Shown: one piece after another, positions 1-64,000 of the stretch | Position numbering within the stretch: position 1 is the stretch's first letter | How the letters are laid out: each line of letters begins with the position of its first letter | DNA from: Pelagihabitans pacificus | Lineage (GTDB): Bacteria > Bacteroidota > Bacteroidia > Flavobacteriales > Flavobacteriaceae | Direction: 5' to 3' | Assembly: GCF_009371985.2 (NCBI RefSeq) | Contig: NZ_VIKU02000002.1 | Location: forward strand, 620,001 to 684,000 | Length of the DNA: 64,000 bases | The notes under the pieces: generated by a model | Databases searched by the model: none | Seen by the model: the letters and a program-made list of their open reading frames with translations, nothing else | What the model was told of the DNA's origin: nothing | Program-made: the position numbers and the translations under genes

Positions 1-1066
1 TCCATTGGCTATTCTTTAAATGGATACCGGCTTGCATTCCATGGGTGTGGCCCGACAAGGTAAGGGCGATATCGGTTTCCTTCACTACTTCCCCGCTCCA
101 ATGCGAAGGGTCGTGGGAAAGCAGTATTTTAAAGGGGATATCATTGACCGTTTCCAGTGCTTTTTGCAAATCGCCATACTGTTTAAAGGGCGGATGGCCC
201 CAATTTTCCACTCCTACAACAGCGATACTTTCACCGTTAAGCGCTACGACCTTGGCTTCGTTGAGCAGCAGTTTAAACCCGATATCAGCATGGAATTTCT
301 TAATTCCTTCAAAATTGTCCTGTTTTGCCTTTGGGGTTTCCCACTCGCTGTAATCCCCATAGTCGTGATTTCCCAAAACGGAATACTTCCCTTTTTTGGC
401 CGATAGTTTATCGAAGGTCGATTTCCAGCCTCGTACTTCCCATTGAAAATTATTGACCAAGTCCCCCGTAAAAAAAATAAAATCGGGTTCCAGGTGATTG
501 ATCAGTTTAACGGCGCGGTCGAATACATGGTATTTATGGTTGAAGCTTCCCAAATGGGTATCCGAAATCTGAACGATCCGGAGTCCGTCAAAACTATTGG
601 GGAGATTGGAAAATTTGAGTTTCAGATGACGTACCTTAAAGCGGTACCGAGCCATAAAAATGGCATACACGATCACAAAAAAAGGAAGGAATCCGGAAAG
701 AAGCCCTACAATGGGTACGACAATCAACGATTCTTGTTCCGAAAAAGCATAGTTTGAAAAACGCAGAATGGGAATAATCAAAATAAAGATCAATTTCGGT
801 ACAAAGGAAGAAACGGTGAGTCCGTATAAAGAGGATACAAGCAGTTGTTGACGTCTAGGGGGAATGCTGTCAAACCGTATCTTCAATAACAAAATAGCAC
901 CGACAAGTCCGACGGTAAAAAACCAAAAGGCAACGTTAATCGCCAACTTAAGGGAATCGGAGGTAAGAAGTTTGGTAATAGATTGCAACCAATAAAACGC
1001 GATAATGTCGACTAGTAGCACTGCCAAGGCCAAGAGAAGAATGGAAAAAAAAGAATATCGTCTCAT
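1..1066 (-). CDS. Membrane-anchored metallophosphoesterase (C-terminus beyond window edge)
   Basis: Read directly on the minus strand from ATG 1066, open for 355 codons to the window edge. Four hydrophobic segments fill the first 140 residues (about 5-25, 43-61, 84-101, 113-137). A calcineurin-type phosphoesterase domain follows with the metal-binding series SDTHLG (Asp169, His171), GDLV, GNHDYGD, SHDPSHW and GHTHGMQAG. The arrangement matches the YkuE-like family of membrane-bound phosphoesterases; the substrate (often a phospholipid or nucleotide-lipid pyrophosphate) cannot be told. It is the last visible gene of a minus-strand run that starts at 5218 and may share the promoter at 5242-5284, although 108 bp separate it from the preceding gene. 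Confidence 0.85.
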   Translation of the reverse strand, partial: MRRYSFFSILLLALAVLLVDIIAFYWLQSITKLLTSDSLKLAINVAFWFFTVGLVGAILLLKIRFDSIPPRRQQLLVSSLYGLTVSSFVPKLIFILIIPILRFSNYAFSEQESLIVVPIVGLLSGFLPFFVIVYAIFMARYRFKVRHLKLKFSNLPNSFDGLRIVQISDTHLGSFNHKYHVFDRAVKLINHLEPDFIFFTGDLVNNFQWEVRGWKSTFDKLSAKKGKYSVLGNHDYGDYSEWETPKAKQDNFEGIKKFHADIGFKLLLNEAKVVALNGESIAVVGVENWGHPPFKQYGDLQKALETVNDIPFKILLSHDPSHWSGEVVKETDIALTLSGHTHGMQAGIHLKNSQW

Positions 1067-1174
1067 TCGCTATTTCAATTTCAAGCGTAGCTTCCCGACC
1101 GATTGGTAGAAACCTGCACGGGACAACTACCTCCCAGCAGTTCGAAAAGAACTTCTTCGACCTAATCGGAAAGA

Positions 1175-1702
1175 CTAATCTTCGGTCAGTTCTGCAAACA
1201 AAACCATATAATTGTGTCCGGTTTCTTTCGCGCACTTTGGGCAATAGGCATAGTGAACATAATAGTTTTTGGCCTTTTTTTCCTGATTTTCCAAATCGGT
1301 ATCCATCTGTTTCATAAATTTCGGGGCGGCATTGAAGGGCCCGTCAAAAACCCTCGCCCTAAAGGTTCCAGAGAGTTCGGTGTTAATGGCTCCCGGCACT
1401 ATGTCGATTACTGATAGATATATCTCGGATTTGAAGGCATTCGGGTCAATAAAAAGTAATAAAATATCTTCCGGATTCTCCGAAAGTGCCTTGGCATCCT
1501 CGGCCAGTTTCATCATTTTGGTTACCCTGTTCGAGATCATAGCAGGCAGAGGCATGTGAAAAAAAATAGGTATCGTTGCCTTGATGAATTTTTTCCGGTT
1601 CCATTCTACCGTTTTCCCATCCCAACTTTCGGGATGAAAGACCGGACAACAGGTGTCTTTAGTTTGTTTCGCTTGTTTTACTTCCTCCTTTATTAATTCC
1701 AT
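1175..1702 (-). CDS. Uncharacterised 175-aa protein with a C-terminal CPKC motif
   Basis: A well-formed frame on the same strand as its neighbours, without signal peptide or membrane segment. Near the N-terminus it has a cysteine pair in CCPVFHPESWDGK, and near the C-terminus CPKCAKETGHNY, which could be half of a metal site. I do not recognise the family with certainty; the size and the paired cysteine motifs suggest a small metal-dependent protein, but no activity is claimed. It sits 65 bp after the GNAT/YoaP gene in the same direction and probably belongs to the same transcript. Confidence 0.7.
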   Translation of the reverse strand: MELIKEEVKQAKQTKDTCCPVFHPESWDGKTVEWNRKKFIKATIPIFFHMPLPAMISNRVTKMMKLAEDAKALSENPEDILLLFIDPNAFKSEIYLSVIDIVPGAINTELSGTFRARVFDGPFNAAPKFMKQMDTDLENQEKKAKNYYVHYAYCPKCAKETGHNYMVLFAELTED

Positions 1703-1767
1703 CTTTTTTGTTTTAAAAAAGTACTATCTAGTTGTTAATCTAGGATTTCACGACTTATCCCTGATGT

Positions 1768-2538
1768 TTATTTTTTCTGGAGCTGCATTTCCTTTTTCAG
1801 GATATTTCGAAACCGGGTCGCGCTGATGTAATGGTCTTCCAACAATTTTCCTTCGTGCAGAAGACTGAATACCCCATAGCCCGAAGGAGCCCGTTTTGCC
1901 GCTTCCGGGGTTTTGAATTTGGTTACTTTTAGTTCAATCCCTTGTTCCATGGCAACATTCAATATGTCAAAGACCGATTTTTCGTGCCACGGACATTGGT
2001 CGGCATACAGCAAGTGCCAGCCCTGGTACTTTTTTTGTTCCGCAGTCCAGTCCAATAGTATTGGTTCTTGGGCTTGCTTATCCCATTTCTTGGAGAGCAG
2101 TTCAAACCGTCCTCTTTGATCTACTTGGGTAAAACCATTCTTTTCAAAAATCCCTTTGTTGGCAATCCAAGCACCTTTGCTCGACATTACGCATATCCCT
2201 GACATATTCATTGCTTTAGCCTCTTTTTCGGCATCCGTCACCAGAAGGGAGCCTAATCCTTGGTTTCTATCCTTTTTTGAATACACGTACATGCAATGGA
2301 TGAACATAAAATTAGCTGCCTCGACCGGGCGCCAAGCGTACGAGGCCGGAACATATTCTATAAATCCGATCATTTTATCGTCACTATCTTTCAGAATTTT
2401 AATTCGAAGTCCTTCTTTATGGCGCTTCTCGAACCATTTTCGTTTGTTCTCAAAACCGGGATTGGTAATATCTTTGATACAGAACAGTGTTTCCAACTTT
2501 ACATTTTCTGGGGTTACCTCCACTATTTTTAGTTCCAT
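1768..2538 (-). CDS. GNAT N-acetyltransferase with YoaP-like C-terminal domain
   Basis: 256 residues. The N-terminal half is a GNAT fold with the acetyl-CoA binding motif RNQGLGSLLV (about 92-101). The C-terminal part (about 170-250), with ADQCPWHEK and the closing HYISATRFRNIL, resembles the YoaP-like domain that follows GNAT domains in Bacillus YoaP-type acetyltransferases; CPWHEK looks like a thiol motif. The substrate is unknown. The gene follows the FMN-binding lipoprotein by 26 bp and is likely part of the operon driven from 5242-5284. Confidence 0.8.
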   Translation of the reverse strand: MELKIVEVTPENVKLETLFCIKDITNPGFENKRKWFEKRHKEGLRIKILKDSDDKMIGFIEYVPASYAWRPVEAANFMFIHCMYVYSKKDRNQGLGSLLVTDAEKEAKAMNMSGICVMSSKGAWIANKGIFEKNGFTQVDQRGRFELLSKKWDKQAQEPILLDWTAEQKKYQGWHLLYADQCPWHEKSVFDILNVAMEQGIELKVTKFKTPEAAKRAPSGYGVFSLLHEGKLLEDHYISATRFRNILKKEMQLQKK

Positions 2539-2564
2539 GGCATCGATTTTTACATTGATTTGTT

Positions 2565-3236
2565 TTACTCCGTATATTCCTTAAGCCTAAGGAGTCCTTC
2601 ATTCAGTAATTCAACAACCTTATTACCCGTAACCGTGGCACCGGAGATTCCATCAATCGGTTGATTCCCCTTTATGACTTCCCGGCCGCCTTGCTGTAAC
2701 CCGAAAGTGTTCGCTTCAAGACCAATCTTTGCTCCCAAAAATTGCTTTTCAAAACTGCTATTGGTAATTGCTGCGCCATACCCTTCCGATTCGAATTGAT
2801 GGCCAAATTCGATTTTTAGGATTTCCCGCGTATTCTTATCGATTAACACCTTTGCCCAAATAGGTCCTTCATATCCTTTCCCGCCCAAGACCAATATGGT
2901 CTTATCGGTATTTTTGATTTCAAATAGCGGAAATGTATCCGGTGTTTTTGGGCTCATCATCCTTTTGTACAGATTCACGGCCGTCTTGCTATCTACTGTT
3001 TGAACGGTTCCCTTCGCATCAATTTCCTTGAATAGTACTAGTTGCTCGACCCCCGTACCCTCCGAAAGGGTTGTATCGGCAAATTTTATGAGCTCCAGAA
3101 TTTCAGCAGGTACTTGACTCATAACGACTTCCTGAACGGGTTCGTCTGTAACCGGTTTTGCCACTTCCTTATTTTGTTTGCACCCTATACAAAAGAAAGT
3201 GAATGCAACTGACAACCTTAAAATTTTTGATTTCAT
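2565..3236 (-). CDS. FMN-binding domain lipoprotein
   Basis: 223 residues. The signal peptide ends in a lipobox FCIGC, so the mature protein is probably membrane-anchored in the periplasm. The C-terminal half is an FMN-binding domain like that of NqrC/RnfG: it has the motif SGATVTG, in which a threonine of the S(G/A)ATxT pattern carries FMN covalently after attachment by ApbE. It overlaps the GyrI-like gene by 4 bp, so the two are almost certainly co-translated. A role as a periplasmic electron carrier fits a low-oxygen regulon; the partner is not in the window. Confidence 0.85.
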   Translation of the reverse strand: MKSKILRLSVAFTFFCIGCKQNKEVAKPVTDEPVQEVVMSQVPAEILELIKFADTTLSEGTGVEQLVLFKEIDAKGTVQTVDSKTAVNLYKRMMSPKTPDTFPLFEIKNTDKTILVLGGKGYEGPIWAKVLIDKNTREILKIEFGHQFESEGYGAAITNSSFEKQFLGAKIGLEANTFGLQQGGREVIKGNQPIDGISGATVTGNKVVELLNEGLLRLKEYTE

Positions 3237-3793
3237 GATTCAACTTTAATCAGTTCTCTACGATATATAATCTTTTGATTGGGAAGGTCCCAAATTTCGA
3301 GGCCCGGGGAGTCGACCCTATAGCCATTTTGCTCCAAATAGCTATGGAGAGCTGGATATACCTTCATAATTCCTATCAGTATAGAGGGCATTCCCCTATA
3401 CGGAAATTCCGCTGTAAGATAGGACCCTTCGGGATACTGTCTTATCTCGAAATCGTTTTTCAAAACAGCAATCTTCTCAAAATCCGATTCCAAAATACAT
3501 CCCACATCTGCCCGTAATATCTCTTTCTCCGTTGTTTGTGGATTGTCGTAATAGACCCCAAAACCTTTAGTGGTCTCGATTTGATAATCATCCAACAACT
3601 TTTGATAGACCCGATCTGAAACCTCCGCGCTTTGGCCATAATCACCGGTCATTTGTTCATAGACCAAGGTTTCGCCACCAACCTCCTTAATTTCAGGGCT
3701 GATAGCCGTAAGGCCGCCATAATAGGCATACAGGCCGATGAGCACTATTAGAAGCACACCTATGACAACTGTTACTATTTTTAGCACCTTCAT
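3233..3793 (-). CDS. GyrI-like / AraC effector-binding domain protein, membrane-anchored
   Basis: 186 residues. One strong hydrophobic segment (about 5-27) anchors the protein; the rest matches the GyrI-like small-molecule binding fold (QMTGDYGQ near the start of the domain, repeated beta-alpha units, LEIWDLPNQ near the end). Proteins of this kind bind hydrophobic ligands or inhibit enzymes; the ligand is unknown here. The stop overlaps the start of the FMN-binding lipoprotein gene. It lies 34 bp after the SDR gene in the same operon. Confidence 0.75.
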   Translation of the reverse strand: MKVLKIVTVVIGVLLIVLIGLYAYYGGLTAISPEIKEVGGETLVYEQMTGDYGQSAEVSDRVYQKLLDDYQIETTKGFGVYYDNPQTTEKEILRADVGCILESDFEKIAVLKNDFEIRQYPEGSYLTAEFPYRGMPSILIGIMKVYPALHSYLEQNGYRVDSPGLEIWDLPNQKIIYRRELIKVES

Positions 3794-3827
3794 TGCTTAA
3801 AGGAATTTTTAGGTTAATGATAATTCA

Positions 3828-4589
3828 TCAGGCAACGAGCATACCGCCATCTACCACGTGCATACATCCGGTGATATACTTGCTTTCGTCAGAGGCAAGG
3901 AATAAGGCCATATTGGCGATTTCCCTAGAAGACGCGTATCGGCCAAAAGGTACCAGGGCTTCAAATCGCTTCAAGGCCTTATCAGGGTCGTCCGGGGAAA
4001 TGTCCGCTTCGATCCTTCGCATCATGTCATTATCGACCGGACCCGGGTGTATCGTATTTACGCGTATCTTATTTCCCGCAAATTCTTGGGCAGCGGTACG
4101 CATAATACCAATCACTGCATGTTTGCTGGCCACGTAGGGCCCAAGTCCTGAAAAGCCCATCAGGCCGGCTACTGAAGAGGTAATTATAACACTTCCACCT
4201 TCGGACATTTGTGGAATGACGTGTTTGCAGCCCAACCATACTCCTTTTAGGTTTACCGCGATGACTTTATCGAATACCGCATCCGGGTATTCGGCAATAG
4301 GTCTTGAAACACCCTCGATACCGGCGTTATTGAAAAAAACGTCGATTTTATTGTGTACCTGTAACGTCTGTTTCACGTACTTCTCGGTGTCCTCGGGCTT
4401 CGAAACATCTGCCACACAATAGGATAGATCTGGGTGGTTTATCTCGGCAACCCCTTTTTCCAATGCTTCTTTGTTGTAGTCGACGATGACCACTTTGGCA
4501 CCCTCTTCCAAGAACAACTTGGCGGTTGCCAAACCGATACCTCCGGCACCTCCGGTAATGATGGCCACTTTATTTTTTAAGCGTTCCAT
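3828..4589 (-). CDS. Short-chain dehydrogenase/reductase (SDR)
   Basis: 253 residues, the normal SDR length. It carries the dinucleotide-binding motif TGGAGGIG (about 13-20), the NNAG motif (about 90-93), the catalytic serine in ITSSVAG and the YVASK motif with catalytic Tyr and Lys, followed by NTIHPGPV. The enzyme reduces or oxidises an alcohol/carbonyl pair with NAD(P)(H); substrate not predictable. It is separated by only 2 bp from the WG-repeat gene upstream, so both are on one transcript. Confidence 0.9.
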   Translation of the reverse strand: MERLKNKVAIITGGAGGIGLATAKLFLEEGAKVVIVDYNKEALEKGVAEINHPDLSYCVADVSKPEDTEKYVKQTLQVHNKIDVFFNNAGIEGVSRPIAEYPDAVFDKVIAVNLKGVWLGCKHVIPQMSEGGSVIITSSVAGLMGFSGLGPYVASKHAVIGIMRTAAQEFAGNKIRVNTIHPGPVDNDMMRRIEADISPDDPDKALKRFEALVPFGRYASSREIANMALFLASDESKYITGCMHVVDGGMLVA

Positions 4590-4591
4590 AG

Positions 4592-5218
4592 TTAGAGGGT
4601 TAACTTTCTAACTTCCCAACCTTTATCCCTTACATGCACCGCAATCAACCCTTCGGTCAACAGTTTAGCCCCAATGTCAGGTAGTCTGTACCGTTTTGAG
4701 GTCATCTGGATGTTTTGCCTAGGCTCAAAATACTCTTCGATCTTTCCGGAAGTGTGAACGAGGACATCATGGAATTTGAATTCGTAAATTTTTAATTTAA
4801 ACTCGTTCTCGCCCTTTAAGGTTTTATGAAAAAGTACCCCGGTGGCATACCCGTTTTCAAAGGGATATATATTTAAGAACTGGGGCTCTATAACGACCTT
4901 TCCTTCGGTATTTATGAACCCATAAACCGGAACACCCTCCTCGACGATTTTCCTGATCATACAAAGCCCCTCCTTGAACATCGGGTAGCGCACCCCGGTA
5001 ATATCTTCCTGGGAGGTGTCTGCATTCTTGTTCCAATGAAGGTCGTTCCTAAAATCGATCACCAGTTGGCCCTCTTCATCGATGAACCCCCATTGATCGC
5101 CTTGTCGAACTGCCGCCAAACCCTCGCTGAATGGAGCAATTTCGTCTATTCCGTTCAGTGTTTGTGCTCCTAAAATGATAGGCAGTATTCCTAAAACTAA
5201 CAGTGCTAATCGTTTCAT
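4592..5218 (-). CDS. Secreted WG-repeat-containing protein
   Basis: 208 residues from ATG 5218. The ORF is open up to an ATG at 5257, but the promoter -7 element is at 5242-5249 and transcription should start near 5235, so the start at 5218 is the only usable one. A signal peptide ending near LGAQTL is followed by WG repeats (QWGFIDEEGQLVID, VYGFINTEGKVVI), beta-hairpin units typical of Bacteroidetes surface or periplasmic proteins. Function unknown. First gene of a minus-strand operon: SDR, GyrI-like, FMN-binding, GNAT and possibly further. Confidence 0.8.
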   Translation of the reverse strand: MKRLALLVLGILPIILGAQTLNGIDEIAPFSEGLAAVRQGDQWGFIDEEGQLVIDFRNDLHWNKNADTSQEDITGVRYPMFKEGLCMIRKIVEEGVPVYGFINTEGKVVIEPQFLNIYPFENGYATGVLFHKTLKGENEFKLKIYEFKFHDVLVHTSGKIEEYFEPRQNIQMTSKRYRLPDIGAKLLTEGLIAVHVRDKGWEVRKLTL

Positions 5219-5241
5219 AGTAATTGCTTTTGAATTTGATA

Positions 5242-5284
5242 CTAAGGTATTCCCCATTAGGCAACAAAAAAATGACCAAGGTCA
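5242..5284 (-). promoter_or_regulatory. TGAYNNNNRTCA box + N23 + -7 element (operon 5218 downward)
   Basis: The palindrome TGACCAAGGTCA at 5273-5284 is followed on the minus strand after exactly 23 nt by TACCTTAG at 5242-5249 (one mismatch to TANNTTTG). Predicted leader about 18 nt. Divergent from the box at 5306. Confidence 0.8.
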
Positions 5285-5305
5285 TGCGGTCGTCAGTTAA
5301 ATGAC

Positions 5306-5348
5306 TGACTCAAATCATAGGGATCTCAAGTGTACCGGGCTAGCTTTA
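5306..5348 (+). promoter_or_regulatory. TGAYNNNNRTCA box + N23 + -7 element (lipoprotein 5384)
   Basis: TGACTCAAATCA at 5306-5317, then exactly 23 nt, then TAGCTTTA at 5341-5348 (one mismatch to TANNTTTG). The centre lies 33 bp from that of the divergent box at 5273. Confidence 0.78.
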
Positions 5349-5383
5349 TACTACAAAAAAGGTGCACCTAAATTTTGGAAATA

Positions 5384-6016
5384 ATGAAAAAAATAACGCT
5401 GATCCTAGGAATTATATTCATGACGTCCTGTTCCTCTACACGATTCGTGGATAGTTGGAAAAACGAAGAAATCGTTGCCTTTAGGCCCAAAAAATTATTG
5501 GTTATCGGAATGACCGATAATCTTACCGCCCGTAAAATATTCGAGGAGGAGCTCAAAAAGGAATTTACAAAACGCGGTATCAATGCCCACGAAAGTACAA
5601 CGGTATTGGAGGAGTCGTTTACCGATGCCCAAAGAAGCGAGCGGGAGATAGAAATGATGAAAGAAAAACTCGTCGATGAAGGTTTTGACGCAGTCGCTAT
5701 TACAGCGGTCGTCGGCGTGGATGATAAAAGGAATTACCGTTCAGACTATTACACTTTTGGTTATGACTGGTACCGTTTCGGGCGCTATTATTATCGATTT
5801 CAGCGCGTGTATTACACGCCCGGGTATTATAACGATTACAAAGTGTACCATGTTGAGACCTCCATTTACAATATCGAGGAAGATACAGAGAAATCATTGG
5901 TCTGGGTAGGTACCCTGAACATAGTGGACCCATACAGTATTACCGCTACCGTAAACGACTATGTAGCTCGCATAACAAAACAGCTGGAACGCGAAGGGAT
6001 TATTGACCCACTATAA
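5384..6016 (+). CDS. Uncharacterised lipoprotein, paralogue of the 21034-21690 product
   Basis: 210 residues from ATG 5384; the frame could begin at TTG 5375, but ATG gives a standard lipoprotein signal with the lipobox FMTSC. After the cysteine it reads SSTRFVDSWKN, then KKLLVIGMTDN, EEELKKEF and GFDAVAITAVVG; a tyrosine-rich stretch (about 123-152) precedes VYHVETSIYNIE. The second window protein at 21034 shares VD-WKN, LLV-GMT, LKKEF, GFDA/DFDA and HVETS/HAETS blocks, so they are paralogues. Function unknown. Monocistronic between its own promoter (5306-5348) and the terminator at 6024. Confidence 0.8.
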   Translation: MKKITLILGIIFMTSCSSTRFVDSWKNEEIVAFRPKKLLVIGMTDNLTARKIFEEELKKEFTKRGINAHESTTVLEESFTDAQRSEREIEMMKEKLVDEGFDAVAITAVVGVDDKRNYRSDYYTFGYDWYRFGRYYYRFQRVYYTPGYYNDYKVYHVETSIYNIEEDTEKSLVWVGTLNIVDPYSITATVNDYVARITKQLEREGIIDPL

Positions 6017-6023
6017 TTTTCGC

Positions 6024-6073
6024 GCATAACAAAGAGGCCTCTAAAAAGTCTTGTGGAGGCCTCTTTGTTATGC
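6024..6073. terminator. Bidirectional hairpin terminator
   Basis: An 18-bp perfect stem GCATAACAAAGAGGCCTC with its complement at the other end and a 14-nt loop. It lies between the convergent genes ending at 6016 and 6082 and most likely terminates both. Confidence 0.85.
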
Positions 6074-6081
6074 AAAAAGAT

Positions 6082-6534
6082 TCAAAACATTAAATTGGAG
6101 TAAATCATGTTCTTTAAATCTTTGGGAAGTGAATCGCGGATGTCTTCCAATTCCCCCAGCGATACATATTTCCTCAAAAAGATAAAGGTAGAATCGACGT
6201 AGCGCTCGGCCACCTCGTCGCTGTATTCAAAATCGTTCACGGCCGAAGGTCCGTCGTGCGCTCGCACAAGATCGAGGAATTCGGCCATTTTCTTTACCCT
6301 GGGTTTTTTCTTTTTGATGTTCCATCCATTTACATATACCGCTTTCAGGAACATGGGTAATTGGGCGATGAACTGCAATGACTCCTCTGGCGGAATAATA
6401 TCCCGGAGGGCATGTAAGATACTCGTCAGAATTCTTCCGGCCTTGTCACGATCGTTACCAAGGTTCATTTCCTTGGTATAGTCTTTCAGAAAGGTATTCC
6501 CTTCCGTAGCATATTGATTAAAATTTAGTGCCAT
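6082..6534 (-). CDS. DUF2267 family protein
   Basis: 150 residues with the DUF2267 layout: a helical repeat around KAGRILTSILHALRDIIPPEES followed by FIAQLPMFLKAVYVNGW and EFLDLV. The family is small, alpha-helical and often found beside stress proteins; its biochemical role is not established. Start ATG 6534. A weak promoter can be drawn from the box at 6591-6602 read on the minus strand (22 nt, then TAACCTTT at 6561-6568), so this gene may share that box with hpf. Confidence 0.75.
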   Translation of the reverse strand: MALNFNQYATEGNTFLKDYTKEMNLGNDRDKAGRILTSILHALRDIIPPEESLQFIAQLPMFLKAVYVNGWNIKKKKPRVKKMAEFLDLVRAHDGPSAVNDFEYSDEVAERYVDSTFIFLRKYVSLGELEDIRDSLPKDLKNMIYSNLMF

Positions 6535-6590
6535 AATTTCCAGGTTTTAGGGTGAGTGCTAAAGGTTACATTTTAGAATGGAAAAGGAAA

Positions 6591-6633
6591 TGATATATGT
6601 CATTTTATCCCTACCTGTACCCCCCTACTTTTG
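6591..6633 (+). promoter_or_regulatory. TGAYNNNNRTCA box + N23 + -7 element (hpf-usp)
   Basis: TGATATATGTCA at 6591-6602, then exactly 23 nt, then a perfect TACTTTTG at 6626-6633. Leader to ATG 6658 about 19 nt. Confidence 0.85.
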
Positions 6634-6657
6634 AATAGAATCTTAAACCCATAAAAA

Positions 6658-6969
6658 ATGACCATCAACATTCAATATGTTCAAATGCCGACCAGTGAAT
6701 CGCTTAACGGAATCGTAACCCGCAATTTGAAGAAGTTGGGCCATAAATATCAGTTCGTTATCCGTGCGGATGTCTTTTTTAAATTGGAAAACGACCCCCG
6801 TGGAAAAGGCAATATTTGTGAAATACAGCTTAGTGCCCCAGGCCCACGGCTATTCGCAAAATCGGACGAAAATAACTTTGAAAAAGCGGCCGCGGCCACT
6901 ATTGCGGATTTGGAACGACAATTGAAAAAGCGCAAGGGAAAATTCAATGAACACCGTAAAAGCCTCTAG
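6658..6969 (+). CDS. Ribosome hibernation promoting factor, HPF/RaiA family (short form)
   Basis: 103 residues. The fold is recognisable from the opening MTINIQYVQMPTSESL, the central strand ICEIQLSAPGPRLFAKS and the helix FEKAAAATIADLERQLKKRKGK, which is the basic rRNA-contacting helix of the HPF/YfiA family. Members bind the 30S decoding region and put ribosomes into an inactive state during starvation. The short form lacks the C-terminal dimerisation domain of long HPF. The USP gene downstream starts directly after it (ATG 6971). The promoter carries a perfect regulon box. Confidence 0.85.
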   Translation: MTINIQYVQMPTSESLNGIVTRNLKKLGHKYQFVIRADVFFKLENDPRGKGNICEIQLSAPGPRLFAKSDENNFEKAAAATIADLERQLKKRKGKFNEHRKSL

Positions 6970-6970
6970 G

Positions 6971-7792
6971 ATGAAAAAGATTTTGATACCGGTAGATTTT
7001 TCGGAGTATTCGGAGTATGCCCTCGAGGTAGCGGCCACAATCGCCAAAACCACAGGCGCGGAAATAATCGTGTTACATATGATGGGCCTCTCGGAATCGA
7101 TATTTACCAAAGATGAATCGCAGGAATTCATGGAAGCCCAGTATTACATGCGATTGGCAAAAAAGCGATTCGCTTCTTTTCTAAATCACGAATATCTACA
7201 GGGTATCAAGGTTTCCGAAATGGTCCAAAACTATAAAAGATTTGATGAAATCAATACCATCGCCAAGGAGCTCCATATCGACCTTGTCATCATGGGCTCC
7301 CACGGCGTTGGCGGTATGGTCGATATTTTTGTAGGTTCCAATACCGAAAAAGTAGTAAGGACCTCAGAGGTGCCCGTCTTGGTGATTAAAAAACGAATGC
7401 CCGATTTTAAAATAAAACGCATTGTTCTGGCCTGGCACTTTAAAGATGAGAATGTGTTGGTATACCGTAAATTAAGGGACTTCGCAGCAGCGTTTGATGC
7501 CATATTGCATTTGGTCTACATCAACCTACCCGCTGCCCATTTTATGAGTTCGAAACAAATCGAAGATCGGATCGCCCAATTCATGGAGAATACGGGCATT
7601 AAAAAGGAAGTAGCTATTTACAACGATTACAGTGTAGAAGAAGGCCTGCTACAATACGCCCGAAAAATAGAGGCGGACTTGGTGGCGGTACCGACCCATG
7701 GAAGAAAAGGGCTTTCGCATTTCTTGGTCGGCAGCATTGGCGAGGATGTGGCCAACCATGCCCAGTTGCCTGTTCTGACCCTAAAAATGTAA
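6971..7792 (+). CDS. Universal stress protein, tandem UspA domains
   Basis: 273 residues from ATG 6971 (MKKILIPVDFS, the usual family start; an ATG at 6947 inside hpf gives 8 extra residues and is less likely). Two UspA domains: residues 1-145 and about 150-273. The ATP-binding pattern GxxGx9G(S/T/N) is present in the first (GSHGVGGMVDIFVGSN) and also in the second (PTHGRKGLSHFLVGSIG). Having both sites intact sets it apart from the array at 12691-17180, where the second is degenerate. Likely translationally coupled to hpf. Confidence 0.9.
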   Translation: MKKILIPVDFSEYSEYALEVAATIAKTTGAEIIVLHMMGLSESIFTKDESQEFMEAQYYMRLAKKRFASFLNHEYLQGIKVSEMVQNYKRFDEINTIAKELHIDLVIMGSHGVGGMVDIFVGSNTEKVVRTSEVPVLVIKKRMPDFKIKRIVLAWHFKDENVLVYRKLRDFAAAFDAILHLVYINLPAAHFMSSKQIEDRIAQFMENTGIKKEVAIYNDYSVEEGLLQYARKIEADLVAVPTHGRKGLSHFLVGSIGEDVANHAQLPVLTLKM

Positions 7793-7823
7793 TCTGCCGA
7801 GGTACTTCGATACGGACAATTGA

Positions 7824-8522
7824 TCAAAAAATGTTCAGGGCGATCCGTACCATTTCCCCAAAAGTGCGTTCCCGTACATCGGAAGTAGACCGTTCCCCGG
7901 TCACCAGCGAATCCGAAACAGTCAAAATTGTAAGGGCTTTTATGTTATACTTGGCAGCGATGGTATAGAGCCCCGCAGCCTCCATCTCGACACAAAGCAC
8001 CCCAAACCTTGCCCACAGTTTATACTCGTTGGGATCGTCTTCATAAAACTCATCGGAACTAAGCACGTTCCCCGCTTTCACGGGTATGTTATTTTCCTTG
8101 GCATATAACGCCGCTTTCATCAATAACTCAAAATTCGCGGTGGGTGAATAGTCGGCATTGATAAATCTCGAATTATTGATTCCCGAGGTGGTCGAGGCGG
8201 CCATTGCCAATACGATGTCCTTCAGTTTAACGTCTTTTTGATAGGAACCTGCCGTACCCACCCTGATAATTTGTTGTACCCCATAGTCATTGATCAGTTC
8301 ATGGTAGTAGATCATGGCCGAGGGAATACCCATACCACTCCCTTGTACGGATACCCGTTTGCCTTTGTAGGTTCCTGTGTACCCTAACATACCGCGCACG
8401 TCATTATAACAGAAAGCATCTTCCAAAAAGGTTTCGGCAATCCATTTGGCACGCATGGGGTCACCCGGCATCAAAACGGTTTCGGCAATTTCTCCCTTTT
8501 TTGCCTCAATATGTGTACTCAT
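7824..8522 (-). CDS. deoD: Purine-nucleoside phosphorylase, DeoD type
   Basis: 232 residues from ATG 8522 (MSTHIEAKKGEIAETVLMPGD, the family start). Motifs of hexameric bacterial DeoD are present: MPGDPMRAKWIAE, GSGMGIPSA, RVGTAGSY, VEMEAAGLY (ribose binding) and the proton-donating Asp in SDSLVTGE. It cleaves purine (deoxy)nucleosides with phosphate to base and (deoxy)ribose-1-phosphate. It follows deoC by 10 bp; the pair forms a deoxynucleoside salvage route ending in glyceraldehyde-3-phosphate and acetaldehyde. Confidence 0.93.
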   Translation of the reverse strand: MSTHIEAKKGEIAETVLMPGDPMRAKWIAETFLEDAFCYNDVRGMLGYTGTYKGKRVSVQGSGMGIPSAMIYYHELINDYGVQQIIRVGTAGSYQKDVKLKDIVLAMAASTTSGINNSRFINADYSPTANFELLMKAALYAKENNIPVKAGNVLSSDEFYEDDPNEYKLWARFGVLCVEMEAAGLYTIAAKYNIKALTILTVSDSLVTGERSTSDVRERTFGEMVRIALNIF

Positions 8523-8532
8523 ACAAATTCGA

Positions 8533-9174
8533 TTAAGGCGCGACCATCGCAACCCCGGAAGAGGTGCCTATTCGGGAAACACCCATTTTAATATATTCTC
8601 TGGCGGTTTTGGCATCTTTAATGCCACCGGAAGCCTTGATCTTAATTCGGTTCCCGACAATTTCGTGCATGTATGCGACATCCTCCAAAGTAGCTCCCCC
8701 TGTACCAAAACCCGTAGAGGTCTTCACAAAATCAGCCCCTGCGGCAATGGCCGCTTCACAGGCCCATTTGATTTCTTCCTTTGTTAGGTAACAGGTTTCC
8801 AGAATGACTTTCAGGATTTTCTGTCCGATGGTCTTTTTGATTTCCGCAATCTCATCTTGGACGGTGGTCATCTGTCTTGCCCTCAACCAACCGATATTGA
8901 GTACCATATCAATTTCGTCGGCGCCATTTTGTACATATTCCGAAGCCTCGAATACTTTAACAGGGGTCGAGGTGGCACCCAACGGAAAACCGATAACAGC
9001 TGCCACTTTTACCTTACTACCTTCCAAAAGTCTTTTTGCCAACGAAACATGGCAACCATTGACACAGACGGCATAAAATCGATGCTGCTTAGCTGTCAGG
9101 CATAATTCCTTTATTTCCGAGTCCGTGGCATCGGCTTTTAAAAGGGTATGATCGATGTAGTTTTCCAATCTCAT
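8533..9174 (-). CDS. deoC: Deoxyribose-phosphate aldolase
   Basis: 213 residues. It shows the DeoC TIM-barrel signatures IDHTLLKADAT, CVNGCHV, VIGFPLGA, EIDMVLNIG, LKVILETCYL and the Schiff-base lysine in DFVKTSTGFGTGGAT, then KASGGIKD. It splits 2-deoxyribose-5-phosphate into glyceraldehyde-3-phosphate and acetaldehyde. The start overlaps the end of the TerB-like gene by 4 bp. Together with deoD it is under the regulon box at 9600-9642, pointing to nucleoside breakdown under the inducing condition. Confidence 0.95.
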   Translation of the reverse strand: MRLENYIDHTLLKADATDSEIKELCLTAKQHRFYAVCVNGCHVSLAKRLLEGSKVKVAAVIGFPLGATSTPVKVFEASEYVQNGADEIDMVLNIGWLRARQMTTVQDEIAEIKKTIGQKILKVILETCYLTKEEIKWACEAAIAAGADFVKTSTGFGTGGATLEDVAYMHEIVGNRIKIKASGGIKDAKTAREYIKMGVSRIGTSSGVAMVAP

Positions 9175-9575
9175 TGGTCCAATAAAAGGCCGAGTTTGCC
9201 CAAAAGTACCAATTCGGACTTGTTTTTACCAGAAAAGGAGGCCGCGATCGAATGGGCCGTATCCAAAATCAATACTTTGATATACGGTGTGAATCGTCGC
9301 TGGTGATCCTTGTAAAACTCCTGAAATTCCTCGAAACACTCATACGCGTTCTTTTCATATTCCAGAAGCCAATCGAAAACAGCTTCTATCTGAAACGCGG
9401 CGTCCTCACCATATTCGTCCTCTACCTCATCAACATCCAACCAGTACTTTCGAATGAAGGTTCGTAACTTATCGATTTCCTTGGTATGGATACTCTTATC
9501 CGCCATCGCCACGGCATAAAAAAGTTTACCGAGGTTTTCGTAGAATTCTTTTCCGATGATTTCCGTATTTGCCAT
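9171..9575 (-). CDS. TerB-like helical protein
   Basis: 134 residues from ATG 9575; the longer frame to 9680 runs through the promoter and cannot be right. The sequence is all helical and has the TerB-like core FYAVAMADKSIHTKEIDKL, in which acidic residues may coordinate metal, followed by an acidic segment VDEVEDEYGED. TerB-fold proteins occur in stress and tellurite-resistance settings; the exact role is unknown. First gene of a terB-like, deoC, deoD operon with 4-bp overlap to deoC. Confidence 0.75.
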   Translation of the reverse strand: MANTEIIGKEFYENLGKLFYAVAMADKSIHTKEIDKLRTFIRKYWLDVDEVEDEYGEDAAFQIEAVFDWLLEYEKNAYECFEEFQEFYKDHQRRFTPYIKVLILDTAHSIAASFSGKNKSELVLLGKLGLLLDQ

Positions 9576-9599
9576 TATTCGGTGGTTCTGATTCGATTT

Positions 9600-9642
9600 C
9601 AAAGTTAGGGGCAAAATCGTATTATGGATATGACAAATGTCA
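9600..9642 (-). promoter_or_regulatory. TGAYNNNNRTCA box + N23 + -7 element (terB-deoC-deoD)
   Basis: TGACATTTGTCA (minus reading; plus 9631-9642), exactly 23 nt, then a perfect TAACTTTG (plus 9600-9607). This fixes the start of the downstream gene at 9575. The same box lies about 30 bp before the histidine kinase start at 9666. Confidence 0.85.
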
Positions 9643-9665
9643 GTTAGAAAGGCTAAATTTGAGAC

Positions 9666-11564
9666 ATGCAGGCCTTCCAAAAGAATAGCAACATTTTCAA
9701 TCTACTTTCCGAGGGAGTATCCGAGGGTATTCTGGTGGTCAACGAAAAACAACAGATCGTCGCCACCAACTCTTCAGCAGAGCGAATGTTCGGTTATCAA
9801 AAGGAAGAGATAGAGGGCCAATTCCTGGATCTACTGATTCCCTCTAGATACCAGCCTGTCCACAAAAAGTATGTAGACGGCTTTATTGCCAAAAGCGAGA
9901 AACGCCCCATGGGCCACGACCGGCCTCTCTGGGGGGTGCGAAAAAACGGAGAGGAGTTCCCATTGGAGGCGGGTCTGAACCCGTTTAATTTGTATGGGAC
10001 CACCTACGTTATGGCATTGGTCATCGACATATCGGAACGTAAATCGATCGAGAAGGAGCTTACCATCAAAAGTGAGGCCCTCAAATCCTCCATCAACGGC
10101 ATTACGATTACCGATGCGTTGCAGGAAGAAAGACCCGTCATTTATGCCAATGCCGCCTTTGAGCGGCTCACGGGCTATTCCAACGAGGAGATTGTCGGGC
10201 ACAATCTGCGTTTTTTACAAGGTGATGATAGAAACCAGCCGGGAGTTTTGGAAATGCAAAAAGCGATCAATGAGGGAAGAAGTTGCCAGGTAGAAATAAG
10301 GAATTATCGAAAGGATGGCACCCTGTTCTGGAACGAGATTTCCATTACTCCCATTAAAGATGAGCAAGGAACCACCACACACTTTATCGGCATTCAGGAT
10401 GATATAACGAGACGAAAGAAAATTGAAGAGGAACGTATTTACTGGGCCAAAATCTTCAACGAAGCCCAGAACGAAATCTTCGTATTCGACGCGAATACCC
10501 TTCGATTCATTAACGTCAACCAAGGTGCCTTGGGAAATATGGGGTATACCTTGGAGGAATTTAAGAATCTGACCCCGGTCGATATAAAACCCGAATTTAA
10601 CGAAGCGCAGTTCAGGGCGGTACTGGAACCCCTGGTACAAAAAAACGAGGAGAAAATCGAGTTTGAAACCGTGCATCTGCGGAAAGATGGCAGTACTTAC
10701 CCGGTGGAAGTGCATTTGCAAATGTCGGCCCTCGAGGAAAATGAAGTGTTTCTGGCCATCATCCTTGATATTACCGAACGTAAGAACTACACCGAAAAGT
10801 TGGAAAGAACGGTCGAAGAACGCACCAAACAACTTACGGAGGCCTTGGCTGCGGAAAGAGAGCTCAACGAGTTGAAGACCCGATTTCTATCGCTGGTCTC
10901 ACATGAATTCAAGACCCCCCTAAGTAGCATATTGACGTCTACTACCCTTTTGGGAAAATACACAGAGGCCGAACAACAAAACAAACGGGAAAAACATATC
11001 GATACCATTCAAAACAAAGTACGCTATTTGGATACTATCCTTAATGATTTTTTATCTTTAGAACGGCTAGAGACGGGCAAGGTCAACTATAACATAGATA
11101 CATTTCCTTTGAGCAAAGTGGTCAACGAAGTGGTATACGACGCCAACATGTTGCTGAAGGCGGGACAAAAAATACAGTATCCGAAAGATATCGACGATCT
11201 CCAAATCGTGTTCGAGGAAAAAATCCTGGAGTTGGCATTATCCAATCTCGTGCATAATGCCATAAAATACTCACCAGAGCATACGACCATTGAAATAAAA
11301 GTCGTACAAATAGAAGATACCCTAGTATTAAAAATCATTGATGAAGGAGTCGGTATTCCCGAAGAAGACCAAAAATACATTTTCAATCGTTATTTCCGGG
11401 CCAAAAACGCCCTCTTAAACCAGGGAACCGGCATCGGTTTGAATATTGCCAAACAACATCTTGAAAATTTAGGGGCTTCCCTAAACTTCAAGAGCACCGA
11501 AAACAAAGGCTCTACCTTTACCATTCGGATACCGATGGAAACTGAAAAAACCATGGACAGATGA
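9666..11564 (+). CDS. Sensor histidine kinase with three PAS domains, the second LOV-like without the cysteine
   Basis: 632 residues, soluble. PAS1 about 10-125; PAS2 about 130-250; PAS3 about 262-372; a coiled linker; HisKA with phospho-acceptor His413 in LVSHEFKTPLSS; HATPase_c with N box NLVHNAIKYSP, DEGVGIPEED and GTGIGLNIAKQHLE. PAS2 reads like a flavin-binding LOV domain (GHNLRFLQGDD, NYRKDGTLFWNE, FIGIQDDIT) but position 181 is Leu where photoactive LOV domains have Cys. A TAAATTTG at 9654-9661 ends 4 nt before the ATG, so the transcript may be nearly leaderless. The stop overlaps the response regulator start (ATGA), so the two form one two-component system, cytoplasmic and probably redox or energy sensing. 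Confidence 0.92.
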   Translation: MQAFQKNSNIFNLLSEGVSEGILVVNEKQQIVATNSSAERMFGYQKEEIEGQFLDLLIPSRYQPVHKKYVDGFIAKSEKRPMGHDRPLWGVRKNGEEFPLEAGLNPFNLYGTTYVMALVIDISERKSIEKELTIKSEALKSSINGITITDALQEERPVIYANAAFERLTGYSNEEIVGHNLRFLQGDDRNQPGVLEMQKAINEGRSCQVEIRNYRKDGTLFWNEISITPIKDEQGTTTHFIGIQDDITRRKKIEEERIYWAKIFNEAQNEIFVFDANTLRFINVNQGALGNMGYTLEEFKNLTPVDIKPEFNEAQFRAVLEPLVQKNEEKIEFETVHLRKDGSTYPVEVHLQMSALEENEVFLAIILDITERKNYTEKLERTVEERTKQLTEALAAERELNELKTRFLSLVSHEFKTPLSSILTSTTLLGKYTEAEQQNKREKHIDTIQNKVRYLDTILNDFLSLERLETGKVNYNIDTFPLSKVVNEVVYDANMLLKAGQKIQYPKDIDDLQIVFEEKILELALSNLVHNAIKYSPEHTTIEIKVVQIEDTLVLKIIDEGVGIPEEDQKYIFNRYFRAKNALLNQGTGIGLNIAKQHLENLGASLNFKSTENKGSTFTIRIPMETEKTMDR

Positions 11565-12613
11565 AACGCGTATTACTAATTGAGGATGACAAGGCGCTGC
11601 GGGAAAACACCCAAGAGCTACTGGAGCTTTCGGATTATTCGGTGATTACGGCACCGAATGGCAAAATAGGTATCGAACAGGCCAAAAAACACTTACCGGA
11701 TGTTATCGTATGCGACATCATGATGCCCGAAATCGATGGTTACGGCGTGTTACAATCGCTCTCGTCGGACGACACTACCAAACACATTCCCTTTATCTTC
11801 CTGTCGGCCAAAACGGAACATAAGGAAGTACGTAAGGGAATGGACATGGGTGCCGACGATTATCTGACCAAACCTTTTGAAGAAGACGATTTGATCAGTG
11901 CTATCGAAAGCAGGATGGCAAAGGCCCATATTCTTTCACAAATGAATACGGCACAAGGTGCCAAGCCACTGATTTCCGATAAGGAAATGCGCTCCCTCAA
12001 CGAGCTCAAAAATTTCTTTGATGACAATGGGGACGAGGAAAGCTACAAAGAAGGGGAACTGATTTTTAGGGAAGGGACGCATTCCCATAAAATTTACCTT
12101 ATTTTAAAAGGACTGGTCAAATCCCATAAAATCGACGAGGATGGAAAAGAACTGATCACCGCTTTGTATCGGGCCGATGACTTTTTAGGTCTTACCTCAT
12201 TTGTCAACAATGTTCCCTATTACGAATCGGCAACTGCCATGGAGCCCGTAACACTAGCAGGTATCTCCAAAGAGCAACTAAAGAATATTCTGGAAAACAA
12301 CCATTCCATTTCCTTGGAACTAATGGAACTGCTTACCGAGAACATCACGGAGATGAAAGGACAATTGCTACAAATGGCCTATAGTTCGGTGCGGAAAAAA
12401 ACGGCCCAAACACTGCTTCAGTTTGCCGAGGTCTTGAATCAGAGAACAGAGGACCCCATCAAAATTTCAAGAAGTGATCTTGCCAGTGTGGCGGGTATTG
12501 CAACGGAAACCCTTATCCGAACCCTTTCCGGTTTCAAGAAGGAGGGGCTCATCAGCATTGACGGAAGAAACATAAAAATCAAGGAATTAAAGGCCCTTCA
12601 TTACGTAAGTTAG
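11561..12613 (+). CDS. Response regulator with CRP/FNR-type output (REC-cNMP-HTH)
   Basis: 350 residues. REC domain 1-120 with phospho-acceptor Asp52 (VIVCDIMMPEIDG), conserved Thr/Ser and Lys (FLSAKT, LTKPFEEDD). Cyclic-nucleotide-binding-like beta-roll about 150-240 (YKEGELIFREGTHSHKIYLI). Crp-type winged helix about 265-345 with SRSDLASVAGIATETLIRTL; the recognition helix keeps the Glu and Arg (E-T-L-I-R) that in CRP and FNR read the TGA half-site. No FNR-type N-terminal cysteine cluster. It overlaps the kinase by 4 bp. It is the best candidate to bind the TGAYNNNNRTCA boxes of this window. Confidence 0.92.
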   Translation: MKRVLLIEDDKALRENTQELLELSDYSVITAPNGKIGIEQAKKHLPDVIVCDIMMPEIDGYGVLQSLSSDDTTKHIPFIFLSAKTEHKEVRKGMDMGADDYLTKPFEEDDLISAIESRMAKAHILSQMNTAQGAKPLISDKEMRSLNELKNFFDDNGDEESYKEGELIFREGTHSHKIYLILKGLVKSHKIDEDGKELITALYRADDFLGLTSFVNNVPYYESATAMEPVTLAGISKEQLKNILENNHSISLELMELLTENITEMKGQLLQMAYSSVRKKTAQTLLQFAEVLNQRTEDPIKISRSDLASVAGIATETLIRTLSGFKKEGLISIDGRNIKIKELKALHYVS

Positions 12614-12630
12614 AATAAGATTATAGCTGC

Positions 12631-12673
12631 TGATAAATATCATACTTTGGCCCTCATCAACTTTTTATTTTTG
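12631..12673 (+). promoter_or_regulatory. TGAYNNNNRTCA box + N23 + -7 element (usp 12691)
   Basis: TGATAAATATCA at 12631-12642, exactly 23 nt, then a perfect TATTTTTG at 12666-12673. Leader about 12 nt. Starts 18 bp after the response regulator stop. Confidence 0.85.
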
Positions 12674-12690
12674 CCGACACGACTAACCAA

Positions 12691-13527
12691 ATGAAGCAAG
12701 TTTTAATCCCCACCGACTTCTCAAAAAACGCCTGGAATGCCTTAATGTACTCGGTAAGGTTGTTTGAGGATGTACCTTGTAATTTTTTTATACTACACGT
12801 AGCGCAATTGAGGGATTCCCCGGTCGAAAGTATGTCATTTTCCATTCCTATAGCCAAAGCGCGTGTCCATCCGAAGGAAAAGATGAATGAACTCATGAAG
12901 GATACTGCTCTACTGGCTACGAACGATCACCACTATTTTTCCAGTTCTTTACAATATGGGAACTTCATCGATGCCATTAGGAAAGAGGTAGTTGAAAAAA
13001 AAATAGACCTGGTCGTCATGGGCACGAAAGGGAAAAAAGCCCTTCAGCGACCCATTATAGGAAGCAATACGGCAGATGTGATAACGAAGGTACGTTGCAA
13101 TGTATTGGCCGTCCCGGAGAAAGCCAGCTTTACTCCTCCCTTGGAAATGGCGTTCCCGACCGATTTCAATATTTTTTACAACTACAGGATTCTGGAAACC
13201 CTCTCGGAATGGTTGCGAACCCACAAATCCCATCTTAGGGTAATGCATGTGCTCAGGTCCAATGGCGGACTCACTTCCCTTCAAGAGGAAAACAAAGCCT
13301 ATTTGAAAGACTATCTGGAAGAAACGTTTCCCGAATACTACAGCTTTCATACCACCGGAAAAAAGAAAATCACCAAGGCCATTCAACTTTTTGTAGAAGC
13401 CAAAAAAATAGACATGGTCATTATGGTGGCCAAAAACCTTAATTTCATTCAACAGTTATTATTCGATTCGACCGTGGAAAAAGTAAGTTTCTCCACTACA
13501 GTTCCCTTTTTGGTATTGCACGAATAA
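12691..13527 (+). CDS. Universal stress protein, tandem UspA domains (array member 1)
   Basis: 278 residues, start MKQVLIPTDFSKNAWNAL. The first UspA domain (1-145) has the ATP-binding pattern GTKGKKALQRPIIGSN; the second (about 150-278) ends FLVLHE but has no GxxGx9G pattern. This one-active-one-degenerate layout is shared by all five genes of the array and suggests nucleotide binding by the N-terminal domain and structural use of the C-terminal one. Own promoter with a perfect regulon box. Confidence 0.9.
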   Translation: MKQVLIPTDFSKNAWNALMYSVRLFEDVPCNFFILHVAQLRDSPVESMSFSIPIAKARVHPKEKMNELMKDTALLATNDHHYFSSSLQYGNFIDAIRKEVVEKKIDLVVMGTKGKKALQRPIIGSNTADVITKVRCNVLAVPEKASFTPPLEMAFPTDFNIFYNYRILETLSEWLRTHKSHLRVMHVLRSNGGLTSLQEENKAYLKDYLEETFPEYYSFHTTGKKKITKAIQLFVEAKKIDMVIMVAKNLNFIQQLLFDSTVEKVSFSTTVPFLVLHE

Positions 13528-13552
13528 ATCAATACGTATTCGCCTGGTGTAA

Positions 13553-13595
13553 TGACCAATATCATAGTTTTTGATATGCCCTGCCTCTATTTTTG
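13553..13595 (+). promoter_or_regulatory. TGAYNNNNRTCA box + N23 + -7 element (usp 13621-16192)
   Basis: TGACCAATATCA at 13553-13564, exactly 23 nt, then a perfect TATTTTTG at 13588-13595. Its box is identical to the one at 16277-16288, as expected for duplicated units. Confidence 0.85.
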
Positions 13596-13620
13596 GATTT
13601 CCACCTAAATGTTTGGGCCC

Positions 13621-14466
13621 ATGAAAACAGTATTGATTCCCACCGACTTTTCAGACAATGCACTACATGCCATCGAATACGCGATGAACCTTTATAAATG
13701 TCAGCGAACCCATTTTTACTTTTTACATGCCTATGCCGATGAGGTTTACGGTCCGTTCAAAAAAAACAATGGCGCTTCCTTTGAGCAACAAAAGGAAACC
13801 ATCAAAAAGAACACGGACAAGGCTTTGCAAAGTCTTGTGGATCAACTTCGTGAAAAATGGCATAATCCCAAACATGACTATGACAAGGTATCGGCCTTTG
13901 AGTCTTTGGTAGATGCCGTAAACGATTTTGTGCAAGAGGTCAACGTTGATTTGGTGATCATGGGTACCAAAGGGCAGACGGCCGATAAAAAAATCACTTT
14001 TGGCAGTCATACCGTACAAGTCTTTAAATACGTGCAATGTCCGGTATTGGCGGTTCCCGAGAATTGTGAATACCAACAACCCAAGAAAATACTTTTTCCT
14101 ACCGATTACATGCTCCCCTACAAAAGAAGGGAACTAAAACTCTTGAACGATCTGGCCGCTGAGTTCAAATCGGAGATTCATTGTCTTTACATTTCCGATT
14201 TCGATGTTTTGAGCGACCGACAGATCGACAATAGGCGTTTCTTACGGGAATCTTTGCCCAATTCGTTTCTCTTTCATGAAACGACCCCAGTGACCAACAA
14301 GGCGGAGGCCATTTTGGGGTACATTTCTCAGCACGACATTCATTTATTGGTGATGGTGAACTCCCGACATTCATTTTTGGAAGATATGCTTTATCGATCT
14401 ACGGTTGATGAGATTGGACTACATATCACCCTTCCATTTATGGTAATGCAGAACCTGCCTAGATAA
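13621..14466 (+). CDS. Universal stress protein, tandem UspA domains (array member 2)
   Basis: 281 residues from ATG 13621 (MKTVLIPTDFSDNALHAI). An in-frame ATG at 13609 adds MFGP only and does not look like the family start. N-terminal domain with GTKGQTADKKITFGSH; C-terminal domain beginning near KKILFPTDY and closing with SRHSFLEDMLYRSTVDEIG, a segment repeated with variations in members 3-5. First of three genes transcribed together from 13553-13595. Confidence 0.9.
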   Translation: MKTVLIPTDFSDNALHAIEYAMNLYKCQRTHFYFLHAYADEVYGPFKKNNGASFEQQKETIKKNTDKALQSLVDQLREKWHNPKHDYDKVSAFESLVDAVNDFVQEVNVDLVIMGTKGQTADKKITFGSHTVQVFKYVQCPVLAVPENCEYQQPKKILFPTDYMLPYKRRELKLLNDLAAEFKSEIHCLYISDFDVLSDRQIDNRRFLRESLPNSFLFHETTPVTNKAEAILGYISQHDIHLLVMVNSRHSFLEDMLYRSTVDEIGLHITLPFMVMQNLPR

Positions 14467-14483
14467 CCTATAAATTTCTAGCA

Positions 14484-15350
14484 ATGAAGAATATTTTATT
14501 GCCTACTGATTTTTCGGAGAACGCCTGGAATTCCATCTCCTACGCCTTGGAGTTGTTTAAGGCCGAAACGTGCACATTCTATTTGTTGCATACCTACACG
14601 CCATCGCTTTATCGGGTGGATTATCTGATCGGCGGACCGGAATTCAGTGTCATAAGAGATCCCAAGGTAGATGAGTCGCTCGAGGGCCTGGACTATACCC
14701 TGGTAGAAATCGAGCTCAAATACCCGAATAACAAGCATCGATTTGAGATCCTTTCGGCCTTTAATACCCTCACCGATGAAGTCGAGGAGGTCTGCACCGA
14801 TAAGCAAATTAATCTCATCGTTATGGGAACCCAAGGGGCGACAGGGGCCAAGGAGATTTTTCTAGGCACCAATACGGTACATGTCATTCGCAAGGCAAAA
14901 GTACCGGTCTTAGTGGTTCCAGTAGACTATACCTATCAAGCAATAACGTCCGTTTTGTTCCCGACCGATTATCGGAGCCGTTACAAAAAGGAAGAGCTTC
15001 AACTCTTGATGGACTTGGTCAACATGCTCGAGGCCGAACTGATTGTTCTTCACGTGAAGGAGGAATATGAACTCACGGCGATACAGGAGGCGAATCGGCA
15101 ATCGTTGCGTACCAATTTTGAGTCATTACATCCCTCCTTTGTGGAGCTAAAGGGGGCCTTGATGCCCGATGCCATTCATGAATATGTAAGGGAACGTGAA
15201 ATAGACCTCTTGGCCATGATGAACCGTAAACACTCTTTTTTGGAACGCCTCTTACTAAAACAGAATGTCGATTCCGTGGGATATCATACCGAAACCCCCT
15301 TTCTGGTAATCCCGGAAACCGCACCCATCAACCTTAAAGAGAAGCACTGA
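14484..15350 (+). CDS. Universal stress protein, tandem UspA domains (array member 3)
   Basis: 288 residues, start MKNILLPTDFSENAWNSI. N-terminal ATP motif GTQGATGAKEIFLGTN; degenerate second domain with SVLFPTDY and NRKHSFLERLLLKQNVDSVG. It lies 17 bp after member 2 and its TGA stop overlaps the ATG of member 4 (TGATG), so the three are one operon with translational coupling. Confidence 0.9.
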   Translation: MKNILLPTDFSENAWNSISYALELFKAETCTFYLLHTYTPSLYRVDYLIGGPEFSVIRDPKVDESLEGLDYTLVEIELKYPNNKHRFEILSAFNTLTDEVEEVCTDKQINLIVMGTQGATGAKEIFLGTNTVHVIRKAKVPVLVVPVDYTYQAITSVLFPTDYRSRYKKEELQLLMDLVNMLEAELIVLHVKEEYELTAIQEANRQSLRTNFESLHPSFVELKGALMPDAIHEYVREREIDLLAMMNRKHSFLERLLLKQNVDSVGYHTETPFLVIPETAPINLKEKH

Positions 15351-16192
15351 TGAAGAATATTTTGATACCTACCGATTTCTCCGACAACGCCTGGGGCGCC
15401 GTTTTCACTTCCATCAAACTATTTGAGGATATTGAATGTCGATTCTACCTGCTTCATGCCTATGAACCGGACATGTTCAGTCCTAGGGGGAATAAGAAAC
15501 AACAGGAATTGGCAGAGACCTATGACTCTTTGGCCCAATACTCCGAACAGGAACTGCAAAAGGTACTGGAGTATCTTAGGAAACACCACCAAAACCCCAA
15601 TCATCGATTTGAGGTTATTTCCCGATCGGATACCTTGGTCAGCTCGGTTAAGAAGGTAATATCCAAACAAGATATCGATTTAACGGTTATGGGCACCCAA
15701 GGAGCCTCAGGGGCCAAGGAAGTATTTCTAGGCAGCAATACCGTTAAGGTTATGAAAAAGATTTTGAAATGCCCCTTGTTGGTCGTGCCGGAAAGCTTTA
15801 ATTTCCAACACCTGAAGACCATTGTTTTTCCAACGGATTTCTCAAAAACCTATGAAAAATTCCAGTTGCTACCACTTATTAAATTAGCCTTGCTTTGGAA
15901 AGCGAAAATCCTGGTGTTGTATGTATCCCTTGAACATTCCCTTAAGGAAAAGCAAAAAGACAATAAGAAGTTGCTAGAAGAACGTCTTTACGGCTTGGAA
16001 GTAAAGTTTCGAGATGTGGATTACGAATCCAATATAGCCAGGACCATTGAAAAATTTATCGCTGAAAATGATACGCAACTCATGGCCTTGGTGCGCTACA
16101 AACATTCTTTTTGGGAAAGAATCCTGAGAGAACCGGTCGTAAAGAAGATAACCTTCCATACTGAAGTGCCACTGCTCGTATTGCCCGAATAA
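15350..16192 (+). CDS. Universal stress protein, tandem UspA domains (array member 4)
   Basis: 280 residues, start MKNILIPTDFSDNAWGAV, sharing one base with the stop of member 3. N-terminal motif GTQGASGAKEVFLGSN. Second domain with TIVFPTDFS and RYKHSFWERILREPVVKKI but no nucleotide loop. Close similarity to members 3 and 5 indicates recent tandem duplication; the coding sequence is otherwise normal for the window. Confidence 0.9.
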   Translation: MKNILIPTDFSDNAWGAVFTSIKLFEDIECRFYLLHAYEPDMFSPRGNKKQQELAETYDSLAQYSEQELQKVLEYLRKHHQNPNHRFEVISRSDTLVSSVKKVISKQDIDLTVMGTQGASGAKEVFLGSNTVKVMKKILKCPLLVVPESFNFQHLKTIVFPTDFSKTYEKFQLLPLIKLALLWKAKILVLYVSLEHSLKEKQKDNKKLLEERLYGLEVKFRDVDYESNIARTIEKFIAENDTQLMALVRYKHSFWERILREPVVKKITFHTEVPLLVLPE

Positions 16193-16276
16193 AACCTGGA
16201 AAACCAACTATCATAGCCTGCCTTCGTCATGGTCGTGCGGCAAGACCGGAAACCGTATTCGGGGAAATCGACCGAC

Positions 16277-16319
16277 TGACCAATATCATAGGTTTCAGTT
16301 TGGTTCCCGGCTACATTTA
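16277..16319 (+). promoter_or_regulatory. TGAYNNNNRTCA box + N23 + -7 element (usp 16344 to beta-CASP)
   Basis: TGACCAATATCA at 16277-16288, exactly 23 nt, then TACATTTA at 16312-16319 (one mismatch). Leader about 19 nt. Confidence 0.82.
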
Positions 16320-16343
16320 TAGTATCAACATTAATGTACTGTC

Positions 16344-17180
16344 ATGAAAAGAATCTTGTTGCCAACCGATTTTTCGGATAACTCTTTTGAAGCCATTCGG
16401 TATGCCCTTTTGGTTTTTAAGGAGGTGGAATGCACCTTTTATCTGTTGAACACCTATACGCCCCCGGTATATTCACCGGAATATGTGTTGTTCAGTCCGG
16501 GACAAATCGGATTGGGTGATATTTTCCGGGAGAATTCCATCTCCCAACTGGAAAAACTAAAAAGCCGTTTGGAAAAACAATATCCGAACCAAAAACACAA
16601 AATAGTGATTCGTTCCGCCTTGAATTCCTTGCTTAACGAAATTCTGGAAACGACCGAATCCCAAAACATCGATTTGGTGATCATGGGAACAAAGGGCGCT
16701 ACTGGAGCCAAGGAAATACTATTCGGTACCAACACGGTACATGTCATTAAAAAATCAAAATGCCCGGTCGTCGCCATACCTCCCCATTTTGAATACGTGC
16801 CACCAAAGGAAATCCTATTCCCGACCGACTACGAAGTTTCCTATGAAAAGAAAAAGCTAACCCTATTGTTAGAGATTGTGGAGCATCACAAATCCACCGT
16901 TCACGCGATGCATGTATCCACGGGGTATGGGCTTTCCGACGAACAAAAAAAGAACAGGAAACAATTGGAACAACTATTGGGAGGCAAGGGGCTTTTTTAT
17001 GAGGTCCCCAACAATGAGATTATCGCGGCCGTCAACGATTTTCAAGCCAAGGCCAACGTCAACCTCTTGGTAATGATCCAGAACAAGCACACTTTTTTAG
17101 AACGCCTGTTCATAGAGCCCATTATCAAGAAAATCGGTTTTCACGTCAATGTTCCTTTTATGGTGGTTCCACAAGTATAA
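16344..17180 (+). CDS. Universal stress protein, tandem UspA domains (array member 5)
   Basis: 278 residues, start MKRILLPTDFSDNSFEAI. N-terminal motif GTKGATGAKEILFGTN; C-terminal domain with EILFPTDY and QNKHTFLERLFIEPIIKKIG. It has its own box promoter and is followed after 93 bp by mscS. That gap holds no second box, only a weak remnant, so the mscS, ATP-cone and nuclease genes probably read through from here. Confidence 0.9.
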   Translation: MKRILLPTDFSDNSFEAIRYALLVFKEVECTFYLLNTYTPPVYSPEYVLFSPGQIGLGDIFRENSISQLEKLKSRLEKQYPNQKHKIVIRSALNSLLNEILETTESQNIDLVIMGTKGATGAKEILFGTNTVHVIKKSKCPVVAIPPHFEYVPPKEILFPTDYEVSYEKKKLTLLLEIVEHHKSTVHAMHVSTGYGLSDEQKKNRKQLEQLLGGKGLFYEVPNNEIIAAVNDFQAKANVNLLVMIQNKHTFLERLFIEPIIKKIGFHVNVPFMVVPQV

Positions 17181-17273
17181 ATAAGTGCTTTCCGGGGGAT
17201 TGTCCTGAAAGCATAGGGCAACCGCAACCCGGATCGGTGTGGGACCCAAAACTGATTTCATAAGTTTTCGTTC

Positions 17274-18191
17274 ATGGATGAATTACTGGATTTCTTCAAC
17301 AATCCCTTTGTACTAAGGGTGACAAAACTGCTACTTTGGATAATTGTTCTGGTTTTTGCCATTGGTTTTTTACGGAAACAAATCAAAAAGAGAATCAATG
17401 ACGTTTCGATACGCTATAAGGCCCAAAAAGGGGTCGAGGTCGTGGGTTATTTTATGATAGCCTTATTGCTGTTGGTTTTCTTTACAGCCAAGAACATCTC
17501 GGATTACACCATCATCATCGGGCTGTTCACAGCGGGAATCACATTTACGCTCCAGGAACTGATACTGAGTATTGCCGGGTCTTTTTATATCTTTCTCGTA
17601 CGGGTTTACAAACCTGGAGACCGAATTGAAATTAACGGAATCAAGGGAGATGTCATTGACATTGACAGTATCTACACGACGCTGATGGAAATGGGTGAGT
17701 GGGTCAGCAGCGACAACTACTCCGGGCGGGTAGTAAAGATTAGTAATGCCTTTGTGTTTAAAGGGCCTATTAAAAATTATTCCATGGACTTTCCATTTAT
17801 CTGGGATGAAATAAACATTCTTATCACGTACGATTCCGACATTGCCATGGCTAAGAAAATAGTGGTTGATAGTGCAGTAGACTTATTGTCGGACTATACC
17901 GAAAACTCCAGATCTAAATGGAACGAACTTTTAGATCGCTATTACATTGAAAATGCCACTCTGGAACCAACCGTGGCAGTAAGCCTGACCGACAATTGGA
18001 TTGCTTTGAACCTCCGGTATATCACCGACTATAAACTTAGGCGAAGCACCAAACACCGCTTATTTGAGTATATCGAACAATCGGTGCTGCGAACCAACGG
18101 TGCCGTATCCCTGGCCTCGACGACCCTGCAGTTGCTTAAAATACCCGAGGTGGATGTAAACATAAAAAAGGAACATGCCAAAAGAACATAA
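17274..18191 (+). CDS. MscS family mechanosensitive channel
   Basis: 305 residues. Three hydrophobic segments (about 15-35, 55-75, 78-110); the last matches the pore helix and leads into the MscS beta domain (FLVRVYKPGDRIEINGIKGDVIDID, then DNYSGRVVKISNAFVF). Such channels release solutes on hypo-osmotic shock. The last 17 bp overlap the ATP-cone gene, so the two are coupled. Regulation through the promoter at 16277 is inferred. Confidence 0.9.
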   Translation: MDELLDFFNNPFVLRVTKLLLWIIVLVFAIGFLRKQIKKRINDVSIRYKAQKGVEVVGYFMIALLLLVFFTAKNISDYTIIIGLFTAGITFTLQELILSIAGSFYIFLVRVYKPGDRIEINGIKGDVIDIDSIYTTLMEMGEWVSSDNYSGRVVKISNAFVFKGPIKNYSMDFPFIWDEINILITYDSDIAMAKKIVVDSAVDLLSDYTENSRSKWNELLDRYYIENATLEPTVAVSLTDNWIALNLRYITDYKLRRSTKHRLFEYIEQSVLRTNGAVSLASTTLQLLKIPEVDVNIKKEHAKRT

Positions 18192-19020
18192 TATTGAGAT
18201 TATCAAATCATCCGGGGAACGCGTCAAATTTTCCATAGACAAGCTCCGAAACTCCCTTAAACACAGTGGGGCCGACCGGGATTTGATTACCCACATCCTG
18301 GAGAAGGTACAAGAAGAATTATACGAGGGCATCTCCACCACCGAAATCTATAATCGGGCCTTTGCCCTACTGAAAAGGAAAAAGTCTGTTTTCGCATCGA
18401 AATACAAGCTAAAAAAAGCTATCTACGAGTTGGGGCCAACAGGCTTCCCTTTTGAAAAATTTGTGGGGGCTATTTTAAAATATTCCGGATATAAAACCCA
18501 TGTGGGACAAATTGTCCAAGGTATTTGCGTGACCCACGAAGTAGACGTAGTGGCAGAAAAAAATGGTCAGCTCACGGTCATTGAATGCAAGTTTCATAGT
18601 GAGGAAGGCCGCAACTGCAACGTAAAAGTGCCGCTTTATATCCATTCAAGATATACCGATATACAGGCCCATTGGAATACCAAAAGGAAAGAAACCAAAA
18701 CGTTGGAGAAAGGGTGGGTGGTAACCAATACCCGGTTTACAAAGGATGCCCTTCAGTATGGGAAATGTGCCGAACTCTATCTGCTCAGTTGGGACCATCC
18801 GGATAATGACGGCCTAAAAGATAGGATCGACCGATTAGGGTTATACCCCATCACCGTTTCTACCCTATTGACCAACCGGGAAAAACATTTTTTGTTGAGT
18901 AGGGATGTTGTGCTTTGCCGACATTTGATAAAGGATACCTTCTTTTTGGACCATTTGGGAATTTCGCAAAACAGGAAGGAAAAAATACTTCAAGAGGTGC
19001 AAATGCTGTGTAACCAATAA
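18175..19020 (+). CDS. ATP-cone domain fused to a PD-(D/E)XK endonuclease-like domain
   Basis: 281 residues. Residues 5-90 form an ATP-cone (IIKSSGERVKFSIDKLRNSL; FALLKRKKSVFASKYKLKKAI), the nucleotide-sensing module of ribonucleotide reductases and NrdR. Residues about 97-215 look like an Mrr/PD-(D/E)XK nuclease core: FEKFVGAILKYSGY, then HEVDVVAEK and VIECKFH, giving the D...ExK triad. The pairing implies a nuclease gated by (d)ATP level. It overlaps mscS by 17 bp and ends 3 bp before the beta-CASP nuclease gene. Whether it cuts DNA or RNA is unknown. Confidence 0.82.
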   Translation: MPKEHNIEIIKSSGERVKFSIDKLRNSLKHSGADRDLITHILEKVQEELYEGISTTEIYNRAFALLKRKKSVFASKYKLKKAIYELGPTGFPFEKFVGAILKYSGYKTHVGQIVQGICVTHEVDVVAEKNGQLTVIECKFHSEEGRNCNVKVPLYIHSRYTDIQAHWNTKRKETKTLEKGWVVTNTRFTKDALQYGKCAELYLLSWDHPDNDGLKDRIDRLGLYPITVSTLLTNREKHFLLSRDVVLCRHLIKDTFFLDHLGISQNRKEKILQEVQMLCNQ

Positions 19021-19023
19021 GCT

Positions 19024-20394
19024 ATGAACAAAGTTAGGATACACTTTCTAGGTGCTTCCAGAACGGTGACGGGCTCAAAATTCTATTTGGAGACCCCGGA
19101 AAGGAACATCCTGGTCGACTGTGGTATGTTCCAAGGGTTAAAAGCACTAAGGGAACGCAATTGGACACCACTGCCGATCGATGTTTCCAAAATCGACGTG
19201 GTGCTCCTAACCCATGGGCATCTAGATCATACCGGCTATCTTCCTAGACTGCTGAAAGAAGGTTTCACGGGAAAGATCATCGGTACACCCCCTACCTTGG
19301 CCATTACAAAGATAATTCTTCTCGACAGTGCCAAAATACACGAGGAAGAGGCCGAACAAGCCAACAAGGAAGGCTATAGCAAACACCGTCCCGCCCTGCC
19401 CTTTTATACCCTAAAGGAAGCTGAGAAAACATTGGCCCACTTTCAATCGGAAGAAAAGGAGAAATGGATTCCGCTATCGACGAATATACGTTTTCGGTTT
19501 CGGTATAACGGCCATATCATCGGAGCAACCTTTATCGAACTGGAAATTTTTGGTAAAGTGTGGGTTTTCTCCGGCGATGTAGGCCGATCCAATGATTTGC
19601 TCTTGACCCCTCCAAACCGGCCAAAATGGGCAGACTACCTATTTATTGAAAGCACCTATGGCAATAAACTGCATCCCGAGGAAGATGTTGATGAAATTCT
19701 TATCTCCCTGATCAACCGTACGATCAGGGAACGGGGTAATCTGATCATACCCTCTTTTGCGGTGGAGCGGTTACAATCATTGATGTACCGATTATGGCAA
19801 TTGTACAAAAAGAATAAAATCCCGAACATTCCCATCTTTATCGATAGTCCCATGGGGAACAATGTGCTTTCTGTTTTTGAAAGATTTCCGAAATGGCACA
19901 AACTGCCAATCAAGGAATATCAGGCTATGTGCCGCCATTTTAACATCATAAGCTCCTACGCAGACACTTGGAAGACCATTGACGATCCCCGGCCCAAAAT
20001 CGTCATCGCAGGAAGTGGTATGGTTACGGGTGGTAGGGTACTCACGTATCTCAAGCAGTTGATCGATGTTCCTTCCACGACCGTATTATTGGTAGGTTAT
20101 CAATCGGAAGGTACCAGAGGAAGGCAATTATTGGAAGGTGCACATGAGTTGAAATTATTTGGTAGATACTATCCTGTTAAGGCCAAAATCGAACATTTGG
20201 AAAGCCTTTCGGCCCATGCCGACCAGAATGAATTGCTGCACTGGATGACAGCTATCAATAATATTCCCGAGACAGTTTTTTTGGTACACGGCGAACCGAA
20301 TGCCCTCGATGGTTTTCGCGCCAAAATAAATGCGGTTTTTAAATGGAGGGTTCACATCCCAAAATTGAACGAAGTGGTAGAACTCATCATTTAA
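19024..20394 (+). CDS. MBL-fold beta-CASP ribonuclease-like protein
   Basis: 456 residues. Metallo-beta-lactamase motifs: THGHLDHTGYLPRL (motif 2), FSGDVGRS, and the terminal LVHGE; beta-CASP motifs FAVERLQSLMYRL, IAGSGMVTGGRVLTYL and SAHADQNELLHW. This matches the Ysh1/TTHA0252-like clade of RNA-processing beta-CASP enzymes rather than RNase J. Expected role: zinc-dependent RNA endonuclease/exonuclease in the cytoplasm. Last gene of the usp-mscS-ATP-cone run; a nuclease pair gated by nucleotide level is plausible but inferred. Confidence 0.92.
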   Translation: MNKVRIHFLGASRTVTGSKFYLETPERNILVDCGMFQGLKALRERNWTPLPIDVSKIDVVLLTHGHLDHTGYLPRLLKEGFTGKIIGTPPTLAITKIILLDSAKIHEEEAEQANKEGYSKHRPALPFYTLKEAEKTLAHFQSEEKEKWIPLSTNIRFRFRYNGHIIGATFIELEIFGKVWVFSGDVGRSNDLLLTPPNRPKWADYLFIESTYGNKLHPEEDVDEILISLINRTIRERGNLIIPSFAVERLQSLMYRLWQLYKKNKIPNIPIFIDSPMGNNVLSVFERFPKWHKLPIKEYQAMCRHFNIISSYADTWKTIDDPRPKIVIAGSGMVTGGRVLTYLKQLIDVPSTTVLLVGYQSEGTRGRQLLEGAHELKLFGRYYPVKAKIEHLESLSAHADQNELLHWMTAINNIPETVFLVHGEPNALDGFRAKINAVFKWRVHIPKLNEVVELII

Positions 20395-20471
20395 TCTCTC
20401 CGTGCCCATACCCCTTTAGACCACCCTTCCATTGGGCAGCATGTCTATACCGATATTCAATCCTCGCAAAC

Positions 20472-20514
20472 TGATCGTTATCATTTTAAATTTTCCATCG
20501 AAAGAGTAAATTGG
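20472..20514 (+). promoter_or_regulatory. TGAYNNNNRTCA box + N23 + -7 element (20557-21690)
   Basis: TGATCGTTATCA at 20472-20483, exactly 23 nt, then TAAATTGG at 20507-20514 (one mismatch to TANNTTTG). Confidence 0.78.
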
Positions 20515-20556
20515 AAGTTAAAACACAAACAGTGGTACCGTAAATCAAAAAAATAA

Positions 20557-21006
20557 ATGAAAATGGAAACAAAAAAGACAAAACCGCAGTATACCGAATG
20601 GTTATACCCCGAAGAAATGCACGAAGCTTCCCTCAATTGGTTCTCGGAGTTGAACTTTATGAGAGATGAACAATTTTTCCTGAACAACCTTATCAAATCG
20701 TTTACCTTGCAGTTGGCCGATTCGGAAGTTTTCGAAAAAAGCAAAAAAGTAGTCACCGATCTTCAAAAGGTCGAACAAGAAATCGTTCCTTTGTTCAAGA
20801 AAGTGCAGACCCATGAAAACCAACTGGAAATCATGGTCGATGATGTAGATCAGCTAAAAATGGAAAAAGCATACCTAGAAACCCATAAAGAGCTGACAAA
20901 TGAAATGAGGAATTATTCAACTAAATATCGAAAAATCAAAGAGCGCCTCTTCGAGGTTGTTTCGACGGTAATGAAAAAAGACAAACAAAAAAGGTTGCTC
21001 ACCTAG
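20557..21006 (+). CDS. Uncharacterised 149-aa coiled-coil protein
   Basis: A hydrophilic, helical protein without signal peptide. Heptad-like stretches run from about 60 to 140 (DLQKVEQEIVPLFKKV; DDVDQLKMEKAYLE), preceded by EWLYPEEMHEASLNWFSELNF. No family recognised. Starts could be ATG 20557 or 20563. A regulon box lies upstream and the lipoprotein gene 21034 follows after 27 bp, so both respond to the same signal. Confidence 0.7.
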   Translation: MKMETKKTKPQYTEWLYPEEMHEASLNWFSELNFMRDEQFFLNNLIKSFTLQLADSEVFEKSKKVVTDLQKVEQEIVPLFKKVQTHENQLEIMVDDVDQLKMEKAYLETHKELTNEMRNYSTKYRKIKERLFEVVSTVMKKDKQKRLLT

Positions 21007-21033
21007 CCCCCTAAGGGTTATCAAAACGAACTT

Positions 21034-21690
21034 ATGAAAAAGCTTTTCCTACTATCGCTAATAGTTCTCTTCGGATGTTCTTCCGCCGAAATGGTAGACA
21101 ACTGGAAAAATCCCGATATCGTTATTTTCGATGCCAGTAAAGTGCTTCTGGTAGGCATGACACAAAATGAGGATGCCCGGGTCGATTTTGAGAGTAGGTT
21201 GAAAAAAGAATTTGATGTTCGCGGAGTCGAATCCGTGCGTAGCGTCGATGTGTTCGATGTCGCTTTCACCAATTCGAAACGTACCGAAAAAGAATTGGAC
21301 GCTTTTGAGCAACAACTGCTCGACAAGGATTTCGACGCTATTCTCCTGACTAAAATTGTAGGTTCGGAAACAAAGCAACCCCTTCGAAAGACGATCGCCC
21401 AGCTTTATAGGGAGGGTGATGGCTTTAAGGAAGATTACCGACGCAACCAAGATATTTATTACGACGAGGAATATTATGAGAGATACACCATCTATCATGC
21501 GGAGACCTCATTGTATTGCATCTGCGTAGACAAAGAGCGGTCGTTGATATGGAGGGGCAATATCGACCTCCTTGATCCAGAGGATATCGAAAAAACGGTC
21601 GAAGACTATGTAGACCTCATTATTACTGCCATGGAAGAACAGGACCTAATTTTTAGGGGTGAAAAAAAGGGAGGTCTGACGGGAAGTTAA
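21034..21690 (+). CDS. Uncharacterised lipoprotein, paralogue of the 5384-6016 product
   Basis: 218 residues, signal peptide with lipobox LFGCS. Shared blocks with the other copy: AEMVDNWKNPDIV, KVLLVGMTQNEDAR, LKKEFDVRGV, KDFDAILLTKIVG, a tyrosine-rich insert (YYDEEYYERY) and HAETSLYCI, then DYVDLIITAMEEQ. Function unknown. Second gene after 20557; the two paralogues sit 15 kb apart under separate copies of the same box. Confidence 0.78.
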   Translation: MKKLFLLSLIVLFGCSSAEMVDNWKNPDIVIFDASKVLLVGMTQNEDARVDFESRLKKEFDVRGVESVRSVDVFDVAFTNSKRTEKELDAFEQQLLDKDFDAILLTKIVGSETKQPLRKTIAQLYREGDGFKEDYRRNQDIYYDEEYYERYTIYHAETSLYCICVDKERSLIWRGNIDLLDPEDIEKTVEDYVDLIITAMEEQDLIFRGEKKGGLTGS

Positions 21691-21836
21691 CCGGGAGCGG
21701 CAAGTTTAAGTTGGTTTTTCAACAAAGAGGGCATTTGAAGTATTAAAATTACCCCTTTTTCAACATCCAGAACCTTGGAAAGACCCATATCATCTATTCG
21801 GCCTTTTTGCTTATCGGCAAAAACCATGGTTGCCAT
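21687..21836 (-). CDS. Possible small ORF (49 aa), convergent to the lipoprotein gene
   Basis: Read by eye: ATG 21836 to a TAA whose bases overlap the stop of the plus-strand gene at 21690. The product begins MATMVFADKQKGRIDDMG and has a hydrophobic middle (VILILQMP). No family, no clear promoter (TATTTGTT upstream is poor) and no terminator. It may be chance; listed because the interval 21691-21944 has nothing else. Confidence 0.2.
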   Translation of the reverse strand: MATMVFADKQKGRIDDMGLSKVLDVEKGVILILQMPSLLKNQLKLAAPG

Positions 21837-21944
21837 ATATTTTATTTAACAAATAGCACTCACGCAACTCTAACGCCCTCGACAAGTTCGGGTTTCGTGT
21901 GCGAAAATAGCCTTCCCAGAGCCATTGCCAAAAAATTGCCAAAA

Positions 21945-21987
21945 TGATCGACATCATTTTGGCATCCGTCATAGTACGCTACTTTTA
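21945..21987 (+). promoter_or_regulatory. TGAYNNNNRTCA box + N23 + -7 element (22011-23307)
   Basis: TGATCGACATCA at 21945-21956, exactly 23 nt, then TACTTTTA at 21980-21987 (one mismatch). Confidence 0.82.
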
Positions 21988-22010
21988 ATTGGATTTAAAG
22001 TAATACTAAA

Positions 22011-22691
22011 ATGATGTCGAAACTAACTGATCGACAGGTAACCATCAAGTTGGATGGGCTTACCCTAAACGGGAATCTATCGGTTCCCGCCAATGCCCTT
22101 GGAATCGTAATTTTTTCACATGGGAGCGGAAGCAGTCGCCTTAGTCCAAGGAATAACTATGTTGCGCAGATGCTACAGGAAAAAGGCCTGGCCACTTTGT
22201 TGTTTGACCTTTTGACCGAAGTTGAGGACCGTCTTTTTCAAAATCGATTCAACATTGATCTGCTGACCATGCGCCTTATTGATGTAACCCAATGGGTGCA
22301 GCACCAAAAAGAGACCAAAGATTTGCCCATTGGCTATTTTGGAGCGAGTACGGGAGCAGCTTCCGCACTCCGTGCGGCCGCTTTTTACGGGGAGGATATC
22401 AAGGCGGTGGTTTCGAGGGGAGGAAGGCCCGATCTGGCCCTTGATGACCTGTCCAGGGTGACCGCCCCTACCCTTTTCGTCGTAGGTGGTTGGGACAAGG
22501 TAGTGATCGAGCTGAACGAGAAGGCCTTTGAAAAACTGCAGTGTGAACGAAAACTGGAAATCATACCCCATGCGACGCACTTGTTCGAAGAGGCCGGCAA
22601 ATTAGCAAAGGTGGCCAATTTATCGGCTGAATGGTTCGCCGACCATATGCAAATACAAAAAGAGGAGCAAAATGTTCAAAGATCGAATTGA
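22011..22691 (+). CDS. Alpha/beta hydrolase, dienelactone-hydrolase-like
   Basis: 226 residues. Small alpha/beta hydrolase: oxyanion region FSHGSGSSRLS, nucleophile Ser in YFGASTGAAS (about 111-120), Asp near VVGGWDKVV and His in PHATHLFEE. This group is found beside or fused to phosphoribosyltransferases in stress clusters, and here it overlaps the phosphoribosyltransferase gene by 20 bp. Substrate unknown. Start ATG 22011 or the adjacent ATG 22014. Confidence 0.88.
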   Translation: MMSKLTDRQVTIKLDGLTLNGNLSVPANALGIVIFSHGSGSSRLSPRNNYVAQMLQEKGLATLLFDLLTEVEDRLFQNRFNIDLLTMRLIDVTQWVQHQKETKDLPIGYFGASTGAASALRAAAFYGEDIKAVVSRGGRPDLALDDLSRVTAPTLFVVGGWDKVVIELNEKAFEKLQCERKLEIIPHATHLFEEAGKLAKVANLSAEWFADHMQIQKEEQNVQRSN

Positions 22692-23307
22692 TGCTGGCCT
22701 ACAACTCGCTGAAAAATTGGTGAAGTACAAGGACGAAAACCTAGTAGTCTTGGCCATCCCGCGAGGGGGGTTGCCCTTGGGGGCAATCGTGGCCAAATCG
22801 TTGCATTCGCCTTTAGATGTGGCCTTGACCAAAAAAATTGGGCATCCTTACCACAAAGAATATGCGATCGGTGCGGTAAGTTTGGAAAACAGAATACTTA
22901 CCAACGCCATGGGGGTCACCCAAGGATATATAGAGGAAGAGACTGCCCGAATACGAAAAAAACTGGAGAAACGACATCGTCAATATTATCAAAACCGTTC
23001 TCCCGTACCTCTCGAGGATAAAATAGTGATTATCGTCGACGATGGTATCGCCACCGGCAATACCATCTTGGCCACTGTGGAACTGGTATACAAACAACAA
23101 CCGCGGAAAATAGTCGTGGCCATACCCGTGGCCCCACCCTCAGCAATACGAAAATTGAAAGATACTCCCAATGTAGATGAGGTCATCTGTATCGAGACAC
23201 CCCGTCATTTTCAGGCGGTAGGCCAATTTTATGAGGAATTCTACCAAGTTTCCGACGAAGAAGCCATATCCTTGTTGGAGGAAACACATACCTCGAAGAA
23301 AGCCTAG
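22672..23307 (+). CDS. Phosphoribosyltransferase family protein
   Basis: 211 residues. The PRPP-binding loop VIIVDDGIATGNTI (about 120-133) is intact; upstream AIPRGGLPLGAIVAK and the pyrophosphate region KKIGHPYHKEYAIGAV complete the type I PRTase core. The base or acceptor is unknown. It overlaps the hydrolase upstream, and its stop overlaps the stop of rtcB on the other strand by 4 bp (convergent). Confidence 0.9.
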   Translation: MFKDRIDAGLQLAEKLVKYKDENLVVLAIPRGGLPLGAIVAKSLHSPLDVALTKKIGHPYHKEYAIGAVSLENRILTNAMGVTQGYIEEETARIRKKLEKRHRQYYQNRSPVPLEDKIVIIVDDGIATGNTILATVELVYKQQPRKIVVAIPVAPPSAIRKLKDTPNVDEVICIETPRHFQAVGQFYEEFYQVSDEEAISLLEETHTSKKA

Positions 23308-24749
23308 CCCTTGATGACCGCTACCGGTCTTAGCTTAGCTACTTTCTTTGCGATTCCTGAAATAGCCACGGTTTCAACTACCATATTCACATCTTTATAG
23401 GCAATTGGGGCTTCTTCGGCAATCCCTTTGAAGGAACCTGCTTCCACAAAGATTCCCTCTTCCTTGAGCTGCTCCTTTAATACTGGTGCATTTACTTGTT
23501 TTTTGGCAGCCGTTCGCGACAAACGCCGCCCTGCGCCGTGGCAACAAGACCCAAAAGTAAGTTCTTGGCTTTTGGTGGTACCCACTAGCACATAGGAACA
23601 AGTTCCCATACTCCCGGGAATGATAACAGGTTGTCCTACGGATCGATAAACCTCCGGAAGCTCTTCAAAACCGGGACCAAAGGCCCTTGTAGCTCCTTTA
23701 CGGTGAACGATCGTCCCAACTTCCTCACCATGTACCCGATGCGTCTCTACTTTGGCAATATTATGGGCGATATCGTACATTAATTTTAAAGATTGATCGG
23801 ACCCAAAAATGTTTTTCCATGCGGTTCTGGCCTCCCATGAAATTACTTCCCTATTGCACCAGGCGTAGTTGGCTGCAGCGCACATTGCCTTGAAATAGTT
23901 TTGGCCTTCTTCGGAGTTGAAGGGTACACAGGCAAGTTCCCTATCGGGCACTTCTATACCATAGTGGGGCATGGCAGCCATAATTCGACGAATATAGTCG
24001 GTTGCCACTTGGTGTCCCAACCCCCGTGAACCGGTGTGTATCAAAACCACCACCTGTCCTTTGGAGAGACCAAAGGCCTTTGCAGCGGTAGTATCATAGA
24101 TCTCCTCGACGTAATCTACCTCCACAAAATGATTTCCCGAACCTATCGTACCCAATTGATCGGTTCCCCTCTTTTTTGCCATCTCGGAAATTAAGGACGG
24201 ATCGGCATTTCCCAATCTCCCCCTACTTTCCATAAAGGCCAAGTCATCCTTTTTCCCGTACCCTTTTTCAACGGCCCATTCCGCACCGGTTCTCAGTACG
24301 TCTTCCATTTCTTGGGGCGATAGTCTAATTTGCCCTCCCTTACCCATTCCAGAGGGAATTTGGGCATACATCTCTTTGGACAGTTCTTCTAATCGGTGTC
24401 TTATATCCGTTATCTTCTGATTTGAAGTGAGCAGGCGAACGCCGCAGTTGATATCATATCCGATACCTCCTGGGGAAATGGCGCCATCGGGGTACAAAGT
24501 GGCAGCTACACCTCCAATTGGAAAGCCGTACCCCTCATGCACATCGGGCATGACAAGCGAAGCCCCCTGAATACCCGGTAAGGAAGCGACATTCACTAGT
24601 TGCACCAGGGAACGATCTTCCATAATGTCGTCAAGTAGTGGTTCAGAAGCCAATACCCTTGCGGGTACACGCATTTTTGGTCGGAACGATTTCGGTATTT
24701 CCCACAAATAATCCTCTATTTTATGAATGTCTCCTTTTCTAATTTTCAT
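23304..24749 (-). CDS. rtcB: RNA-splicing ligase RtcB
   Basis: 481 residues, full length. Signature blocks: MPDVHEGYGFPIGGVAA, GIGYDINCGVRLL (metal-binding Cys), GSGNHFVEVDY (His), HTGSRGLGHQ, and near the end GSCCHGAGRRLSR with the guanylated His region. RtcB joins 2',3'-cyclic-phosphate or 3'-phosphate to 5'-OH RNA ends with GTP and Mn2+. It stands 10 bp after archease in a methyltransferase, archease, rtcB operon. In bacteria this is an RNA repair unit, here under stress control. Confidence 0.96.
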   Translation of the reverse strand: MKIRKGDIHKIEDYLWEIPKSFRPKMRVPARVLASEPLLDDIMEDRSLVQLVNVASLPGIQGASLVMPDVHEGYGFPIGGVAATLYPDGAISPGGIGYDINCGVRLLTSNQKITDIRHRLEELSKEMYAQIPSGMGKGGQIRLSPQEMEDVLRTGAEWAVEKGYGKKDDLAFMESRGRLGNADPSLISEMAKKRGTDQLGTIGSGNHFVEVDYVEEIYDTTAAKAFGLSKGQVVVLIHTGSRGLGHQVATDYIRRIMAAMPHYGIEVPDRELACVPFNSEEGQNYFKAMCAAANYAWCNREVISWEARTAWKNIFGSDQSLKLMYDIAHNIAKVETHRVHGEEVGTIVHRKGATRAFGPGFEELPEVYRSVGQPVIIPGSMGTCSYVLVGTTKSQELTFGSCCHGAGRRLSRTAAKKQVNAPVLKEQLKEEGIFVEAGSFKGIAEEAPIAYKDVNMVVETVAISGIAKKVAKLRPVAVIKG

Positions 24750-24759
24750 TTTTTATGTC

Positions 24760-25173
24760 TCAAATATCAAAAACGACCATCGTTTGCAGACCTCCGATGC
24801 CACTGTTATGTACTTCGGCCTCATGGTAGGTAACCGCCTTGATTTCCTCATCAAAACCATCGACCTTCTTCCCATAGATCTCCGCAACACCTTTGACCGA
24901 TGACAACCCCAAAAATTTTACCTTGCAGAAAACAGATTTTTCCGTATACGAATGGGACAACACTTCGGACAGAAAATCGATAAGCAGGCAGGTGGGGTCG
25001 GCAGCAACGATCTCAATTTCGGCCTTCCGATCAAAAATGTGTTCTTGATCACAAATACCCTCTTTTAGAATATTACCCATTCCCAGGACCCCGGCCCGAA
25101 ACAAGTCCTCCAAGCCATTACCTTGTATTCTCATACGGATATCGGCCGTATGTGGGAGGTACTCTATTTTCAT
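24760..25173 (-). CDS. Archease, RtcB activator
   Basis: 137 residues with the archease start IEYLPHTADIRMRIQGNGLEDLF and end EVHNSGIGGLQTMVVFDI, which carry the metal-binding His and Asp residues. Archease speeds guanylation and turnover of RtcB. It overlaps the methyltransferase by 4 bp and precedes rtcB by 10 bp, the classical pairing. Confidence 0.93.
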   Translation of the reverse strand: MKIEYLPHTADIRMRIQGNGLEDLFRAGVLGMGNILKEGICDQEHIFDRKAEIEIVAADPTCLLIDFLSEVLSHSYTEKSVFCKVKFLGLSSVKGVAEIYGKKVDGFDEEIKAVTYHEAEVHNSGIGGLQTMVVFDI

Positions 25174-25808
25174 TTTTTGGTTGCTTTCACCACTACGAAA
25201 GAACCTTCCCCAAAACCAGTTTTTGGCAGCTGTACTTCGTTGATTTCATTCATATCGCCGAATAGCGTCTGGTTGAATTCCAAATCTTTGAATCCCGCCT
25301 CTTTGAGTAATGATCGTATTCGCTCAACAGTATAGAAATTCGCCTTGGCAAAGAAGTTGCTACGATGGCGTTTTTCGATATATTGTTTGGCGATGGGTCG
25401 GTCTTTATCCAAAAAACCGATCAAAATAGTGCCTTTAGGCTTTAATACCCTGTGTGCCTGTTTCAAAGCGTGTCTCACGTTGTCCAAGTGACAAATCGTT
25501 ACGAATAGTACAAAATCGAACTGTAGGTCGCCGTAAGGCAACTGTTCGGCATAGCCTTCTATGACCTCGATTCCGCGATTTATGGCTTTTTCTGCCATGG
25601 CTTGTGAGGGTTCAACCCCCTCCTTGATTCCAAGCGGCAGTGCAAACCGCCCGGTACCCAAGCCAACTTCAATACCCCGGATGTTTTCGGGTAGCTTGGC
25701 CAACTGTTCCCTGATAGCGGAAATCTCCGATTGGTAAACATCTTGATAATCCTCGTACCACTGCTCATATGCTTCCACATGTTTGTCGAATACTTCTGTC
25801 TGTGCCAT
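25170..25808 (-). CDS. Class I SAM-dependent methyltransferase
   Basis: 212 residues from ATG 25808 (MAQTEVFDKHVEAYEQWY); the ORF stays open to 25862 but that end runs to the box. SAM motif I is EVGLGTGRFALPLG, motif II FDFVLFVTICHLDN. Resembles ubiE-like methyltransferases; substrate unknown. It overlaps archease by 4 bp and so travels with the RNA-repair genes; an RNA end or nucleoside as target is speculation. Confidence 0.88.
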   Translation of the reverse strand: MAQTEVFDKHVEAYEQWYEDYQDVYQSEISAIREQLAKLPENIRGIEVGLGTGRFALPLGIKEGVEPSQAMAEKAINRGIEVIEGYAEQLPYGDLQFDFVLFVTICHLDNVRHALKQAHRVLKPKGTILIGFLDKDRPIAKQYIEKRHRSNFFAKANFYTVERIRSLLKEAGFKDLEFNQTLFGDMNEINEVQLPKTGFGEGSFVVVKATKK

Positions 25809-25862
25809 AACGCTGTAAATTTTAATTTTCCGGAAGGTCTCAATTAATACACGCACTGACAA

Positions 25863-25874
25863 TGATGTATATCA
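25863..25874 (-). promoter_or_regulatory. TGAYNNNNRTCA box without -7 element at the standard distance
   Basis: TGATGTATATCA is a full box upstream of the methyltransferase-archease-rtcB operon, but the 8 bases 23 nt downstream on the minus strand (GACCTTCC) do not match TANNTTTG. The only exception among the 21 boxes; control of this operon by it is less sure. Confidence 0.55.
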
Positions 25875-25941
25875 ATCAAGCTAATTTTAACAATCACAAA
25901 GACGCGCTATCTATGCGGCGAAGACCATACTACAAATAGAA

Positions 25942-25979
25942 AAGGTATCATACAAAATTCAAATTGAGTATGATACCTT
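25942..25979 (-). terminator. Hairpin terminator after dodecin gene
   Basis: Perfect 12-bp stem AAGGTATCATAC/GTATGATACCTT with a 14-nt loop, followed on the minus strand by a weak T-rich stretch. Lies 27 bp past the stop of the dodecin gene. Confidence 0.7.
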
Positions 25980-26005
25980 CTCCATGGTTAATCAAGGAAT
26001 ACCCG

Positions 26006-26212
26006 CTACATCTCTAAAATTCCAAAAGTTACTTTAGTATTTACCCTGTATTCCGAGACCTTGTTATCCTTTACGGTAACCTGCATATCTTGCACATAGA
26101 CCGATTTGATATCCTTTACGGTTTTTGAAGCTTCGGTGATGACGTTTTGCACCGCATCTTCAAAACTTACCGTAGAATTTCCTAATATTTCAACAACTTT
26201 TAAAACTGACAT
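26006..26212 (-). CDS. Dodecin family flavin-storage protein
   Basis: 68 residues, typical for dodecin: VVEILGNSTVSFEDAVQNVI, then KTVKDIKSVYVQDMQVTV and TKVTFGIL. Dodecins form hollow dodecamers that bind riboflavin or FMN and buffer free flavin. It lies 36 bp after the periplasmic protein gene 26249-26767 and is probably transcribed with it from 26829. Flavin storage fits the FMN-binding lipoprotein and LOV-like sensor elsewhere in the island. Confidence 0.9.
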   Translation of the reverse strand: MSVLKVVEILGNSTVSFEDAVQNVITEASKTVKDIKSVYVQDMQVTVKDNKVSEYRVNTKVTFGILEM

Positions 26213-26248
26213 AACGCTATTTTTTTAATTTGATAGAGGGTGAATCCT

Positions 26249-26767
26249 TTACAGGAATTCCCCATTTTCACTCATTTTAACCCTAAGGATTTGGTCCCCA
26301 TTCTCTAATTTCAATTTGTATTTTTTGTTAACGCCCTTATGTTCGTGGTAATCGACTAGATATACGTCTTTTGTAATCGTCCATTCAGGAAAACGGTCAA
26401 GAACTGCCATCTGGACAGCCTTGGGCAAGTTGACGTTATTAAATCGTTCCACGGTTCGCAACAATTTGCCGTCCTTATCATAGGCCGCGAGAATAGTGCC
26501 CTCGGGGATGTAAAAGTTTACTTCATAAAAGTCATATTCGTCTTCATAATAATCGGAATTTTTCACATCAAATTCGGCTACTTTGCGCTCCAACATTTTT
26601 ACCGGTATGGATGCCGCTTGTTCAGTTTTCACATTTTGCAAATACTTATAGTTCGTAGCATAAACTGTCACTTCCGTAAGCTTTTCCGTTTCGGTCGTTT
26701 CAGTGATTTGTGAATAAATTGGGAGGGTCAGCCCTATGGCAATTAGACCTAACAGTACTTTTCTCAT
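26249..26767 (-). CDS. Secreted PepSY-like protein, uncharacterised
   Basis: 172 residues from ATG 26767 (MRKVLLGLIAIGLTLPIYSQ, a signal peptide); the longer frame to 26872 crosses the promoter. The mature part has AVLDRFPEWTITKDVYLVDYHEHKG and YKLKLENGDQILRVK, the pattern of the PepSY-like/BLIP-like fold common in Bacteroidetes periplasmic proteins. Ligand unknown. Upstream of dodecin in the same unit. Confidence 0.75.
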   Translation of the reverse strand: MRKVLLGLIAIGLTLPIYSQITETTETEKLTEVTVYATNYKYLQNVKTEQAASIPVKMLERKVAEFDVKNSDYYEDEYDFYEVNFYIPEGTILAAYDKDGKLLRTVERFNNVNLPKAVQMAVLDRFPEWTITKDVYLVDYHEHKGVNKKYKLKLENGDQILRVKMSENGEFL

Positions 26768-26828
26768 GGTTTTGATTTTTAAATTAATATTCAGATAAGC
26801 CTGTAATAGAACCTTCGGTTCAACAGCC

Positions 26829-26871
26829 CAAAAGTAGGTAGTACTGCTTCTCCCTGCAATGATATAAGTCA
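26829..26871 (-). promoter_or_regulatory. TGAYNNNNRTCA box + N23 + -7 element (26767, dodecin)
   Basis: Minus reading TGACTTATATCA (26860-26871), exactly 23 nt, then a perfect TACTTTTG (26829-26836). It sets the start of the downstream gene at 26767. Confidence 0.85.
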
Positions 26872-26919
26872 TTTTGGAGTAGGTTGTTTGTCTACTCTAT
26901 AAGACGTGGATGGTTCTAA

Positions 26920-28092
26920 TTAATACCGAAAAAGTGCGTTCATAACCCGCTCTTTTATCGGCATTTCGGTAGACGGTAAAATATAGACCGCACCGCCCTG
27001 TCTATAGGTTTCCAAAGCAGTTAAATTCGTTAATGAGGCGTTATTCGTATCTTTTTTGGTATCTAGGGCCACAACATCGTTTTCCCTATCATAAATACCA
27101 TACACTTCGGTTCCTTTTTGGATAAAAAGAGTATCGACTTTTCCGTTCAAGGCTGCTTTGATGATACTATCGATTTCGTAGGAGGTCTTGGGGGTGTGGT
27201 ACGACTCGGTAAACTTGGTCCTTTTTTCTTCCTGTATTTGCTTGAAATACGGTTCTATCAAATCCCACGAAGCTTGATGCAAGCTTGTTTTTCCCTTGAA
27301 TTCGGGGTCTCCTTCCAAGTTCTTATCAAAAAGGGCAGGGTAGGTACTTGCCTCTTTGTAGACATCGTATACTTCATCAACACAAGCCAAAACCAAGGGT
27401 ATATTCTGACCGGAAACGACTTTTTTTACACCCTTGTCAATTTCCCTAAAAAAGGTGATGAGCTCTTTTTTACGATCGTCCTTCCCCTCGCCATGACCAT
27501 GAAAAGAACCTGCGCTATGAACATTTTGACCACTTCTGAATTGAAACATTTTGGGGGCGTAGTCATAGCCTACGGCCTCTTCCAATCGGTGTGGGGCAAA
27601 ATCCTCGATGTTCTGGTCTTCAAAACCGTATCTAGACGCCTTATAGAGTCGCACATAGTCCTGACTCAGTTCCAAAACATAGTATTGGCCATCACCGTGG
27701 TATAAAGGAAGTAAGGGCAAGAGGTAAAAATGACCGGCCACATAGGTTTGTACCTCAAAGGGAATAGGTATTTGAAAATAACGCATTCCTTCCTCCGGAT
27801 CCAAAAAAATGACCAGTCCGTCCGAGGGATTGCGCCAGAGGGTAACTTGATGTAGCAGTTGTTCGATCGGTTGAAGATATGTGGTTATCTGGTCCTCGTG
27901 CATTTGATGTTCGGCCAATGCCCTTTTTACTTCATTGATGCATTGTTTAAGCCTGGCCTGGGCCAGATGTCGATTCTGTTCCTTCCCCTGTTTGTCCATG
28001 GGCAGGTAGATCGACACACAATGAAGGGCGCGCCTTTTCATAAGGGATTCAAAAGTCTCTTTTGGTAACGGATGTATTTCAGAAGTATTCAT
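26920..28092 (-). CDS. Bacterial archaeo-eukaryotic release-factor-like protein (baeRF7-type)
   Basis: 390 residues. The middle domain (about 140-300) and the C-terminal domain (about 315-385: IDSIIKAALNGKVDTLFIQKG, then YRQGGAVYIL) have the layout of eRF1/Pelota domains 2 and 3 as described for the baeRF families; the N-terminal domain reads SIYLPMDKQGKEQNRHLAQARLKQ. Such proteins are proposed to act on stalled or hibernating ribosomes. The exact subfamily (baeRF7) is from memory. Together with HPF and RtcB it makes a translation and RNA-rescue theme. Start ATG 28092, leader about 12 nt. Confidence 0.8.
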   Translation of the reverse strand: MNTSEIHPLPKETFESLMKRRALHCVSIYLPMDKQGKEQNRHLAQARLKQCINEVKRALAEHQMHEDQITTYLQPIEQLLHQVTLWRNPSDGLVIFLDPEEGMRYFQIPIPFEVQTYVAGHFYLLPLLPLYHGDGQYYVLELSQDYVRLYKASRYGFEDQNIEDFAPHRLEEAVGYDYAPKMFQFRSGQNVHSAGSFHGHGEGKDDRKKELITFFREIDKGVKKVVSGQNIPLVLACVDEVYDVYKEASTYPALFDKNLEGDPEFKGKTSLHQASWDLIEPYFKQIQEEKRTKFTESYHTPKTSYEIDSIIKAALNGKVDTLFIQKGTEVYGIYDRENDVVALDTKKDTNNASLTNLTALETYRQGGAVYILPSTEMPIKERVMNALFRY

Positions 28093-28109
28093 AGTCAGAT
28101 TATTTTAGA

Positions 28110-28152
28110 CCAAAATACCCATTCAACAAATAATCCAAAATGATTTGAATCA
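28110..28152 (-). promoter_or_regulatory. TGAYNNNNRTCA box + N23 + -7 element (baeRF7-like)
   Basis: Minus reading TGATTCAAATCA (28141-28152), exactly 23 nt, then TATTTTGG (28110-28117; one mismatch). Confidence 0.78.
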
Positions 28153-28220
28153 GCTTGGAAGTGGAAACTCATTTGATTTTAAATTGTAAGACAAAGTGAC
28201 TTTTCAGGAAAAAACCCGAT

Positions 28221-28601
28221 TCAGCGGGAAGTACTTGTGCTATTAAGACATTTTTCAATGGATGCCAATAAATCTTCCAGTTCAAAAGGCTTGGTAAGGT
28301 ACGCGTCGGCACCGGCTTCCATTCCTTTTTTAACTTCAACTTTTTGCGTTTTGGCACTAAAGAAAATAAAGGGAATTTTTTTTAAATGGGGATTCTTTCC
28401 AAGGTGCTTGAGTACCGCGAAACCATCCATTTCGGGCATGCGTAAATCGCACAGTATTACATCGGGCTTATGACGTTTAATTTGTTCCAGCCCTTTCCTT
28501 CCATCGGGTGCGGTCAGCGTTGAAAAGCCTTCCAATTCCAGCAGTTCTGCGGTATTTTCCCGTAGGGACGGGTCATCCTCAATGATCAGGATACAAATCA
28601 T
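28221..28601 (-). CDS. Single-domain response regulator (REC only)
   Basis: 126 residues, one receiver domain with phospho-acceptor Asp in VILCDLRMPEMDG, conserved Ser in FFSAKT and Lys in LTKPFELEDL. It resembles the REC domain of the regulator at 11561 closely (IEDD-LRENT-ELLEL, SAKT--VEV-KGM-AGAD-YLTKPFE). It could compete for phosphate from the kinase at 9666 or act as phosphate sink. No regulon box upstream; a TAACTTTA lies near the start. Confidence 0.88.
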   Translation of the reverse strand: MICILIIEDDPSLRENTAELLELEGFSTLTAPDGRKGLEQIKRHKPDVILCDLRMPEMDGFAVLKHLGKNPHLKKIPFIFFSAKTQKVEVKKGMEAGADAYLTKPFELEDLLASIEKCLNSTSTSR

Positions 28602-28820
28602 GGAATAACTTTAATAAAGTTATAGACTATGGGGCGTAATAAGGTACGAAAAATAAAGATGTTTGCAAGAATAAACCTATAGAAATCGACAACTTTCCGA
28701 AGAGAAAGGGAAGCCATTAACATTCAATTCCAACCTACGATTCCATAGCTTCGAAAATTTTACAATTTTTAATGTTTTGGTGGCGTCGCGATGAGCGAAG
28801 GTCAAATTTGTACCCAAGCA

Positions 28821-28863
28821 TGATGTACATCATTTCATAGCACGGCCCCCAGGGTTTCCTTTG
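28821..28863 (+). promoter_or_regulatory. TGAYNNNNRTCA box + N23 + -7 element (OmpA-HtrA)
   Basis: TGATGTACATCA, a perfect palindrome, at 28821-28832, exactly 23 nt, then TTCCTTTG at 28856-28863 (one mismatch). Confidence 0.8.
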
Positions 28864-28897
28864 TAGTGGAATTTAGTATGAACTAAAACTTGGAGAA

Positions 28898-29764
28898 ATG
28901 AACACTTTGAAATTAATCGGGGCACTCGTGATTCTCTTATTGACCTCTTGTGTGAGTCAAAAGAAATATACGGCCTTACAAGATCGGGCGCAACAATGCG
29001 AAAATAACTTACGGTCCAGTGAGAGCGCCCGTTCCCTGCTAGAGGTCGATCTCGCTTATGAAAAAAACAGGTCTAAATCATTGGAACAACAAATGGAGTA
29101 TTTTAAGAGTACCAACACCGATTTATTGGCACGTCTATCCGATTTTTCCGTAGTAAGCAAATCCGGTGCTGAGAGTATTAAAAGATCATTGGAAGCCCTG
29201 AACGAACAAAATAAATACATTAAGGACCTAACTAGTTCTATGCAGCGAAAAGACTCCATTAATTTGGTCTTGATCATGAATTTGAAACGATCGTTGGACG
29301 ATTTTGATGACGAAGACATCAGCATAGAAGTTAAGAAGGGGGTGGTCTATGTTTCCATTTCCGACAAAATGCTGTTCCGTTCCGGAAGTTATCAAATTAG
29401 CAATCACGCAGAGGAAGTTATCGGAAAAATAGCGAAGATCGTCAATGACCACAAAGAACTGGATATTCTGGTGGAGGGGCATACCGACAATGTTCCCATT
29501 GCCAATGAATGTATGATCGATAATTGGGACCTGAGTGTGAAAAGAGCCACTTCCATCGTTCGTTTAATGCAGAACAAGTTTGGGGTACAACCACAACGGA
29601 TGACCGCGGGCGGGCGTTCCGAATACCTCCCTAAAACAACTAATGGGACGGTAGCAGGAAGGGCCAAAAACCGTCGTACGGAAATCGTTATTCTTCCCAA
29701 GCTCGACCAGTTCTTTGAACTCTTGGAACCTCCTCTAACAAGCATCGGAAATCAGGGTGAGTAG
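28898..29764 (+). CDS. OmpA-family lipoprotein with coiled coil
   Basis: 288 residues. Lipobox LLTSC, then a coiled-coil region (about 25-130), then an OmpA C-terminal peptidoglycan-binding domain (about 150-275) with VEGHTDNVPI, NWDLSVKRATSIVR and AKNRRTEIVIL carrying the diaminopimelate-binding Asp and Arg. It ties the outer membrane to peptidoglycan. Followed after 33 bp by the HtrA-like gene on the same unit. Confidence 0.9.
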   Translation: MNTLKLIGALVILLLTSCVSQKKYTALQDRAQQCENNLRSSESARSLLEVDLAYEKNRSKSLEQQMEYFKSTNTDLLARLSDFSVVSKSGAESIKRSLEALNEQNKYIKDLTSSMQRKDSINLVLIMNLKRSLDDFDDEDISIEVKKGVVYVSISDKMLFRSGSYQISNHAEEVIGKIAKIVNDHKELDILVEGHTDNVPIANECMIDNWDLSVKRATSIVRLMQNKFGVQPQRMTAGGRSEYLPKTTNGTVAGRAKNRRTEIVILPKLDQFFELLEPPLTSIGNQGE

Positions 29765-29797
29765 CCTTTAACGAGTCCCTAGCCAGGGCATCTGCAT

Positions 29798-30826
29798 ATG
29801 AGATATTTTATGTTCATTATCGTTGCTTTATGCATGCTGGACAGCTTTGCCCAAAGCATCAGCGATTTGTATGAACAAGCCAATGAATCGGTTGTTTTGA
29901 TCAAAACCATACAGCCCGAAGTTTTCGGGGAGGGTCGTATGAAAGCCATGGTCACCTTGGAGGGCATCGGTTCAGGATTTGTTATTTCCGACCAGGGAGA
30001 TATCATGACCGCCTCCCACATCGTTCAAACCGCAGCCCTTATCCGGGTGGTTTTTTCAGATGGGGAGGAGGTACCGGCAAAAGTGCTGTACTCGTACCCC
30101 ATGGCCGATGTCGCCTTGATCAAATTAAGCGAACCGAAAAGTACCCCCTTATCGGTAGTTACACTGGCAGATTCCGATAAAGTCAAAATAGGCGATCAAG
30201 TTTTTGTTATCGGTTCGCCCTTTGGATTGGGACATTCCCTTTCCGTCGGGTACGTGAGTGGAAAACATTCAAGAAAACATGTGGTCAGCGGACTTATGAC
30301 CACCGAATTCTTTCAAACGGATGCGGCGGTAAATGAAGGGAGCTCTGGAGGCCCTCTTTTTAACATGGATGGTGAAGTCATTGGAATCGCCAGTTTTATC
30401 ATTAGTCACTCCGAAGGATTTCAGGGTATCTCGTTTGCCGCCACCTCGAACGTAGCCCAAAAACTACTATGCGAGGGGCAACCCCTTTGGACCGGGATAC
30501 AAGCCTATTTTGTCTCAGGCCCCTTGGCTGAAATATTCAACGTACCGCAACCTGCCGGGGTGCTGGTGCAAAAAGTGGCACCAAACTCATTAGGTCATAT
30601 ATTGGGGCTGAGAGGAGGTTTCTATCACATGGGCATTGAGGGCGATCAGCTATTGGCAGGGGGCGATATTTTATTGAGCTTGGAAACCATCCCCTTGACC
30701 AATGGGGAAAATCTTACGAAAGCCTGGTCTATTTTAGAGCGATTACAGCCGGGAGATATTGTAAGATGTACCATTCTAAGAAAAGGAAAAGTGATGAACT
30801 TGGAAGTAATCATTCCAAAAAAGTAG
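29798..30826 (+). CDS. Periplasmic trypsin-like serine protease (HtrA/Deg-like)
   Basis: 342 residues with signal peptide ending near DSFAQS. Catalytic triad visible: His in MTASHIVQT, Asp in MADVALIKL, Ser in NEGSSGGPLF. The part after about 225 is a PDZ-like domain (GVLVQKVAPNSLGHILGLRGG; ILLSLETIPLTNGENL). Role: periplasmic protein quality control. It closes the OmpA operon. Confidence 0.88.
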   Translation: MRYFMFIIVALCMLDSFAQSISDLYEQANESVVLIKTIQPEVFGEGRMKAMVTLEGIGSGFVISDQGDIMTASHIVQTAALIRVVFSDGEEVPAKVLYSYPMADVALIKLSEPKSTPLSVVTLADSDKVKIGDQVFVIGSPFGLGHSLSVGYVSGKHSRKHVVSGLMTTEFFQTDAAVNEGSSGGPLFNMDGEVIGIASFIISHSEGFQGISFAATSNVAQKLLCEGQPLWTGIQAYFVSGPLAEIFNVPQPAGVLVQKVAPNSLGHILGLRGGFYHMGIEGDQLLAGGDILLSLETIPLTNGENLTKAWSILERLQPGDIVRCTILRKGKVMNLEVIIPKK

Positions 30827-30841
30827 AAAAAATGTCCAAAC

Positions 30842-30884
30842 TGATCTAGGTCATTTTGTAGTTGAATACAACCCGTTATTTTAG
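30842..30884 (+). promoter_or_regulatory. TGAYNNNNRTCA box + N23 + -7 element with no protein gene behind it
   Basis: TGATCTAGGTCA at 30842-30853, exactly 23 nt, then TATTTTAG at 30877-30884 (one mismatch). It starts 16 bp after the HtrA-like gene and drives a stretch that has no ATG before a terminator. Confidence 0.8.
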
Positions 30885-30889
30885 CACCA

Positions 30890-31112
30890 TTCAAATAGAG
30901 AATATCGTTCTTTGAAAAAATATAGTAGGTTGGGTCTTGTTTTTAGGGGAACTCAAGATCCAAGAAGACAGAAGAGGTTACAGACACCCTTTTATACCTT
31001 TTGAATCCTGAACGGGTTTAGTGATTAATCCCGGAAAGGTTCAGTGTAAGTGGAAATCGGGTCGAAGTACGTCTTCTAAGGGACCGGGACATTTCGATGT
31101 CCCGGTTTCTTT
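30890..31112 (+). ncRNA. Candidate box-controlled small RNA (about 220 nt)
   Basis: It starts about 6 nt after the -7 element and ends at a strong terminator (31083-31112). The stretch contains no ATG before the terminator stem, and the few GTG codons open only short frames, so a protein product is unlikely. Arrangement (activator box, promoter, untranslated stretch, terminator) parallels FNR-activated FnrS of enterobacteria, but no sequence likeness is claimed. Ends are predicted, not mapped. Confidence 0.6.
31083..31112 (+). terminator. Intrinsic terminator 1 (UUCG loop)
   Basis: Perfect 10-bp stem ACCGGGACAT/ATGTCCCGGT closed by a TTCG loop, followed by TTCTTTT. A textbook Rho-independent terminator. 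Confidence 0.9.
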
Positions 31113-31272
31113 TCAAAACCTAAAAGCATTGGTCGAATCCATCGTAAGATGGAACCGGTCATAGTAGGGAAAAGGATGCTGTTGATGCCCAAATTCGTCG
31201 GTTAGGTCATTTTAGAAATAAAGTGGTTTAAAAGATAAATGAACGGTATTGATGAATTCCCTTTCACTATGG

Positions 31273-31302
31273 AAAACAGGAAGTTTCGGCTTCCTGTTTT
31301 TT
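31273..31302 (+). terminator. Intrinsic terminator 2
   Basis: Perfect 11-bp stem AAAACAGGAAG/CTTCCTGTTTT, loop TTTCGG, followed by more T. Confidence 0.88.
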
Positions 31303-31460
31303 ACTGTAAACAATCCTAATCCAAGTTTCTAAGCAGCCATGCCTTAGAAACCATACAAAGGTGTTAAGAAACCTTATGGATTATCGCCCTGTTCGAATGT
31401 CTCGCTAGTACGTTTGTGCAGGACCAACGATTCAATCGCACAAGGTACCTTACTCCTTAC

Positions 31461-31499
31461 AAAAGGACTGGAACTCTTACGGAATCCAGTCCTTTTTTT
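31461..31499 (+). terminator. Intrinsic terminator 3
   Basis: Perfect 12-bp stem AAAAGGACTGGA/TCCAGTCCTTTT with a 12-nt loop and seven T in a row. A-run on the left means it could also work on the minus strand. Confidence 0.88.
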
Positions 31500-31644
31500 G
31501 ATTTACATTCAAAAGGAGAACAGCATGTCAAAACCTTAATGAAAGTAAAAGTGCGAATGATTTCTTTGTAAGTTCGCCCCTATATCATTTTCATTGGAAG
31601 ATGACTTAAGGATGAATCGGACCAAAAAACTCAGTTGGACTTTG

Positions 31645-31679
31645 AAAACAGGAGATTCTTGGGTCTCCTGTTTTTTTTT
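31645..31679. terminator. Intrinsic terminator 4, possibly bidirectional
   Basis: Perfect 11-bp stem AAAACAGGAGA/TCTCCTGTTTT followed by nine T in total. Lies 53 bp past the stop of the minus-strand permease gene, so it may serve both strands. Confidence 0.85.
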
Positions 31680-31731
31680 GAGGTTCTTTAATATGCTTCG
31701 GTCGCACTCCCAAGATATCCGTAGTAGGGGA

Positions 31732-32861
31732 TTAGTGTTGCTTCTCCTCAAAAAACAGATTAAAAATTCGATGCTCGCTACGGTCGAACTGTTGAAGAAA
31801 AATGTTCTTTTTTCGTGCAAGGCCGTCTTCCATAAGATAACTCAAGGGTGCCAACACGGCAAAACTCCTAAATATTTCCTTTGAAATCGCCAAAATAGGC
31901 AAGGCCAATATCATGCCCGATATGCCCCACATGATTCCCCCGACAAACAAACCCATAATCACGAATAAGGGATTGATACGAATGCTTTGCCCCATCACGT
32001 TCGGGGAAATAAAATTGCCCTCTATCTGTTGCACCAAAATATACAATCCTACTACCGCCAAGGGTTGCCAAAAGTTGTCCGCTACCATTAGCATATAAAG
32101 AAAGGGTAAGATACCCCCTATGGAGGTTCCCACATAGGGTATTATTTCGAGGAATCCTGCGAGGAATCCCCAAAAGAAAGGATAGGGAACGCCAATGATC
32201 CACAATCCCGTTCCGATCAACAAACCAAGGATGATGATGACCAATCCCTGGCCCAGCATATACCGTTTTGTCAAATCCTGTAATTTATCCAACAGGCGCA
32301 CTACGTTTTCCTTGCCCTTTGAATTTACTTGGGCGAGAAAAAAGTGTTTAAATGCGGTCCTATACAACAAGAGAAAGTAGGTAATGAGGATGATCAAAAC
32401 CATATTGGCCAAGATACCGGTCGTTGACTCCAAACTTTCCCGAATAAAACCTATTGAAAAATCGGAAGCCGCGAGGATATTATCGGAAATCCAGCTTGCA
32501 GTGGCATCGGCCTCTAGGTTAAACTTTTGATCGGACCAATCGGAAACCGAAACCATGACCTTATTTAGGCGTTCACGAACCGATGGAAGGTCGTTGAACA
32601 AAATTCTGGTTTGGTTAAAAAAGAAAAAAAGTACTGCGAGCAAGGGTATGACCGCCAAAAGATACGAAGTGAATATGGCCAATATCCTATTCCGCAATCT
32701 ACGTTCAAAAAACGCAGCAATGGGCTTTAACATCAACGCAAAAAAAAACTGAAAACCAGTGGGATAATAATCACCTTGGCCGCCATGAGAATCCAAATCA
32801 GCCCGGTAACGATGAAAATGAAGTAAAATGTATTCGCCAGATTGACTGTATATTTTCTCAT
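31732..32861 (-). pseudogene. AI-2E/PerM family permease, frameshifted in a run of nine T near the N-terminus
   Basis: The long frame (to 32796) opens with an unnatural start. The natural N-terminus is in another frame from ATG 32861: MRKYTVNLANTFYFIFIV, then LIWILMAAKVIIIPLVFS, which would join FFFALMLKPIAAFF if the run of nine T on the coding strand (plus 32740-32748) had ten. The rest is intact: about eight membrane segments and the family block PYVGTSIGGILPFLYM. Either a real mutation, a sequencing slip, or a slippery site read by polymerase or ribosome. Intact members export small molecules or ions. It follows gene 32881-33573 by 19 bp. Confidence 0.75.
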
Positions 32862-32880
32862 GGTTGGTTGTTCTGTAAGA

Positions 32881-33573
32881 TTATACGAGTTTAAAACGTT
32901 CCTTTACTTTGAAGAAAATACGTTCGATGACCTCCTCGGGAACCCCCAATATTTCGGAAATCTCATGCGTATCCTGATTACCGAATACAAACAATTCGAT
33001 GACCTTCTTACTTCTTTCCGGTATGGTATTGTATAAAACCCCCAAAAGCTGTCTCTTTTCATCCGAGAGTAGCGAAGCTTCGTGAAGATCAAATTTTGCA
33101 ATCAGTTGCTTTTCCAACAAGTCATCCAAATAAATTTTTGAGGACCAACCCTGTTTCTGGCGGTACGAAATATCGTCCAGTTCGTCATAAAGTATGGGAT
33201 CCCCGTCGCCATCGGTGGTAAAATCTTCGTTCAACAACTTCAATTCCCCTTTCAACATTGCATGGGTATTGACCTCATCGGGTATTTCCTCTGCCTCTTT
33301 GCCCTCAATTTTTTTAAGGGCCTTCTGAAACAGGGAGCGTCTCAATTTTACGATATCGGTTTCCGATGAAAAATCATTGAATACTTCCAAGTAGACTTCA
33401 TCGAGCATTTCATCGGCATCGTAGAATCCCCTATCGAGCATTCCCTGCTGCTCTGCTGCCTTTAGGCTTCCGGTCATGAATTGTTTTAATTCGGGCACAA
33501 AGGTTTCCAGTTTTTTATAAAACTGTTGAAAGTCGTTTTCTTGTTTGTGCTTAAATAATTCTTTGGTAGGCAT
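32881..33573 (-). CDS. Uncharacterised protein with C-terminal sigma-region-4-like HTH
   Basis: 230 residues from ATG 33573 (MPTKELFKHKQENDF); an ATG at 33618 gives extra residues that look like noise. Acidic overall. The last 60 residues resemble sigma70 region 4: ERSKKVIELFVFGNQDTHEISEILGVPEEVIERIFFKVKERF. The N-terminal part (LKQFMTGSLKAAE...YDADEMLDEVYLEVFNDF) could be a diverged region 2. A remote ECF-like sigma factor or a regulator derived from one is possible. Regulon box upstream. Confidence 0.65.
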   Translation of the reverse strand: MPTKELFKHKQENDFQQFYKKLETFVPELKQFMTGSLKAAEQQGMLDRGFYDADEMLDEVYLEVFNDFSSETDIVKLRRSLFQKALKKIEGKEAEEIPDEVNTHAMLKGELKLLNEDFTTDGDGDPILYDELDDISYRQKQGWSSKIYLDDLLEKQLIAKFDLHEASLLSDEKRQLLGVLYNTIPERSKKVIELFVFGNQDTHEISEILGVPEEVIERIFFKVKERFKLV

Positions 33574-33631
33574 AGTATGTAAAATCAAAAAGTTGAAGAC
33601 AAATGAACCATTTGCCACTTTGGTACTTGCA

Positions 33632-33674
33632 TAAAATTATGGATATATCGATTTACTATATATGATATTGATCA
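33632..33674 (-). promoter_or_regulatory. TGAYNNNNRTCA box + N23 + -7 element (33573, permease)
   Basis: Minus reading TGATCAATATCA (33663-33674), exactly 23 nt, then TAATTTTA (33632-33639; one mismatch). Confidence 0.78.
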
Positions 33675-34000
33675 GTCTTCCTGTATGTATATCTATGTCC
33701 GCTATATGCCGTTTTCATTAAAATCCCCTTTAAAAAGGCTTAGGACATACTAAAATGAACCCCCGTTCCGATTCCTTATTGCGCCCTTTCCTTTCTTGTC
33801 ATTCTCCATATAAAAATCTGTTTCCCCCGTTCCGAACCGTGAGGTATCTCTTTTGGACTCAATTTTCTCCCCACTCCGCCAAAATAGTTTTTACCATCTC
33901 CAGATTCAACGATCAAATCAAGATGATTTTTTTACTGCGCCCCCCACTTTTTAGGTTTGGGAACTAACGGAAAGATGTCTAAAAAGAATAGGTCACAGAA
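33675..34000. other. Gene-free interval between two divergent regulon promoters
   Basis: 326 bp, pyrimidine-rich on the plus strand. The only frame (33755-33967) has no recognisable features or promoter and is probably chance. I see no hairpin or repeat. Confidence 0.5.
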
Positions 34001-34043
34001 TGACATACATCATTGAACACCGTCGCTGTGGACGCTATATTTG
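34001..34043 (+). promoter_or_regulatory. TGAYNNNNRTCA box + N23 + -7 element (OmpA protein 34173)
   Basis: TGACATACATCA at 34001-34012, exactly 23 nt, then a perfect TATATTTG at 34036-34043. Leader is unusually long, about 124 nt, and holds a 16-codon frame (34071-34121). Confidence 0.85.
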
Positions 34044-34172
34044 AACGACTACCCCCAAAAAGCGTGGATTATGGAGAACTTTTCGAAATACTATTTGTTG
34101 TTCCCAGGGAAATCGAAATAAGTGAAGCACGATGTGCAAAGGCGCACCATCTAGAATTAAAACTATGTAATC

Positions 34173-35381
34173 ATGAAAAAAATACTAGTGTTCTTAGTCG
34201 TCGGGCTATTCCTTCAGGCACCTTTGGTCGCAGAGGCCCAAATCTTAAAAAAAGTAGTGAAAAAGGCCAAAAAGAAAACCGAAAGGGAAGTTGAAAAGAA
34301 GGCCGAAAAGGAGGTTGGAAAAGTTTTCGAGGAAAAATCCGAGGATTCTATTCCCGGGCAAAAACAACCCAAGGAAAAAGGTAAGGCACAGGAGCCTGCC
34401 GTTGCCTCCCAAGAACCAAAACTTGTGTGGGCGAAATATGACTTCGTTCCCGGGCCCGATATTATTTTTGATGATAATCAGGAAAATGAGGAGAACGGGG
34501 AGTTCCCATCCCGATGGGATTTAGTAAGGGGAAATGCCGAGGTAGCTGAATTTGGCGGTGATATGGTCATTATGCTGCGGGATGGGGCTCCATCAATTGT
34601 TCCTTATTTTAAAGATCCACAGGACGACTATCTACCGGATGTATTCACTATTGAATTTGATCTGTTTTACCCTGGAAATGGAAGATTCGAAGCTTATCTA
34701 TATGATAGAAAAAATCAGAAATCGGGCAGCCCTACCGGTTATACTTACATAGAAATTACACATGAAACGATGCAATTGGGTCAATCCAGAAGCAAATTGC
34801 CTGAAGAAAATATCAAGAAATCCAGGTGGATGCACATAGCCATTGCTTACACCAACGGCAAATTGAAAGCGTATATGGATGAAACCCGTTTATTGAATAT
34901 CCCAAGGATCGATTTTGATCCGAAAGGGTTGACGCTGTACACGTATCATGCCAAGAACGACAATTTATTCTACGTCAAAAATGTTCGTATTGCCAAGGGT
35001 GGTGTAAAATACTATGACCGGATTATGGAAGACGGAAAAATCATCGCTAACGGTATCCGTTTTGATGTAAACAAAGCCACTCTTAGACCCGAGTCTATGG
35101 GCGTTATAAATGAAATCCATGGCCTTATGACCGACCATCCGGAGATAAAATTCAGTGTCGAGGGCCATACCGATAGCGATGGTGAATTTGACTTCAATCA
35201 AGAGCTTTCAGAACGTCGGGCGAATACCGTAATGATGCAACTTGTTGCCATGGGTATCAGTGCCGATCGATTGGTCTCTAAAGGTTATGGGGAAAGTAAA
35301 CCCATGGTCACCAACGATACCCCGGAGGGCAAAGCAGCCAATAGAAGGGTGGAGTTCGTGAAGATGTCGGAGGAAGGTTAA
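34173..35381 (+). CDS. OmpA-family protein with lysine-rich segment and central jelly-roll-like domain
   Basis: 402 residues. Signal peptide ending VAEAQ, then a striking Lys/Glu-rich stretch (about 27-75), a central domain (about 85-285) with FDLFYPGNGRFEAYLYD and KLKAYMDETRLLNIPR that looks like a concanavalin/LamG-type sheet, and an OmpA C-terminal domain (about 290-400) with VEGHTDSDGEFDFN, LSERRANTVM and ANRRVEFVKM. Cell-envelope protein joined to peptidoglycan; the middle domain may bind carbohydrate. Monocistronic between its promoter and the terminator at 35459. Confidence 0.85.
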   Translation: MKKILVFLVVGLFLQAPLVAEAQILKKVVKKAKKKTEREVEKKAEKEVGKVFEEKSEDSIPGQKQPKEKGKAQEPAVASQEPKLVWAKYDFVPGPDIIFDDNQENEENGEFPSRWDLVRGNAEVAEFGGDMVIMLRDGAPSIVPYFKDPQDDYLPDVFTIEFDLFYPGNGRFEAYLYDRKNQKSGSPTGYTYIEITHETMQLGQSRSKLPEENIKKSRWMHIAIAYTNGKLKAYMDETRLLNIPRIDFDPKGLTLYTYHAKNDNLFYVKNVRIAKGGVKYYDRIMEDGKIIANGIRFDVNKATLRPESMGVINEIHGLMTDHPEIKFSVEGHTDSDGEFDFNQELSERRANTVMMQLVAMGISADRLVSKGYGESKPMVTNDTPEGKAANRRVEFVKMSEEG

Positions 35382-35458
35382 ATAAAAAGAAGTGGGAATC
35401 GACAAAATAGTGCGCCCTTTGTTATCCTCGCTGATGGTTGAGCTGATGTGAACGTTTT

Positions 35459-35488
35459 AAAAAGGGGTTTCGTTACAAACCCCTTTTT
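35459..35488. terminator. Bidirectional terminator
   Basis: 12-bp stem AAAAAGGGGTTT/AAACCCCTTTTT with a 6-nt loop between the convergent genes ending at 35381 and 35497. Confidence 0.9.
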
Positions 35489-35496
35489 ATACCTTT

Positions 35497-36066
35497 TTAA
35501 TTTTTGTTCTTTTTGGGCCGGTACTTGAACTTTTGTCCCCCAAGGGAGGCTTCGTACATTAGGCCCGCCTTGGACATCGTAAATACGGCAACGCCATTTT
35601 GGTAGGCTACATCGGCCGAGGCACCTACCGTTACCGCCACTGCGGAGACCTGTCCTGCAAATTTGAGTTTGCCCCGTTGAAACCTTTTCATGGCCTGTTC
35701 ATCCTCAAAAAATATGAGCTCGCTATACGCCTGTCCGCCAAACTGGAAACCCACGGTGATCTGGGTCATGGTGACCTTTCCAATGGGTTCGCCCTTCTGG
35801 AAAACAACACCTGAGCCATGGGCACCGCCTACGCCGGCGGCTCCTTTTCCTACCCCTGGAAAAACGGCGTAACCGTATGCTTCCTGAAAGAATAGCTCCA
35901 AACCGGGGTCTTTTTCCTTAAACATTTCTATCGTCTCCCTTGCTTTTGTTTCAAGTTCGGGATCCCATCCGCCTATCTGTCCCTGTGCAAAAATACCCGT
36001 GTAGGTCAGAAATACGGTTAGACTTAAAAACAATAAACTATTTGTTCTTGCCATTCTTGTTTTCAT
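35497..36066 (-). CDS. SYLF/Ysc84 domain lipid-binding protein, secreted
   Basis: 189 residues with signal peptide (to about IFAQG). The SYLF domain has AYGYAVFPGVGKGAAGVGGAHG, then TVGFQFGGQAYSELIFF and AAVAVTVGASADVAYQNGVAVFTMSKAGLMYEASLGGQKF-like end blocks (GAS-DV, SKAGLMYE). The family binds phosphoinositides or other lipids; in bacteria the ligand is unknown. Start ATG 36066, or 36054. Regulon box upstream. Confidence 0.88.
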   Translation of the reverse strand: MKTRMARTNSLLFLSLTVFLTYTGIFAQGQIGGWDPELETKARETIEMFKEKDPGLELFFQEAYGYAVFPGVGKGAAGVGGAHGSGVVFQKGEPIGKVTMTQITVGFQFGGQAYSELIFFEDEQAMKRFQRGKLKFAGQVSAVAVTVGASADVAYQNGVAVFTMSKAGLMYEASLGGQKFKYRPKKNKN

Positions 36067-36145
36067 AATGCGCTATTTTACTATTATTACTATGTGCCGT
36101 TTCGATTTTCGAAATCCCAACTTTTATCCTTTGTGGGTGATGAAA

Positions 36146-36188
36146 ACAATGTACCGACCTTTTATCGGATAGTCAATGATCAAAATCA
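36146..36188 (-). promoter_or_regulatory. TGAYNNNNRTCA box + N23 + weak -7 element (SYLF)
   Basis: Minus reading TGATTTTGATCA (36177-36188), exactly 23 nt, then TACATTGT (36146-36153; two mismatches to TANNTTTG, the weakest of the set). Confidence 0.68.
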
Positions 36189-36217
36189 TTTTGAAAGTCG
36201 CCCTATGCCCGATGCTT

Positions 36218-37318
36218 TTAGGTCCACTCTAGATTTAAAGTATCCTTGTCGGCCCATTCAACCGTTGTTCCGAACTGTTTGCACTCCCTACTCAACACCT
36301 TTTGCATCCGGGCTCGATTCTTTTTATTGGGACGGGTAATTTGAAATTTTTTCACTTCAGTGGGCACCATTTGCAAGGAGACAAGTTGACCTAAAGCGTC
36401 AACTTTTACAAAATATAGGAATCCGAGATGGGCCTTGTAGGATTCGTGGCCCGCTATGCCTTCATAATCGTTCAATAAATCACCGCAACCATAGATAATG
36501 GCTTTTCGTTGATAGACTTCAATGCCCAAAAAATGATGGGAAGAATGACCATGGACAATATCGACCCGGGCAAAGTCAATGAGATCGTGTGCAAACTGCC
36601 GATGTGCTTTGGGAATGTCATACCCCCAATTACCGCCCCAATGAATGGAGGCTATGGCCACATCCCCAGGCTGTTTGTATTTGGTTATCAGTCGACTTAT
36701 TCGTTTAATCGTTTCCATCGAAAAATCATTCAACAAATTGACTCCGGGCCTATTTTCAGTTGCTTTCCAACCATGCGAAATACCACTTGAAGTAGTCCCA
36801 AAGGAAAAAACCAATACACGGCCTTTTTTCCCTACTTGAACAACAGCGGGTGTTTCTGCTTCCTTCCTATCCCGGCCTGCACCACAACAGGCGATACCCA
36901 CCTCTTCCAAGGTTTCCAATGTCTCCAATAATCCCTCTTGACCCCAATCCATGATATGATTGTTCGCCAGCACACAGCAATCTATGTGGGCAACGGTAAG
37001 ACAAGGGATATTTTCGGGATGCATACGGTAGTTGATACCCTTATCTGCAAAATGTTCGCTGTAGGTGATACTGGTTTCCAGATTGATAATCCTTGCATCT
37101 GCCTCGCGTATCTGTTGCAATTTGTCTCCCCAAAGATAGTTATAGGTAACCGGGCGGTCTATGGGTCCGTTTACCTTTTCTGCCAATTCCACGTAGTGTC
37201 GCGCATCCTTCACATAGGATTCGTACAGCATGGGATGGCTCGGATGGGGTAGTATCTGGTCAACACCCCTACCGGTCATTACATCCCCACAAAGGAATAT
37301 GTTTCGTTCTTTTTCCAC
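36218..37318 (-). CDS. CapA family metallophosphatase-fold protein
   Basis: 366 residues, no signal peptide. CapA/PgsA signatures: FLCGDVMTGRGVDQIL, INLETSIT, LANNHIMDWG, SIHWGGNW and VHGHSSHHFLGIEVY with the conserved His residues. CapA proteins take part in poly-gamma-glutamate export or envelope polymer handling; a cytosolic form like this one is of unknown use. It follows the broken membrane-protein gene by 26 bp and probably ends the operon that begins at 40620. Confidence 0.88.
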   Translation of the reverse strand: MEKERNIFLCGDVMTGRGVDQILPHPSHPMLYESYVKDARHYVELAEKVNGPIDRPVTYNYLWGDKLQQIREADARIINLETSITYSEHFADKGINYRMHPENIPCLTVAHIDCCVLANNHIMDWGQEGLLETLETLEEVGIACCGAGRDRKEAETPAVVQVGKKGRVLVFSFGTTSSGISHGWKATENRPGVNLLNDFSMETIKRISRLITKYKQPGDVAIASIHWGGNWGYDIPKAHRQFAHDLIDFARVDIVHGHSSHHFLGIEVYQRKAIIYGCGDLLNDYEGIAGHESYKAHLGFLYFVKVDALGQLVSLQMVPTEVKKFQITRPNKKNRARMQKVLSRECKQFGTTVEWADKDTLNLEWT

Positions 37319-37344
37319 CTCAAAATTCCTGAACTATATTCTAA

Positions 37345-37804
37345 TCAACGAGCCAGTTTCTTCCTCGCCCGAACCCTTGCCCTCCAAATGACGACGACAC
37401 CGATTACTCCGAGTACCGACATGATAGAGGCAAAATATACTTCGCCTCACGTCCACCGGGTATATTGCAAGTACCTGTGTTGCTGTCGTACATCAAAATC
37501 AAACCAAGGACCCACCCTACCAAGCACGAATACCACTACCAGAAAGGCGCGAATCATGGCCGCCGCCGCCCCTAGTCGAAGGGGAAGCCCATCTTTGTTC
37601 GATTCATTGGAAAGGAACCAGGGTACGCAGGCCACCATGCATGCTAGGTCAATTAGAAATTCCCTTAGCAACAAGGCCGACACCCATGGGACCAGTATCC
37701 CCAACGTTCCTTGTGAAAGCATCATGATGGTTCTTAGGAGCATTCCCGCGCCCAGAACAAGCGTTGCTTGGATTGGGTCAAAATCGTTTCTTACAATATG
37801 GCAT
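37345..37804 (-). pseudogene. Small membrane protein gene, broken by an in-frame TGA and a likely 5' frameshift
   Basis: The minus strand reads NDFDPIQATLVLGAGMLLRT and then three or four hydrophobic segments to QYTRWT, hits TGA (plus 37444-37446), and continues in the same frame with GEVYFASIMSVLGVIGVVVIW and a basic tail RARVRARKKLAR before the next stop. The hydrophobic continuation after TGA suggests one original protein of about 150 residues. Upstream, ATG 37804 fits only if one T of ATATTG is dropped. Alternative: a shorter real gene from ATG 37743 (98 residues). Family not recognised. Confidence 0.6.
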
Positions 37805-37807
37805 GTC

Positions 37808-38260
37808 CTATTTCATTTCAACCAATGCTTTGAGATTTTCCCCCTCCTCTTTCATATGTCTTTTAATAGCCTCGATACGAATTGGGGCAATTTGGGAAAG
37901 CAAATGGCCGAAATTAAACGAAAGCGTTGCTGTGAAAATGCTACCTTCTCCTTTTGGTTCGATGACAAAAGAACCCTCAGGGCAAAGAATCCCTATTGGA
38001 AATAAAAATCGATAGCTCACTTTTCTTTTCGGTTCTATCTCGGTAAGCCGCGTTTTGAGTCGATGTAATTTCCCATGAAGGTATTCCTCGCAATAGAGAA
38101 TGGATCCTACCTCATTCGGATTTCCCTTTATCCACTTGCAACTCACATGTTCCCCATGCCATTTCCGATAATCCTCATTCGATGAGAACAATTGCGCCAA
38201 CATATCAAACACCTTGGTCGGTGCTGCATTTATCTCTATGGTATCCTTTATGAGCGCCAT
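37808..38260 (-). CDS. SRPBCC (START-like) superfamily protein
   Basis: 150 residues: DTIEINAAPTKVFDMLAQLF at the start, SYRFLFPIG and the long C-terminal helix (IEAIKRHMKEEGENLKALVE) of polyketide-cyclase/START-like ligand-binding proteins. Ligand unknown. Probably co-transcribed with the AlkD-like gene 60 bp upstream. Confidence 0.82.
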   Translation of the reverse strand: MALIKDTIEINAAPTKVFDMLAQLFSSNEDYRKWHGEHVSCKWIKGNPNEVGSILYCEEYLHGKLHRLKTRLTEIEPKRKVSYRFLFPIGILCPEGSFVIEPKGEGSIFTATLSFNFGHLLSQIAPIRIEAIKRHMKEEGENLKALVEMK

Positions 38261-38320
38261 ACAACAACTTGATGATTTGTACCCTGAATCTTTATGTAAT
38301 CGAAATAGGTCGAAGCCGTA

Positions 38321-39058
38321 TCAGGTTTGCAATTTCCTTTTTGCTTTTCGAAACCGCTTCCTATACTCTTTATCCATTTTTTCCGTCGCGTATTGAACGA
38401 TCAGGCGTCCACAACGGTCTTTCCACTGTAGGAGGAAATCTTCGATGTCTTTTGGATATTTTTTCCATAAACTCCGCAATAAGGTTCCGATTCCTTTTTG
38501 CACGTATTCGGAATCGTCCAACATCAAAGGTTCGACCATCGATAACGCTACTTCCGGTTTCAATTCGTCTTTTGCCAATTCTATAAGCGTTACCGGAACC
38601 GCCCTTCTTTGCCACTGCGAGTCTGCCGAGGTCCATTCCTTTAGCTTTTCATAGGAAATGACACCATCCTTTAGAAAACTGGAAAGTACCAACATGCAGA
38701 GCACATCGGTGGTTGCCCAATTGTCAATACCGGTCCCGAACCAATTGCCGATTCTTTCAAAAGTGGATGTGGTATAATGCTCCCTTTCGGATTGTAGCAA
38801 GGCGATTGCCATGGATTTTTCTTCGAATTTTCCTTGTTCCATCAAAGAATCCCCAAGATTCAGGTAGTCTCTAAGCGACATTTCATTTTTCCAGCCTTTG
38901 ATCCAGTCATCTCGCTGTTTTTCAAAAACCTTGGTTTCTATTCCGTACCCATCAAACCCCTCCTTGAAATAGCGAGCATATTTTTGGACGATTGCAGGAT
39001 TGGAATTTCGGATAAAAAAATCACGGATTTCGGTATGTTTTTGCTCAATCATTTTCAC
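38321..39058 (-). CDS. DNA alkylation repair protein, AlkD-like HEAT-repeat
   Basis: 245 residues. It follows the AlkC/AlkD pattern: SLRDYLNLGDSLMEQGKFEEKSMAIALL, then FERIGNWFGTGIDNWATTDVLCMLVLS (the NWDLVD-like core), QWQRRAVPVTLIEL and VQKGIGTLLRSLWKKYP. AlkD-type glycosylases remove bulky alkylated bases without flipping. Cytoplasmic. It follows a second HEAT-like gene after 7 bp. Confidence 0.85.
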   Translation of the reverse strand: MKMIEQKHTEIRDFFIRNSNPAIVQKYARYFKEGFDGYGIETKVFEKQRDDWIKGWKNEMSLRDYLNLGDSLMEQGKFEEKSMAIALLQSEREHYTTSTFERIGNWFGTGIDNWATTDVLCMLVLSSFLKDGVISYEKLKEWTSADSQWQRRAVPVTLIELAKDELKPEVALSMVEPLMLDDSEYVQKGIGTLLRSLWKKYPKDIEDFLLQWKDRCGRLIVQYATEKMDKEYRKRFRKAKRKLQT

Positions 39059-39065
39059 AATTTTT

Positions 39066-39692
39066 TTATTGGGCTATTTTATTTAGAACTTTCTGTAGTC
39101 GTTTCATTTGTGTAGCTTTTTTACATTCCCCTTTTCGTTTTTCCAACAGATTTCGGTAGGCCTCCCTGTTTTTGTCGGTAATCGATGCGAAAGCTTTTTC
39201 GGCATAGGAAGCCAGTTGTTTTATTGGACATTTCCAAAGTTGCTCCAATAGTAAGGGATCGGTAGTATCGAAATACGCTTCATAGCAATTTAATTTTGCC
39301 AATATTCCCACGCCACAATCAATGGTAATTACCGAGCCTTTTTGAACCGTTTCCATGATCAAATCCAAGGCTGCAAAGACTTCTTTGGACTTTAGATCGG
39401 TAATGGTAAGCAATGCAATCATTCCACTCCATACCATACGGTTGTTCTTCCTGGACAGAAGCCCCAGAAAGTCAGCATGGTAATCGGCGATCAGTTCCGG
39501 CTTTATATAGCCTATCTCATAAAGTGTTTTGATACAATCGCCCTGTATCCTATTATCCTTATTCCGCAAATTGACAATAAGTTCATCTATTGCCTCGTGA
39601 TTCTCGGAGGAGGCTATTTGTTGCGCCAAGGCGATGTTCGCTTCGCTACTTCTTGACCCCAATGCAGATGCCAATGAAGGTAGTACGGACAT
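39066..39692 (-). CDS. HEAT-repeat-like helical protein
   Basis: 208 residues, all helical, with repeated units such as NHEAIDELIVNLRNKDNRIQGD, NRMVWSGMIALLTITDLKS and AALDLIMETVQKGSVITIDCG typical of HEAT/ARM repeats; basic C-terminus (EKRKGECKKATQMKRL). No catalytic motif. Between the VOC gene (15 bp) and the AlkD-like gene (7 bp) in one operon; a partner of the latter is possible. Confidence 0.75.
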   Translation of the reverse strand: MSVLPSLASALGSRSSEANIALAQQIASSENHEAIDELIVNLRNKDNRIQGDCIKTLYEIGYIKPELIADYHADFLGLLSRKNNRMVWSGMIALLTITDLKSKEVFAALDLIMETVQKGSVITIDCGVGILAKLNCYEAYFDTTDPLLLEQLWKCPIKQLASYAEKAFASITDKNREAYRNLLEKRKGECKKATQMKRLQKVLNKIAQ

Positions 39693-39707
39693 GGCGTATC
39701 GATTGCG

Positions 39708-40076
39708 TTATTCTTCCTTGAGCTCCATGATACCAAAGATATTACCTTCGGTATCCCTGCATCCGGCAATAAATCCGATGTTGGGGATCGTAGACTTGGG
39801 TTCAACGATTTCCCCTCCCAACTCCTTTACCTTGGCAATCGCCTCATCGATGGCGTCTACCTGGATGAAATTGGTAATTTTCTGATAGTCCTTTTCCCTT
39901 TTGGCCAATCCACCCCCAATTCCTCTTTCCCCTGTCGCGGTATTGGTCTCAATGAGGTAATACTCCACCGGACCCGCAGGAAATTTTTCGATTTTCCAAC
40001 CAAATAATTGCTCATAGAAATTTTTCGCGCGAAGGACATCTTCGGCAGAAATGTCGAAATGTATAATGGAAGTCAT
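39708..40076 (-). CDS. VOC family (glyoxalase-like) protein
   Basis: 122 residues with the VOC fold: IIHFDISAEDVLRAKNFYEQLFGWKIEKF, then GGLAKRE, and DAIAKVKELGGEIVEPKS followed by RDTEGNIFGIMEL. It lacks obvious full glyoxalase I metal ligands, as is usual for this small single-domain group; function unknown. Second gene of the operon from 40620. Confidence 0.85.
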   Translation of the reverse strand: MTSIIHFDISAEDVLRAKNFYEQLFGWKIEKFPAGPVEYYLIETNTATGERGIGGGLAKREKDYQKITNFIQVDAIDEAIAKVKELGGEIVEPKSTIPNIGFIAGCRDTEGNIFGIMELKEE

Positions 40077-40110
40077 TGTTTGTTCCTTTCTTAATTTATC
40101 AATCGTTTTC

Positions 40111-40620
40111 TTAGGGTTGGGAACCTATTGTTACGGTGGCATTGCCGTCACCCACCATGACCATCACGTTCAATTTCCCTTTTTCGGCAGCAAGATGACC
40201 CCCTGTACCTGCCACCGTGGTATAGTTTATTTTGAAGCCTTTGGCCTCCAGTTCTTTCTTGTAGTTCTGCAGTGCCGTTTGTGGCACTTCCTCAAAAATG
40301 ACGACCCAATTTTTGGTGTCGTCCATTTCTTGAGTGCTAACGCTCATCACTTTGCCTTCCGCAAACTCCGGCACCTCTTCGGGGGCCTCATCGGGCCAAC
40401 TGTGTACCGTAGCATCGGTAGTGAAGGTTCCCTCCTCTGTCTCGATCGTTACTTTTTCATTATCGATGTCTACTTTGGCTTTATCACCTATCGACTTTTC
40501 TATCATCTTTTCGGTAGTCTTTTCCGCAGCCTTTTTGCAGGATTCAAATATAGCTGTGGCACTAACCAAGAAAAGTAACATCATTATATGCTTTAAATTA
40601 AACTTGTTGGAATGTCTCAT
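40111..40620 (-). CDS. Uncharacterised lipoprotein
   Basis: 169 residues from ATG 40620 (MRHSNKFNLKHIMMLLFL); the upper end of the frame (40716) runs through the promoter. Lipobox FESCK. Mature part begins KKAAEKTTEKMIEKS and then a beta-rich region (VTIETEEGTFTTDATV; EGKVMSVSTQEM; NVMVMVGDGNATVTIG). Family not recognised. First gene of a unit that probably continues VOC, HEAT, AlkD-like, SRPBCC, broken membrane protein, CapA. Confidence 0.78.
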   Translation of the reverse strand: MRHSNKFNLKHIMMLLFLVSATAIFESCKKAAEKTTEKMIEKSIGDKAKVDIDNEKVTIETEEGTFTTDATVHSWPDEAPEEVPEFAEGKVMSVSTQEMDDTKNWVVIFEEVPQTALQNYKKELEAKGFKINYTTVAGTGGHLAAEKGKLNVMVMVGDGNATVTIGSQP

Positions 40621-40685
40621 AGGATATTGTTTTAGTTTGAAAACCTTGTTATCGATCAAAGGACGAAATCCCACAATCGCCGTTT

Positions 40686-40728
40686 CAAAAGTAGGATGGC
40701 GATGAAATCTCGGCAATGATGTAGATCA
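40686..40728 (-). promoter_or_regulatory. TGAYNNNNRTCA box + N23 + -7 element (operon 40620 to 36218)
   Basis: Minus reading TGATCTACATCA (40717-40728), exactly 23 nt, then a perfect TACTTTTG (40686-40693). Only 11 bp separate it from the divergent box at 40740. Confidence 0.85.
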
Positions 40729-40739
40729 GCTGTAGTCCC

Positions 40740-40782
40740 TGACCTTAATCATTTCAGTACAAAGTCATTTTATGCAATTTTG
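40740..40782 (+). promoter_or_regulatory. TGAYNNNNRTCA box + N23 + -7 element (prs-like)
   Basis: TGACCTTAATCA at 40740-40751, exactly 23 nt, then CAATTTTG at 40775-40782 (one mismatch). Back to back with the box at 40717-40728; centres 23 bp apart. Confidence 0.78.
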
Positions 40783-40816
40783 AGGCAATACTTCCGCCCC
40801 TGATAAATAAAGCACG

Positions 40817-41782
40817 ATGGCCGCTACTAAAAACCTGATTTTTGCATTGGATTCGAGCAAGGGCTTTGGCTCGACGGTCGCAGAAGTGGTGGGTATGACC
40901 TTAAGCGCACATGAGGAACGGGATTTTCCCGGGGGGGAACACAAAACACGATCCCTGGTCGAGGTACTGGGCAAGCATGCCTTTATTATCCATAGTCTTT
41001 ATAGAGAACCTGGTCGAACGGTCAATGACAAACTTTGCAGACTGTTGTTCTTTATCGGTTCATTAAAAGATGCGGGTGCCTCCGAAGTAACCGTAATCGC
41101 TCCTTACCTGTGTTATTCGCGAAAAGATAAAAAGACCAAGCCTTATGACCCGATTACCACCAACTATGTTGCCCGACTATTCGAGGCTATGGGGGCGGAC
41201 CGATTTGTGACCTTGGATGTACACAACGTGCAGGCCTTTGAAAACGCTTTTCGCATTCCCACCATACATCTGGAAGCCAAAGCTGCTATGGCATCCTATT
41301 TCGTCACATCTATAAAGAATCGGGAAACCGTCGTTTTATCCCCGGATATCGGGGGAGTCAAAAGGGCGATGGGGTTTGCGGAAGTACTCGGCAATAAATT
41401 GAAAAAATCGATTTCAGTAGCGGTCATGCACAAAACCCGGAGCGAGGGGGTCGTTGGGGGTACAGAACAAATCTTTGGGAACGTTCACGGGAAAATGGTT
41501 ATCATTCTAGACGACCTTATTAGTTCGGGCACCACCCTATTGCGAGCGGCAAAATCCTGTAAAAAGGCAGGGGCGAACAAGGTATATGCCGCTGCTACCC
41601 ACGGTGTCTTTTCGAACGGGGCCAATACCTCGTTAATAGATCCAGCTTTCGATAAGATTATTATTACCAACAGCATTCCGCCCCTTTGCCTGGAACAGGA
41701 AATTGTGGAACAGAAGGTCAATATCCTCGATGTGGCGCCTTTAATCGGAAATCTTATCGGTGAGCTCATGGAGAATTCCTAG
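40817..41782 (+). CDS. Ribose-phosphate pyrophosphokinase (PRPP synthetase) family
   Basis: 321 residues, full length. Motifs: FPGGEHKTRSL, YLCYSRKDKKT (ATP binding), the DVHN block in place of DLHAxQ, LSPDIGGVKRA, and the PRPP/ribose-5-phosphate loop VIILDDLISSGTTLL. It makes PRPP from ribose-5-phosphate and ATP. The diverged DVHN motif and the stress promoter suggest a second, condition-specific copy apart from the housekeeping prs. It would recycle pentose phosphate from nucleosides and feed the phosphoribosyltransferase at 22672. Confidence 0.87.
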   Translation: MAATKNLIFALDSSKGFGSTVAEVVGMTLSAHEERDFPGGEHKTRSLVEVLGKHAFIIHSLYREPGRTVNDKLCRLLFFIGSLKDAGASEVTVIAPYLCYSRKDKKTKPYDPITTNYVARLFEAMGADRFVTLDVHNVQAFENAFRIPTIHLEAKAAMASYFVTSIKNRETVVLSPDIGGVKRAMGFAEVLGNKLKKSISVAVMHKTRSEGVVGGTEQIFGNVHGKMVIILDDLISSGTTLLRAAKSCKKAGANKVYAAATHGVFSNGANTSLIDPAFDKIIITNSIPPLCLEQEIVEQKVNILDVAPLIGNLIGELMENS

Positions 41783-41827
41783 GGAATGTCAATCTTTGAC
41801 AAAGGTTACCTACCCTTTCGACAATTG

Positions 41828-42703
41828 CTATAATGCTGCTTTAAAATAAAATAATTGATGGTTGCCTTCACGAAAACTCAAAAGAGGCACCTTGCCATAG
41901 TCTTCCATTTTTTTAACCAAATCTTGGTGGAACAATTTTCGGAACACCCCGACTTTTTCCCTTTCCAACATTACCACTAAATCGGCTTCGATGTCTTCCA
42001 GATAGGTTCTGAGCGATTCAAAAATATTTTCGGAGAATACGAGTTCAAATTCCAAAGCGTCATAAGTGACCTTTTCCTCCAATTCATCCTTGAACCATTC
42101 CAATTGCATCTCTCCTTTATACTCTTTTTTGGTCGAGATATGCACTACCCTAATTTCAGCATTGAACGGTTCGGCGATTTCGGCCAATTTTCGAATGGCA
42201 TAGACATCTTCCTCCTCAAAATCGGAGGCGTATACAATGGTTTTTATAGAAGTGTACTCGGTATCTGCCGGAATTGCCAAGACGGGGCAAGGCGCCTTGT
42301 CAATAAGCTGCTTGGTCGTGCTTCCGAGTAAAAGTTCCCGTACGGCACTCTCTCCTTTAACCCCAACGACAATCAAATAGGCATGCCAATCGTTGGCTTT
42401 TGAAATAATTCCCGTCACCGCCGATTTTTCCGTTACCGGCTCGCATTGTAGTTTCGGGGATGTACACTTTTCGCCCAAATGCTCTTTACAGAACTTCTCC
42501 AATCGTAAACGATGGCTTTTCATGGACGCTTCCTCGGAATGTGGAAAAGGCTCATCAAGCCCCTCCAAACCAACAATGACCGGGTAGCCAAAGGCATGGG
42601 TAACAACCAAACGGGCGTCCATCTGCATTGATAAACCGTAAGCGTATTTTAAGGCGGCTACAGAGTTATCGGAATAATCGGTGGCATATAAAATCGTTTT
42701 CAT
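41828..42703 (-). CDS. Universal stress protein, tandem UspA domains
   Basis: 291 residues, start MKTILYATDYSDNSVAALKY. N-terminal domain with the ATP motif GVKGESAVRELLLGSTT; second domain from SIKTIVYASDF, without the loop. Own box promoter. Convergent with prs. It differs in sequence from the 12691-17180 array and is not a recent copy of it. Confidence 0.9.
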   Translation of the reverse strand: MKTILYATDYSDNSVAALKYAYGLSMQMDARLVVTHAFGYPVIVGLEGLDEPFPHSEEASMKSHRLRLEKFCKEHLGEKCTSPKLQCEPVTEKSAVTGIISKANDWHAYLIVVGVKGESAVRELLLGSTTKQLIDKAPCPVLAIPADTEYTSIKTIVYASDFEEEDVYAIRKLAEIAEPFNAEIRVVHISTKKEYKGEMQLEWFKDELEEKVTYDALEFELVFSENIFESLRTYLEDIEADLVVMLEREKVGVFRKLFHQDLVKKMEDYGKVPLLSFREGNHQLFYFKAAL

Positions 42704-42729
42704 ATTTCGCTTTTTTAGCTGTCAGAACC

Positions 42730-42772
42730 TAAAGTTAAGTACTCATACCCACCCATTAAATGACCAAAGTCA
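42730..42772 (-). promoter_or_regulatory. TGAYNNNNRTCA box + N23 + -7 element (usp 41828)
   Basis: Minus reading TGACTTTGGTCA (42761-42772), exactly 23 nt, then TAACTTTA (42730-42737; one mismatch). Confidence 0.8.
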
Positions 42773-43057
42773 TCTTAAGAAAGATGAAGGGCCAATAGAT
42801 GGGGTTCCCAATTATGCAGGCAAGTGCTATATGAACAATTCATAACCAACCGATCCATACCGGGAATAACCTGAATTTGTACGAGCATAGGCCTTGATGT
42901 GAATCCGGTCGGTATTGCCTTAATTTTTTACGTGGTTTTCAATTGTCAATGTGTATTTTTATGACCAACTTTTGAAATCATCAATCCACCAAAAATGGGT
43001 GTATGATGAGAAGTAAATGTTCCGTAATACATCGGAAAACTACAAAATACTAGCGCT
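42773..43057. other. Gene-free interval upstream of phosphofructokinase
   Basis: 285 bp with no ORF. A full box with the standard spacing was looked for and not found; TGATGTGAATCC near 42896 resembles a box but has no -7 element 23 nt on. The pfk promoter is not identified. Confidence 0.4.
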
Positions 43058-44380
43058 ATGAATCCTGAGAACAACTTTGAGATTGCAACCCTTGGGGCTG
43101 CGACCAATTCTTCACCGCTCCACTTGAGCAAGACCATAGGTGATCAAATATTCAATTTCGTAGAAGACGACAATAAAATCCTAGCCGATATCTCCCTCAA
43201 TGGCTTTAATGTGTGCATTCAAAACAATATACAACCGGCATGCCTGGAAAAAGCGGGACCAAGGGAAAAGCTTTTTTTCAAGCCAAGAAATACCACAGCG
43301 GCCATTGTGACCTGTGGCGGACTTTGTCCCGGTATCAACAATGTAATTCGTAGTCTGGTAATGGCCCTGCATTATTTTTACGGGGCGAAACGGATTATTG
43401 GCATCCCGTACGGGTATGAGGGCCTCATCCCCAAATACGGGCATGGGTTCCGCGAACTGACACCGGAAATAGTCAAGGATATTCACGAATTCGGAGGCAC
43501 CATGTTGGGTTCTTCCCGAGGAGGACAGCCTGTTGATGAAATGGTCGATACACTTGAAAAGAATAATATCGACATGTTATTTGCTATCGGGGGCGATGGT
43601 ACGTTAAAAGGAGTGAATGCCCTCGGGGAAGAAATTGAAAAGCGAAAGCTGCCAATTGCCGTGGTGGGCATACCAAAAACAATTGATAACGATATCGACC
43701 TGATCGATAAATCATTCGGATTCGAAACTGCCTTTGATGTTGCGAGCCCCATTATCAGGGATGCACACAATGAAGCTACCGGGGCCTACAATGGCATCGC
43801 CATCGTAAAATTAATGGGTAGGGACAGCGGATTCATTGCCGCTTCAACTGCTATTGCCATGCCCGTCGTCAATTTTGTATTGGTTCCTGAAATGGGCTTC
43901 GCCCTGGATGGTGAAAACGGGTTTCTACAAGCACTAAAAAAACGGCTTCAAATGAAAAAGCATGCAGTCATCGTGGTGGCCGAAGGTGCCGGACAACATC
44001 TGTTCGAAGGAGGAGAGCGATTAACCGATGCCTCCGGGAATGTACAGCACAAGGACATTGGGCTACACCTGAAACGGCGTATCAAGGAATACTTTGATGC
44101 CGAAGGAACCGAAGTAACCATCAAATATATCGATCCTAGTTATATCATACGCAGTGCGCCCGCTAATACGAACGACAGCCTTTTTTGCAACCGTATGGCG
44201 TACCAGGCGGTACATGGGGCCATGGCCGGTAAAACCAAATTTGTGGTAGGTAGGCTCAATAACCAATTTGTATATCTTCCTATTTCCAGAGTGGTCAACA
44301 AAAGGAAAAAAATAGATTTGGAAGGGGAATTTTGGTTTGCTGCCTTACAAAGCACCGGCCAACCCTTTTCACTACAGTAG
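43058..44380 (+). CDS. 6-phosphofructokinase, plant-like ATP-type (PFK group)
   Basis: 440 residues, longer than E. coli PfkA. Motifs: VTCGGLCPGINNVIR, IGGDGTLKGVNAL and VGIPKTIDNDIDLIDKSFGF, then MGRDSGFIAA and EGAGQHLF. Gly in GGDGT (E. coli 104) favours ATP; Lys in PKTID (E. coli 124) is the residue of PPi-type enzymes, a mix seen in plant-like ATP-PFKs. No regulon box is visible in the 285 bp upstream. It faces the alpha-glucan phosphorylase gene tail to tail. Confidence 0.9.
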   Translation: MNPENNFEIATLGAATNSSPLHLSKTIGDQIFNFVEDDNKILADISLNGFNVCIQNNIQPACLEKAGPREKLFFKPRNTTAAIVTCGGLCPGINNVIRSLVMALHYFYGAKRIIGIPYGYEGLIPKYGHGFRELTPEIVKDIHEFGGTMLGSSRGGQPVDEMVDTLEKNNIDMLFAIGGDGTLKGVNALGEEIEKRKLPIAVVGIPKTIDNDIDLIDKSFGFETAFDVASPIIRDAHNEATGAYNGIAIVKLMGRDSGFIAASTAIAMPVVNFVLVPEMGFALDGENGFLQALKKRLQMKKHAVIVVAEGAGQHLFEGGERLTDASGNVQHKDIGLHLKRRIKEYFDAEGTEVTIKYIDPSYIIRSAPANTNDSLFCNRMAYQAVHGAMAGKTKFVVGRLNNQFVYLPISRVVNKRKKIDLEGEFWFAALQSTGQPFSLQ

Positions 44381-44396
44381 AATCAATATTAGGGAT

Positions 44397-46061
44397 TCAA
44401 TATAATTCTTTGTAATACTGTCTCGCCATTCTTTCACTGCCAAAGTCGGGCACTACGTCATCCATTGCATTGAACACAATTTTTTGCCATTCGTTCGGGG
44501 TTTCGTAAAAAGCAGGCAATACTTTTTGTTCCAATACCTCGTACAAGTGGGCTCGGTCTAGCCGATCTTGTTCCTCGACAGGCAATGCGTGGTCGATTTC
44601 AGGTAAAACGAAGCAATTTTTACCGTTTTTGGCAAACTCGGGCATCCAGCCATCATTGATGGAAAGATTGACCGATCCGTTCATAGCGGCTGTCATACCA
44701 CTGGTACCGGAGGCTTCACGCGTAATTCTTGGGGTGTTCAACCAAACATCAGAGCCTGCTTTCAACTGTCGGGAAAGCTCGATTTCATATCCGGTGAGTA
44801 CAGCAAGATTAGACACCTGTTCGGTACGAAATACCAATCGATTGAAGATTTCAATGGCATCAAAGTCCTTTGGGTAAGGCTTACCTGCCCAAATGATTTG
44901 AATAGGATATTCATCATTGGTGATCAGCTTTTCGAATCGTTCGGCATCTTGTAATAGCAAATCGGCCCTCTTATATCCAGCAAATCGCCTGGCCCAAACC
45001 ATGGTCAAGATATTAGGGTCAAATACCTTTCCCGTTTGGTATAAGACTTCTTCGAAAAGTTTCGTTTTTAACTCACGTTTCCTTCTGCGAAAGGCGTTCG
45101 TATCCTTTCTTTTCCAAGCATTTTTAATCTTTCTATCCTGCCAAAAGCCTTGATGCTGGGCATTGGTAATCGGTATGATCTTATCGGTCCCCTCAAAGTT
45201 TTCCCACATGCGTTTTGAAACCTCGGCGTGTAATTTTGAAACGGCATTGGCCTTTTTGGCAAGTCGTAATGCCGCCACAGTATAATTCAGATTATCACCG
45301 TTTGTCAACTCCCTTTGAAGTTCCTCGTTCGAAAGTCTTCTTCCAAAAAAACCAAAGTCGTTCAAATGATAACCATTGCGTTCTTCGTTCCCCCCCTTTT
45401 CAGGTGTATGGGTCGTAAAGGCCTTATGAACTTCAAGCCCCTTGTCACGCAGGTAGTAGAATGCGGGGAGCCCATGGCCTTCGTTTAGATGGTATACATC
45501 GGCACCACCCAAGGCCTCTACGATCTTGGCACCACCAATCCCTAAAATAATACTCTGGGCGACGCGGGTCTCCTCATTGGCATCATAGAGATAATCGGTT
45601 ATGGTGCGGGACAGATAATCGTTGCCCTCGACATCGGTCGTCAAAAAATAAATAGGAGCCGACCCAAATACATTTGGTTTTAAGACATAGGCACGAACTT
45701 TGACAGAGGGGTTGTCGTGAATACGTACCTCAACCTCCAAACCGGAATCTTCCAGAAAACTGTAGTGTTTTTCGATAAACCGGGTCTCCAAGGTGCGGTC
45801 TTTCTTTCTTCCCTGGTCGTAATAGCCATACTTCCAAAGCATTCCTATCCCGATCAAATTCTGTTTTAGCTCATAGGCCGATCGCATATGGGAGCCCGCT
45901 AGGAACCCAAGACCGCCCGAATAGGTCTTCAATCCTTGATGCACCGCGAATTCCATACTGAAATACGCTGTTCTTTTTTTAAATTCGGTTGCCGGGTTGT
46001 ACGGATGGTACCAGGTGGCAAATTTACTGATGGTACCATTGATTCGGTTCGGTTCTTTCAT
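44397..46061 (-). CDS. Alpha-glucan phosphorylase family protein (GT35, short form)
   Basis: 554 residues, much shorter than E. coli GlgP (about 800). GT35 features: YFSMEFAVHQGLKTYSGGLGFLAGSH, YHLNEGHGLPAFYYLR, MVWARRFAGYKRADLLL, IQIIWAGKPYP and REASGTSGMTAAMNG. Canonical phosphorylases have the PLP Schiff-base lysine in the last block (GxxMK); here position 457 is Thr. So either this subfamily uses another arrangement or it is not a PLP phosphorylase. Expected substrate: glycogen or maltodextrin. It lies 133 bp after the transporter gene; co-transcription is possible. Confidence 0.82.
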   Translation of the reverse strand: MKEPNRINGTISKFATWYHPYNPATEFKKRTAYFSMEFAVHQGLKTYSGGLGFLAGSHMRSAYELKQNLIGIGMLWKYGYYDQGRKKDRTLETRFIEKHYSFLEDSGLEVEVRIHDNPSVKVRAYVLKPNVFGSAPIYFLTTDVEGNDYLSRTITDYLYDANEETRVAQSIILGIGGAKIVEALGGADVYHLNEGHGLPAFYYLRDKGLEVHKAFTTHTPEKGGNEERNGYHLNDFGFFGRRLSNEELQRELTNGDNLNYTVAALRLAKKANAVSKLHAEVSKRMWENFEGTDKIIPITNAQHQGFWQDRKIKNAWKRKDTNAFRRRKRELKTKLFEEVLYQTGKVFDPNILTMVWARRFAGYKRADLLLQDAERFEKLITNDEYPIQIIWAGKPYPKDFDAIEIFNRLVFRTEQVSNLAVLTGYEIELSRQLKAGSDVWLNTPRITREASGTSGMTAAMNGSVNLSINDGWMPEFAKNGKNCFVLPEIDHALPVEEQDRLDRAHLYEVLEQKVLPAFYETPNEWQKIVFNAMDDVVPDFGSERMARQYYKELY

Positions 46062-46194
46062 AGCATAAAAATAACATCCTTTATAATCATCATCATTACC
46101 TTTATGTAAATTAACAACGTGATTTCATTTGGTGGGTATAAAAATAGAAGTTTCTACTTATTATACGAACGTGTAACTGGTTTTGTGCGTCTTT

Positions 46195-48033
46195 TCAGAA
46201 AGGCCATACATACGGTACAACCAGCATCGTAAGTACAAATAGTAGGAGCAACAACGGACCGCCTACTTTCACGTAGTCAAGGAACTTGTAACCACCGGCA
46301 CCCATGACCATGGCATTGGTCGTGGTGCCTACGGGGGTCAAAAAAGCGGTCGACGCGCTGATAGCCACTACCATCATAAAAGGTTTTGGGGATACACCCA
46401 GGGATACTGCCGCCATGAACGCAATGGGCGCCATCAGCACCGCCGTCGCCGAATTGTTGATGGTTTGGCTAAAGACCATGGTCACTAAAAAAATCCCTCC
46501 CAATAACATCGTAGGGTGAATGGTGCCCAAATAATCGACCAATCCGTTGGAAACCATTTCGGCCGTACCCGTTTTCTGTAGGGCCAACCCCATAGGAATC
46601 ATCGCTGCAATCATCACTACGCTTGTCCAACTGATACCCTTGTAGGCTTTTGTGATAGGCACACAACCTGTTAGCATCATAATTCCACCACAGATCAGTG
46701 CGGCTATAGCCCCCGGAAAAACATCGAAAACCAAAAGCAATATCATAAGTACGAGCGTTCCCAAGGCGATATAGGATCGGGGAGTCAGCTCGTCTACATC
46801 CTTAGCCATGGCATCCGGACTACCGGAAATGACCAAATTCTCATAGACCCCCTTCAGCGATTCTATGTTCTCCCAAGAGCCCCTGATCACGAAGGCATCA
46901 CCCGCCTTTATTTTGATATTCTTATCCGCCAAGGGTTTACCATCACGCGATGCTCCCAATAACTGGATACCCGATTTCTTAAGGTATCGCCCCAAGGGCA
47001 ACGTACGCCCCACAAAAAAGGAGGTGGGGGTAATGATCATTTCAACCATTCCGATTTCTTGGTTGATGAGCTCCTTTTTCAATTCGGAAGGCTCAAAGGC
47101 TTGTGGAATCAGACCCAGTTTCAATGCGATGATCATTTCGTCCACGTCCTCTGCCGTTCCTTTTACCGTTATAATATCGTGGTAGCGCATTTCGGTGTCA
47201 GGTTCGGGAAGTTCTACAAAGGGGGCCGTACCTTTTAACACATTAGGGTGTCTGCGGCGAAGACGCATCACGGATATGTTGTGTTTTTCCTCAAACTGCC
47301 AATCCCCTATCTTGGTACCGATCAAGGGTGACATCGATCGAATTCGCAAACGGTACATATTGTCCCCGATGCTATAGTTGGAAATCCAGCGATGAACCTC
47401 GGAATCAATACTCACTGGGCGGTTCTTGGTCTTATGATTGGGCAACAGTTTGTACCCTATGTACCTAAAATAAAAAATACAGATAACCAAAAGGGGAAGA
47501 CCGATCAAGGAGAACTCAAAAAACGAAAAACCATTTATTCCTTGTTCCACCAACACATTACTAACGATGATGTTGGGAGGCGTACCGGTCAAAGTTAGCA
47601 AACCGCCTGTGTTGGAGCCAAAAGCTACCGGCATCAGGAGTTTGGAAGGCAGTGTCCCGGCCTTCCATGCCGCAGATACGGTCACCGGTAAAAGGGCCGC
47701 CACTGTACCGGTATTGCTTACAAAGCCGGAGAGTACACCGGATCCAAAAGTGACAAGAATCAATAATTTAGGGATGCTTTTGCCTGCCCAAAAAACAAAT
47801 TTTTGACCTGCCAAGGCCGTCCATCCCGTTCTGGCAAGTCCTTCTCCCACGATAAAAAGCGCGGCGATCATCAGCACCGTAGGATTGCTGAAACCACTCA
47901 AGGTTTCCGATAGATCCAGGATTCCTGTGAGATAAAGCGCCAACATCGACATGAGGGCGACCACATCGGGCGGGAACTTTCCCCAAATGAACAAGGCGAT
48001 GGTAATGGCCAAAATGACCAATAAAATAATCAT
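46195..48033 (-). CDS. SLC13/DASS family anion transporter with two TrkA_C domains
   Basis: 612 residues. N- and C-terminal membrane halves of the SLC13 fold (SNTGTVAALLPV, GSNTGGLLTLTGTPPNIIVSN; later TINNSATAVLMAPI and STAFLTPVGTTTNAMVMG, the paired SNT/TP motifs) flank two cytoplasmic TrkA_C/RCK domains (about 215-300 and 310-390). Transports a dicarboxylate or sulfate with Na+; the TrkA_C domains sense a small ligand. It follows the USP gene by 20 bp in one operon under the box at 48861-48903. Confidence 0.9.
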   Translation of the reverse strand: MIILLVILAITIALFIWGKFPPDVVALMSMLALYLTGILDLSETLSGFSNPTVLMIAALFIVGEGLARTGWTALAGQKFVFWAGKSIPKLLILVTFGSGVLSGFVSNTGTVAALLPVTVSAAWKAGTLPSKLLMPVAFGSNTGGLLTLTGTPPNIIVSNVLVEQGINGFSFFEFSLIGLPLLVICIFYFRYIGYKLLPNHKTKNRPVSIDSEVHRWISNYSIGDNMYRLRIRSMSPLIGTKIGDWQFEEKHNISVMRLRRRHPNVLKGTAPFVELPEPDTEMRYHDIITVKGTAEDVDEMIIALKLGLIPQAFEPSELKKELINQEIGMVEMIITPTSFFVGRTLPLGRYLKKSGIQLLGASRDGKPLADKNIKIKAGDAFVIRGSWENIESLKGVYENLVISGSPDAMAKDVDELTPRSYIALGTLVLMILLLVFDVFPGAIAALICGGIMMLTGCVPITKAYKGISWTSVVMIAAMIPMGLALQKTGTAEMVSNGLVDYLGTIHPTMLLGGIFLVTMVFSQTINNSATAVLMAPIAFMAAVSLGVSPKPFMMVVAISASTAFLTPVGTTTNAMVMGAGGYKFLDYVKVGGPLLLLLFVLTMLVVPYVWPF

Positions 48034-48053
48034 TCAAAGAGAATAAAAGAGGA

Positions 48054-48833
48054 TTAATTGATCGCCAGCAGTGGAACCTTGGAATGAAGTGTTAACATCT
48101 GGGTCAATTGCCCCTCGGACGGTTCACTGCGTTTGGTGTGATTTCGGGGCAGGATCGCTATGACATCGATCTCTTTTTGGGTGGCATACCCCAAAATACC
48201 CTCAACCACATCGGGGTTTTCGATAAAGGTATGTTCCGAATAAAAACTCTCCAAATAGTATTGAATCGCATTTTCGTTCTTCTCGTCGGTCTCGGAGTAC
48301 CCATAAACATCGGGTTTATTTTCTATTGTGAGCACGTGTACCTTCGCGTTGAACCTTCTTGCCACGTCCAAGAGCGTGCCGAGCACTTTGGTATCGTCGA
48401 TTTCCTCCCTACCCAAGACCAAGGAAATATTCTTGATCTGGAATTCCCCTAAACCTTGAGGCACTACCAAAACGGGGCAATCTGCCTCAGCGACCAATTT
48501 GGAAGTGTTGGTAGAAGCGGAATCTTCTTCCCCGGAAATTCCATGGGTACCCATGATAATCAGATCCACCTGCTCCCTTTTTTGAATATCCATCAGGGAT
48601 TCGGTCAACGAGCCACTGCCCGACACAAATTCTATTGGATGCTTTAGAATGCGTTTATAGTTCTCTTCAATACTATTAAAAGCGTCTGGTGCCACTTCAC
48701 TTCCATTTGCAATGTGGGCCACTATAATTTTAAGGTTTTCGTCTCTTCCTACGTATCCTACAGCATATTCGAGGGCTCCTTGTGAAACTTCCGAAAAATT
48801 GAAAGGAACAAGTATGGTCGCTATTTTATCCAT
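48054..48833 (-). CDS. Universal stress protein, tandem UspA domains, divergent
   Basis: 259 residues, start MDKIATILVPFNFSEVSQGALEY. N-terminal domain with GTHGISGEEDSASTNTS, a slightly altered nucleotide loop; the second domain closes HSKVPLLAIN. It precedes the SLC13 transporter gene by 20 bp, and USP-transporter pairing suggests control of transport. Confidence 0.88.
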   Translation of the reverse strand: MDKIATILVPFNFSEVSQGALEYAVGYVGRDENLKIIVAHIANGSEVAPDAFNSIEENYKRILKHPIEFVSGSGSLTESLMDIQKREQVDLIIMGTHGISGEEDSASTNTSKLVAEADCPVLVVPQGLGEFQIKNISLVLGREEIDDTKVLGTLLDVARRFNAKVHVLTIENKPDVYGYSETDEKNENAIQYYLESFYSEHTFIENPDVVEGILGYATQKEIDVIAILPRNHTKRSEPSEGQLTQMLTLHSKVPLLAIN

Positions 48834-48860
48834 TATGCAAGTCTGTGTTGTTTGTTTCCG

Positions 48861-48903
48861 TAAAAATAGGGGGCGAATTTAAATGAAAACATGACGGTTG
48901 TCA
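48861..48903 (-). promoter_or_regulatory. TGAYNNNNRTCA box + N23 + -7 element (usp-transporter)
   Basis: Minus reading TGACAACCGTCA (48892-48903), exactly 23 nt, then TATTTTTA (48861-48868; one mismatch). Last box of the island. Confidence 0.8.
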
Positions 48904-49211
48904 GATTTTATTAACAAAGGTCTTTATCCGGACTTGCGCAGACCTTGAAATCTAGTGTTATGAAGAAAATCGAAAGAGCCTATTCATCACGCCCTATCCA
49001 AGAAAGATAGTATTGAATACTACCCGCTTTCCCCATCAAAACCATAGCCCCTTCTTGTGTGGTATCCGTAGAGCTTCCTGAAGTTTGAGATAGCACTGCT
49101 TTTTCCAAAATTCATCGAGCTTGCGGTTATTGTGCTTGCTATCCTGCTACCTACCGGCACCAAGCCTAAAGCAACAAACCTTAGACAAAAAAGCGGCTCA
49201 AGGTTAACAGA
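48904..49211. other. Gene-free boundary between stress island and carbohydrate operon
   Basis: About 300 bp without an intact gene. On the minus strand a short stretch reads NRKLDEFWKKQCYLKLQEA before stops, which may be a gene relic; I cannot name it. No repeat, IS end or tRNA seen. Confidence 0.35.
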
Positions 49212-51506
49212 TCATTGATAATCTTTTACCCTTTCATCTTCTATTTTTCCTTTCCAATTTAACCCAAAAGCAAAATCATAGGTATTTCCTTCGGAATCGA
49301 CATAAGCTTCCATATCCCTCGGGACATCCTCAAATTGTAATTCCACCGTTTTCATGTTGGCTGGCATTTGAAAGGGCAATAGTGCCGAGGGCTCCGACCT
49401 GCCCGATATCATATCCATCAACGCCTGATCTTGTACCCCCATGTGCCCAAGAATTGCGGAAGCGTTCTTCTCGATTTCGTTAAAGACCATGGGATTTGAA
49501 ACATGAACAACGACCACGACCGGTTTATCGCCCATTTTTTTCTTGGTATCGTTGACCAATGCCATGTCTGTAGTATTGTTGGCAGCTACCGATTTATTCC
49601 TGTAGGTACGATTGGTAAAATCCTCTAACGGACTTCCACCGGCCAAACTGGTCTCTCGGGCATCGGTCGCGGTATAGGTATCGTACTGCAAACTTATAGG
49701 CACGTAGCCGTTGCCGCCTTTTTCCAAATCTTCACGGTTGTACCCAACACCCCCATCCGGACTTTTGATGCCGACCAGGGCAAAATCGGCCTCCTCAGGG
49801 TCATTGACGACCTCGAAATACTTGGAAACCACCTCCATGTTAAAAGGATATTCCGTTTTTTCGGGCGTTACCACGCCCCACCAATTCGTACTCTGCGCAA
49901 TATAGCGTTGTGGCACATACACTTTTTGTTTTTCCTTTAATGGAAGTGTGTTTTGTTGGTTCTTAAGGAGTACAATGGATTTTAATTGTGCCTCGTAACC
50001 CGCTTTCATATAGTCGGCATTACCTACTATTTTTTCAGTTTCCGAAATATCCAAATAGGGATTCTCGAACAATCCTACTCTAAAAATATTCTTAAGCAAA
50101 CGAACTGCGGATTCCTCAAAACGCTTGCGCATATAATCCTCACCATGTTCCGTAACCCCCATTTTATAGGCTTCCAATACGGGGCCCATGGCGTTATTAC
50201 CGCCAAATTGGTCCATGCCTGCGGCAATGGCCTTGTAATGGCGTTCGGCTTCGCTCAACGTCTCAACGCCCCAGGGTTTGCCTTCGAATTTATCAATAGC
50301 GGAAACGTCCCTGGTAATGCCCCAATCCGTACAAAGAACTCCGTCATACCCGTATTCTCCCCGTAGCACATCGGTGATCAGGTATTTGTTGTAGCCATTG
50401 GCCACCTTTTCGCCTTCGCCTGTTGAAATGGTATAGTACGGCATCACGGCCGAGGCCATTTTGGTCGCACCTGCTAATTTAAAGGCACCTTCGGTGAACG
50501 GTTGCATATGATCTTTGATGTTTTTTCCAGGATAAACGGCATAGGCCCCATAACCAAAATGACCGTCACGACCACCTTCCTCTGGGCCACCGCCCGGCCA
50601 ATGTTTGACCATCGCATTGACACTTTCAAAGCCCCAACCGTTTCCATCGGTTGACTGAAATCCATCGACATAAGCTCTGGCCAGGTCGGTCGCCAAATCG
50701 GGGTCTTCGCCCATGGTGCCATCAAAGCGGCTCCATCTTGGCTCGGTCGCTAGATCTATTTGTGGCGAAAGGGCAGTGGCAATCCCCAAAGCACGATATT
50801 CCTTTGAGGCGATTTCCCCGAACTGTTTCATCAAATCGGGATCAAAGGATGCCGCGATGCCCAAAGTACCGGGCCACATGGAAATTTCTCCTCCGGCACC
50901 AGCGTTGAATTCCGCATAGGAATCGCTTCCATGTCTGGGATCCGAGCTCGTATTTACCGGAATTCCAAAATCCAAACCTTCCGCGAAAGCCTGTGCGTTA
51001 TTGTTCCATTGCGCCGCGATTGCGGGCGACTCCACACGGGTGATCAATACGTGCCGTAGGTGGTCGTCTTTCAAAAACGCTTTTTGCTCATCGGAAAGAT
51101 CGCTTGCAATTGCCCCGCTTTCGGGGAATGGTTTGCCGTTGTAGTTGGAAGAACCAAATCCACGGCTAGCACCCGGCAAAGATTGATGTGAACTGTACAA
51201 CATGAGTCCCGCGATATCCTCCAAGGCCAATTTAGCAGCCAAATCTTTGGCACGCTCGTCTGCTGATAAGCGCCAATCTTCATAGGCATCCAAGGTTCCG
51301 TTTTTGTTCAGATCCTTGAAGGCGTACTGATCGACCGTCAATAGTTTTACGCCGGAATTCGGGCTGTAGCCCAAAGTACTTCCGCCCTCATTTTTTACTT
51401 TGGTAAAGTCCTCTTTTTTTTCTTCCGTGAATTTTGGGCTACAGGCGGTTACCATTGCGAGTAGGACCAAACCCAATAGTAGTACTGATTTTTTTAGAGT
51501 TTCCAT
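49212..51506 (-). CDS. Glycoside hydrolase family 3 lipoprotein
   Basis: 764 residues from ATG 51506 (METLKKSVLLLG; ATG 51515 adds three residues). Lipobox MVTAC. GH3 N-terminal barrel with the nucleophile Asp in VLCTDWGITRD, and MVKHWPGGGPEEGGRDGHFGYG; then the C-terminal alpha/beta sandwich (SIVLLKNQQNTLPL) and a final sheet domain ending FAFGLNWKGKIEDE. Likely an exo-acting beta-glycosidase facing the periplasm or cell surface. Last gene of the rhamnosidase operon, 23 bp after the esterase. Confidence 0.9.
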   Translation of the reverse strand: METLKKSVLLLGLVLLAMVTACSPKFTEEKKEDFTKVKNEGGSTLGYSPNSGVKLLTVDQYAFKDLNKNGTLDAYEDWRLSADERAKDLAAKLALEDIAGLMLYSSHQSLPGASRGFGSSNYNGKPFPESGAIASDLSDEQKAFLKDDHLRHVLITRVESPAIAAQWNNNAQAFAEGLDFGIPVNTSSDPRHGSDSYAEFNAGAGGEISMWPGTLGIAASFDPDLMKQFGEIASKEYRALGIATALSPQIDLATEPRWSRFDGTMGEDPDLATDLARAYVDGFQSTDGNGWGFESVNAMVKHWPGGGPEEGGRDGHFGYGAYAVYPGKNIKDHMQPFTEGAFKLAGATKMASAVMPYYTISTGEGEKVANGYNKYLITDVLRGEYGYDGVLCTDWGITRDVSAIDKFEGKPWGVETLSEAERHYKAIAAGMDQFGGNNAMGPVLEAYKMGVTEHGEDYMRKRFEESAVRLLKNIFRVGLFENPYLDISETEKIVGNADYMKAGYEAQLKSIVLLKNQQNTLPLKEKQKVYVPQRYIAQSTNWWGVVTPEKTEYPFNMEVVSKYFEVVNDPEEADFALVGIKSPDGGVGYNREDLEKGGNGYVPISLQYDTYTATDARETSLAGGSPLEDFTNRTYRNKSVAANNTTDMALVNDTKKKMGDKPVVVVVHVSNPMVFNEIEKNASAILGHMGVQDQALMDMISGRSEPSALLPFQMPANMKTVELQFEDVPRDMEAYVDSEGNTYDFAFGLNWKGKIEDERVKDYQ

Positions 51507-51529
51507 TTTGGGCAAGTTTATGTTTTTTA

Positions 51530-53152
51530 TTATCGATTGTTGACCAAGTCGAACAATTCCTTGTCCAGTTGCTGCTTGACCTCACAGGTTTTGTCCAAAT
51601 GCATGGTAGCCGTATTGGTCGTATTGTAGGCAGGCCAATTGGGCAATCCTCTGTGGTTCGGGTTTCCAGTCTTGGCAAAATTGATCCAGGCTTGGCTTAC
51701 CGTATCGGCAAGCTTGTGTGCTTCCTGCCCGCCCCCTGTCATATTTTTGGCGCGTTCAATGTTATCGAATACGAACGGAAGCTCCATACAATGTAGGGAT
51801 TTATACTTTCCGTCAAAAACGGGGGATTGCCAGGTAAACAGGTACATGTATACCGGGGCACCTCCTTCCAGGGAAGATTTCTCGTTTGCCTGGACAACCG
51901 CTCCCGGCCGAAACATGACATCCACATCCAAAAGGTCTTTGGGGTCCGTGTCATTTGGATAGGCCTTTTTGACCGCTTGTATATAAGCATCCGACTTTTC
52001 CCTATACGTTTCCTTAATGTGGTTCATGATGGTTTCTTCAGACGCTCCGACAAAACGCATGTTGGCAAAAGGAGCAAACTCGTTTTTGACCGTGCCGATC
52101 AACAACGGGATATTTTTAGACAGTTCAAAGGCTTCTTTAGAAAACAACTGATAAGGAATATCTTCGCCATCCACACTGGGTCCCCACCCCAAACCAAAGC
52201 CCGAAATAGTTTTGCCTTCCGCTTTCATCTTTTCCTCTACTGTTTTAAGGGCCTTGGTGCCAGCAGCACTCAATTTTTCAAAAGGGAGGGTCTGCAGACT
52301 ATCAACCTGATCGCTAGTTAAGTCCAATTCCGCAAGTACCCCGGCCCCGATAGCCCGGGTATCTTCTTTTTCAAGAATATCGGTGCGAAAAGAGCCACTC
52401 TGGTTGACCGCCTTATGAAAAAGACCTTTTGCTTTGGGCATCGCCATTAAGGTATTCACTTTGGCGCCACCGCCTGATTGACCAAAGATCATCAGGTTAT
52501 TCGGATCGCCCCCAAAGTTGGAAATATTATCGCGGACCCACTCCAAGGCCGCGACCATGTCCAAAATACTGTTGTTGGCCGAATGCTTGTATTTTTGACC
52601 ATAGGCGGATAAATCTAGAAATCCCAAAATGTTCAATCGATGATTGATGGAAACCACGACCACGTCGCCTTTCTTACTTAGATTTTCGCCGTCATAGGAA
52701 GGCAATTCCTGACTGGAGCCTGCAGTAAAACCGCCTCCGTGGATCCAAAACAGTACGGGTCGCTTTTTATCGTCAATACCAGGTGTCCAAATATTGATAC
52801 GCAGACAGTCCTCGTTGGTATAGCCCCAATCATGATCGAAAACAAATTCGGGTTCATCCTGTACTTCTGTGGTAGGGTTCATTAAAGGTGCGACCGGCCC
52901 GTAAGTCGTTGAACTTCGAATCCCCTCCCAAGGCTTGGCCTTTACCGGGGGCATAAACCGTTCCGCTTGGGCATAGGGAATTCCTTTATAAGTATAAATA
53001 CCATTGTGGATGTAACCACGAACTTTCCCGGATTCGGTGTCGGTTACCGCAACGCTTTTGCCTGTTTTGACTTCGCTTTGCGCATAGGGTTTTAGGCTCG
53101 AAAGTAAAAAAGTCCCGAGCAGTAGGATTACAAGGTTTTTATTCATTTTCAT
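51530..53152 (-). CDS. Carboxylesterase type B, secreted
   Basis: 540 residues from ATG 53152 (MKMNKNLVILLLGTFL, signal peptide to about PYAQS); the upstream extension to 53272 lacks a signal sequence and is unlikely. Oxyanion hole HGGGFTAGSS, nucleophile Ser in FGQSGGGAKV, His in LHCMELPFVFD. GQSGG instead of the common GESAG is a mild variant. Probably removes acyl or acetyl groups from the glycan or glycoside attacked by its operon neighbours. Confidence 0.9.
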   Translation of the reverse strand: MKMNKNLVILLLGTFLLSSLKPYAQSEVKTGKSVAVTDTESGKVRGYIHNGIYTYKGIPYAQAERFMPPVKAKPWEGIRSSTTYGPVAPLMNPTTEVQDEPEFVFDHDWGYTNEDCLRINIWTPGIDDKKRPVLFWIHGGGFTAGSSQELPSYDGENLSKKGDVVVVSINHRLNILGFLDLSAYGQKYKHSANNSILDMVAALEWVRDNISNFGGDPNNLMIFGQSGGGAKVNTLMAMPKAKGLFHKAVNQSGSFRTDILEKEDTRAIGAGVLAELDLTSDQVDSLQTLPFEKLSAAGTKALKTVEEKMKAEGKTISGFGLGWGPSVDGEDIPYQLFSKEAFELSKNIPLLIGTVKNEFAPFANMRFVGASEETIMNHIKETYREKSDAYIQAVKKAYPNDTDPKDLLDVDVMFRPGAVVQANEKSSLEGGAPVYMYLFTWQSPVFDGKYKSLHCMELPFVFDNIERAKNMTGGGQEAHKLADTVSQAWINFAKTGNPNHRGLPNWPAYNTTNTATMHLDKTCEVKQQLDKELFDLVNNR

Positions 53153-53305
53153 TTGATTTAGAGGTTCTGTAATGTACCGTACTACCATTTTTTGGCAACT
53201 AAATATATCCGAAGTCAGGGGGAACCCTTGGGAAAAATCCGCTAACGACATGATTAAGCCAGTAAACGGCAAATCACTAGTATTTTATATGAATGTGGGG
53301 GAATT

Positions 53306-54217
53306 TCACTCGAACCCGATTTCCTTCAAACCCTCATGGCTTATCTTAATGGCTTCCAACGGATCCAGTCCGTCGAAGGTTATATCCTGTTCTACCATAT
53401 AGTATTTCATGCCTGATACTTCTTTTTGGGCAAGGATTCGGGAAAAGTCGACGGTTCCCTTGCCGACGGGAGCAAAACGCCCTTGCTCGTCCATATCCTT
53501 TACATGCCACATCTTAAAACGGCCAGGGTACTTTTTAAAATAGGCGACGGGGTCGGCCCCCGCCTTCGTAACCCAATACAGGTCCATTTGAAAATCGACG
53601 AATTCGGGATTGCAGTTTTCCAGGAGGTAATCGATGATAACCAAACCGTTCTTACTTTCCTTAAATTCAAAATCGTGGTTATGGTAGAGTAATTTGAGTC
53701 CGGCCGCATTGGCCTTTTCGCCCAAGGTATCCAGTATTTTCACCAATTCGGCGGCGGTTCCCTTCATGTTCATAGTGCGCTTTTCCCTATTAAATTCAAA
53801 CATGCCCATGGGCGGAACCGGTATTACAAAATACTCGAAACCCGCCGCCTTCACATCGGCCATCATGCTATCGGCATTGTCCAGCGTTACGCCACCCTGA
53901 TGGGTACTGATCGGGATGAGCCCCAATTCGTTAACGTAACTTTTAAAATCCTCTGGGGACATACTATAGAATTTTCCATCGGCATAGCTAGCGGCCTCGA
54001 TGTTTTTGTAACCCGCCTCGGCCACTTTTTTTAAGGTGGCCTTTGCATCTTCACCCATGGCATCCCGTACGGTATAGAGGGCCAGCCCCCCGAAATTTGA
54101 TACTTCCTTGACCCTGTTTTCGGTAGATTCGTCGTTTTCTTGTCCTTTTTTACCTTCCTCTTTGCACGAGAGGAACGCGCTAAGGATTATTCCTAAAATT
54201 AATATTGATTTTTTCAT
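53306..54217 (-). CDS. Sugar phosphate isomerase/epimerase-like (AP2Ec) lipoprotein
   Basis: 303 residues with lipobox AFLSC. Xylose-isomerase-like TIM barrel: GLALYTVRDAMGEDAKATLKKVAEAGYKNIE, LLYHNHDFEFKE, DFQMDLYWVTKAGADPVAYF and WHVKDMDEQGRFAPVGKGTVDF with metal-binding Glu/Asp/His. Lipoprotein forms are common in Bacteroidetes sugar loci; the reaction is unknown. It stands 34 bp after the GH78 gene and 153 bp before the esterase gene. Confidence 0.88.
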   Translation of the reverse strand: MKKSILILGIILSAFLSCKEEGKKGQENDESTENRVKEVSNFGGLALYTVRDAMGEDAKATLKKVAEAGYKNIEAASYADGKFYSMSPEDFKSYVNELGLIPISTHQGGVTLDNADSMMADVKAAGFEYFVIPVPPMGMFEFNREKRTMNMKGTAAELVKILDTLGEKANAAGLKLLYHNHDFEFKESKNGLVIIDYLLENCNPEFVDFQMDLYWVTKAGADPVAYFKKYPGRFKMWHVKDMDEQGRFAPVGKGTVDFSRILAQKEVSGMKYYMVEQDITFDGLDPLEAIKISHEGLKEIGFE

Positions 54218-54251
54218 GTTGTTCTTGTTGATAATTGATATTCAATCCATA

Positions 54252-57200
54252 CTATTTCTTGATTTCAAAAACATAGCTTCCCGAAGCTAGTTCCAAGACG
54301 ACTTGACTGTCTTGCATGGGCAAAATTTTGATGCCTTTTGATTCTTTCAATTTTATTTCCCCTTCGGTAATGTTTTCCACGGAATTGGCATCCAAATACA
54401 GCGTGGCCGAAGTATTCGGAGGTATCGTCGTCTTGAATATCCATCCCGTTTCGTTTGACTTCCATTCACTTTTTATTCTTCCATACATGGAATCATAGTA
54501 CCCTTTGGCCCAAGTCATCTTCCCCGTCGGGTCGGGAACGGGCCTCAAAATGAATTGTTTGAAGCCAGGGTGTTCGGGGTCTCTTTGGATGCCTAAAGAA
54601 TATTCGTACATCCATCCCGCTACTGCTCCAAAAGAATAATGGTTGAAGGAATTCATACTATTGTTGCCCCCAAATCCATCTTCGACCGTATAGGAATTTA
54701 GACGCTCCCATATGGTGGTAGCCCCATTTTTTACGGAATATAACCACGACGGGTACGTCTCTTGCTGTAATAGGCGATAGGCCAAATCATGACGGCCATT
54801 CTCCGAAAGGGCATGGTTCAGGGATGCTGTGCCGATGAAGCCGGTCATCAGGGAATATTCGGGACGCCGGATGCCCAATTCATCTTCATTGCTGCGTTTT
54901 ATGCTTAAAGCCAGACGTTCCACAGTTTTTTTTCTGTTTTCAGGGGTTAAAACCCCCAGATGCAACGGTATGGCATATGAAGCTTGGGTGTCTACAAAAT
55001 CGCCTGCTTTCTTTCTTTTATCCTCCGCTATCGGTGGCCCGAACCGTAGGCTTTGGTTGCCCAGATGTAGTGATTTTCCAGTCGTGGCATCGACATAGGT
55101 CGTATTGAAAAATGCCTTTCGTACGGCATATTGTTTCTCGAATTCTTTGGCATCATCGGCCTTGCCCAGCATACGGGCGGTCTTCGCCAGAATTTCCAAA
55201 TCGCGTAAATGATAGGCGCTCCAAAAAGAGGTATCCTCGTTTTTAAAACCTTCGGGACTCAACCAATCGCCCAAAGGCCCTTCGTTCAAAATGCCAGTTT
55301 CTGGATTGATTTTGGATGTTAGGAATTCAACATATTTCTTCATGGCCCCATAGTGTTCCTCCAGCACCCTTAAATCGCCGTACTGTTGATAGAGCTCCCA
55401 AGGAATGATGATACCGGCACTTCCCCAGAGGGTGCCCCCAAAGCCCCCACCGACGGGCGCGACATCGGTAAAACGGCCGTCTTCCCGCTGCATGTCACGC
55501 ATTGCCAATAAATGCCGTCTTAAAAAAGGCTCCACATCGGCCAGATAGGTCGAGGCCTTGGAGAATACATTGATGTCGCCGCTCCAACCCATCCGTTCAT
55601 TACGTGCTGGGGTGTCGGTCGGAATCGACAAAAAATTGCCACGTAACGACCAGGTTATATTTTCCCAGAGTTTGTTGACAAGCTCGTTGGAGGTTTCATA
55701 ACGGGATGCCAGTTCATCGATGGAGCTAATGACCAGTCCCTTTATATTTTCCAAGGGAACAGGTGCCTCAACGCCCGTAACCTCCAAAAACCGATAGCCA
55801 TGAAAGGTAAACCGTGGCCGAATGGTTTCTGCCCCACCTTTTCGAATATAGATATCCTGCGTCAGGGCCGCACGGATATTTTCCAACATTATCATACCCA
55901 TGTTGCCCTCATATTCGGGCAGGTCGGGATATTTTACCTCGGCATACCGAAGGATTACGGTGTCCCCCATTTTTCCAGGGGGAAGCTGTATTTCGGGAAA
56001 ACCTACCATATTCTGGCCCATATCATAGACATAAACCCCTGGTCGGACTTCCTCCATGCCAATCGGATCCAATCTTTCGACGATGGTCGGGCTTTTACCG
56101 ATTTTACCAAGCAAAGCGACATCCTCGTAATCAAAACCCGCTGCCTGAAAGGTGGTTCCCTCTATCGGAACTATCGCCGCATTCTTCCATCCGCTATCAT
56201 CAAAGCCCACGGTAGCCCAACCTGAAATCGTTTCTTCCTTTCTAGCATCATAGACTTCACCTTGAAAAAAGCTGCCATAGCGTATGGGGCCGTCCGTATT
56301 CAATTTCCAATCGGTATCGTTGGTAGTTATCACTTGTTCCGAACCATCCCCATAGGTAATTACCAATTGTGCCAACAAGGATTGCCGGTCCCCAAAAAAG
56401 TTCCAATTTTCCCCTAAGTACGTTATGTTCCCGCTCCACCAACCTTCCCCTAACCAACCGCCCAAAGCGTTTTCTCCGGAATTGACCAATGAGGTTACAT
56501 CATAGGTCTGGTACATCTGGGTCTTATTGTACTGCGTAAGACCTGGAGTAAAATAATCGGCCCCGATCCGCTGGCCATTCAGGTACATTTCATAAATACC
56601 CCTTGCGGTCACATACAGGCGGGCCTTGGTCACTGTTTTATTCCCGGTCTTGAATTCGGCCCGTAGCATTGGGGTTGCGTTTCTACTGGGATCGGCCAAA
56701 ACCATGGCTTCGTTTTCACCTCCTCCTATTTGATAGGTTTCATCCGAAATCGAAAAGTTGGCATTGTCTTCCAAAGAAGCTTTAAAAATTCCTTGGTAGG
56801 TTTCTTTTGAGTTTAAATTTTCCGAAAATAACGTATTGGAAGGTTCCCGAAAATTACGGATATAAACATCTGAAAACCGGGCCTTTTGCTTTGCATCTAG
56901 ATAAAAACCGATATCCCCCAGCATCGGAAAACTAATATAGTCGTTCCCGAAACCGACCGGATTTAAATTGAACCCGATCTTACCAAAAGGGGAGGGATTC
57001 TTGTCATCATTGTCCGATATTTTGTGTTCCTCGTCCGTACCATCCAAAAAAGCCTGAAAGAGCCCGAAAACACCTTCGACGTAAAAAGTATGCTTATCGT
57101 ATTTGTTGGCTTCATGGATCAAATGGGAGGGGATATCATAACTTCTAAATGGTTTTACGTTGCTATCGTCGGTTGTGTATCCCACACGATACACCTTGAA

Positions 57201-57875
57201 TTTCGCCAATCCGTTGTCTGCACCGTTCACTGCCGAAATATCCAATTCGAAACGTATAAAGCTTTCGTTTTCACCGTTTTCGACCCCTTGAATGTTCAAA
57301 TCCTTGTTTAGCAATCGTGGGTCATTTCCGCCAAAAACAAAGGATGCCTTGGTACTTTTCGACGCTTCGTCTAACTGTAATGCGTACTCCAATTTAAAAA
57401 CCGAGAGATAATGGGAATACAATACCATGTCTTCTTCTCCGCCGCCAATCCATTTAGCATCGTTCCAGCGCTGCGAAGAGGGGGTGGAATCCAACAATCC
57501 GGTTTCGAACCAAGCGGAATCGGTCAGGGTATTTCCTTTAGTATCCCAGACCGTTATGGTGTAGTCGTATTTTGTTCTAGGCCGAAGTTCTTTTCCCTTG
57601 TATCGAATGCCCAGGGAGCTGTCATCTTCTACTTTTCCGGAATCCCAAACGGTCGTTCCTTTTTCGTCGACCACTACGATTCGATAGGCCTCTTGGGTCA
57701 TTCCCCTTTCCGAAGTAGTTGTAACCATTTGCCAACTGAATTGAGGGGTTTCCACATCGATGCCCAGAGGGAGGGTTTGATAGTCTACCTGAAGCTCGGC
57801 AATAGACTCTTGGGAAAAACCCAACATAGTAAGCAACGAAAACAACAAACCAAGGAGCACAGTTTTAGGCTTCAT
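54252..57875 (-). CDS. GH78 alpha-L-rhamnosidase, secreted
   Basis: 1207 residues with signal peptide (MKPKTVLLGLLFSLLTMLGFSQ). Order: N-terminal sheet domain (PQFSWQMVTTTSERGMTQEAYRI), an inserted concanavalin-like region (about 150-390), rhamnosidase N domain (RLYVTARGIYEMYLNGQRIG), then the (alpha/alpha)6 barrel with DTPARNERMGWSGDINVF, GDWLSPEG and TTIWERLNSY, and a C-terminal sheet. Hydrolyses terminal alpha-L-rhamnose from glycans or plant/algal glycosides. First intact gene of the operon, 19 bp after the decayed regulator. Confidence 0.93.
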   Translation of the reverse strand: MKPKTVLLGLLFSLLTMLGFSQESIAELQVDYQTLPLGIDVETPQFSWQMVTTTSERGMTQEAYRIVVVDEKGTTVWDSGKVEDDSSLGIRYKGKELRPRTKYDYTITVWDTKGNTLTDSAWFETGLLDSTPSSQRWNDAKWIGGGEEDMVLYSHYLSVFKLEYALQLDEASKSTKASFVFGGNDPRLLNKDLNIQGVENGENESFIRFELDISAVNGADNGLAKFKVYRVGYTTDDSNVKPFRSYDIPSHLIHEANKYDKHTFYVEGVFGLFQAFLDGTDEEHKISDNDDKNPSPFGKIGFNLNPVGFGNDYISFPMLGDIGFYLDAKQKARFSDVYIRNFREPSNTLFSENLNSKETYQGIFKASLEDNANFSISDETYQIGGGENEAMVLADPSRNATPMLRAEFKTGNKTVTKARLYVTARGIYEMYLNGQRIGADYFTPGLTQYNKTQMYQTYDVTSLVNSGENALGGWLGEGWWSGNITYLGENWNFFGDRQSLLAQLVITYGDGSEQVITTNDTDWKLNTDGPIRYGSFFQGEVYDARKEETISGWATVGFDDSGWKNAAIVPIEGTTFQAAGFDYEDVALLGKIGKSPTIVERLDPIGMEEVRPGVYVYDMGQNMVGFPEIQLPPGKMGDTVILRYAEVKYPDLPEYEGNMGMIMLENIRAALTQDIYIRKGGAETIRPRFTFHGYRFLEVTGVEAPVPLENIKGLVISSIDELASRYETSNELVNKLWENITWSLRGNFLSIPTDTPARNERMGWSGDINVFSKASTYLADVEPFLRRHLLAMRDMQREDGRFTDVAPVGGGFGGTLWGSAGIIIPWELYQQYGDLRVLEEHYGAMKKYVEFLTSKINPETGILNEGPLGDWLSPEGFKNEDTSFWSAYHLRDLEILAKTARMLGKADDAKEFEKQYAVRKAFFNTTYVDATTGKSLHLGNQSLRFGPPIAEDKRKKAGDFVDTQASYAIPLHLGVLTPENRKKTVERLALSIKRSNEDELGIRRPEYSLMTGFIGTASLNHALSENGRHDLAYRLLQQETYPSWLYSVKNGATTIWERLNSYTVEDGFGGNNSMNSFNHYSFGAVAGWMYEYSLGIQRDPEHPGFKQFILRPVPDPTGKMTWAKGYYDSMYGRIKSEWKSNETGWIFKTTIPPNTSATLYLDANSVENITEGEIKLKESKGIKILPMQDSQVVLELASGSYVFEIKK

Positions 57876-57894
57876 TACGAGATTTTTTAGTGTT

Positions 57895-58544
57895 TCATGG
57901 AAACGATATTTCTTTCAAATTCTTCACTCTCTTAAAACTGTACAAGTAAGGTACTTTGTGCCCCCTGCCGTTGAATAATTTTTCATAGGGGACCAGAATA
58001 TGCTTGGACAACATTTTACGCTGAAAGCCGGTATGCCGCAATTTTTCGCCCAACACGGCCTAATATACTATTTGTAGCTCTTTTAACTTGAATTTTGGGG
58101 AAGTAAATTTATGCCTACCAACTTCTTTTCCGGATTTTCACCTTAGGCTTTCAAGACTTTACCGAAAATCGTTTGATAATCCATCAGTAAGGATGCAGTT
58201 CATTAAGGCGGTACCCAATGATGGAATCGGAAAGCTCGTCCGGTCGTAGACTTACCTCCTCATAGTTGATGAGTGCATCATAGGCAATAAGTATAAATTG
58301 GTCGAACATCCTGTGCCGGACGGGGAAACAACCGCGAAAATGGAAGACTGTTCCAGATAAATGTTCTCTAGGTCTTTTTTCCGTAGTCTCCTTTTTAACG
58401 TCGCCGTCAACACTTTCATCCCGTTTGACAAAACCGCCCTATAGGGCAAAAAGTTCGGTATAATAATACTCCAGCACAAGGATTTTTAAGTGTTTCCCCG
58501 TTAAATCCCAAAATGACCGAATCATAAGCCCGGTGAGGCGTCAT
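57895..58544 (-). pseudogene. Decayed NUDIX + winged-helix transcriptional regulator (NrtR/AraR-like)
   Basis: Pieces in changing frames add up to one protein: from ATG 58544, AYDSVILGFNGETLK; then LKILVLEYYYTE; a stop where the family has Leu-Pro; GGFVKRDESVD (near 58415-58438, start of the NUDIX box); LENIYLEQSSIF (58340-58372); MFDQFILIAYDALINYEEV; and the winged-helix tail VLGEKLRHTGFQRKMLSKHI, HKVPYLYSFKRV ending at 57897. At least three frameshifts and one stop. Intact relatives (e.g. AraR of Bacteroides) repress sugar operons. It lies directly in front of the GH78 operon, so this was probably the local regulator. Confidence 0.72.
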
Positions 58545-58721
58545 TTTTTCATTTGATGGAGGGTGCTAGCTGTTTTGGATTCTACAAACTTGGTTTGCAA
58601 AGACAATTTTGATTAGGACTATCCGTTACCAAAATTATGCACAACCATCGTACCGACACATTTACCGTCCCTACACGATTCAAATGATACGGAGATAATA
58701 TTGGATGAATTCATTAAAAAC

Positions 58722-58754
58722 AAAAAATCCAACCACTCCCGTGATTGGATTTTC
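58722..58754 (-). terminator. Terminator after tRNA-Pro
   Basis: On the minus strand AAAATCCAATCAC...GTGGTTGGATTTTTTG: a stem of about 12 bp followed by six T, directly behind the encoded CCA of tRNA-Pro. Confidence 0.85.
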
Positions 58755-58755
58755 T

Positions 58756-58833
58756 TGGTCGGGGTGGCAGGATTCGAACCTGCGACCTCCTGCTCCCAAA
58801 GCAGGCGCGATAACCGGGCTACGCTACACCCCG
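58756..58833 (-). tRNA. tRNA-Pro (anticodon TGG)
   Basis: Full cloverleaf on the minus strand: acceptor CGGGGTG/CACCCCG, anticodon stem-loop CTGCTTTGGGAGCAG with TGG, T-arm GCAGGTTCGAATCCTGC. Discriminator A and CCA are encoded. Confidence 0.96.
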
Positions 58834-59003
58834 AATGGTGTAAACTCCAATAATTAAAGGTACAAATCCCAATTGAGAACGTCCCCATTAAACGTCAATC
58901 GGCGGCACCGTTTAAAAATGCCCCAGAATGAAATCAGTATGGCACGCCTTCATTTTCTAAAGCGGATTTGTCCGCCGAAGTCGGCCTAATTTTTTATAAG
59001 CCG

Positions 59004-59037
59004 GCCTTTGCCGTTAAAGGCTTCGGCCGGCAAAGGC
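59004..59037. repeat. GC-rich inverted repeat at the 3' end of tRNA-Ser
   Basis: GCCTTTGCC (59004-59012) and GGCAAAGGC (59029-59037) form a 9-bp perfect stem that touches the last base of tRNA-Ser; nested CCGGCC/GGCCGG sequences are also present. No T-run follows on the minus strand, so processing rather than termination, or neither. Confidence 0.5.
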
Positions 59038-59120
59038 GGAGAGACTGGGACTCGAACCCAGGCGACACTTGCGCGTCGACAGATTAGCAATCTGCTCCGT
59101 TACCACTCCGGCACCTCTCC
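59037..59120 (-). tRNA. tRNA-Ser (anticodon GCT)
   Basis: Class II tRNA of 84 nt: acceptor GGAGAGG pairs with TCTCTCC (one G-T), anticodon stem-loop CAGATTGCTAATCTG with GCT, long variable arm, T-arm with GGTTCGAGTCC. Discriminator G; CCA not encoded. Confidence 0.95.
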
Positions 59121-59244
59121 TAATATTACTTAGATGAACGTATACACATTCCCAATGGGGAAAATGCGGTTGCAAATGTACTTTTTCCTGTACTAGCACG
59201 CAACATTTTAAACAGTTTTTTTGAATGAAAATCCACCCCTAATC

Positions 59245-61293
59245 TTATTCAGGATACTCAACCCTTAGATGGTAAATATTGGTTAATTTTTGCTTGAAGA
59301 TTTTTTTAATGCTTTCGATTTCCTTGAAAGTGATATCCGCATTTAAAAATTGATCTGCGTTCATTTGTCCGGCAACAATTTTGTCCACAAATTCATCAAT
59401 AATCAAAAAAGTAGGGTTCTTTAAACTCTTGGAGGCGGCTTCTACCGAGTCGGCCATCATTAGGATGGCAGTTTCCTTCGAAAAGGGAATCGGGCCCGGA
59501 TATCTAAAGTCTTCCTCATTGACCCCCTCCCCACTCTCTTGCTGCTTTTTATAGAAATAATATACCATGGAAGTTCCGTGATGGCTTCTAATAAAATCGA
59601 TTACCCGGTCCGGGATATTGTTTTTTCGGGCAATCTCGATACCTTCTATTACATGGTCGATAATAATTTTAGCACTATCCGTAGGCGGTAACTCGTCATG
59701 CGGATTTACATTGGTAATCTGATTTTCAGTGAAGTAAGTGGGTCGATTCATTTTACCGATATCGTGGTACAAGGCCCCTACCCTCACCAACATAGCATTG
59801 GCACCGACCTCGTTTGCGGCCGCTTCCGCAATATTGGCCACTTGCAATGAGTGATGAAACGTTCCCGGAGCTTTATTGGCCAATTCTTTCAGTAATCTTG
59901 AGTTGGTATCGGAAAGTTCCAACAAAGAAACGTCCGACACCAGTCCGAACAGCTTCTCATAGGCATAAATCAATGGCTGTGCAAACAAGGTAATCATACC
60001 GTTCAAAAGAAAAAGCCCCAGGGTCGCCAGGACGATGTTATCCAAATTTCCTTCATGGATGATATGAAATGCCAAATAACCGATAATATAGATCAACGTA
60101 ATCTGGCCTACCGAAATAAAAAGGTTGGCCCTTTTGTAAAGTTCGGTTACGGCCAAGATGGTTACGATACCGGCGATAATCTGTAAAAAGATGTACTCGA
60201 AGCTATTGGGCACCACAAAGCCCAAGATCAACACAGTGAGTACATGCACAAAGAGTCCCAACCGAGCGTCAAAAAAGGTTTTGAGAATTAACGGCAGAAT
60301 ACAGAGAGGGACCACAAAAATATAAGCTTCGTTATACTTTACGACCAGGGTGGTAATAAACACCATCAAAAGAATATTGAAAAAAATGAAAGTGACCTTT
60401 ACGTTATTCGAATAGATCGCCGGGCGATACTTTTTGATGAAAAGAAATAACATCATCAATACCAAGGCCACCAATATTGTATAACCAAAAAGTATGAAAT
60501 AGTAGTTGTTTGCGGTCCAAAGTTCCGACTCGTATTCCTGCTTCAGCGAATCCAAAATCTTCAGGTTCTCTGCTTCGACAACCTCCCCTTTGGCAATGAT
60601 AAGTTTTCCTTCATCGACCGTGCCCCGGGTACTTGAAAGTTTTGAGAGTGCTTCCGTCAGTGCCCGATCTGTGAGACTCTTATCCAAATCGACGTTTGCC
60701 TTTATCAGGTCTCGGAAAAGCCTTCGGAAAGCCGTTGAAAAACTCCTCAGCCCTTTTTCCCGCAAAAACAAATCGATCTCATTGCCAATACCATTGATTT
60801 CATGTAGTTGATCAACGTCGATACGGTCGGCTTCGTTTTTTTTGACCAGGTATAGGGTCTCCGCTCCGTTTTTACGAACCGTTTCCTGTAAAACGCCGAA
60901 TTCGTAAAAACCATCTAACAGCTCCTTACCAGCTGCATACAATGTTTTTATCTGTGTCGTATTGAATTGGTCCTTCCCAAAAACAGTAGGAAATTTGGAT
61001 TCGTAATCCTGGTAGACTTGTCGTACGATACCTTCATCGTAACGATAGTAATCCAATTGGCGCGAACGTAATTCCCTTTTCTCCTTTTCTATTTCCTCGT
61101 TGGTTTTTTTAATGGAAAAATCAAATGGGGCATACAGATTGTCGTGCTGCCAAGGCTTTCCCTTTTGAAACTCATACTTGAACTGGCCACCTTTAGGAAA
61201 GAAAAAAACGATACAGCAAACGGTAGCTATATAAAGCAAATACTTATAAATAAGGGATTGGCTTTTAAAAAGAGTATCGAAGAGTTTTCGCAT
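59245..61293 (-). CDS. 7TM-HD phosphohydrolase, PgpH-like (probable c-di-AMP phosphodiesterase)
   Basis: 682 residues. One N-terminal membrane segment (about 16-35), an extracytoplasmic 7TMR-HDED-type domain (about 40-270), seven membrane segments (about 275-460) and a cytoplasmic HD domain (about 480-670) with HHSLQVANIAEAAANE, GALYHDIGKM, HVIEGIEIARKNNIPDRVIDFIRSHHG-type motifs (HVIEG, IRSHHG) and MADSVEAASKS. Size and order match PgpH, which cleaves c-di-AMP. Controls osmotic balance and envelope. Divergent from the thiolase gene. Confidence 0.92.
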   Translation of the reverse strand: MRKLFDTLFKSQSLIYKYLLYIATVCCIVFFFPKGGQFKYEFQKGKPWQHDNLYAPFDFSIKKTNEEIEKEKRELRSRQLDYYRYDEGIVRQVYQDYESKFPTVFGKDQFNTTQIKTLYAAGKELLDGFYEFGVLQETVRKNGAETLYLVKKNEADRIDVDQLHEINGIGNEIDLFLREKGLRSFSTAFRRLFRDLIKANVDLDKSLTDRALTEALSKLSSTRGTVDEGKLIIAKGEVVEAENLKILDSLKQEYESELWTANNYYFILFGYTILVALVLMMLFLFIKKYRPAIYSNNVKVTFIFFNILLMVFITTLVVKYNEAYIFVVPLCILPLILKTFFDARLGLFVHVLTVLILGFVVPNSFEYIFLQIIAGIVTILAVTELYKRANLFISVGQITLIYIIGYLAFHIIHEGNLDNIVLATLGLFLLNGMITLFAQPLIYAYEKLFGLVSDVSLLELSDTNSRLLKELANKAPGTFHHSLQVANIAEAAANEVGANAMLVRVGALYHDIGKMNRPTYFTENQITNVNPHDELPPTDSAKIIIDHVIEGIEIARKNNIPDRVIDFIRSHHGTSMVYYFYKKQQESGEGVNEEDFRYPGPIPFSKETAILMMADSVEAASKSLKNPTFLIIDEFVDKIVAGQMNADQFLNADITFKEIESIKKIFKQKLTNIYHLRVEYPE

Positions 61294-61409
61294 GGAGCAA
61301 CTATCTATACCAAAAATAGAAAAATATAATAGGATATCTTCTTATTGATAGTGCTACCGAACCGATTGTTCTTTATTTTATTAATTTCGCAACATCAAAA
61401 CATTCTTAG

Positions 61410-62585
61410 ATGAAAGAGGTAGTAATTGTATCGGCAGCAAGAACCCCCATAGGAAGTTTTATGGGAGCGCTTTCAACAGTCGCCGCACCGAAATTGGGTG
61501 CTGCTGCAATAATGGGAGCCTTGGAGAAAATAAGTCTGGATCCTAATTTGGTAGAGGAAGTCTTGATGGGCCATGTCGTACAGGCGGGTACGGGCCAGGC
61601 ACCTGCCAGACAAGCTGCTATTTTTGCCGGAATTCCCAATACGGTACCCTGTACGACTGTTAACAAGGTTTGTGCCTCGGGAATGAAAGCCGTGATGCTG
61701 GCCGCCCAGACAATTGCCCTGGGAGATGCCGATATCGTGGTCGCGGGAGGAATGGAAAACATGAGCCTTATTCCGCATTACGTGCAAATGAGAACCGGAC
61801 AAAAGTTCGGTCCGGCCTCGATGATCGACGGAATGCAAAAAGACGGGCTCGTAGATGTGTACGACCAGCAGGCTATGGGAGTCTGTGCCGATGCCTGTGC
61901 CACGGAGCATAACTTTAGTCGTACAGACCAGGACGCTTTTGCCATACAGTCATACCAGCGGTCTGCCAATGCCTGGAATAACGGTAAGTTTTCCGATGAA
62001 GTGGTACCCGTCTCGGTACCGCAGAGACGGGGCGAACCAATTATAGTCTCCCAAGACGAGGAATATAAAAATGTAATACTCGAAAAAATACCGAAGTTAA
62101 GGGCCGCCTTTTCCAAAGATGGTACCGTAACAGCGGCCAATGCCTCAACCATCAATGACGGTGCAGCTGCCTTGGTCTTATTGAGTGCGGAAAAAGCGAA
62201 AGAACTAAGTCTGACACCAATGGCCACTATTCGAAGTTATGCGGATGCGGCCCAAGAACCCAAATGGTTTACAACGGCTCCTGCCAAGGCATTGCCAAAA
62301 GCATTGGATAAAGCAGGCATTTCCATCGACCAGGTGGATTACTTTGAATTCAACGAGGCTTTCGCGGTGGTGGGGCTTGCCAATATGAAATTACTCGGGC
62401 TAACCGATGAAAAGGTAAACGTGAACGGGGGGGCGGTTTCCCTTGGACATCCTTTAGGGTGTTCGGGAGCGCGAATCCTTGTCACCCTTCTCAATGTATT
62501 GGAGCAAAACGATGCGAAGATCGGCGCTGCCGCCATTTGCAATGGTGGTGGAGGTGCTTCCGCATTAATTGTGGAGCGAAATTAA
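61410..62585 (+). CDS. Acetyl-CoA C-acetyltransferase (thiolase)
   Basis: 391 residues, full length. Acyl-accepting Cys88 in NKVCASGMKAV; GGMENMS; NEAFAVV; catalytic His in GHPLGCSGARI and Cys in CNGGGGASAL. Catalyses condensation of two acetyl-CoA or cleavage of acetoacetyl-CoA. Followed after 22 bp by the C40-family gene on the same strand. Confidence 0.95.
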   Translation: MKEVVIVSAARTPIGSFMGALSTVAAPKLGAAAIMGALEKISLDPNLVEEVLMGHVVQAGTGQAPARQAAIFAGIPNTVPCTTVNKVCASGMKAVMLAAQTIALGDADIVVAGGMENMSLIPHYVQMRTGQKFGPASMIDGMQKDGLVDVYDQQAMGVCADACATEHNFSRTDQDAFAIQSYQRSANAWNNGKFSDEVVPVSVPQRRGEPIIVSQDEEYKNVILEKIPKLRAAFSKDGTVTAANASTINDGAAALVLLSAEKAKELSLTPMATIRSYADAAQEPKWFTTAPAKALPKALDKAGISIDQVDYFEFNEAFAVVGLANMKLLGLTDEKVNVNGGAVSLGHPLGCSGARILVTLLNVLEQNDAKIGAAAICNGGGGASALIVERN

Positions 62586-62607
62586 CCTCTTCCTGTAAAG
62601 CAACTTT

Positions 62608-63357
62608 ATGCAATACGGCATTTGTTCCCTGAGTCTCGTTCCGGTTCGTATGGCGGCCGACGAAATATCCGAGATGGTCACCCAACTGTTATATGGGGAG
62701 CATTTCAAAGTGTTGGAAAGCCGGAAATACTTCAGCAAAATTCGGGTTGCCTACGACGGTTGTGAGGGCTGGGTGAACAACAACCAGATAATCCGTATAG
62801 AGGAAGCGGTATTTGAGCGGTTGCAGACTGCCACGCCTGCCTTTGCTTCCGACCTGGTCTCCTACCTTGAAACCGATAAAAAAAGGCTCATCCCAGTGTT
62901 ATTGGGGTCCTCCGTTGCCTCCCGTGACTTGTGGCATCATCATTTTGATGGTAAGGTCACCGAAGGCATCCAAGACAAAGCCCACCTTGTCGAAACATCT
63001 CTTTACTTTTTGGGTGCTCCCCAGCTTAGGGGCGGCAAATCACCTTTTGGCATCGATAGTGCGGGATTGACGCAAATGGTCTATAAAATAAATGGCCATC
63101 GATTGTTGCGTACAGCGCAACAGCAATCGGGCCAAGGGGATGCACTGAGCTTTATCGAAGAGAGCGAACCTGGTGATTTGGCCTTTTTTGACAATCGGGA
63201 CGGGGAAATCGACCATGTAGGGATTATAATGAAAGATAATCACATCATACACGTTCATGGCAAGGTTCGCATTGATCGCCTAGATCATACCGGTATTTTC
63301 AATGGGGAGTTGGGAAACTATACCCACCAACTGAGGGTCATCAAAAAACTAATATAG
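62608..63357 (+). CDS. NlpC/P60 (C40) family protein with catalytic Cys replaced
   Basis: 249 residues, no signal peptide. N-terminal SH3-like parts (about 1-130: YGICSLSLVPVR, CEGWVNNNQI), then an NlpC/P60 domain with PGDLAFFDNRDG and DHVGIIMKDN (catalytic His kept) and GKVRIDRLDHTGIFN. The nucleophile motif is FGIDSAGLTQ, where active enzymes have DCSG; residue 151 is Ser. Intact relatives are gamma-D-glutamyl-diaminopimelate endopeptidases of the cell wall. This one may be inactive or changed in chemistry. Confidence 0.85.
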   Translation: MQYGICSLSLVPVRMAADEISEMVTQLLYGEHFKVLESRKYFSKIRVAYDGCEGWVNNNQIIRIEEAVFERLQTATPAFASDLVSYLETDKKRLIPVLLGSSVASRDLWHHHFDGKVTEGIQDKAHLVETSLYFLGAPQLRGGKSPFGIDSAGLTQMVYKINGHRLLRTAQQQSGQGDALSFIEESEPGDLAFFDNRDGEIDHVGIIMKDNHIIHVHGKVRIDRLDHTGIFNGELGNYTHQLRVIKKLI

Positions 63358-63398
63358 AAAAAGCCCCGTAGGCGGAACCGCCTGCGGGGCTTTTTGTT
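63358..63398. terminator. Bidirectional terminator
   Basis: Long stem AAAAAGCCCCG/CGGGGCTTTTT with inner GGCGG/CCGCC, between convergent genes ending at 63357 and 63414. Confidence 0.9.
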
Positions 63399-63413
63399 AG
63401 GGAGAAAAAAACC

Positions 63414-64000
63414 TTATTCCCCCAATAGCTTTTTAAGGCGCATAAAATTCTCGTTGTCACCCATCGCCCCATAGATATTCTTCAATTGGGTAAGTATACT
63501 TTTGTTGTCCGGACTATCTTTCAAAGCTGCCTCCAGTACATCGGCTCCCTTTTTGAAAAGATCGTCTTTCTGTTGCTTAAGCTCATCATATCGAGCGATA
63601 TCGGCTCTTGAGTTCCCCAACGAATTCATTTCGTCGATCAAACCATTGCCCTCGTTTACGTACGTCGTAGAGAGGTTTAATTGGGCGTTCGTATAATCAG
63701 GGTCGATTTCCAACGCTTTTAGGTACGATGCCCTGGCCTCTTCCAAATTACCCTGTTCCATTGAAATCACACCAATATTGTAATGTAAATCCGCATTATC
63801 CGGAGCCATGGCAGCTGCCTCCGACATCAATTCCTTAAACTTTTCCTTATCGCCTATTGTATAGTAAAGATTGGCCTCGCTAAGCACCAAGTTTACATCA
63901 TCAGGATTGCTGGCCCGTGCATTTTTAAAGGCCTCTTTTGCTTTTTCGTTATCCCCCGTTTGGGTATAAATCAGTGCAATGTTCTTGACGATCTCCGATT
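63414..64000 (-). CDS. TPR-repeat protein (N-terminus beyond window edge)
   Basis: Open from the edge to the stop at 63414, 195 codons visible. At least four tetratricopeptide repeats: IYTQTGDNEKAKEAFKNA, YYTIGDKEKFKELMSEA, NIGVISMEQGNLEEARASY (the clearest) and a final LKNIYGAMGDNENFMRL. An inserted segment near TTYVNEGNGLIDEMNSLG separates repeats three and four. Such Bacteroidetes proteins are often periplasmic scaffolds; partner unknown. Confidence 0.85.
   Translation of the reverse strand, partial: SEIVKNIALIYTQTGDNEKAKEAFKNARASNPDDVNLVLSEANLYYTIGDKEKFKELMSEAAAMAPDNADLHYNIGVISMEQGNLEEARASYLKALEIDPDYTNAQLNLSTTYVNEGNGLIDEMNSLGNSRADIARYDELKQQKDDLFKKGADVLEAALKDSPDNKSILTQLKNIYGAMGDNENFMRLKKLLGE

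Follow-up and report, generated by a model that had tools for sequence, protein, structure and literature searches.

Why does one stretch of the Pelagihabitans pacificus genome carry the same short palindrome again and again, at one exact distance from a promoter element, and what reads it? The window analysed here, 64,000 nt in length (GCF_009371985.2, NZ_VIKU02000002.1, positions 620,001 to 684,000 of the forward strand), contains 27 matches to the box TGAYNNNNRTCA, against a mean of 4.10 and a maximum of 11 in 100 dinucleotide shuffles. For 20 of the 27, an 8-mer resembling TANNTTTG begins exactly 23 nt past the box on one strand, at least four of the six fixed TANNTTTG bases being required at that gap; seven of these elements are perfect, twelve have one mismatch and one (box 36177) has two (Table 1). 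Boxes 6591 and 34001 also score 4 at gap 23 on the opposite strand (two extra strand readings), as does one extra reading of box 42761; all three score 5 or 6 at gap 23 on their other strand. The seven boxes lacking an element (20246, 20841, 25863, 34469, 35189, 35757 and 47751) are near the chance number. With at most one mismatch the whole pattern occurs 19 times in the window, where 0.14 matches are expected and the largest shuffle gave 1. The initial annotation had reported 20 boxes followed by an element at 23 nt, some four palindromes expected by chance in 64 kb, a spacing not attributable to chance, and no boxes before the genes after 49 kb. Recounting returned identical coordinates, strands and mismatch tally, and the window scan for TGAYNNNNRTCA found zero boxes beyond 48.9 kb.

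Table 1. Box-N23-element sites, their putative downstream genes, and the regulatory genes of the window
Feature	Position	Strand	Context
box-N23-TACCTTAG	5242..5284	-	upstream of WG-repeat protein gene (ends 4592); pattern match, Pfam
box-N23-TAGCTTTA	5306..5348	+	upstream of ORF without Pfam family (start about 5384)
box-N23-TACTTTTG	6591..6633	+	upstream of ribosome hibernation factor (S30AE/HPF) at 6658; Pfam
box-N23-TAACTTTG	9600..9642	-	upstream of 9171-9575 (no Pfam match), then DeoC/LacD aldolase
kinase-operon promoter	9631..9661	+	box 9631-9642, 11-nt gap, TAAATTTG 9654-9661
soluble sensor histidine kinase, 632 aa	9666..11564	+	three PAS stretches, HisKA, HATPase (Pfam)
response regulator, 350 aa	11561..12613	+	receiver, cNMP-binding (CRP-like), HTH_Crp_2 (Pfam)
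box-N23-TATTTTTG	12631..12673	+	directly past regulator gene, upstream of universal stress protein at 12691; Pfam
box-N23-TATTTTTG	13553..13595	+	upstream of universal stress proteins at 13609, 14484; Pfam; third ORF downstream, at 15350, outside Pfam scan
box-N23-TACATTTA	16277..16319	+	upstream of universal stress protein at 16344, then MscS-type protein; Pfam
box-N23-TAAATTGG	20472..20514	+	upstream of ORF 20557 (no Pfam match)
box-N23-TACTTTTA	21945..21987	+	upstream of alpha/beta hydrolase at 22011; Pfam
box-N23-TACTTTTG	26829..26871	-	upstream of ORF 26249-26767 (no Pfam match)
box-N23-TATTTTGG	28110..28152	-	upstream of baeRF-family protein, 26920-28092; Pfam
box-N23-TTCCTTTG	28821..28863	+	upstream of OmpA-family protein at 28898; Pfam
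box-N23-TATTTTAG	30842..30884	+	target uncertain; longest ORF starting at most 260 nt away has 47 codons
box-N23-TAATTTTA	33632..33674	-	upstream of ORF 32881-33573 (no Pfam match)
box-N23-TATATTTG	34001..34043	+	upstream of OmpA-family protein at 34173; Pfam
box-N23-TACATTGT	36146..36188	-	weakest, two mismatches; upstream of Ysc84-domain protein, 35497-36066
box-N23-TACTTTTG	40686..40728	-	upstream of ORF 40111-40620 (no Pfam match)
box-N23-CAATTTTG	40740..40782	+	upstream of ribose-phosphate pyrophosphokinase at 40817; Pfam
box-N23-TAACTTTA	42730..42772	-	upstream of universal stress protein, 41828-42703; Pfam
box-N23-TATTTTTA	48861..48903	-	upstream of universal stress protein, 48054-48833; Pfam

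The regulon proposed in the initial annotation recurs well beyond the window. A pattern search of the whole genome, with the reversed pattern as control, gave 98 box-N23 sites versus 3; 19 of the 98 lie in the window, and 64 fall in two clusters spanning about 4% of the genome. Among related Flavobacteriaceae, 80 loci were picked by protein and not by box, which keeps this spacing test free of box selection. Gap 23 is clearly preferred there, with 474 elements that keep five or more of the six fixed bases, whereas the remaining gaps from 5 to 60 average 12; for perfect elements the figures are 210 and 1.4. At the 23-nt gap, control palindromes in the same loci are followed by 0 to 5 elements. 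A counterpart of the site directly past the regulator gene, at 12631..12673, occupies the same position in 72 of 79 loci from relatives, its inner bases varying.

In F. psychrophilum the -7 box TANNTTTG is placed at -12 to -5 (accessible text of PMC9723704), and on that placement the box centre is -41.5. This is the class II CRP/FNR geometry that had been proposed from the window, and the comparative evidence supports it. The logo of the sites has the TANNTTTG element of Bacteroidetes sigma-A promoters at that position, in keeping with the leaderless starts described below. At base level (20 stretches picked for holding sites plus the window, 420 kb), A or C precedes the box in 98% and T comes after it in 95%. 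The FNR/FixK box TTGAYNNNNRTCAA, centred at -41.5, matches in its inner 12 bases, spacer and position and differs in its outer bases.

Candidate readers are encoded within the window and elsewhere in the genome. The first PAS of the kinase has as its best PDB match the R. meliloti FixL heme domain (1d06, E 1.5e-14), followed by DosP, and its His66 and Arg86 align with what we take to be the heme-proximal His and distal Arg of FixL. These residues are kept in 76/76 and 72/76 aligned kinases, respectively, and this is the one PAS common to all 76. At the level of sequence, the protein thus has the FixL arrangement of a FixL-type PAS with His and Arg followed by a His kinase, and it may bind heme, the PAS signature with His being found in non-heme PAS domains as well. 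All 75 related kinases have the H-box, and no strongly hydrophobic stretch was found in any of the 75. One extra PAS of the window kinase bears a LOV-like motif without the photoactive Cys; a LOV-type sensor was dropped from consideration, the motif being present in just 7 of 75 related kinases.

The response regulator belongs to the CRP/FNR superfamily by its domains (PF00027, E 6.1e-20; PF13545, E 8.6e-13), and its C-terminal part matches CRP/FNR structures. In place of the LuxR-type HTH that follows the receiver in FixJ, it has cNMP_binding and HTH_Crp_2. The receiver Asp and Lys are kept in 80/80 relatives, and the recognition helix of the fusion, GIATETLIRTLS, is conserved. The four cluster cysteines of FNR proper are absent from the window fusion, whose sole Cys sits in the receiver. 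A second receiver-CRP fusion, a 43%-identical paralog, is encoded in the same genome; one or the other occurs in 66 of 149 family genomes (E up to 1e-60). The genome also encodes an FNR-like protein (C1 cluster) in which Cys 9, 12, 58 and 111 are invariant (21/21). In FNR proper, three of the four cluster cysteines are N-terminal; Cys 9, 12 and 111 align with Aliivibrio FNR cysteines, and Cys58 does not. The FNR-like protein is presumably an Fe-S oxygen sensor. Its helix and those of the fusions share the form A-x-E-x-x-I-R, and its gene has one box in common with the CcoI gene.

Site numbers follow the regulators across the family. Perfect sites average 14.3 in genomes with both regulator types (36 of 149), 8.9 with a fusion and no FNR-like ortholog at E below 1e-50 (30), 6.6 with the FNR-like protein and no fusion (54) and 1.2 with neither (29), counts that ignore phylogeny and in which genomes with neither regulator are often small. 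Sites per Mb rank the classes in the same order. Every one of the 15 genomes with zero sites lacks both regulator types. Exceptions are 3 of the 29 neither-regulator genomes, with 5 to 9 sites (G079, G169 and G178), two of them 82% and 73% complete. Same-genus genomes with both regulators have 30, 23, 13 and 18 sites, one with the FNR-like protein alone has 4, and those with neither have 0, 2, 2, 0 and 5 (three of these five are 81-87% complete). One further CRP paralog is more distant (34-38% identity, E about 1e-37); four same-genus genomes that carry it hold 0, 0, 2 and 5 sites, so it is unlikely to read the box. The initial annotation had singled out the regulator at 11561. A role for it is supported by the comparative evidence; it is not the sole likely reader, since the second fusion and the FNR-like protein with the same helix type are candidates in the same genome, and since FNR-like-only genomes also carry sites.

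The kinase promoter is arranged differently. Its box doubles for the leftward gene at gap 23, and the kinase ATG at 9666 is the predicted +1, so that the transcript looks leaderless. Box and element are present in 52 of 75 kinase promoters examined (window included), the best gap being 10-12 in 25 and 24-26 in 22, and the ATG falls exactly on the predicted +1 in 36 of the 52. In the 80-loci spacing test, the signal at gaps 24 and 25 proved not to be noise: 20 of the 21 perfect sites are at the kinase start, 1.2 to 1.6 kb upstream of the fusion gene. Judged from these sequences, the box looks to be out of the activating register, before a leaderless start.

The survey of targets covered 26 of the 29 sites in three of the 30 fusion-only genomes and 24 of the 31 sites in three of the 54 FNR-like-only genomes; base composition was taken from 26 and 18 of these sites, respectively, six too near the fetched end being omitted. 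The genes downstream of sites include CcoNO (cbb3 oxidase), CcoI, HemN, PFOR, universal stress proteins and HPF, along with Hsp20 and envelope proteins. HemN and cbb3 oxidase form the core common to both regulator classes; outside it, many targets have no evident oxygen link and many no Pfam match. The presence of cbb3 oxidase, HemN, CcoI, PFOR, universal stress proteins and HPF among the targets points to low oxygen as the signal. In F. psychrophilum, cbb3 oxidase is strongly induced by oxygen limitation and heme biosynthesis enzymes are up as well (accessible text of PMC9723704). Of the stress regulon first proposed, the regulon itself is borne out genome-wide by the 98 sites, and its general-stress character gives way to low oxygen as the best reading.

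Other explanations can be set against these data. Since the phylum's sigma-A promoters have a TTTG -33 element and T-rich bases follow the box near that place, the box could be a piece of a stronger sigma-A promoter with no dedicated regulator. This is scarcely credible: the G expected for TTTG occurs in 8% of 79 sites, the box is palindromic with a fixed 4-nt spacer, the control palindromes have next to no elements at gap 23, and genomes with neither regulator have few sites. A plain sigma-A promoter was rejected on the -33 column and regulator co-occurrence. A general stress or starvation regulon serving broad survival, with a kinase that senses redox state, light or metabolites, is unlikely. 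Many targets (universal stress proteins, HPF, Hsp20, envelope proteins) and the additional PAS domains of the window kinase, the LOV-like one included, would suit it, as would the universal stress proteins downstream of 6/26 fusion-only sites versus 0/24 FNR-like-only sites, but the core common to both regulator classes is oxygen-linked and the PAS kept in every aligned kinase is the FixL-like one.

Quite improbable, too, is the FNR-like protein as the sole true reader, the fusion binding elsewhere and another CRP-family protein substituting in genomes that have no FNR-like protein. In favour of this view, the FNR-like-only genomes carry sites at HemN, CcoNO and CcoI, and the FNR-like gene shares a box with CcoI in the window's genome. 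In addition, 3 of 8 fusion-only genomes encode further CRP-family proteins whose helices have Glu and Arg in matching positions (AKESLVR in G161, RVETVIR in G035 and G073, AREVITR in G073). However, none of the other matches read in the remaining 5 of 8 has both residues (the reading covered 26 of 34 HTH_Crp_2 matches from eight of the 30 genomes of this class; 7 of the 8 other matches are below the curated cut-off). The 30 fusion-only genomes average the 8.9 sites given above, those read keep the site at HemN (3/3) and CcoNO (2/3), and the site past the fusion gene is conserved in most loci.

Taken with the sequences, these data suggest that some 100 promoters with one exact box spacing form a low-oxygen survival program. 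We consider it likely that this is a Flavobacteriaceae low-oxygen regulon of class II sigma-A promoters, with a box read by the FNR-like protein and by the kinase-fusion pair. Dimers of both CRP/FNR-type proteins would bind the same box, centred at -41.5, and activate from there. The soluble kinase, through its FixL-like PAS, would phosphorylate the fusion as oxygen falls, and the phosphorylated fusion would switch on cbb3 oxidase and HemN and, in lineages having the fusion, many universal stress and hibernation genes. The kinase promoter's own box, at a spacing that should not activate, would exert feedback on the system, of either sign. As a CRP/FNR-type DNA-binding module follows the receiver directly in the same polypeptide, FixJ and FixK would in effect be one protein, and the best reading is a shortened FixL-FixJ-FixK cascade sharing the cis-code of FNR. 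Tentatively, with the balance just short of even, two interchangeable oxygen switches may use this code: the collapsed cascade would share the promoters of the FNR-like protein, would have replaced it in many lineages and would add universal-stress genes, and the activating register (23 nt, box then T) and the autoregulatory register of the leaderless kinase promoter (10-12 or 24-26 nt, box mostly then G) would form a readable code. The FNR-like protein would then be a variant FNR whose third cluster cysteine has moved.

No worked-out oxygen regulon for Flavobacteriaceae was found in the openly accessible literature; in one study, as far as its available text goes, Flavobacteriales CRP/FNR homologs were assigned to MalR-like carbon sensing (PMC8510549). 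The spacing is exact, and the regulon is therefore predictable from sequence across many genera of a large environmental family. It offers a lead on many genes of unknown function and universal stress proteins, and a natural case of regulators replaced while the cis-code stays fixed.

Proteobacterial FNR sites centre at -41.5, as here, and Anr likewise controls some usp genes. The comparisons that follow are with the accessible parts of the sources cited. FNR/Anr systems share the 4-nt-spaced palindrome with inner TGAY/RTCA, hemN and cbb3 oxidase targets and a regulator with four cysteines; the Anr box is TTGATNNNNATCAA and core targets of Anr are described (PMC6588701). Unlike in those systems, the outer bases here are A/C and T (MTGAY/RTCAT) rather than TT/AA, promoters carry TANNTTTG as their -7 element, one cysteine of the four occupies a different position (Cys58), the same box is apparently also read by a second type of regulator that has no cysteine cluster, and the universal-stress set is large. 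The rhizobial FixL-FixJ-FixK cascade has a FixL-like PAS kinase, a receiver domain, an FNR-type DNA-binding domain and feedback on its own synthesis, fixK2 being auto-repressed (PMC9104804), and a cbb3 oxidase target (PMC7888657), whereas here receiver and CRP/FNR module are in a single protein of Flavobacteriaceae, which lacks a FixJ-type HTH and dispenses with an intermediate transcription step. HcpR and DNR are of the same family, and their boxes (TTGACnnnnGTCAA, delta-proteobacterial, and TTGATnnnnATCAA) have the inner letters in common but differ in outer bases, targets and sensors (PMC1274295). Crp of Porphyromonas gingivalis, an anaerobe, is termed cAMP-independent (PMC12040651). Among PDB structures, this protein of the same phylum (PG0396, PDB 2gau) matches the FNR-like protein best (E 2.4e-24), in an alignment that starts past the latter's two N-terminal cysteines.

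Within the window, 27 TGAYNNNNRTCA boxes occur (4.10 expected from shuffles), and in 20 of them an 8-mer resembling the -7 element TANNTTTG begins exactly 23 nt past the box. These elements are perfect in 7 cases, carry one mismatch in 12 and two in 1; the rescan reproduces the coordinates, strands and counts of the initial annotation, which had proposed a stress regulon defined by this spacing. With no more than one mismatch to the full pattern allowed, 19 sites are present in the window against 0.14 expected, and 98 in the genome (4.56 Mb, 22 contigs), where the control pattern read backwards gives 3. Two clusters together hold 64 of the 98 sites in ~4% of the genome.

Features of the regulon in the window's genome (C, contigs; L, fetched stretches)
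Feature	Position	Remarks
Larger site cluster	C12:517-669 kb	49 of 98 sites, counted from the genome-wide list; its right-hand third lies in the window, which runs from C12:620001 to C12:684000
Smaller site cluster	C1:23-57 kb	15 of 98 sites, same count
Kinase (soluble PAS histidine kinase)	window 9666..11564 (+)	
Fusion (receiver-CRP response regulator)	window 11561..12613 (+)	
Box upstream of kinase	window 9631	TAAATTTG of the kinase at gap 11; element of the leftward gene at gap 23
Kinase operon starts	window 9631-9666; L049-L128 (relatives' loci)	TANNTTTG-N4-ATG, start codon at predicted +1, in 36 of 52
Second fusion	C12:546.6 kb	adjoins the 957-aa ORF
PAS-containing ORF, 957 aa	C12:547638-550511	probably the kinase partner of the second fusion
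FNR-like protein (four-cysteine CRP/FNR)	C1:54931-55632 (L022:1033-1734)	
Site with small ORF	window 30842	good site; only a 47-codon ORF starts within 260 nt downstream
Genes after sites		CcoNO, CcoI-like P-type ATPase, HemN-like radical SAM protein, ferredoxin
Genes after sites		PFOR, second 2-oxoacid oxidoreductase, two PPDK/PEP-synthase-type enzymes, PfkB
Genes after sites		HPF, Hsp20, 10 universal stress proteins (local comparison)

The spacing was examined in 80 loci of relatives (1.54 Mb; Maribacter, Arenibacter, Aquimarina, Flagellimonas, Dokdonia, Lacinutrix and others), fetched by protein similarity to the window fusion and independently of the boxes; the loci are related and hence non-independent. 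The closest orthologs of the fusion come from a Maribacter MAG (83% identity) and, nearer still, an uncultured Flavobacteriaceae bacterium (85%). At gap 23, counted from the box end, 474 elements keep 5 or 6 of the 6 fixed bases; the remaining gaps between 5 and 60 average 12 and reach 29 at most. For perfect elements the count is 210 against a mean of 1.4 elsewhere, gap 24 being next with 14 and gap 25 having 7. At least one gap-23 element is present in 80 of 80 loci, and six control palindromes, differing in spacer or in letters, give 0 to 5 at this gap. In 72 of 79 loci a site is retained that starts 4 to 130 nt past the regulator gene's last codon, its inner bases varying.

The logo of 79 sites, drawn from 420 kb comprising the window and 20 stretches selected for holding sites, reads MTGAYNNANRTCAT-N22-TANNTTTR. 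The base preceding the box is A or C in 98% and the base following it T in 95%, with the next three T-rich. Only 8% have G where a -33 TTTG, which we take to be part of the phylum's sigma-A promoters, would have it. From the -7 box to the script-picked start codon the median distance is 33.5 nt (80 sites). PMC9723704 gives -12 to -5 as the position of the -7 box, so that the palindrome spans -47 to -36, with its centre at -41.5. This is class II FNR-like geometry, and the regulon is real and conserved.

Six proteins of the window's genome match HTH_Crp_2 above cut-off. Three, namely the two fusions and the FNR-like protein, have a helix of the form ATE[ST]xIR; the other three have SRVVVSR, without Glu, in two cases and VREVISR in one. 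Of the 80 relatives, 73 have GIATESLIRTLS as the fusion helix, all 80 conserve the receiver Asp and Lys, and 76 have a kinase gene immediately upstream. The four exceptions comprise two cut by a contig end, one with the kinase match 136 nt off and one with the kinase elsewhere.

Co-occurrence of regulators and sites was scored in 149 family genomes from 148 genera, kinship being ignored in the statistics. A fusion was called present at E up to 1e-60 to the window protein, for which either of two paralogs qualifies; the FNR-like protein was called present at E below 1e-50 to the reference protein P0003, weaker matches, among them a second paralog, being scored absent. The genomes hold 1174 perfect sites and 21 reversed-pattern matches (control columns summed). 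Mean sites per genome are 14.3 with both regulators (n=36), 8.9 with the fusion only (n=30), 6.6 with the FNR-like protein only (n=54) and 1.2 with neither (n=29); per Mb, in genomes at least 95% complete, the respective values are 3.68, 2.78, 1.74 and 0.27. All 15 zero-site genomes are without both regulators, and three genomes have at least 4 sites though they have neither (G079, 9; G169, 5; G178, 7). Within the window's genus, the four genomes that possess both regulators contain 30, 23, 13 and 18 sites, one with only the FNR-like protein has 4, and five with neither have 0, 2, 2, 0 and 5, the last three being 81-87% complete. These low counts, together with the clustering of 64 of 98 sites, suggest that clustered sites are gained or lost in blocks. 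Phylum-wide, any site is found in 84 of 198 genomes, with 0 to 11 sites outside the family. G001, G003, G007 and G008 contain a CRP/FNR paralog that is more distant (E about 1e-37); since these genomes have 0 to 5 sites, it probably reads another motif.

In the window kinase, the best match of the first PAS is the heme domain of R. meliloti FixL (E 1.5e-14), with DosP next. The FixL-aligned His is conserved in 76 of 76 kinases and the Arg in 72 of 76; we take these FixL residues to be heme-proximal and distal, respectively. No membrane-like stretch was found in any of 75 kinases. In the second PAS, GHNLRFLQ is a LOV-like motif in which Leu takes the place of the Cys of photoactive LOV domains; such a motif is present in 7 of 75 related kinases, with Cys in one of the 7. 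By eye, and for the PAS part alone, the 957-aa ORF likewise starts with a FixL-like PAS, in which the positions of the His and the Arg are recognisable. The FNR-like protein aligns with Aliivibrio FNR over the stretch between Cys9-x2-Cys12 and the cysteine at position 111, and all 21 FNR-like proteins compared have cysteines 9, 12, 58 and 111; the unusually placed Cys58 seems to replace the third FNR cysteine.

Target names such as HemN and CcoI were assigned from sequence and Pfam domain; in the window's genome, 45 of 80 downstream ORFs have no match to any seed protein used. Among three genomes of each kind read, a site lies at HemN in 3/3 and at CcoNO in 2/3 of the fusion-only genomes, and at both in 3/3 of the FNR-like-only genomes; NadA and HPF are targets in both sets. 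Of the fusion-only sites, 6 of 26 precede a universal stress protein, against 0 of 24 FNR-like-only sites (one-sided Fisher p 0.014), a suggestive link to fusion-only genomes from three genomes each. In eight fusion-only genomes the AxE[ST]xIR helix is confined to the fusions among the matches read. Glu and Arg at the same helix places are found in other proteins of G161 (AKESLVR), G035 and G073 (RVETVIR) and G073 (AREVITR), and in none in five of the eight, again among the matches read. Since fusion-only genomes keep HemN and CcoNO sites, and given this helix pattern, the fusion appears to control the same core promoters in genomes that lack the FNR-like protein; another reader is possible in some cases.

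The regulon thus described works like both FNR/Anr and FixLJ-FixK. Judged from sequence, one cis-code is most likely read both by a FixL-FixJ-FixK pair in collapsed form and by a modified FNR. In F. psychrophilum, cbb3 is strongly induced and heme biosynthesis enzymes are also up under oxygen limitation (PMC9723704); hemN belongs to the Anr core (PMC6588701), and Flavobacteriales CRP/FNR homologs have been assigned to MalR (PMC8510549). Within the part of the mainly open-access literature that was covered, neither this regulon nor such a receiver-CRP fusion was found described.

The kinase promoters differ in spacing. Among the 75 examined, one of them the window's, 52 combine a box with an in-range -7 element matching at 5 or 6 of the 6 bases. 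The best gap is 10-12 in 25 of these and 24-26 in 22; 5 have some other best gap, and none has 23. Of 65 boxes upstream of kinases, 47 are followed by G, whereas T follows the box in 204 of the 210 perfect gap-23 sites. At gap 11 the box covers -35 to -24, a position that would fit a repressive role; fixK2 is auto-repressed, according to PMC9104804. The first in-frame ATG lies exactly 12 nt past the element's TA in 36 of the 52 and within one base of this in 46, which implies a conserved, putatively leaderless kinase mRNA and lends independent support to the -12 placement. The target of the window site followed only by a small ORF is possibly a small protein or RNA gene.
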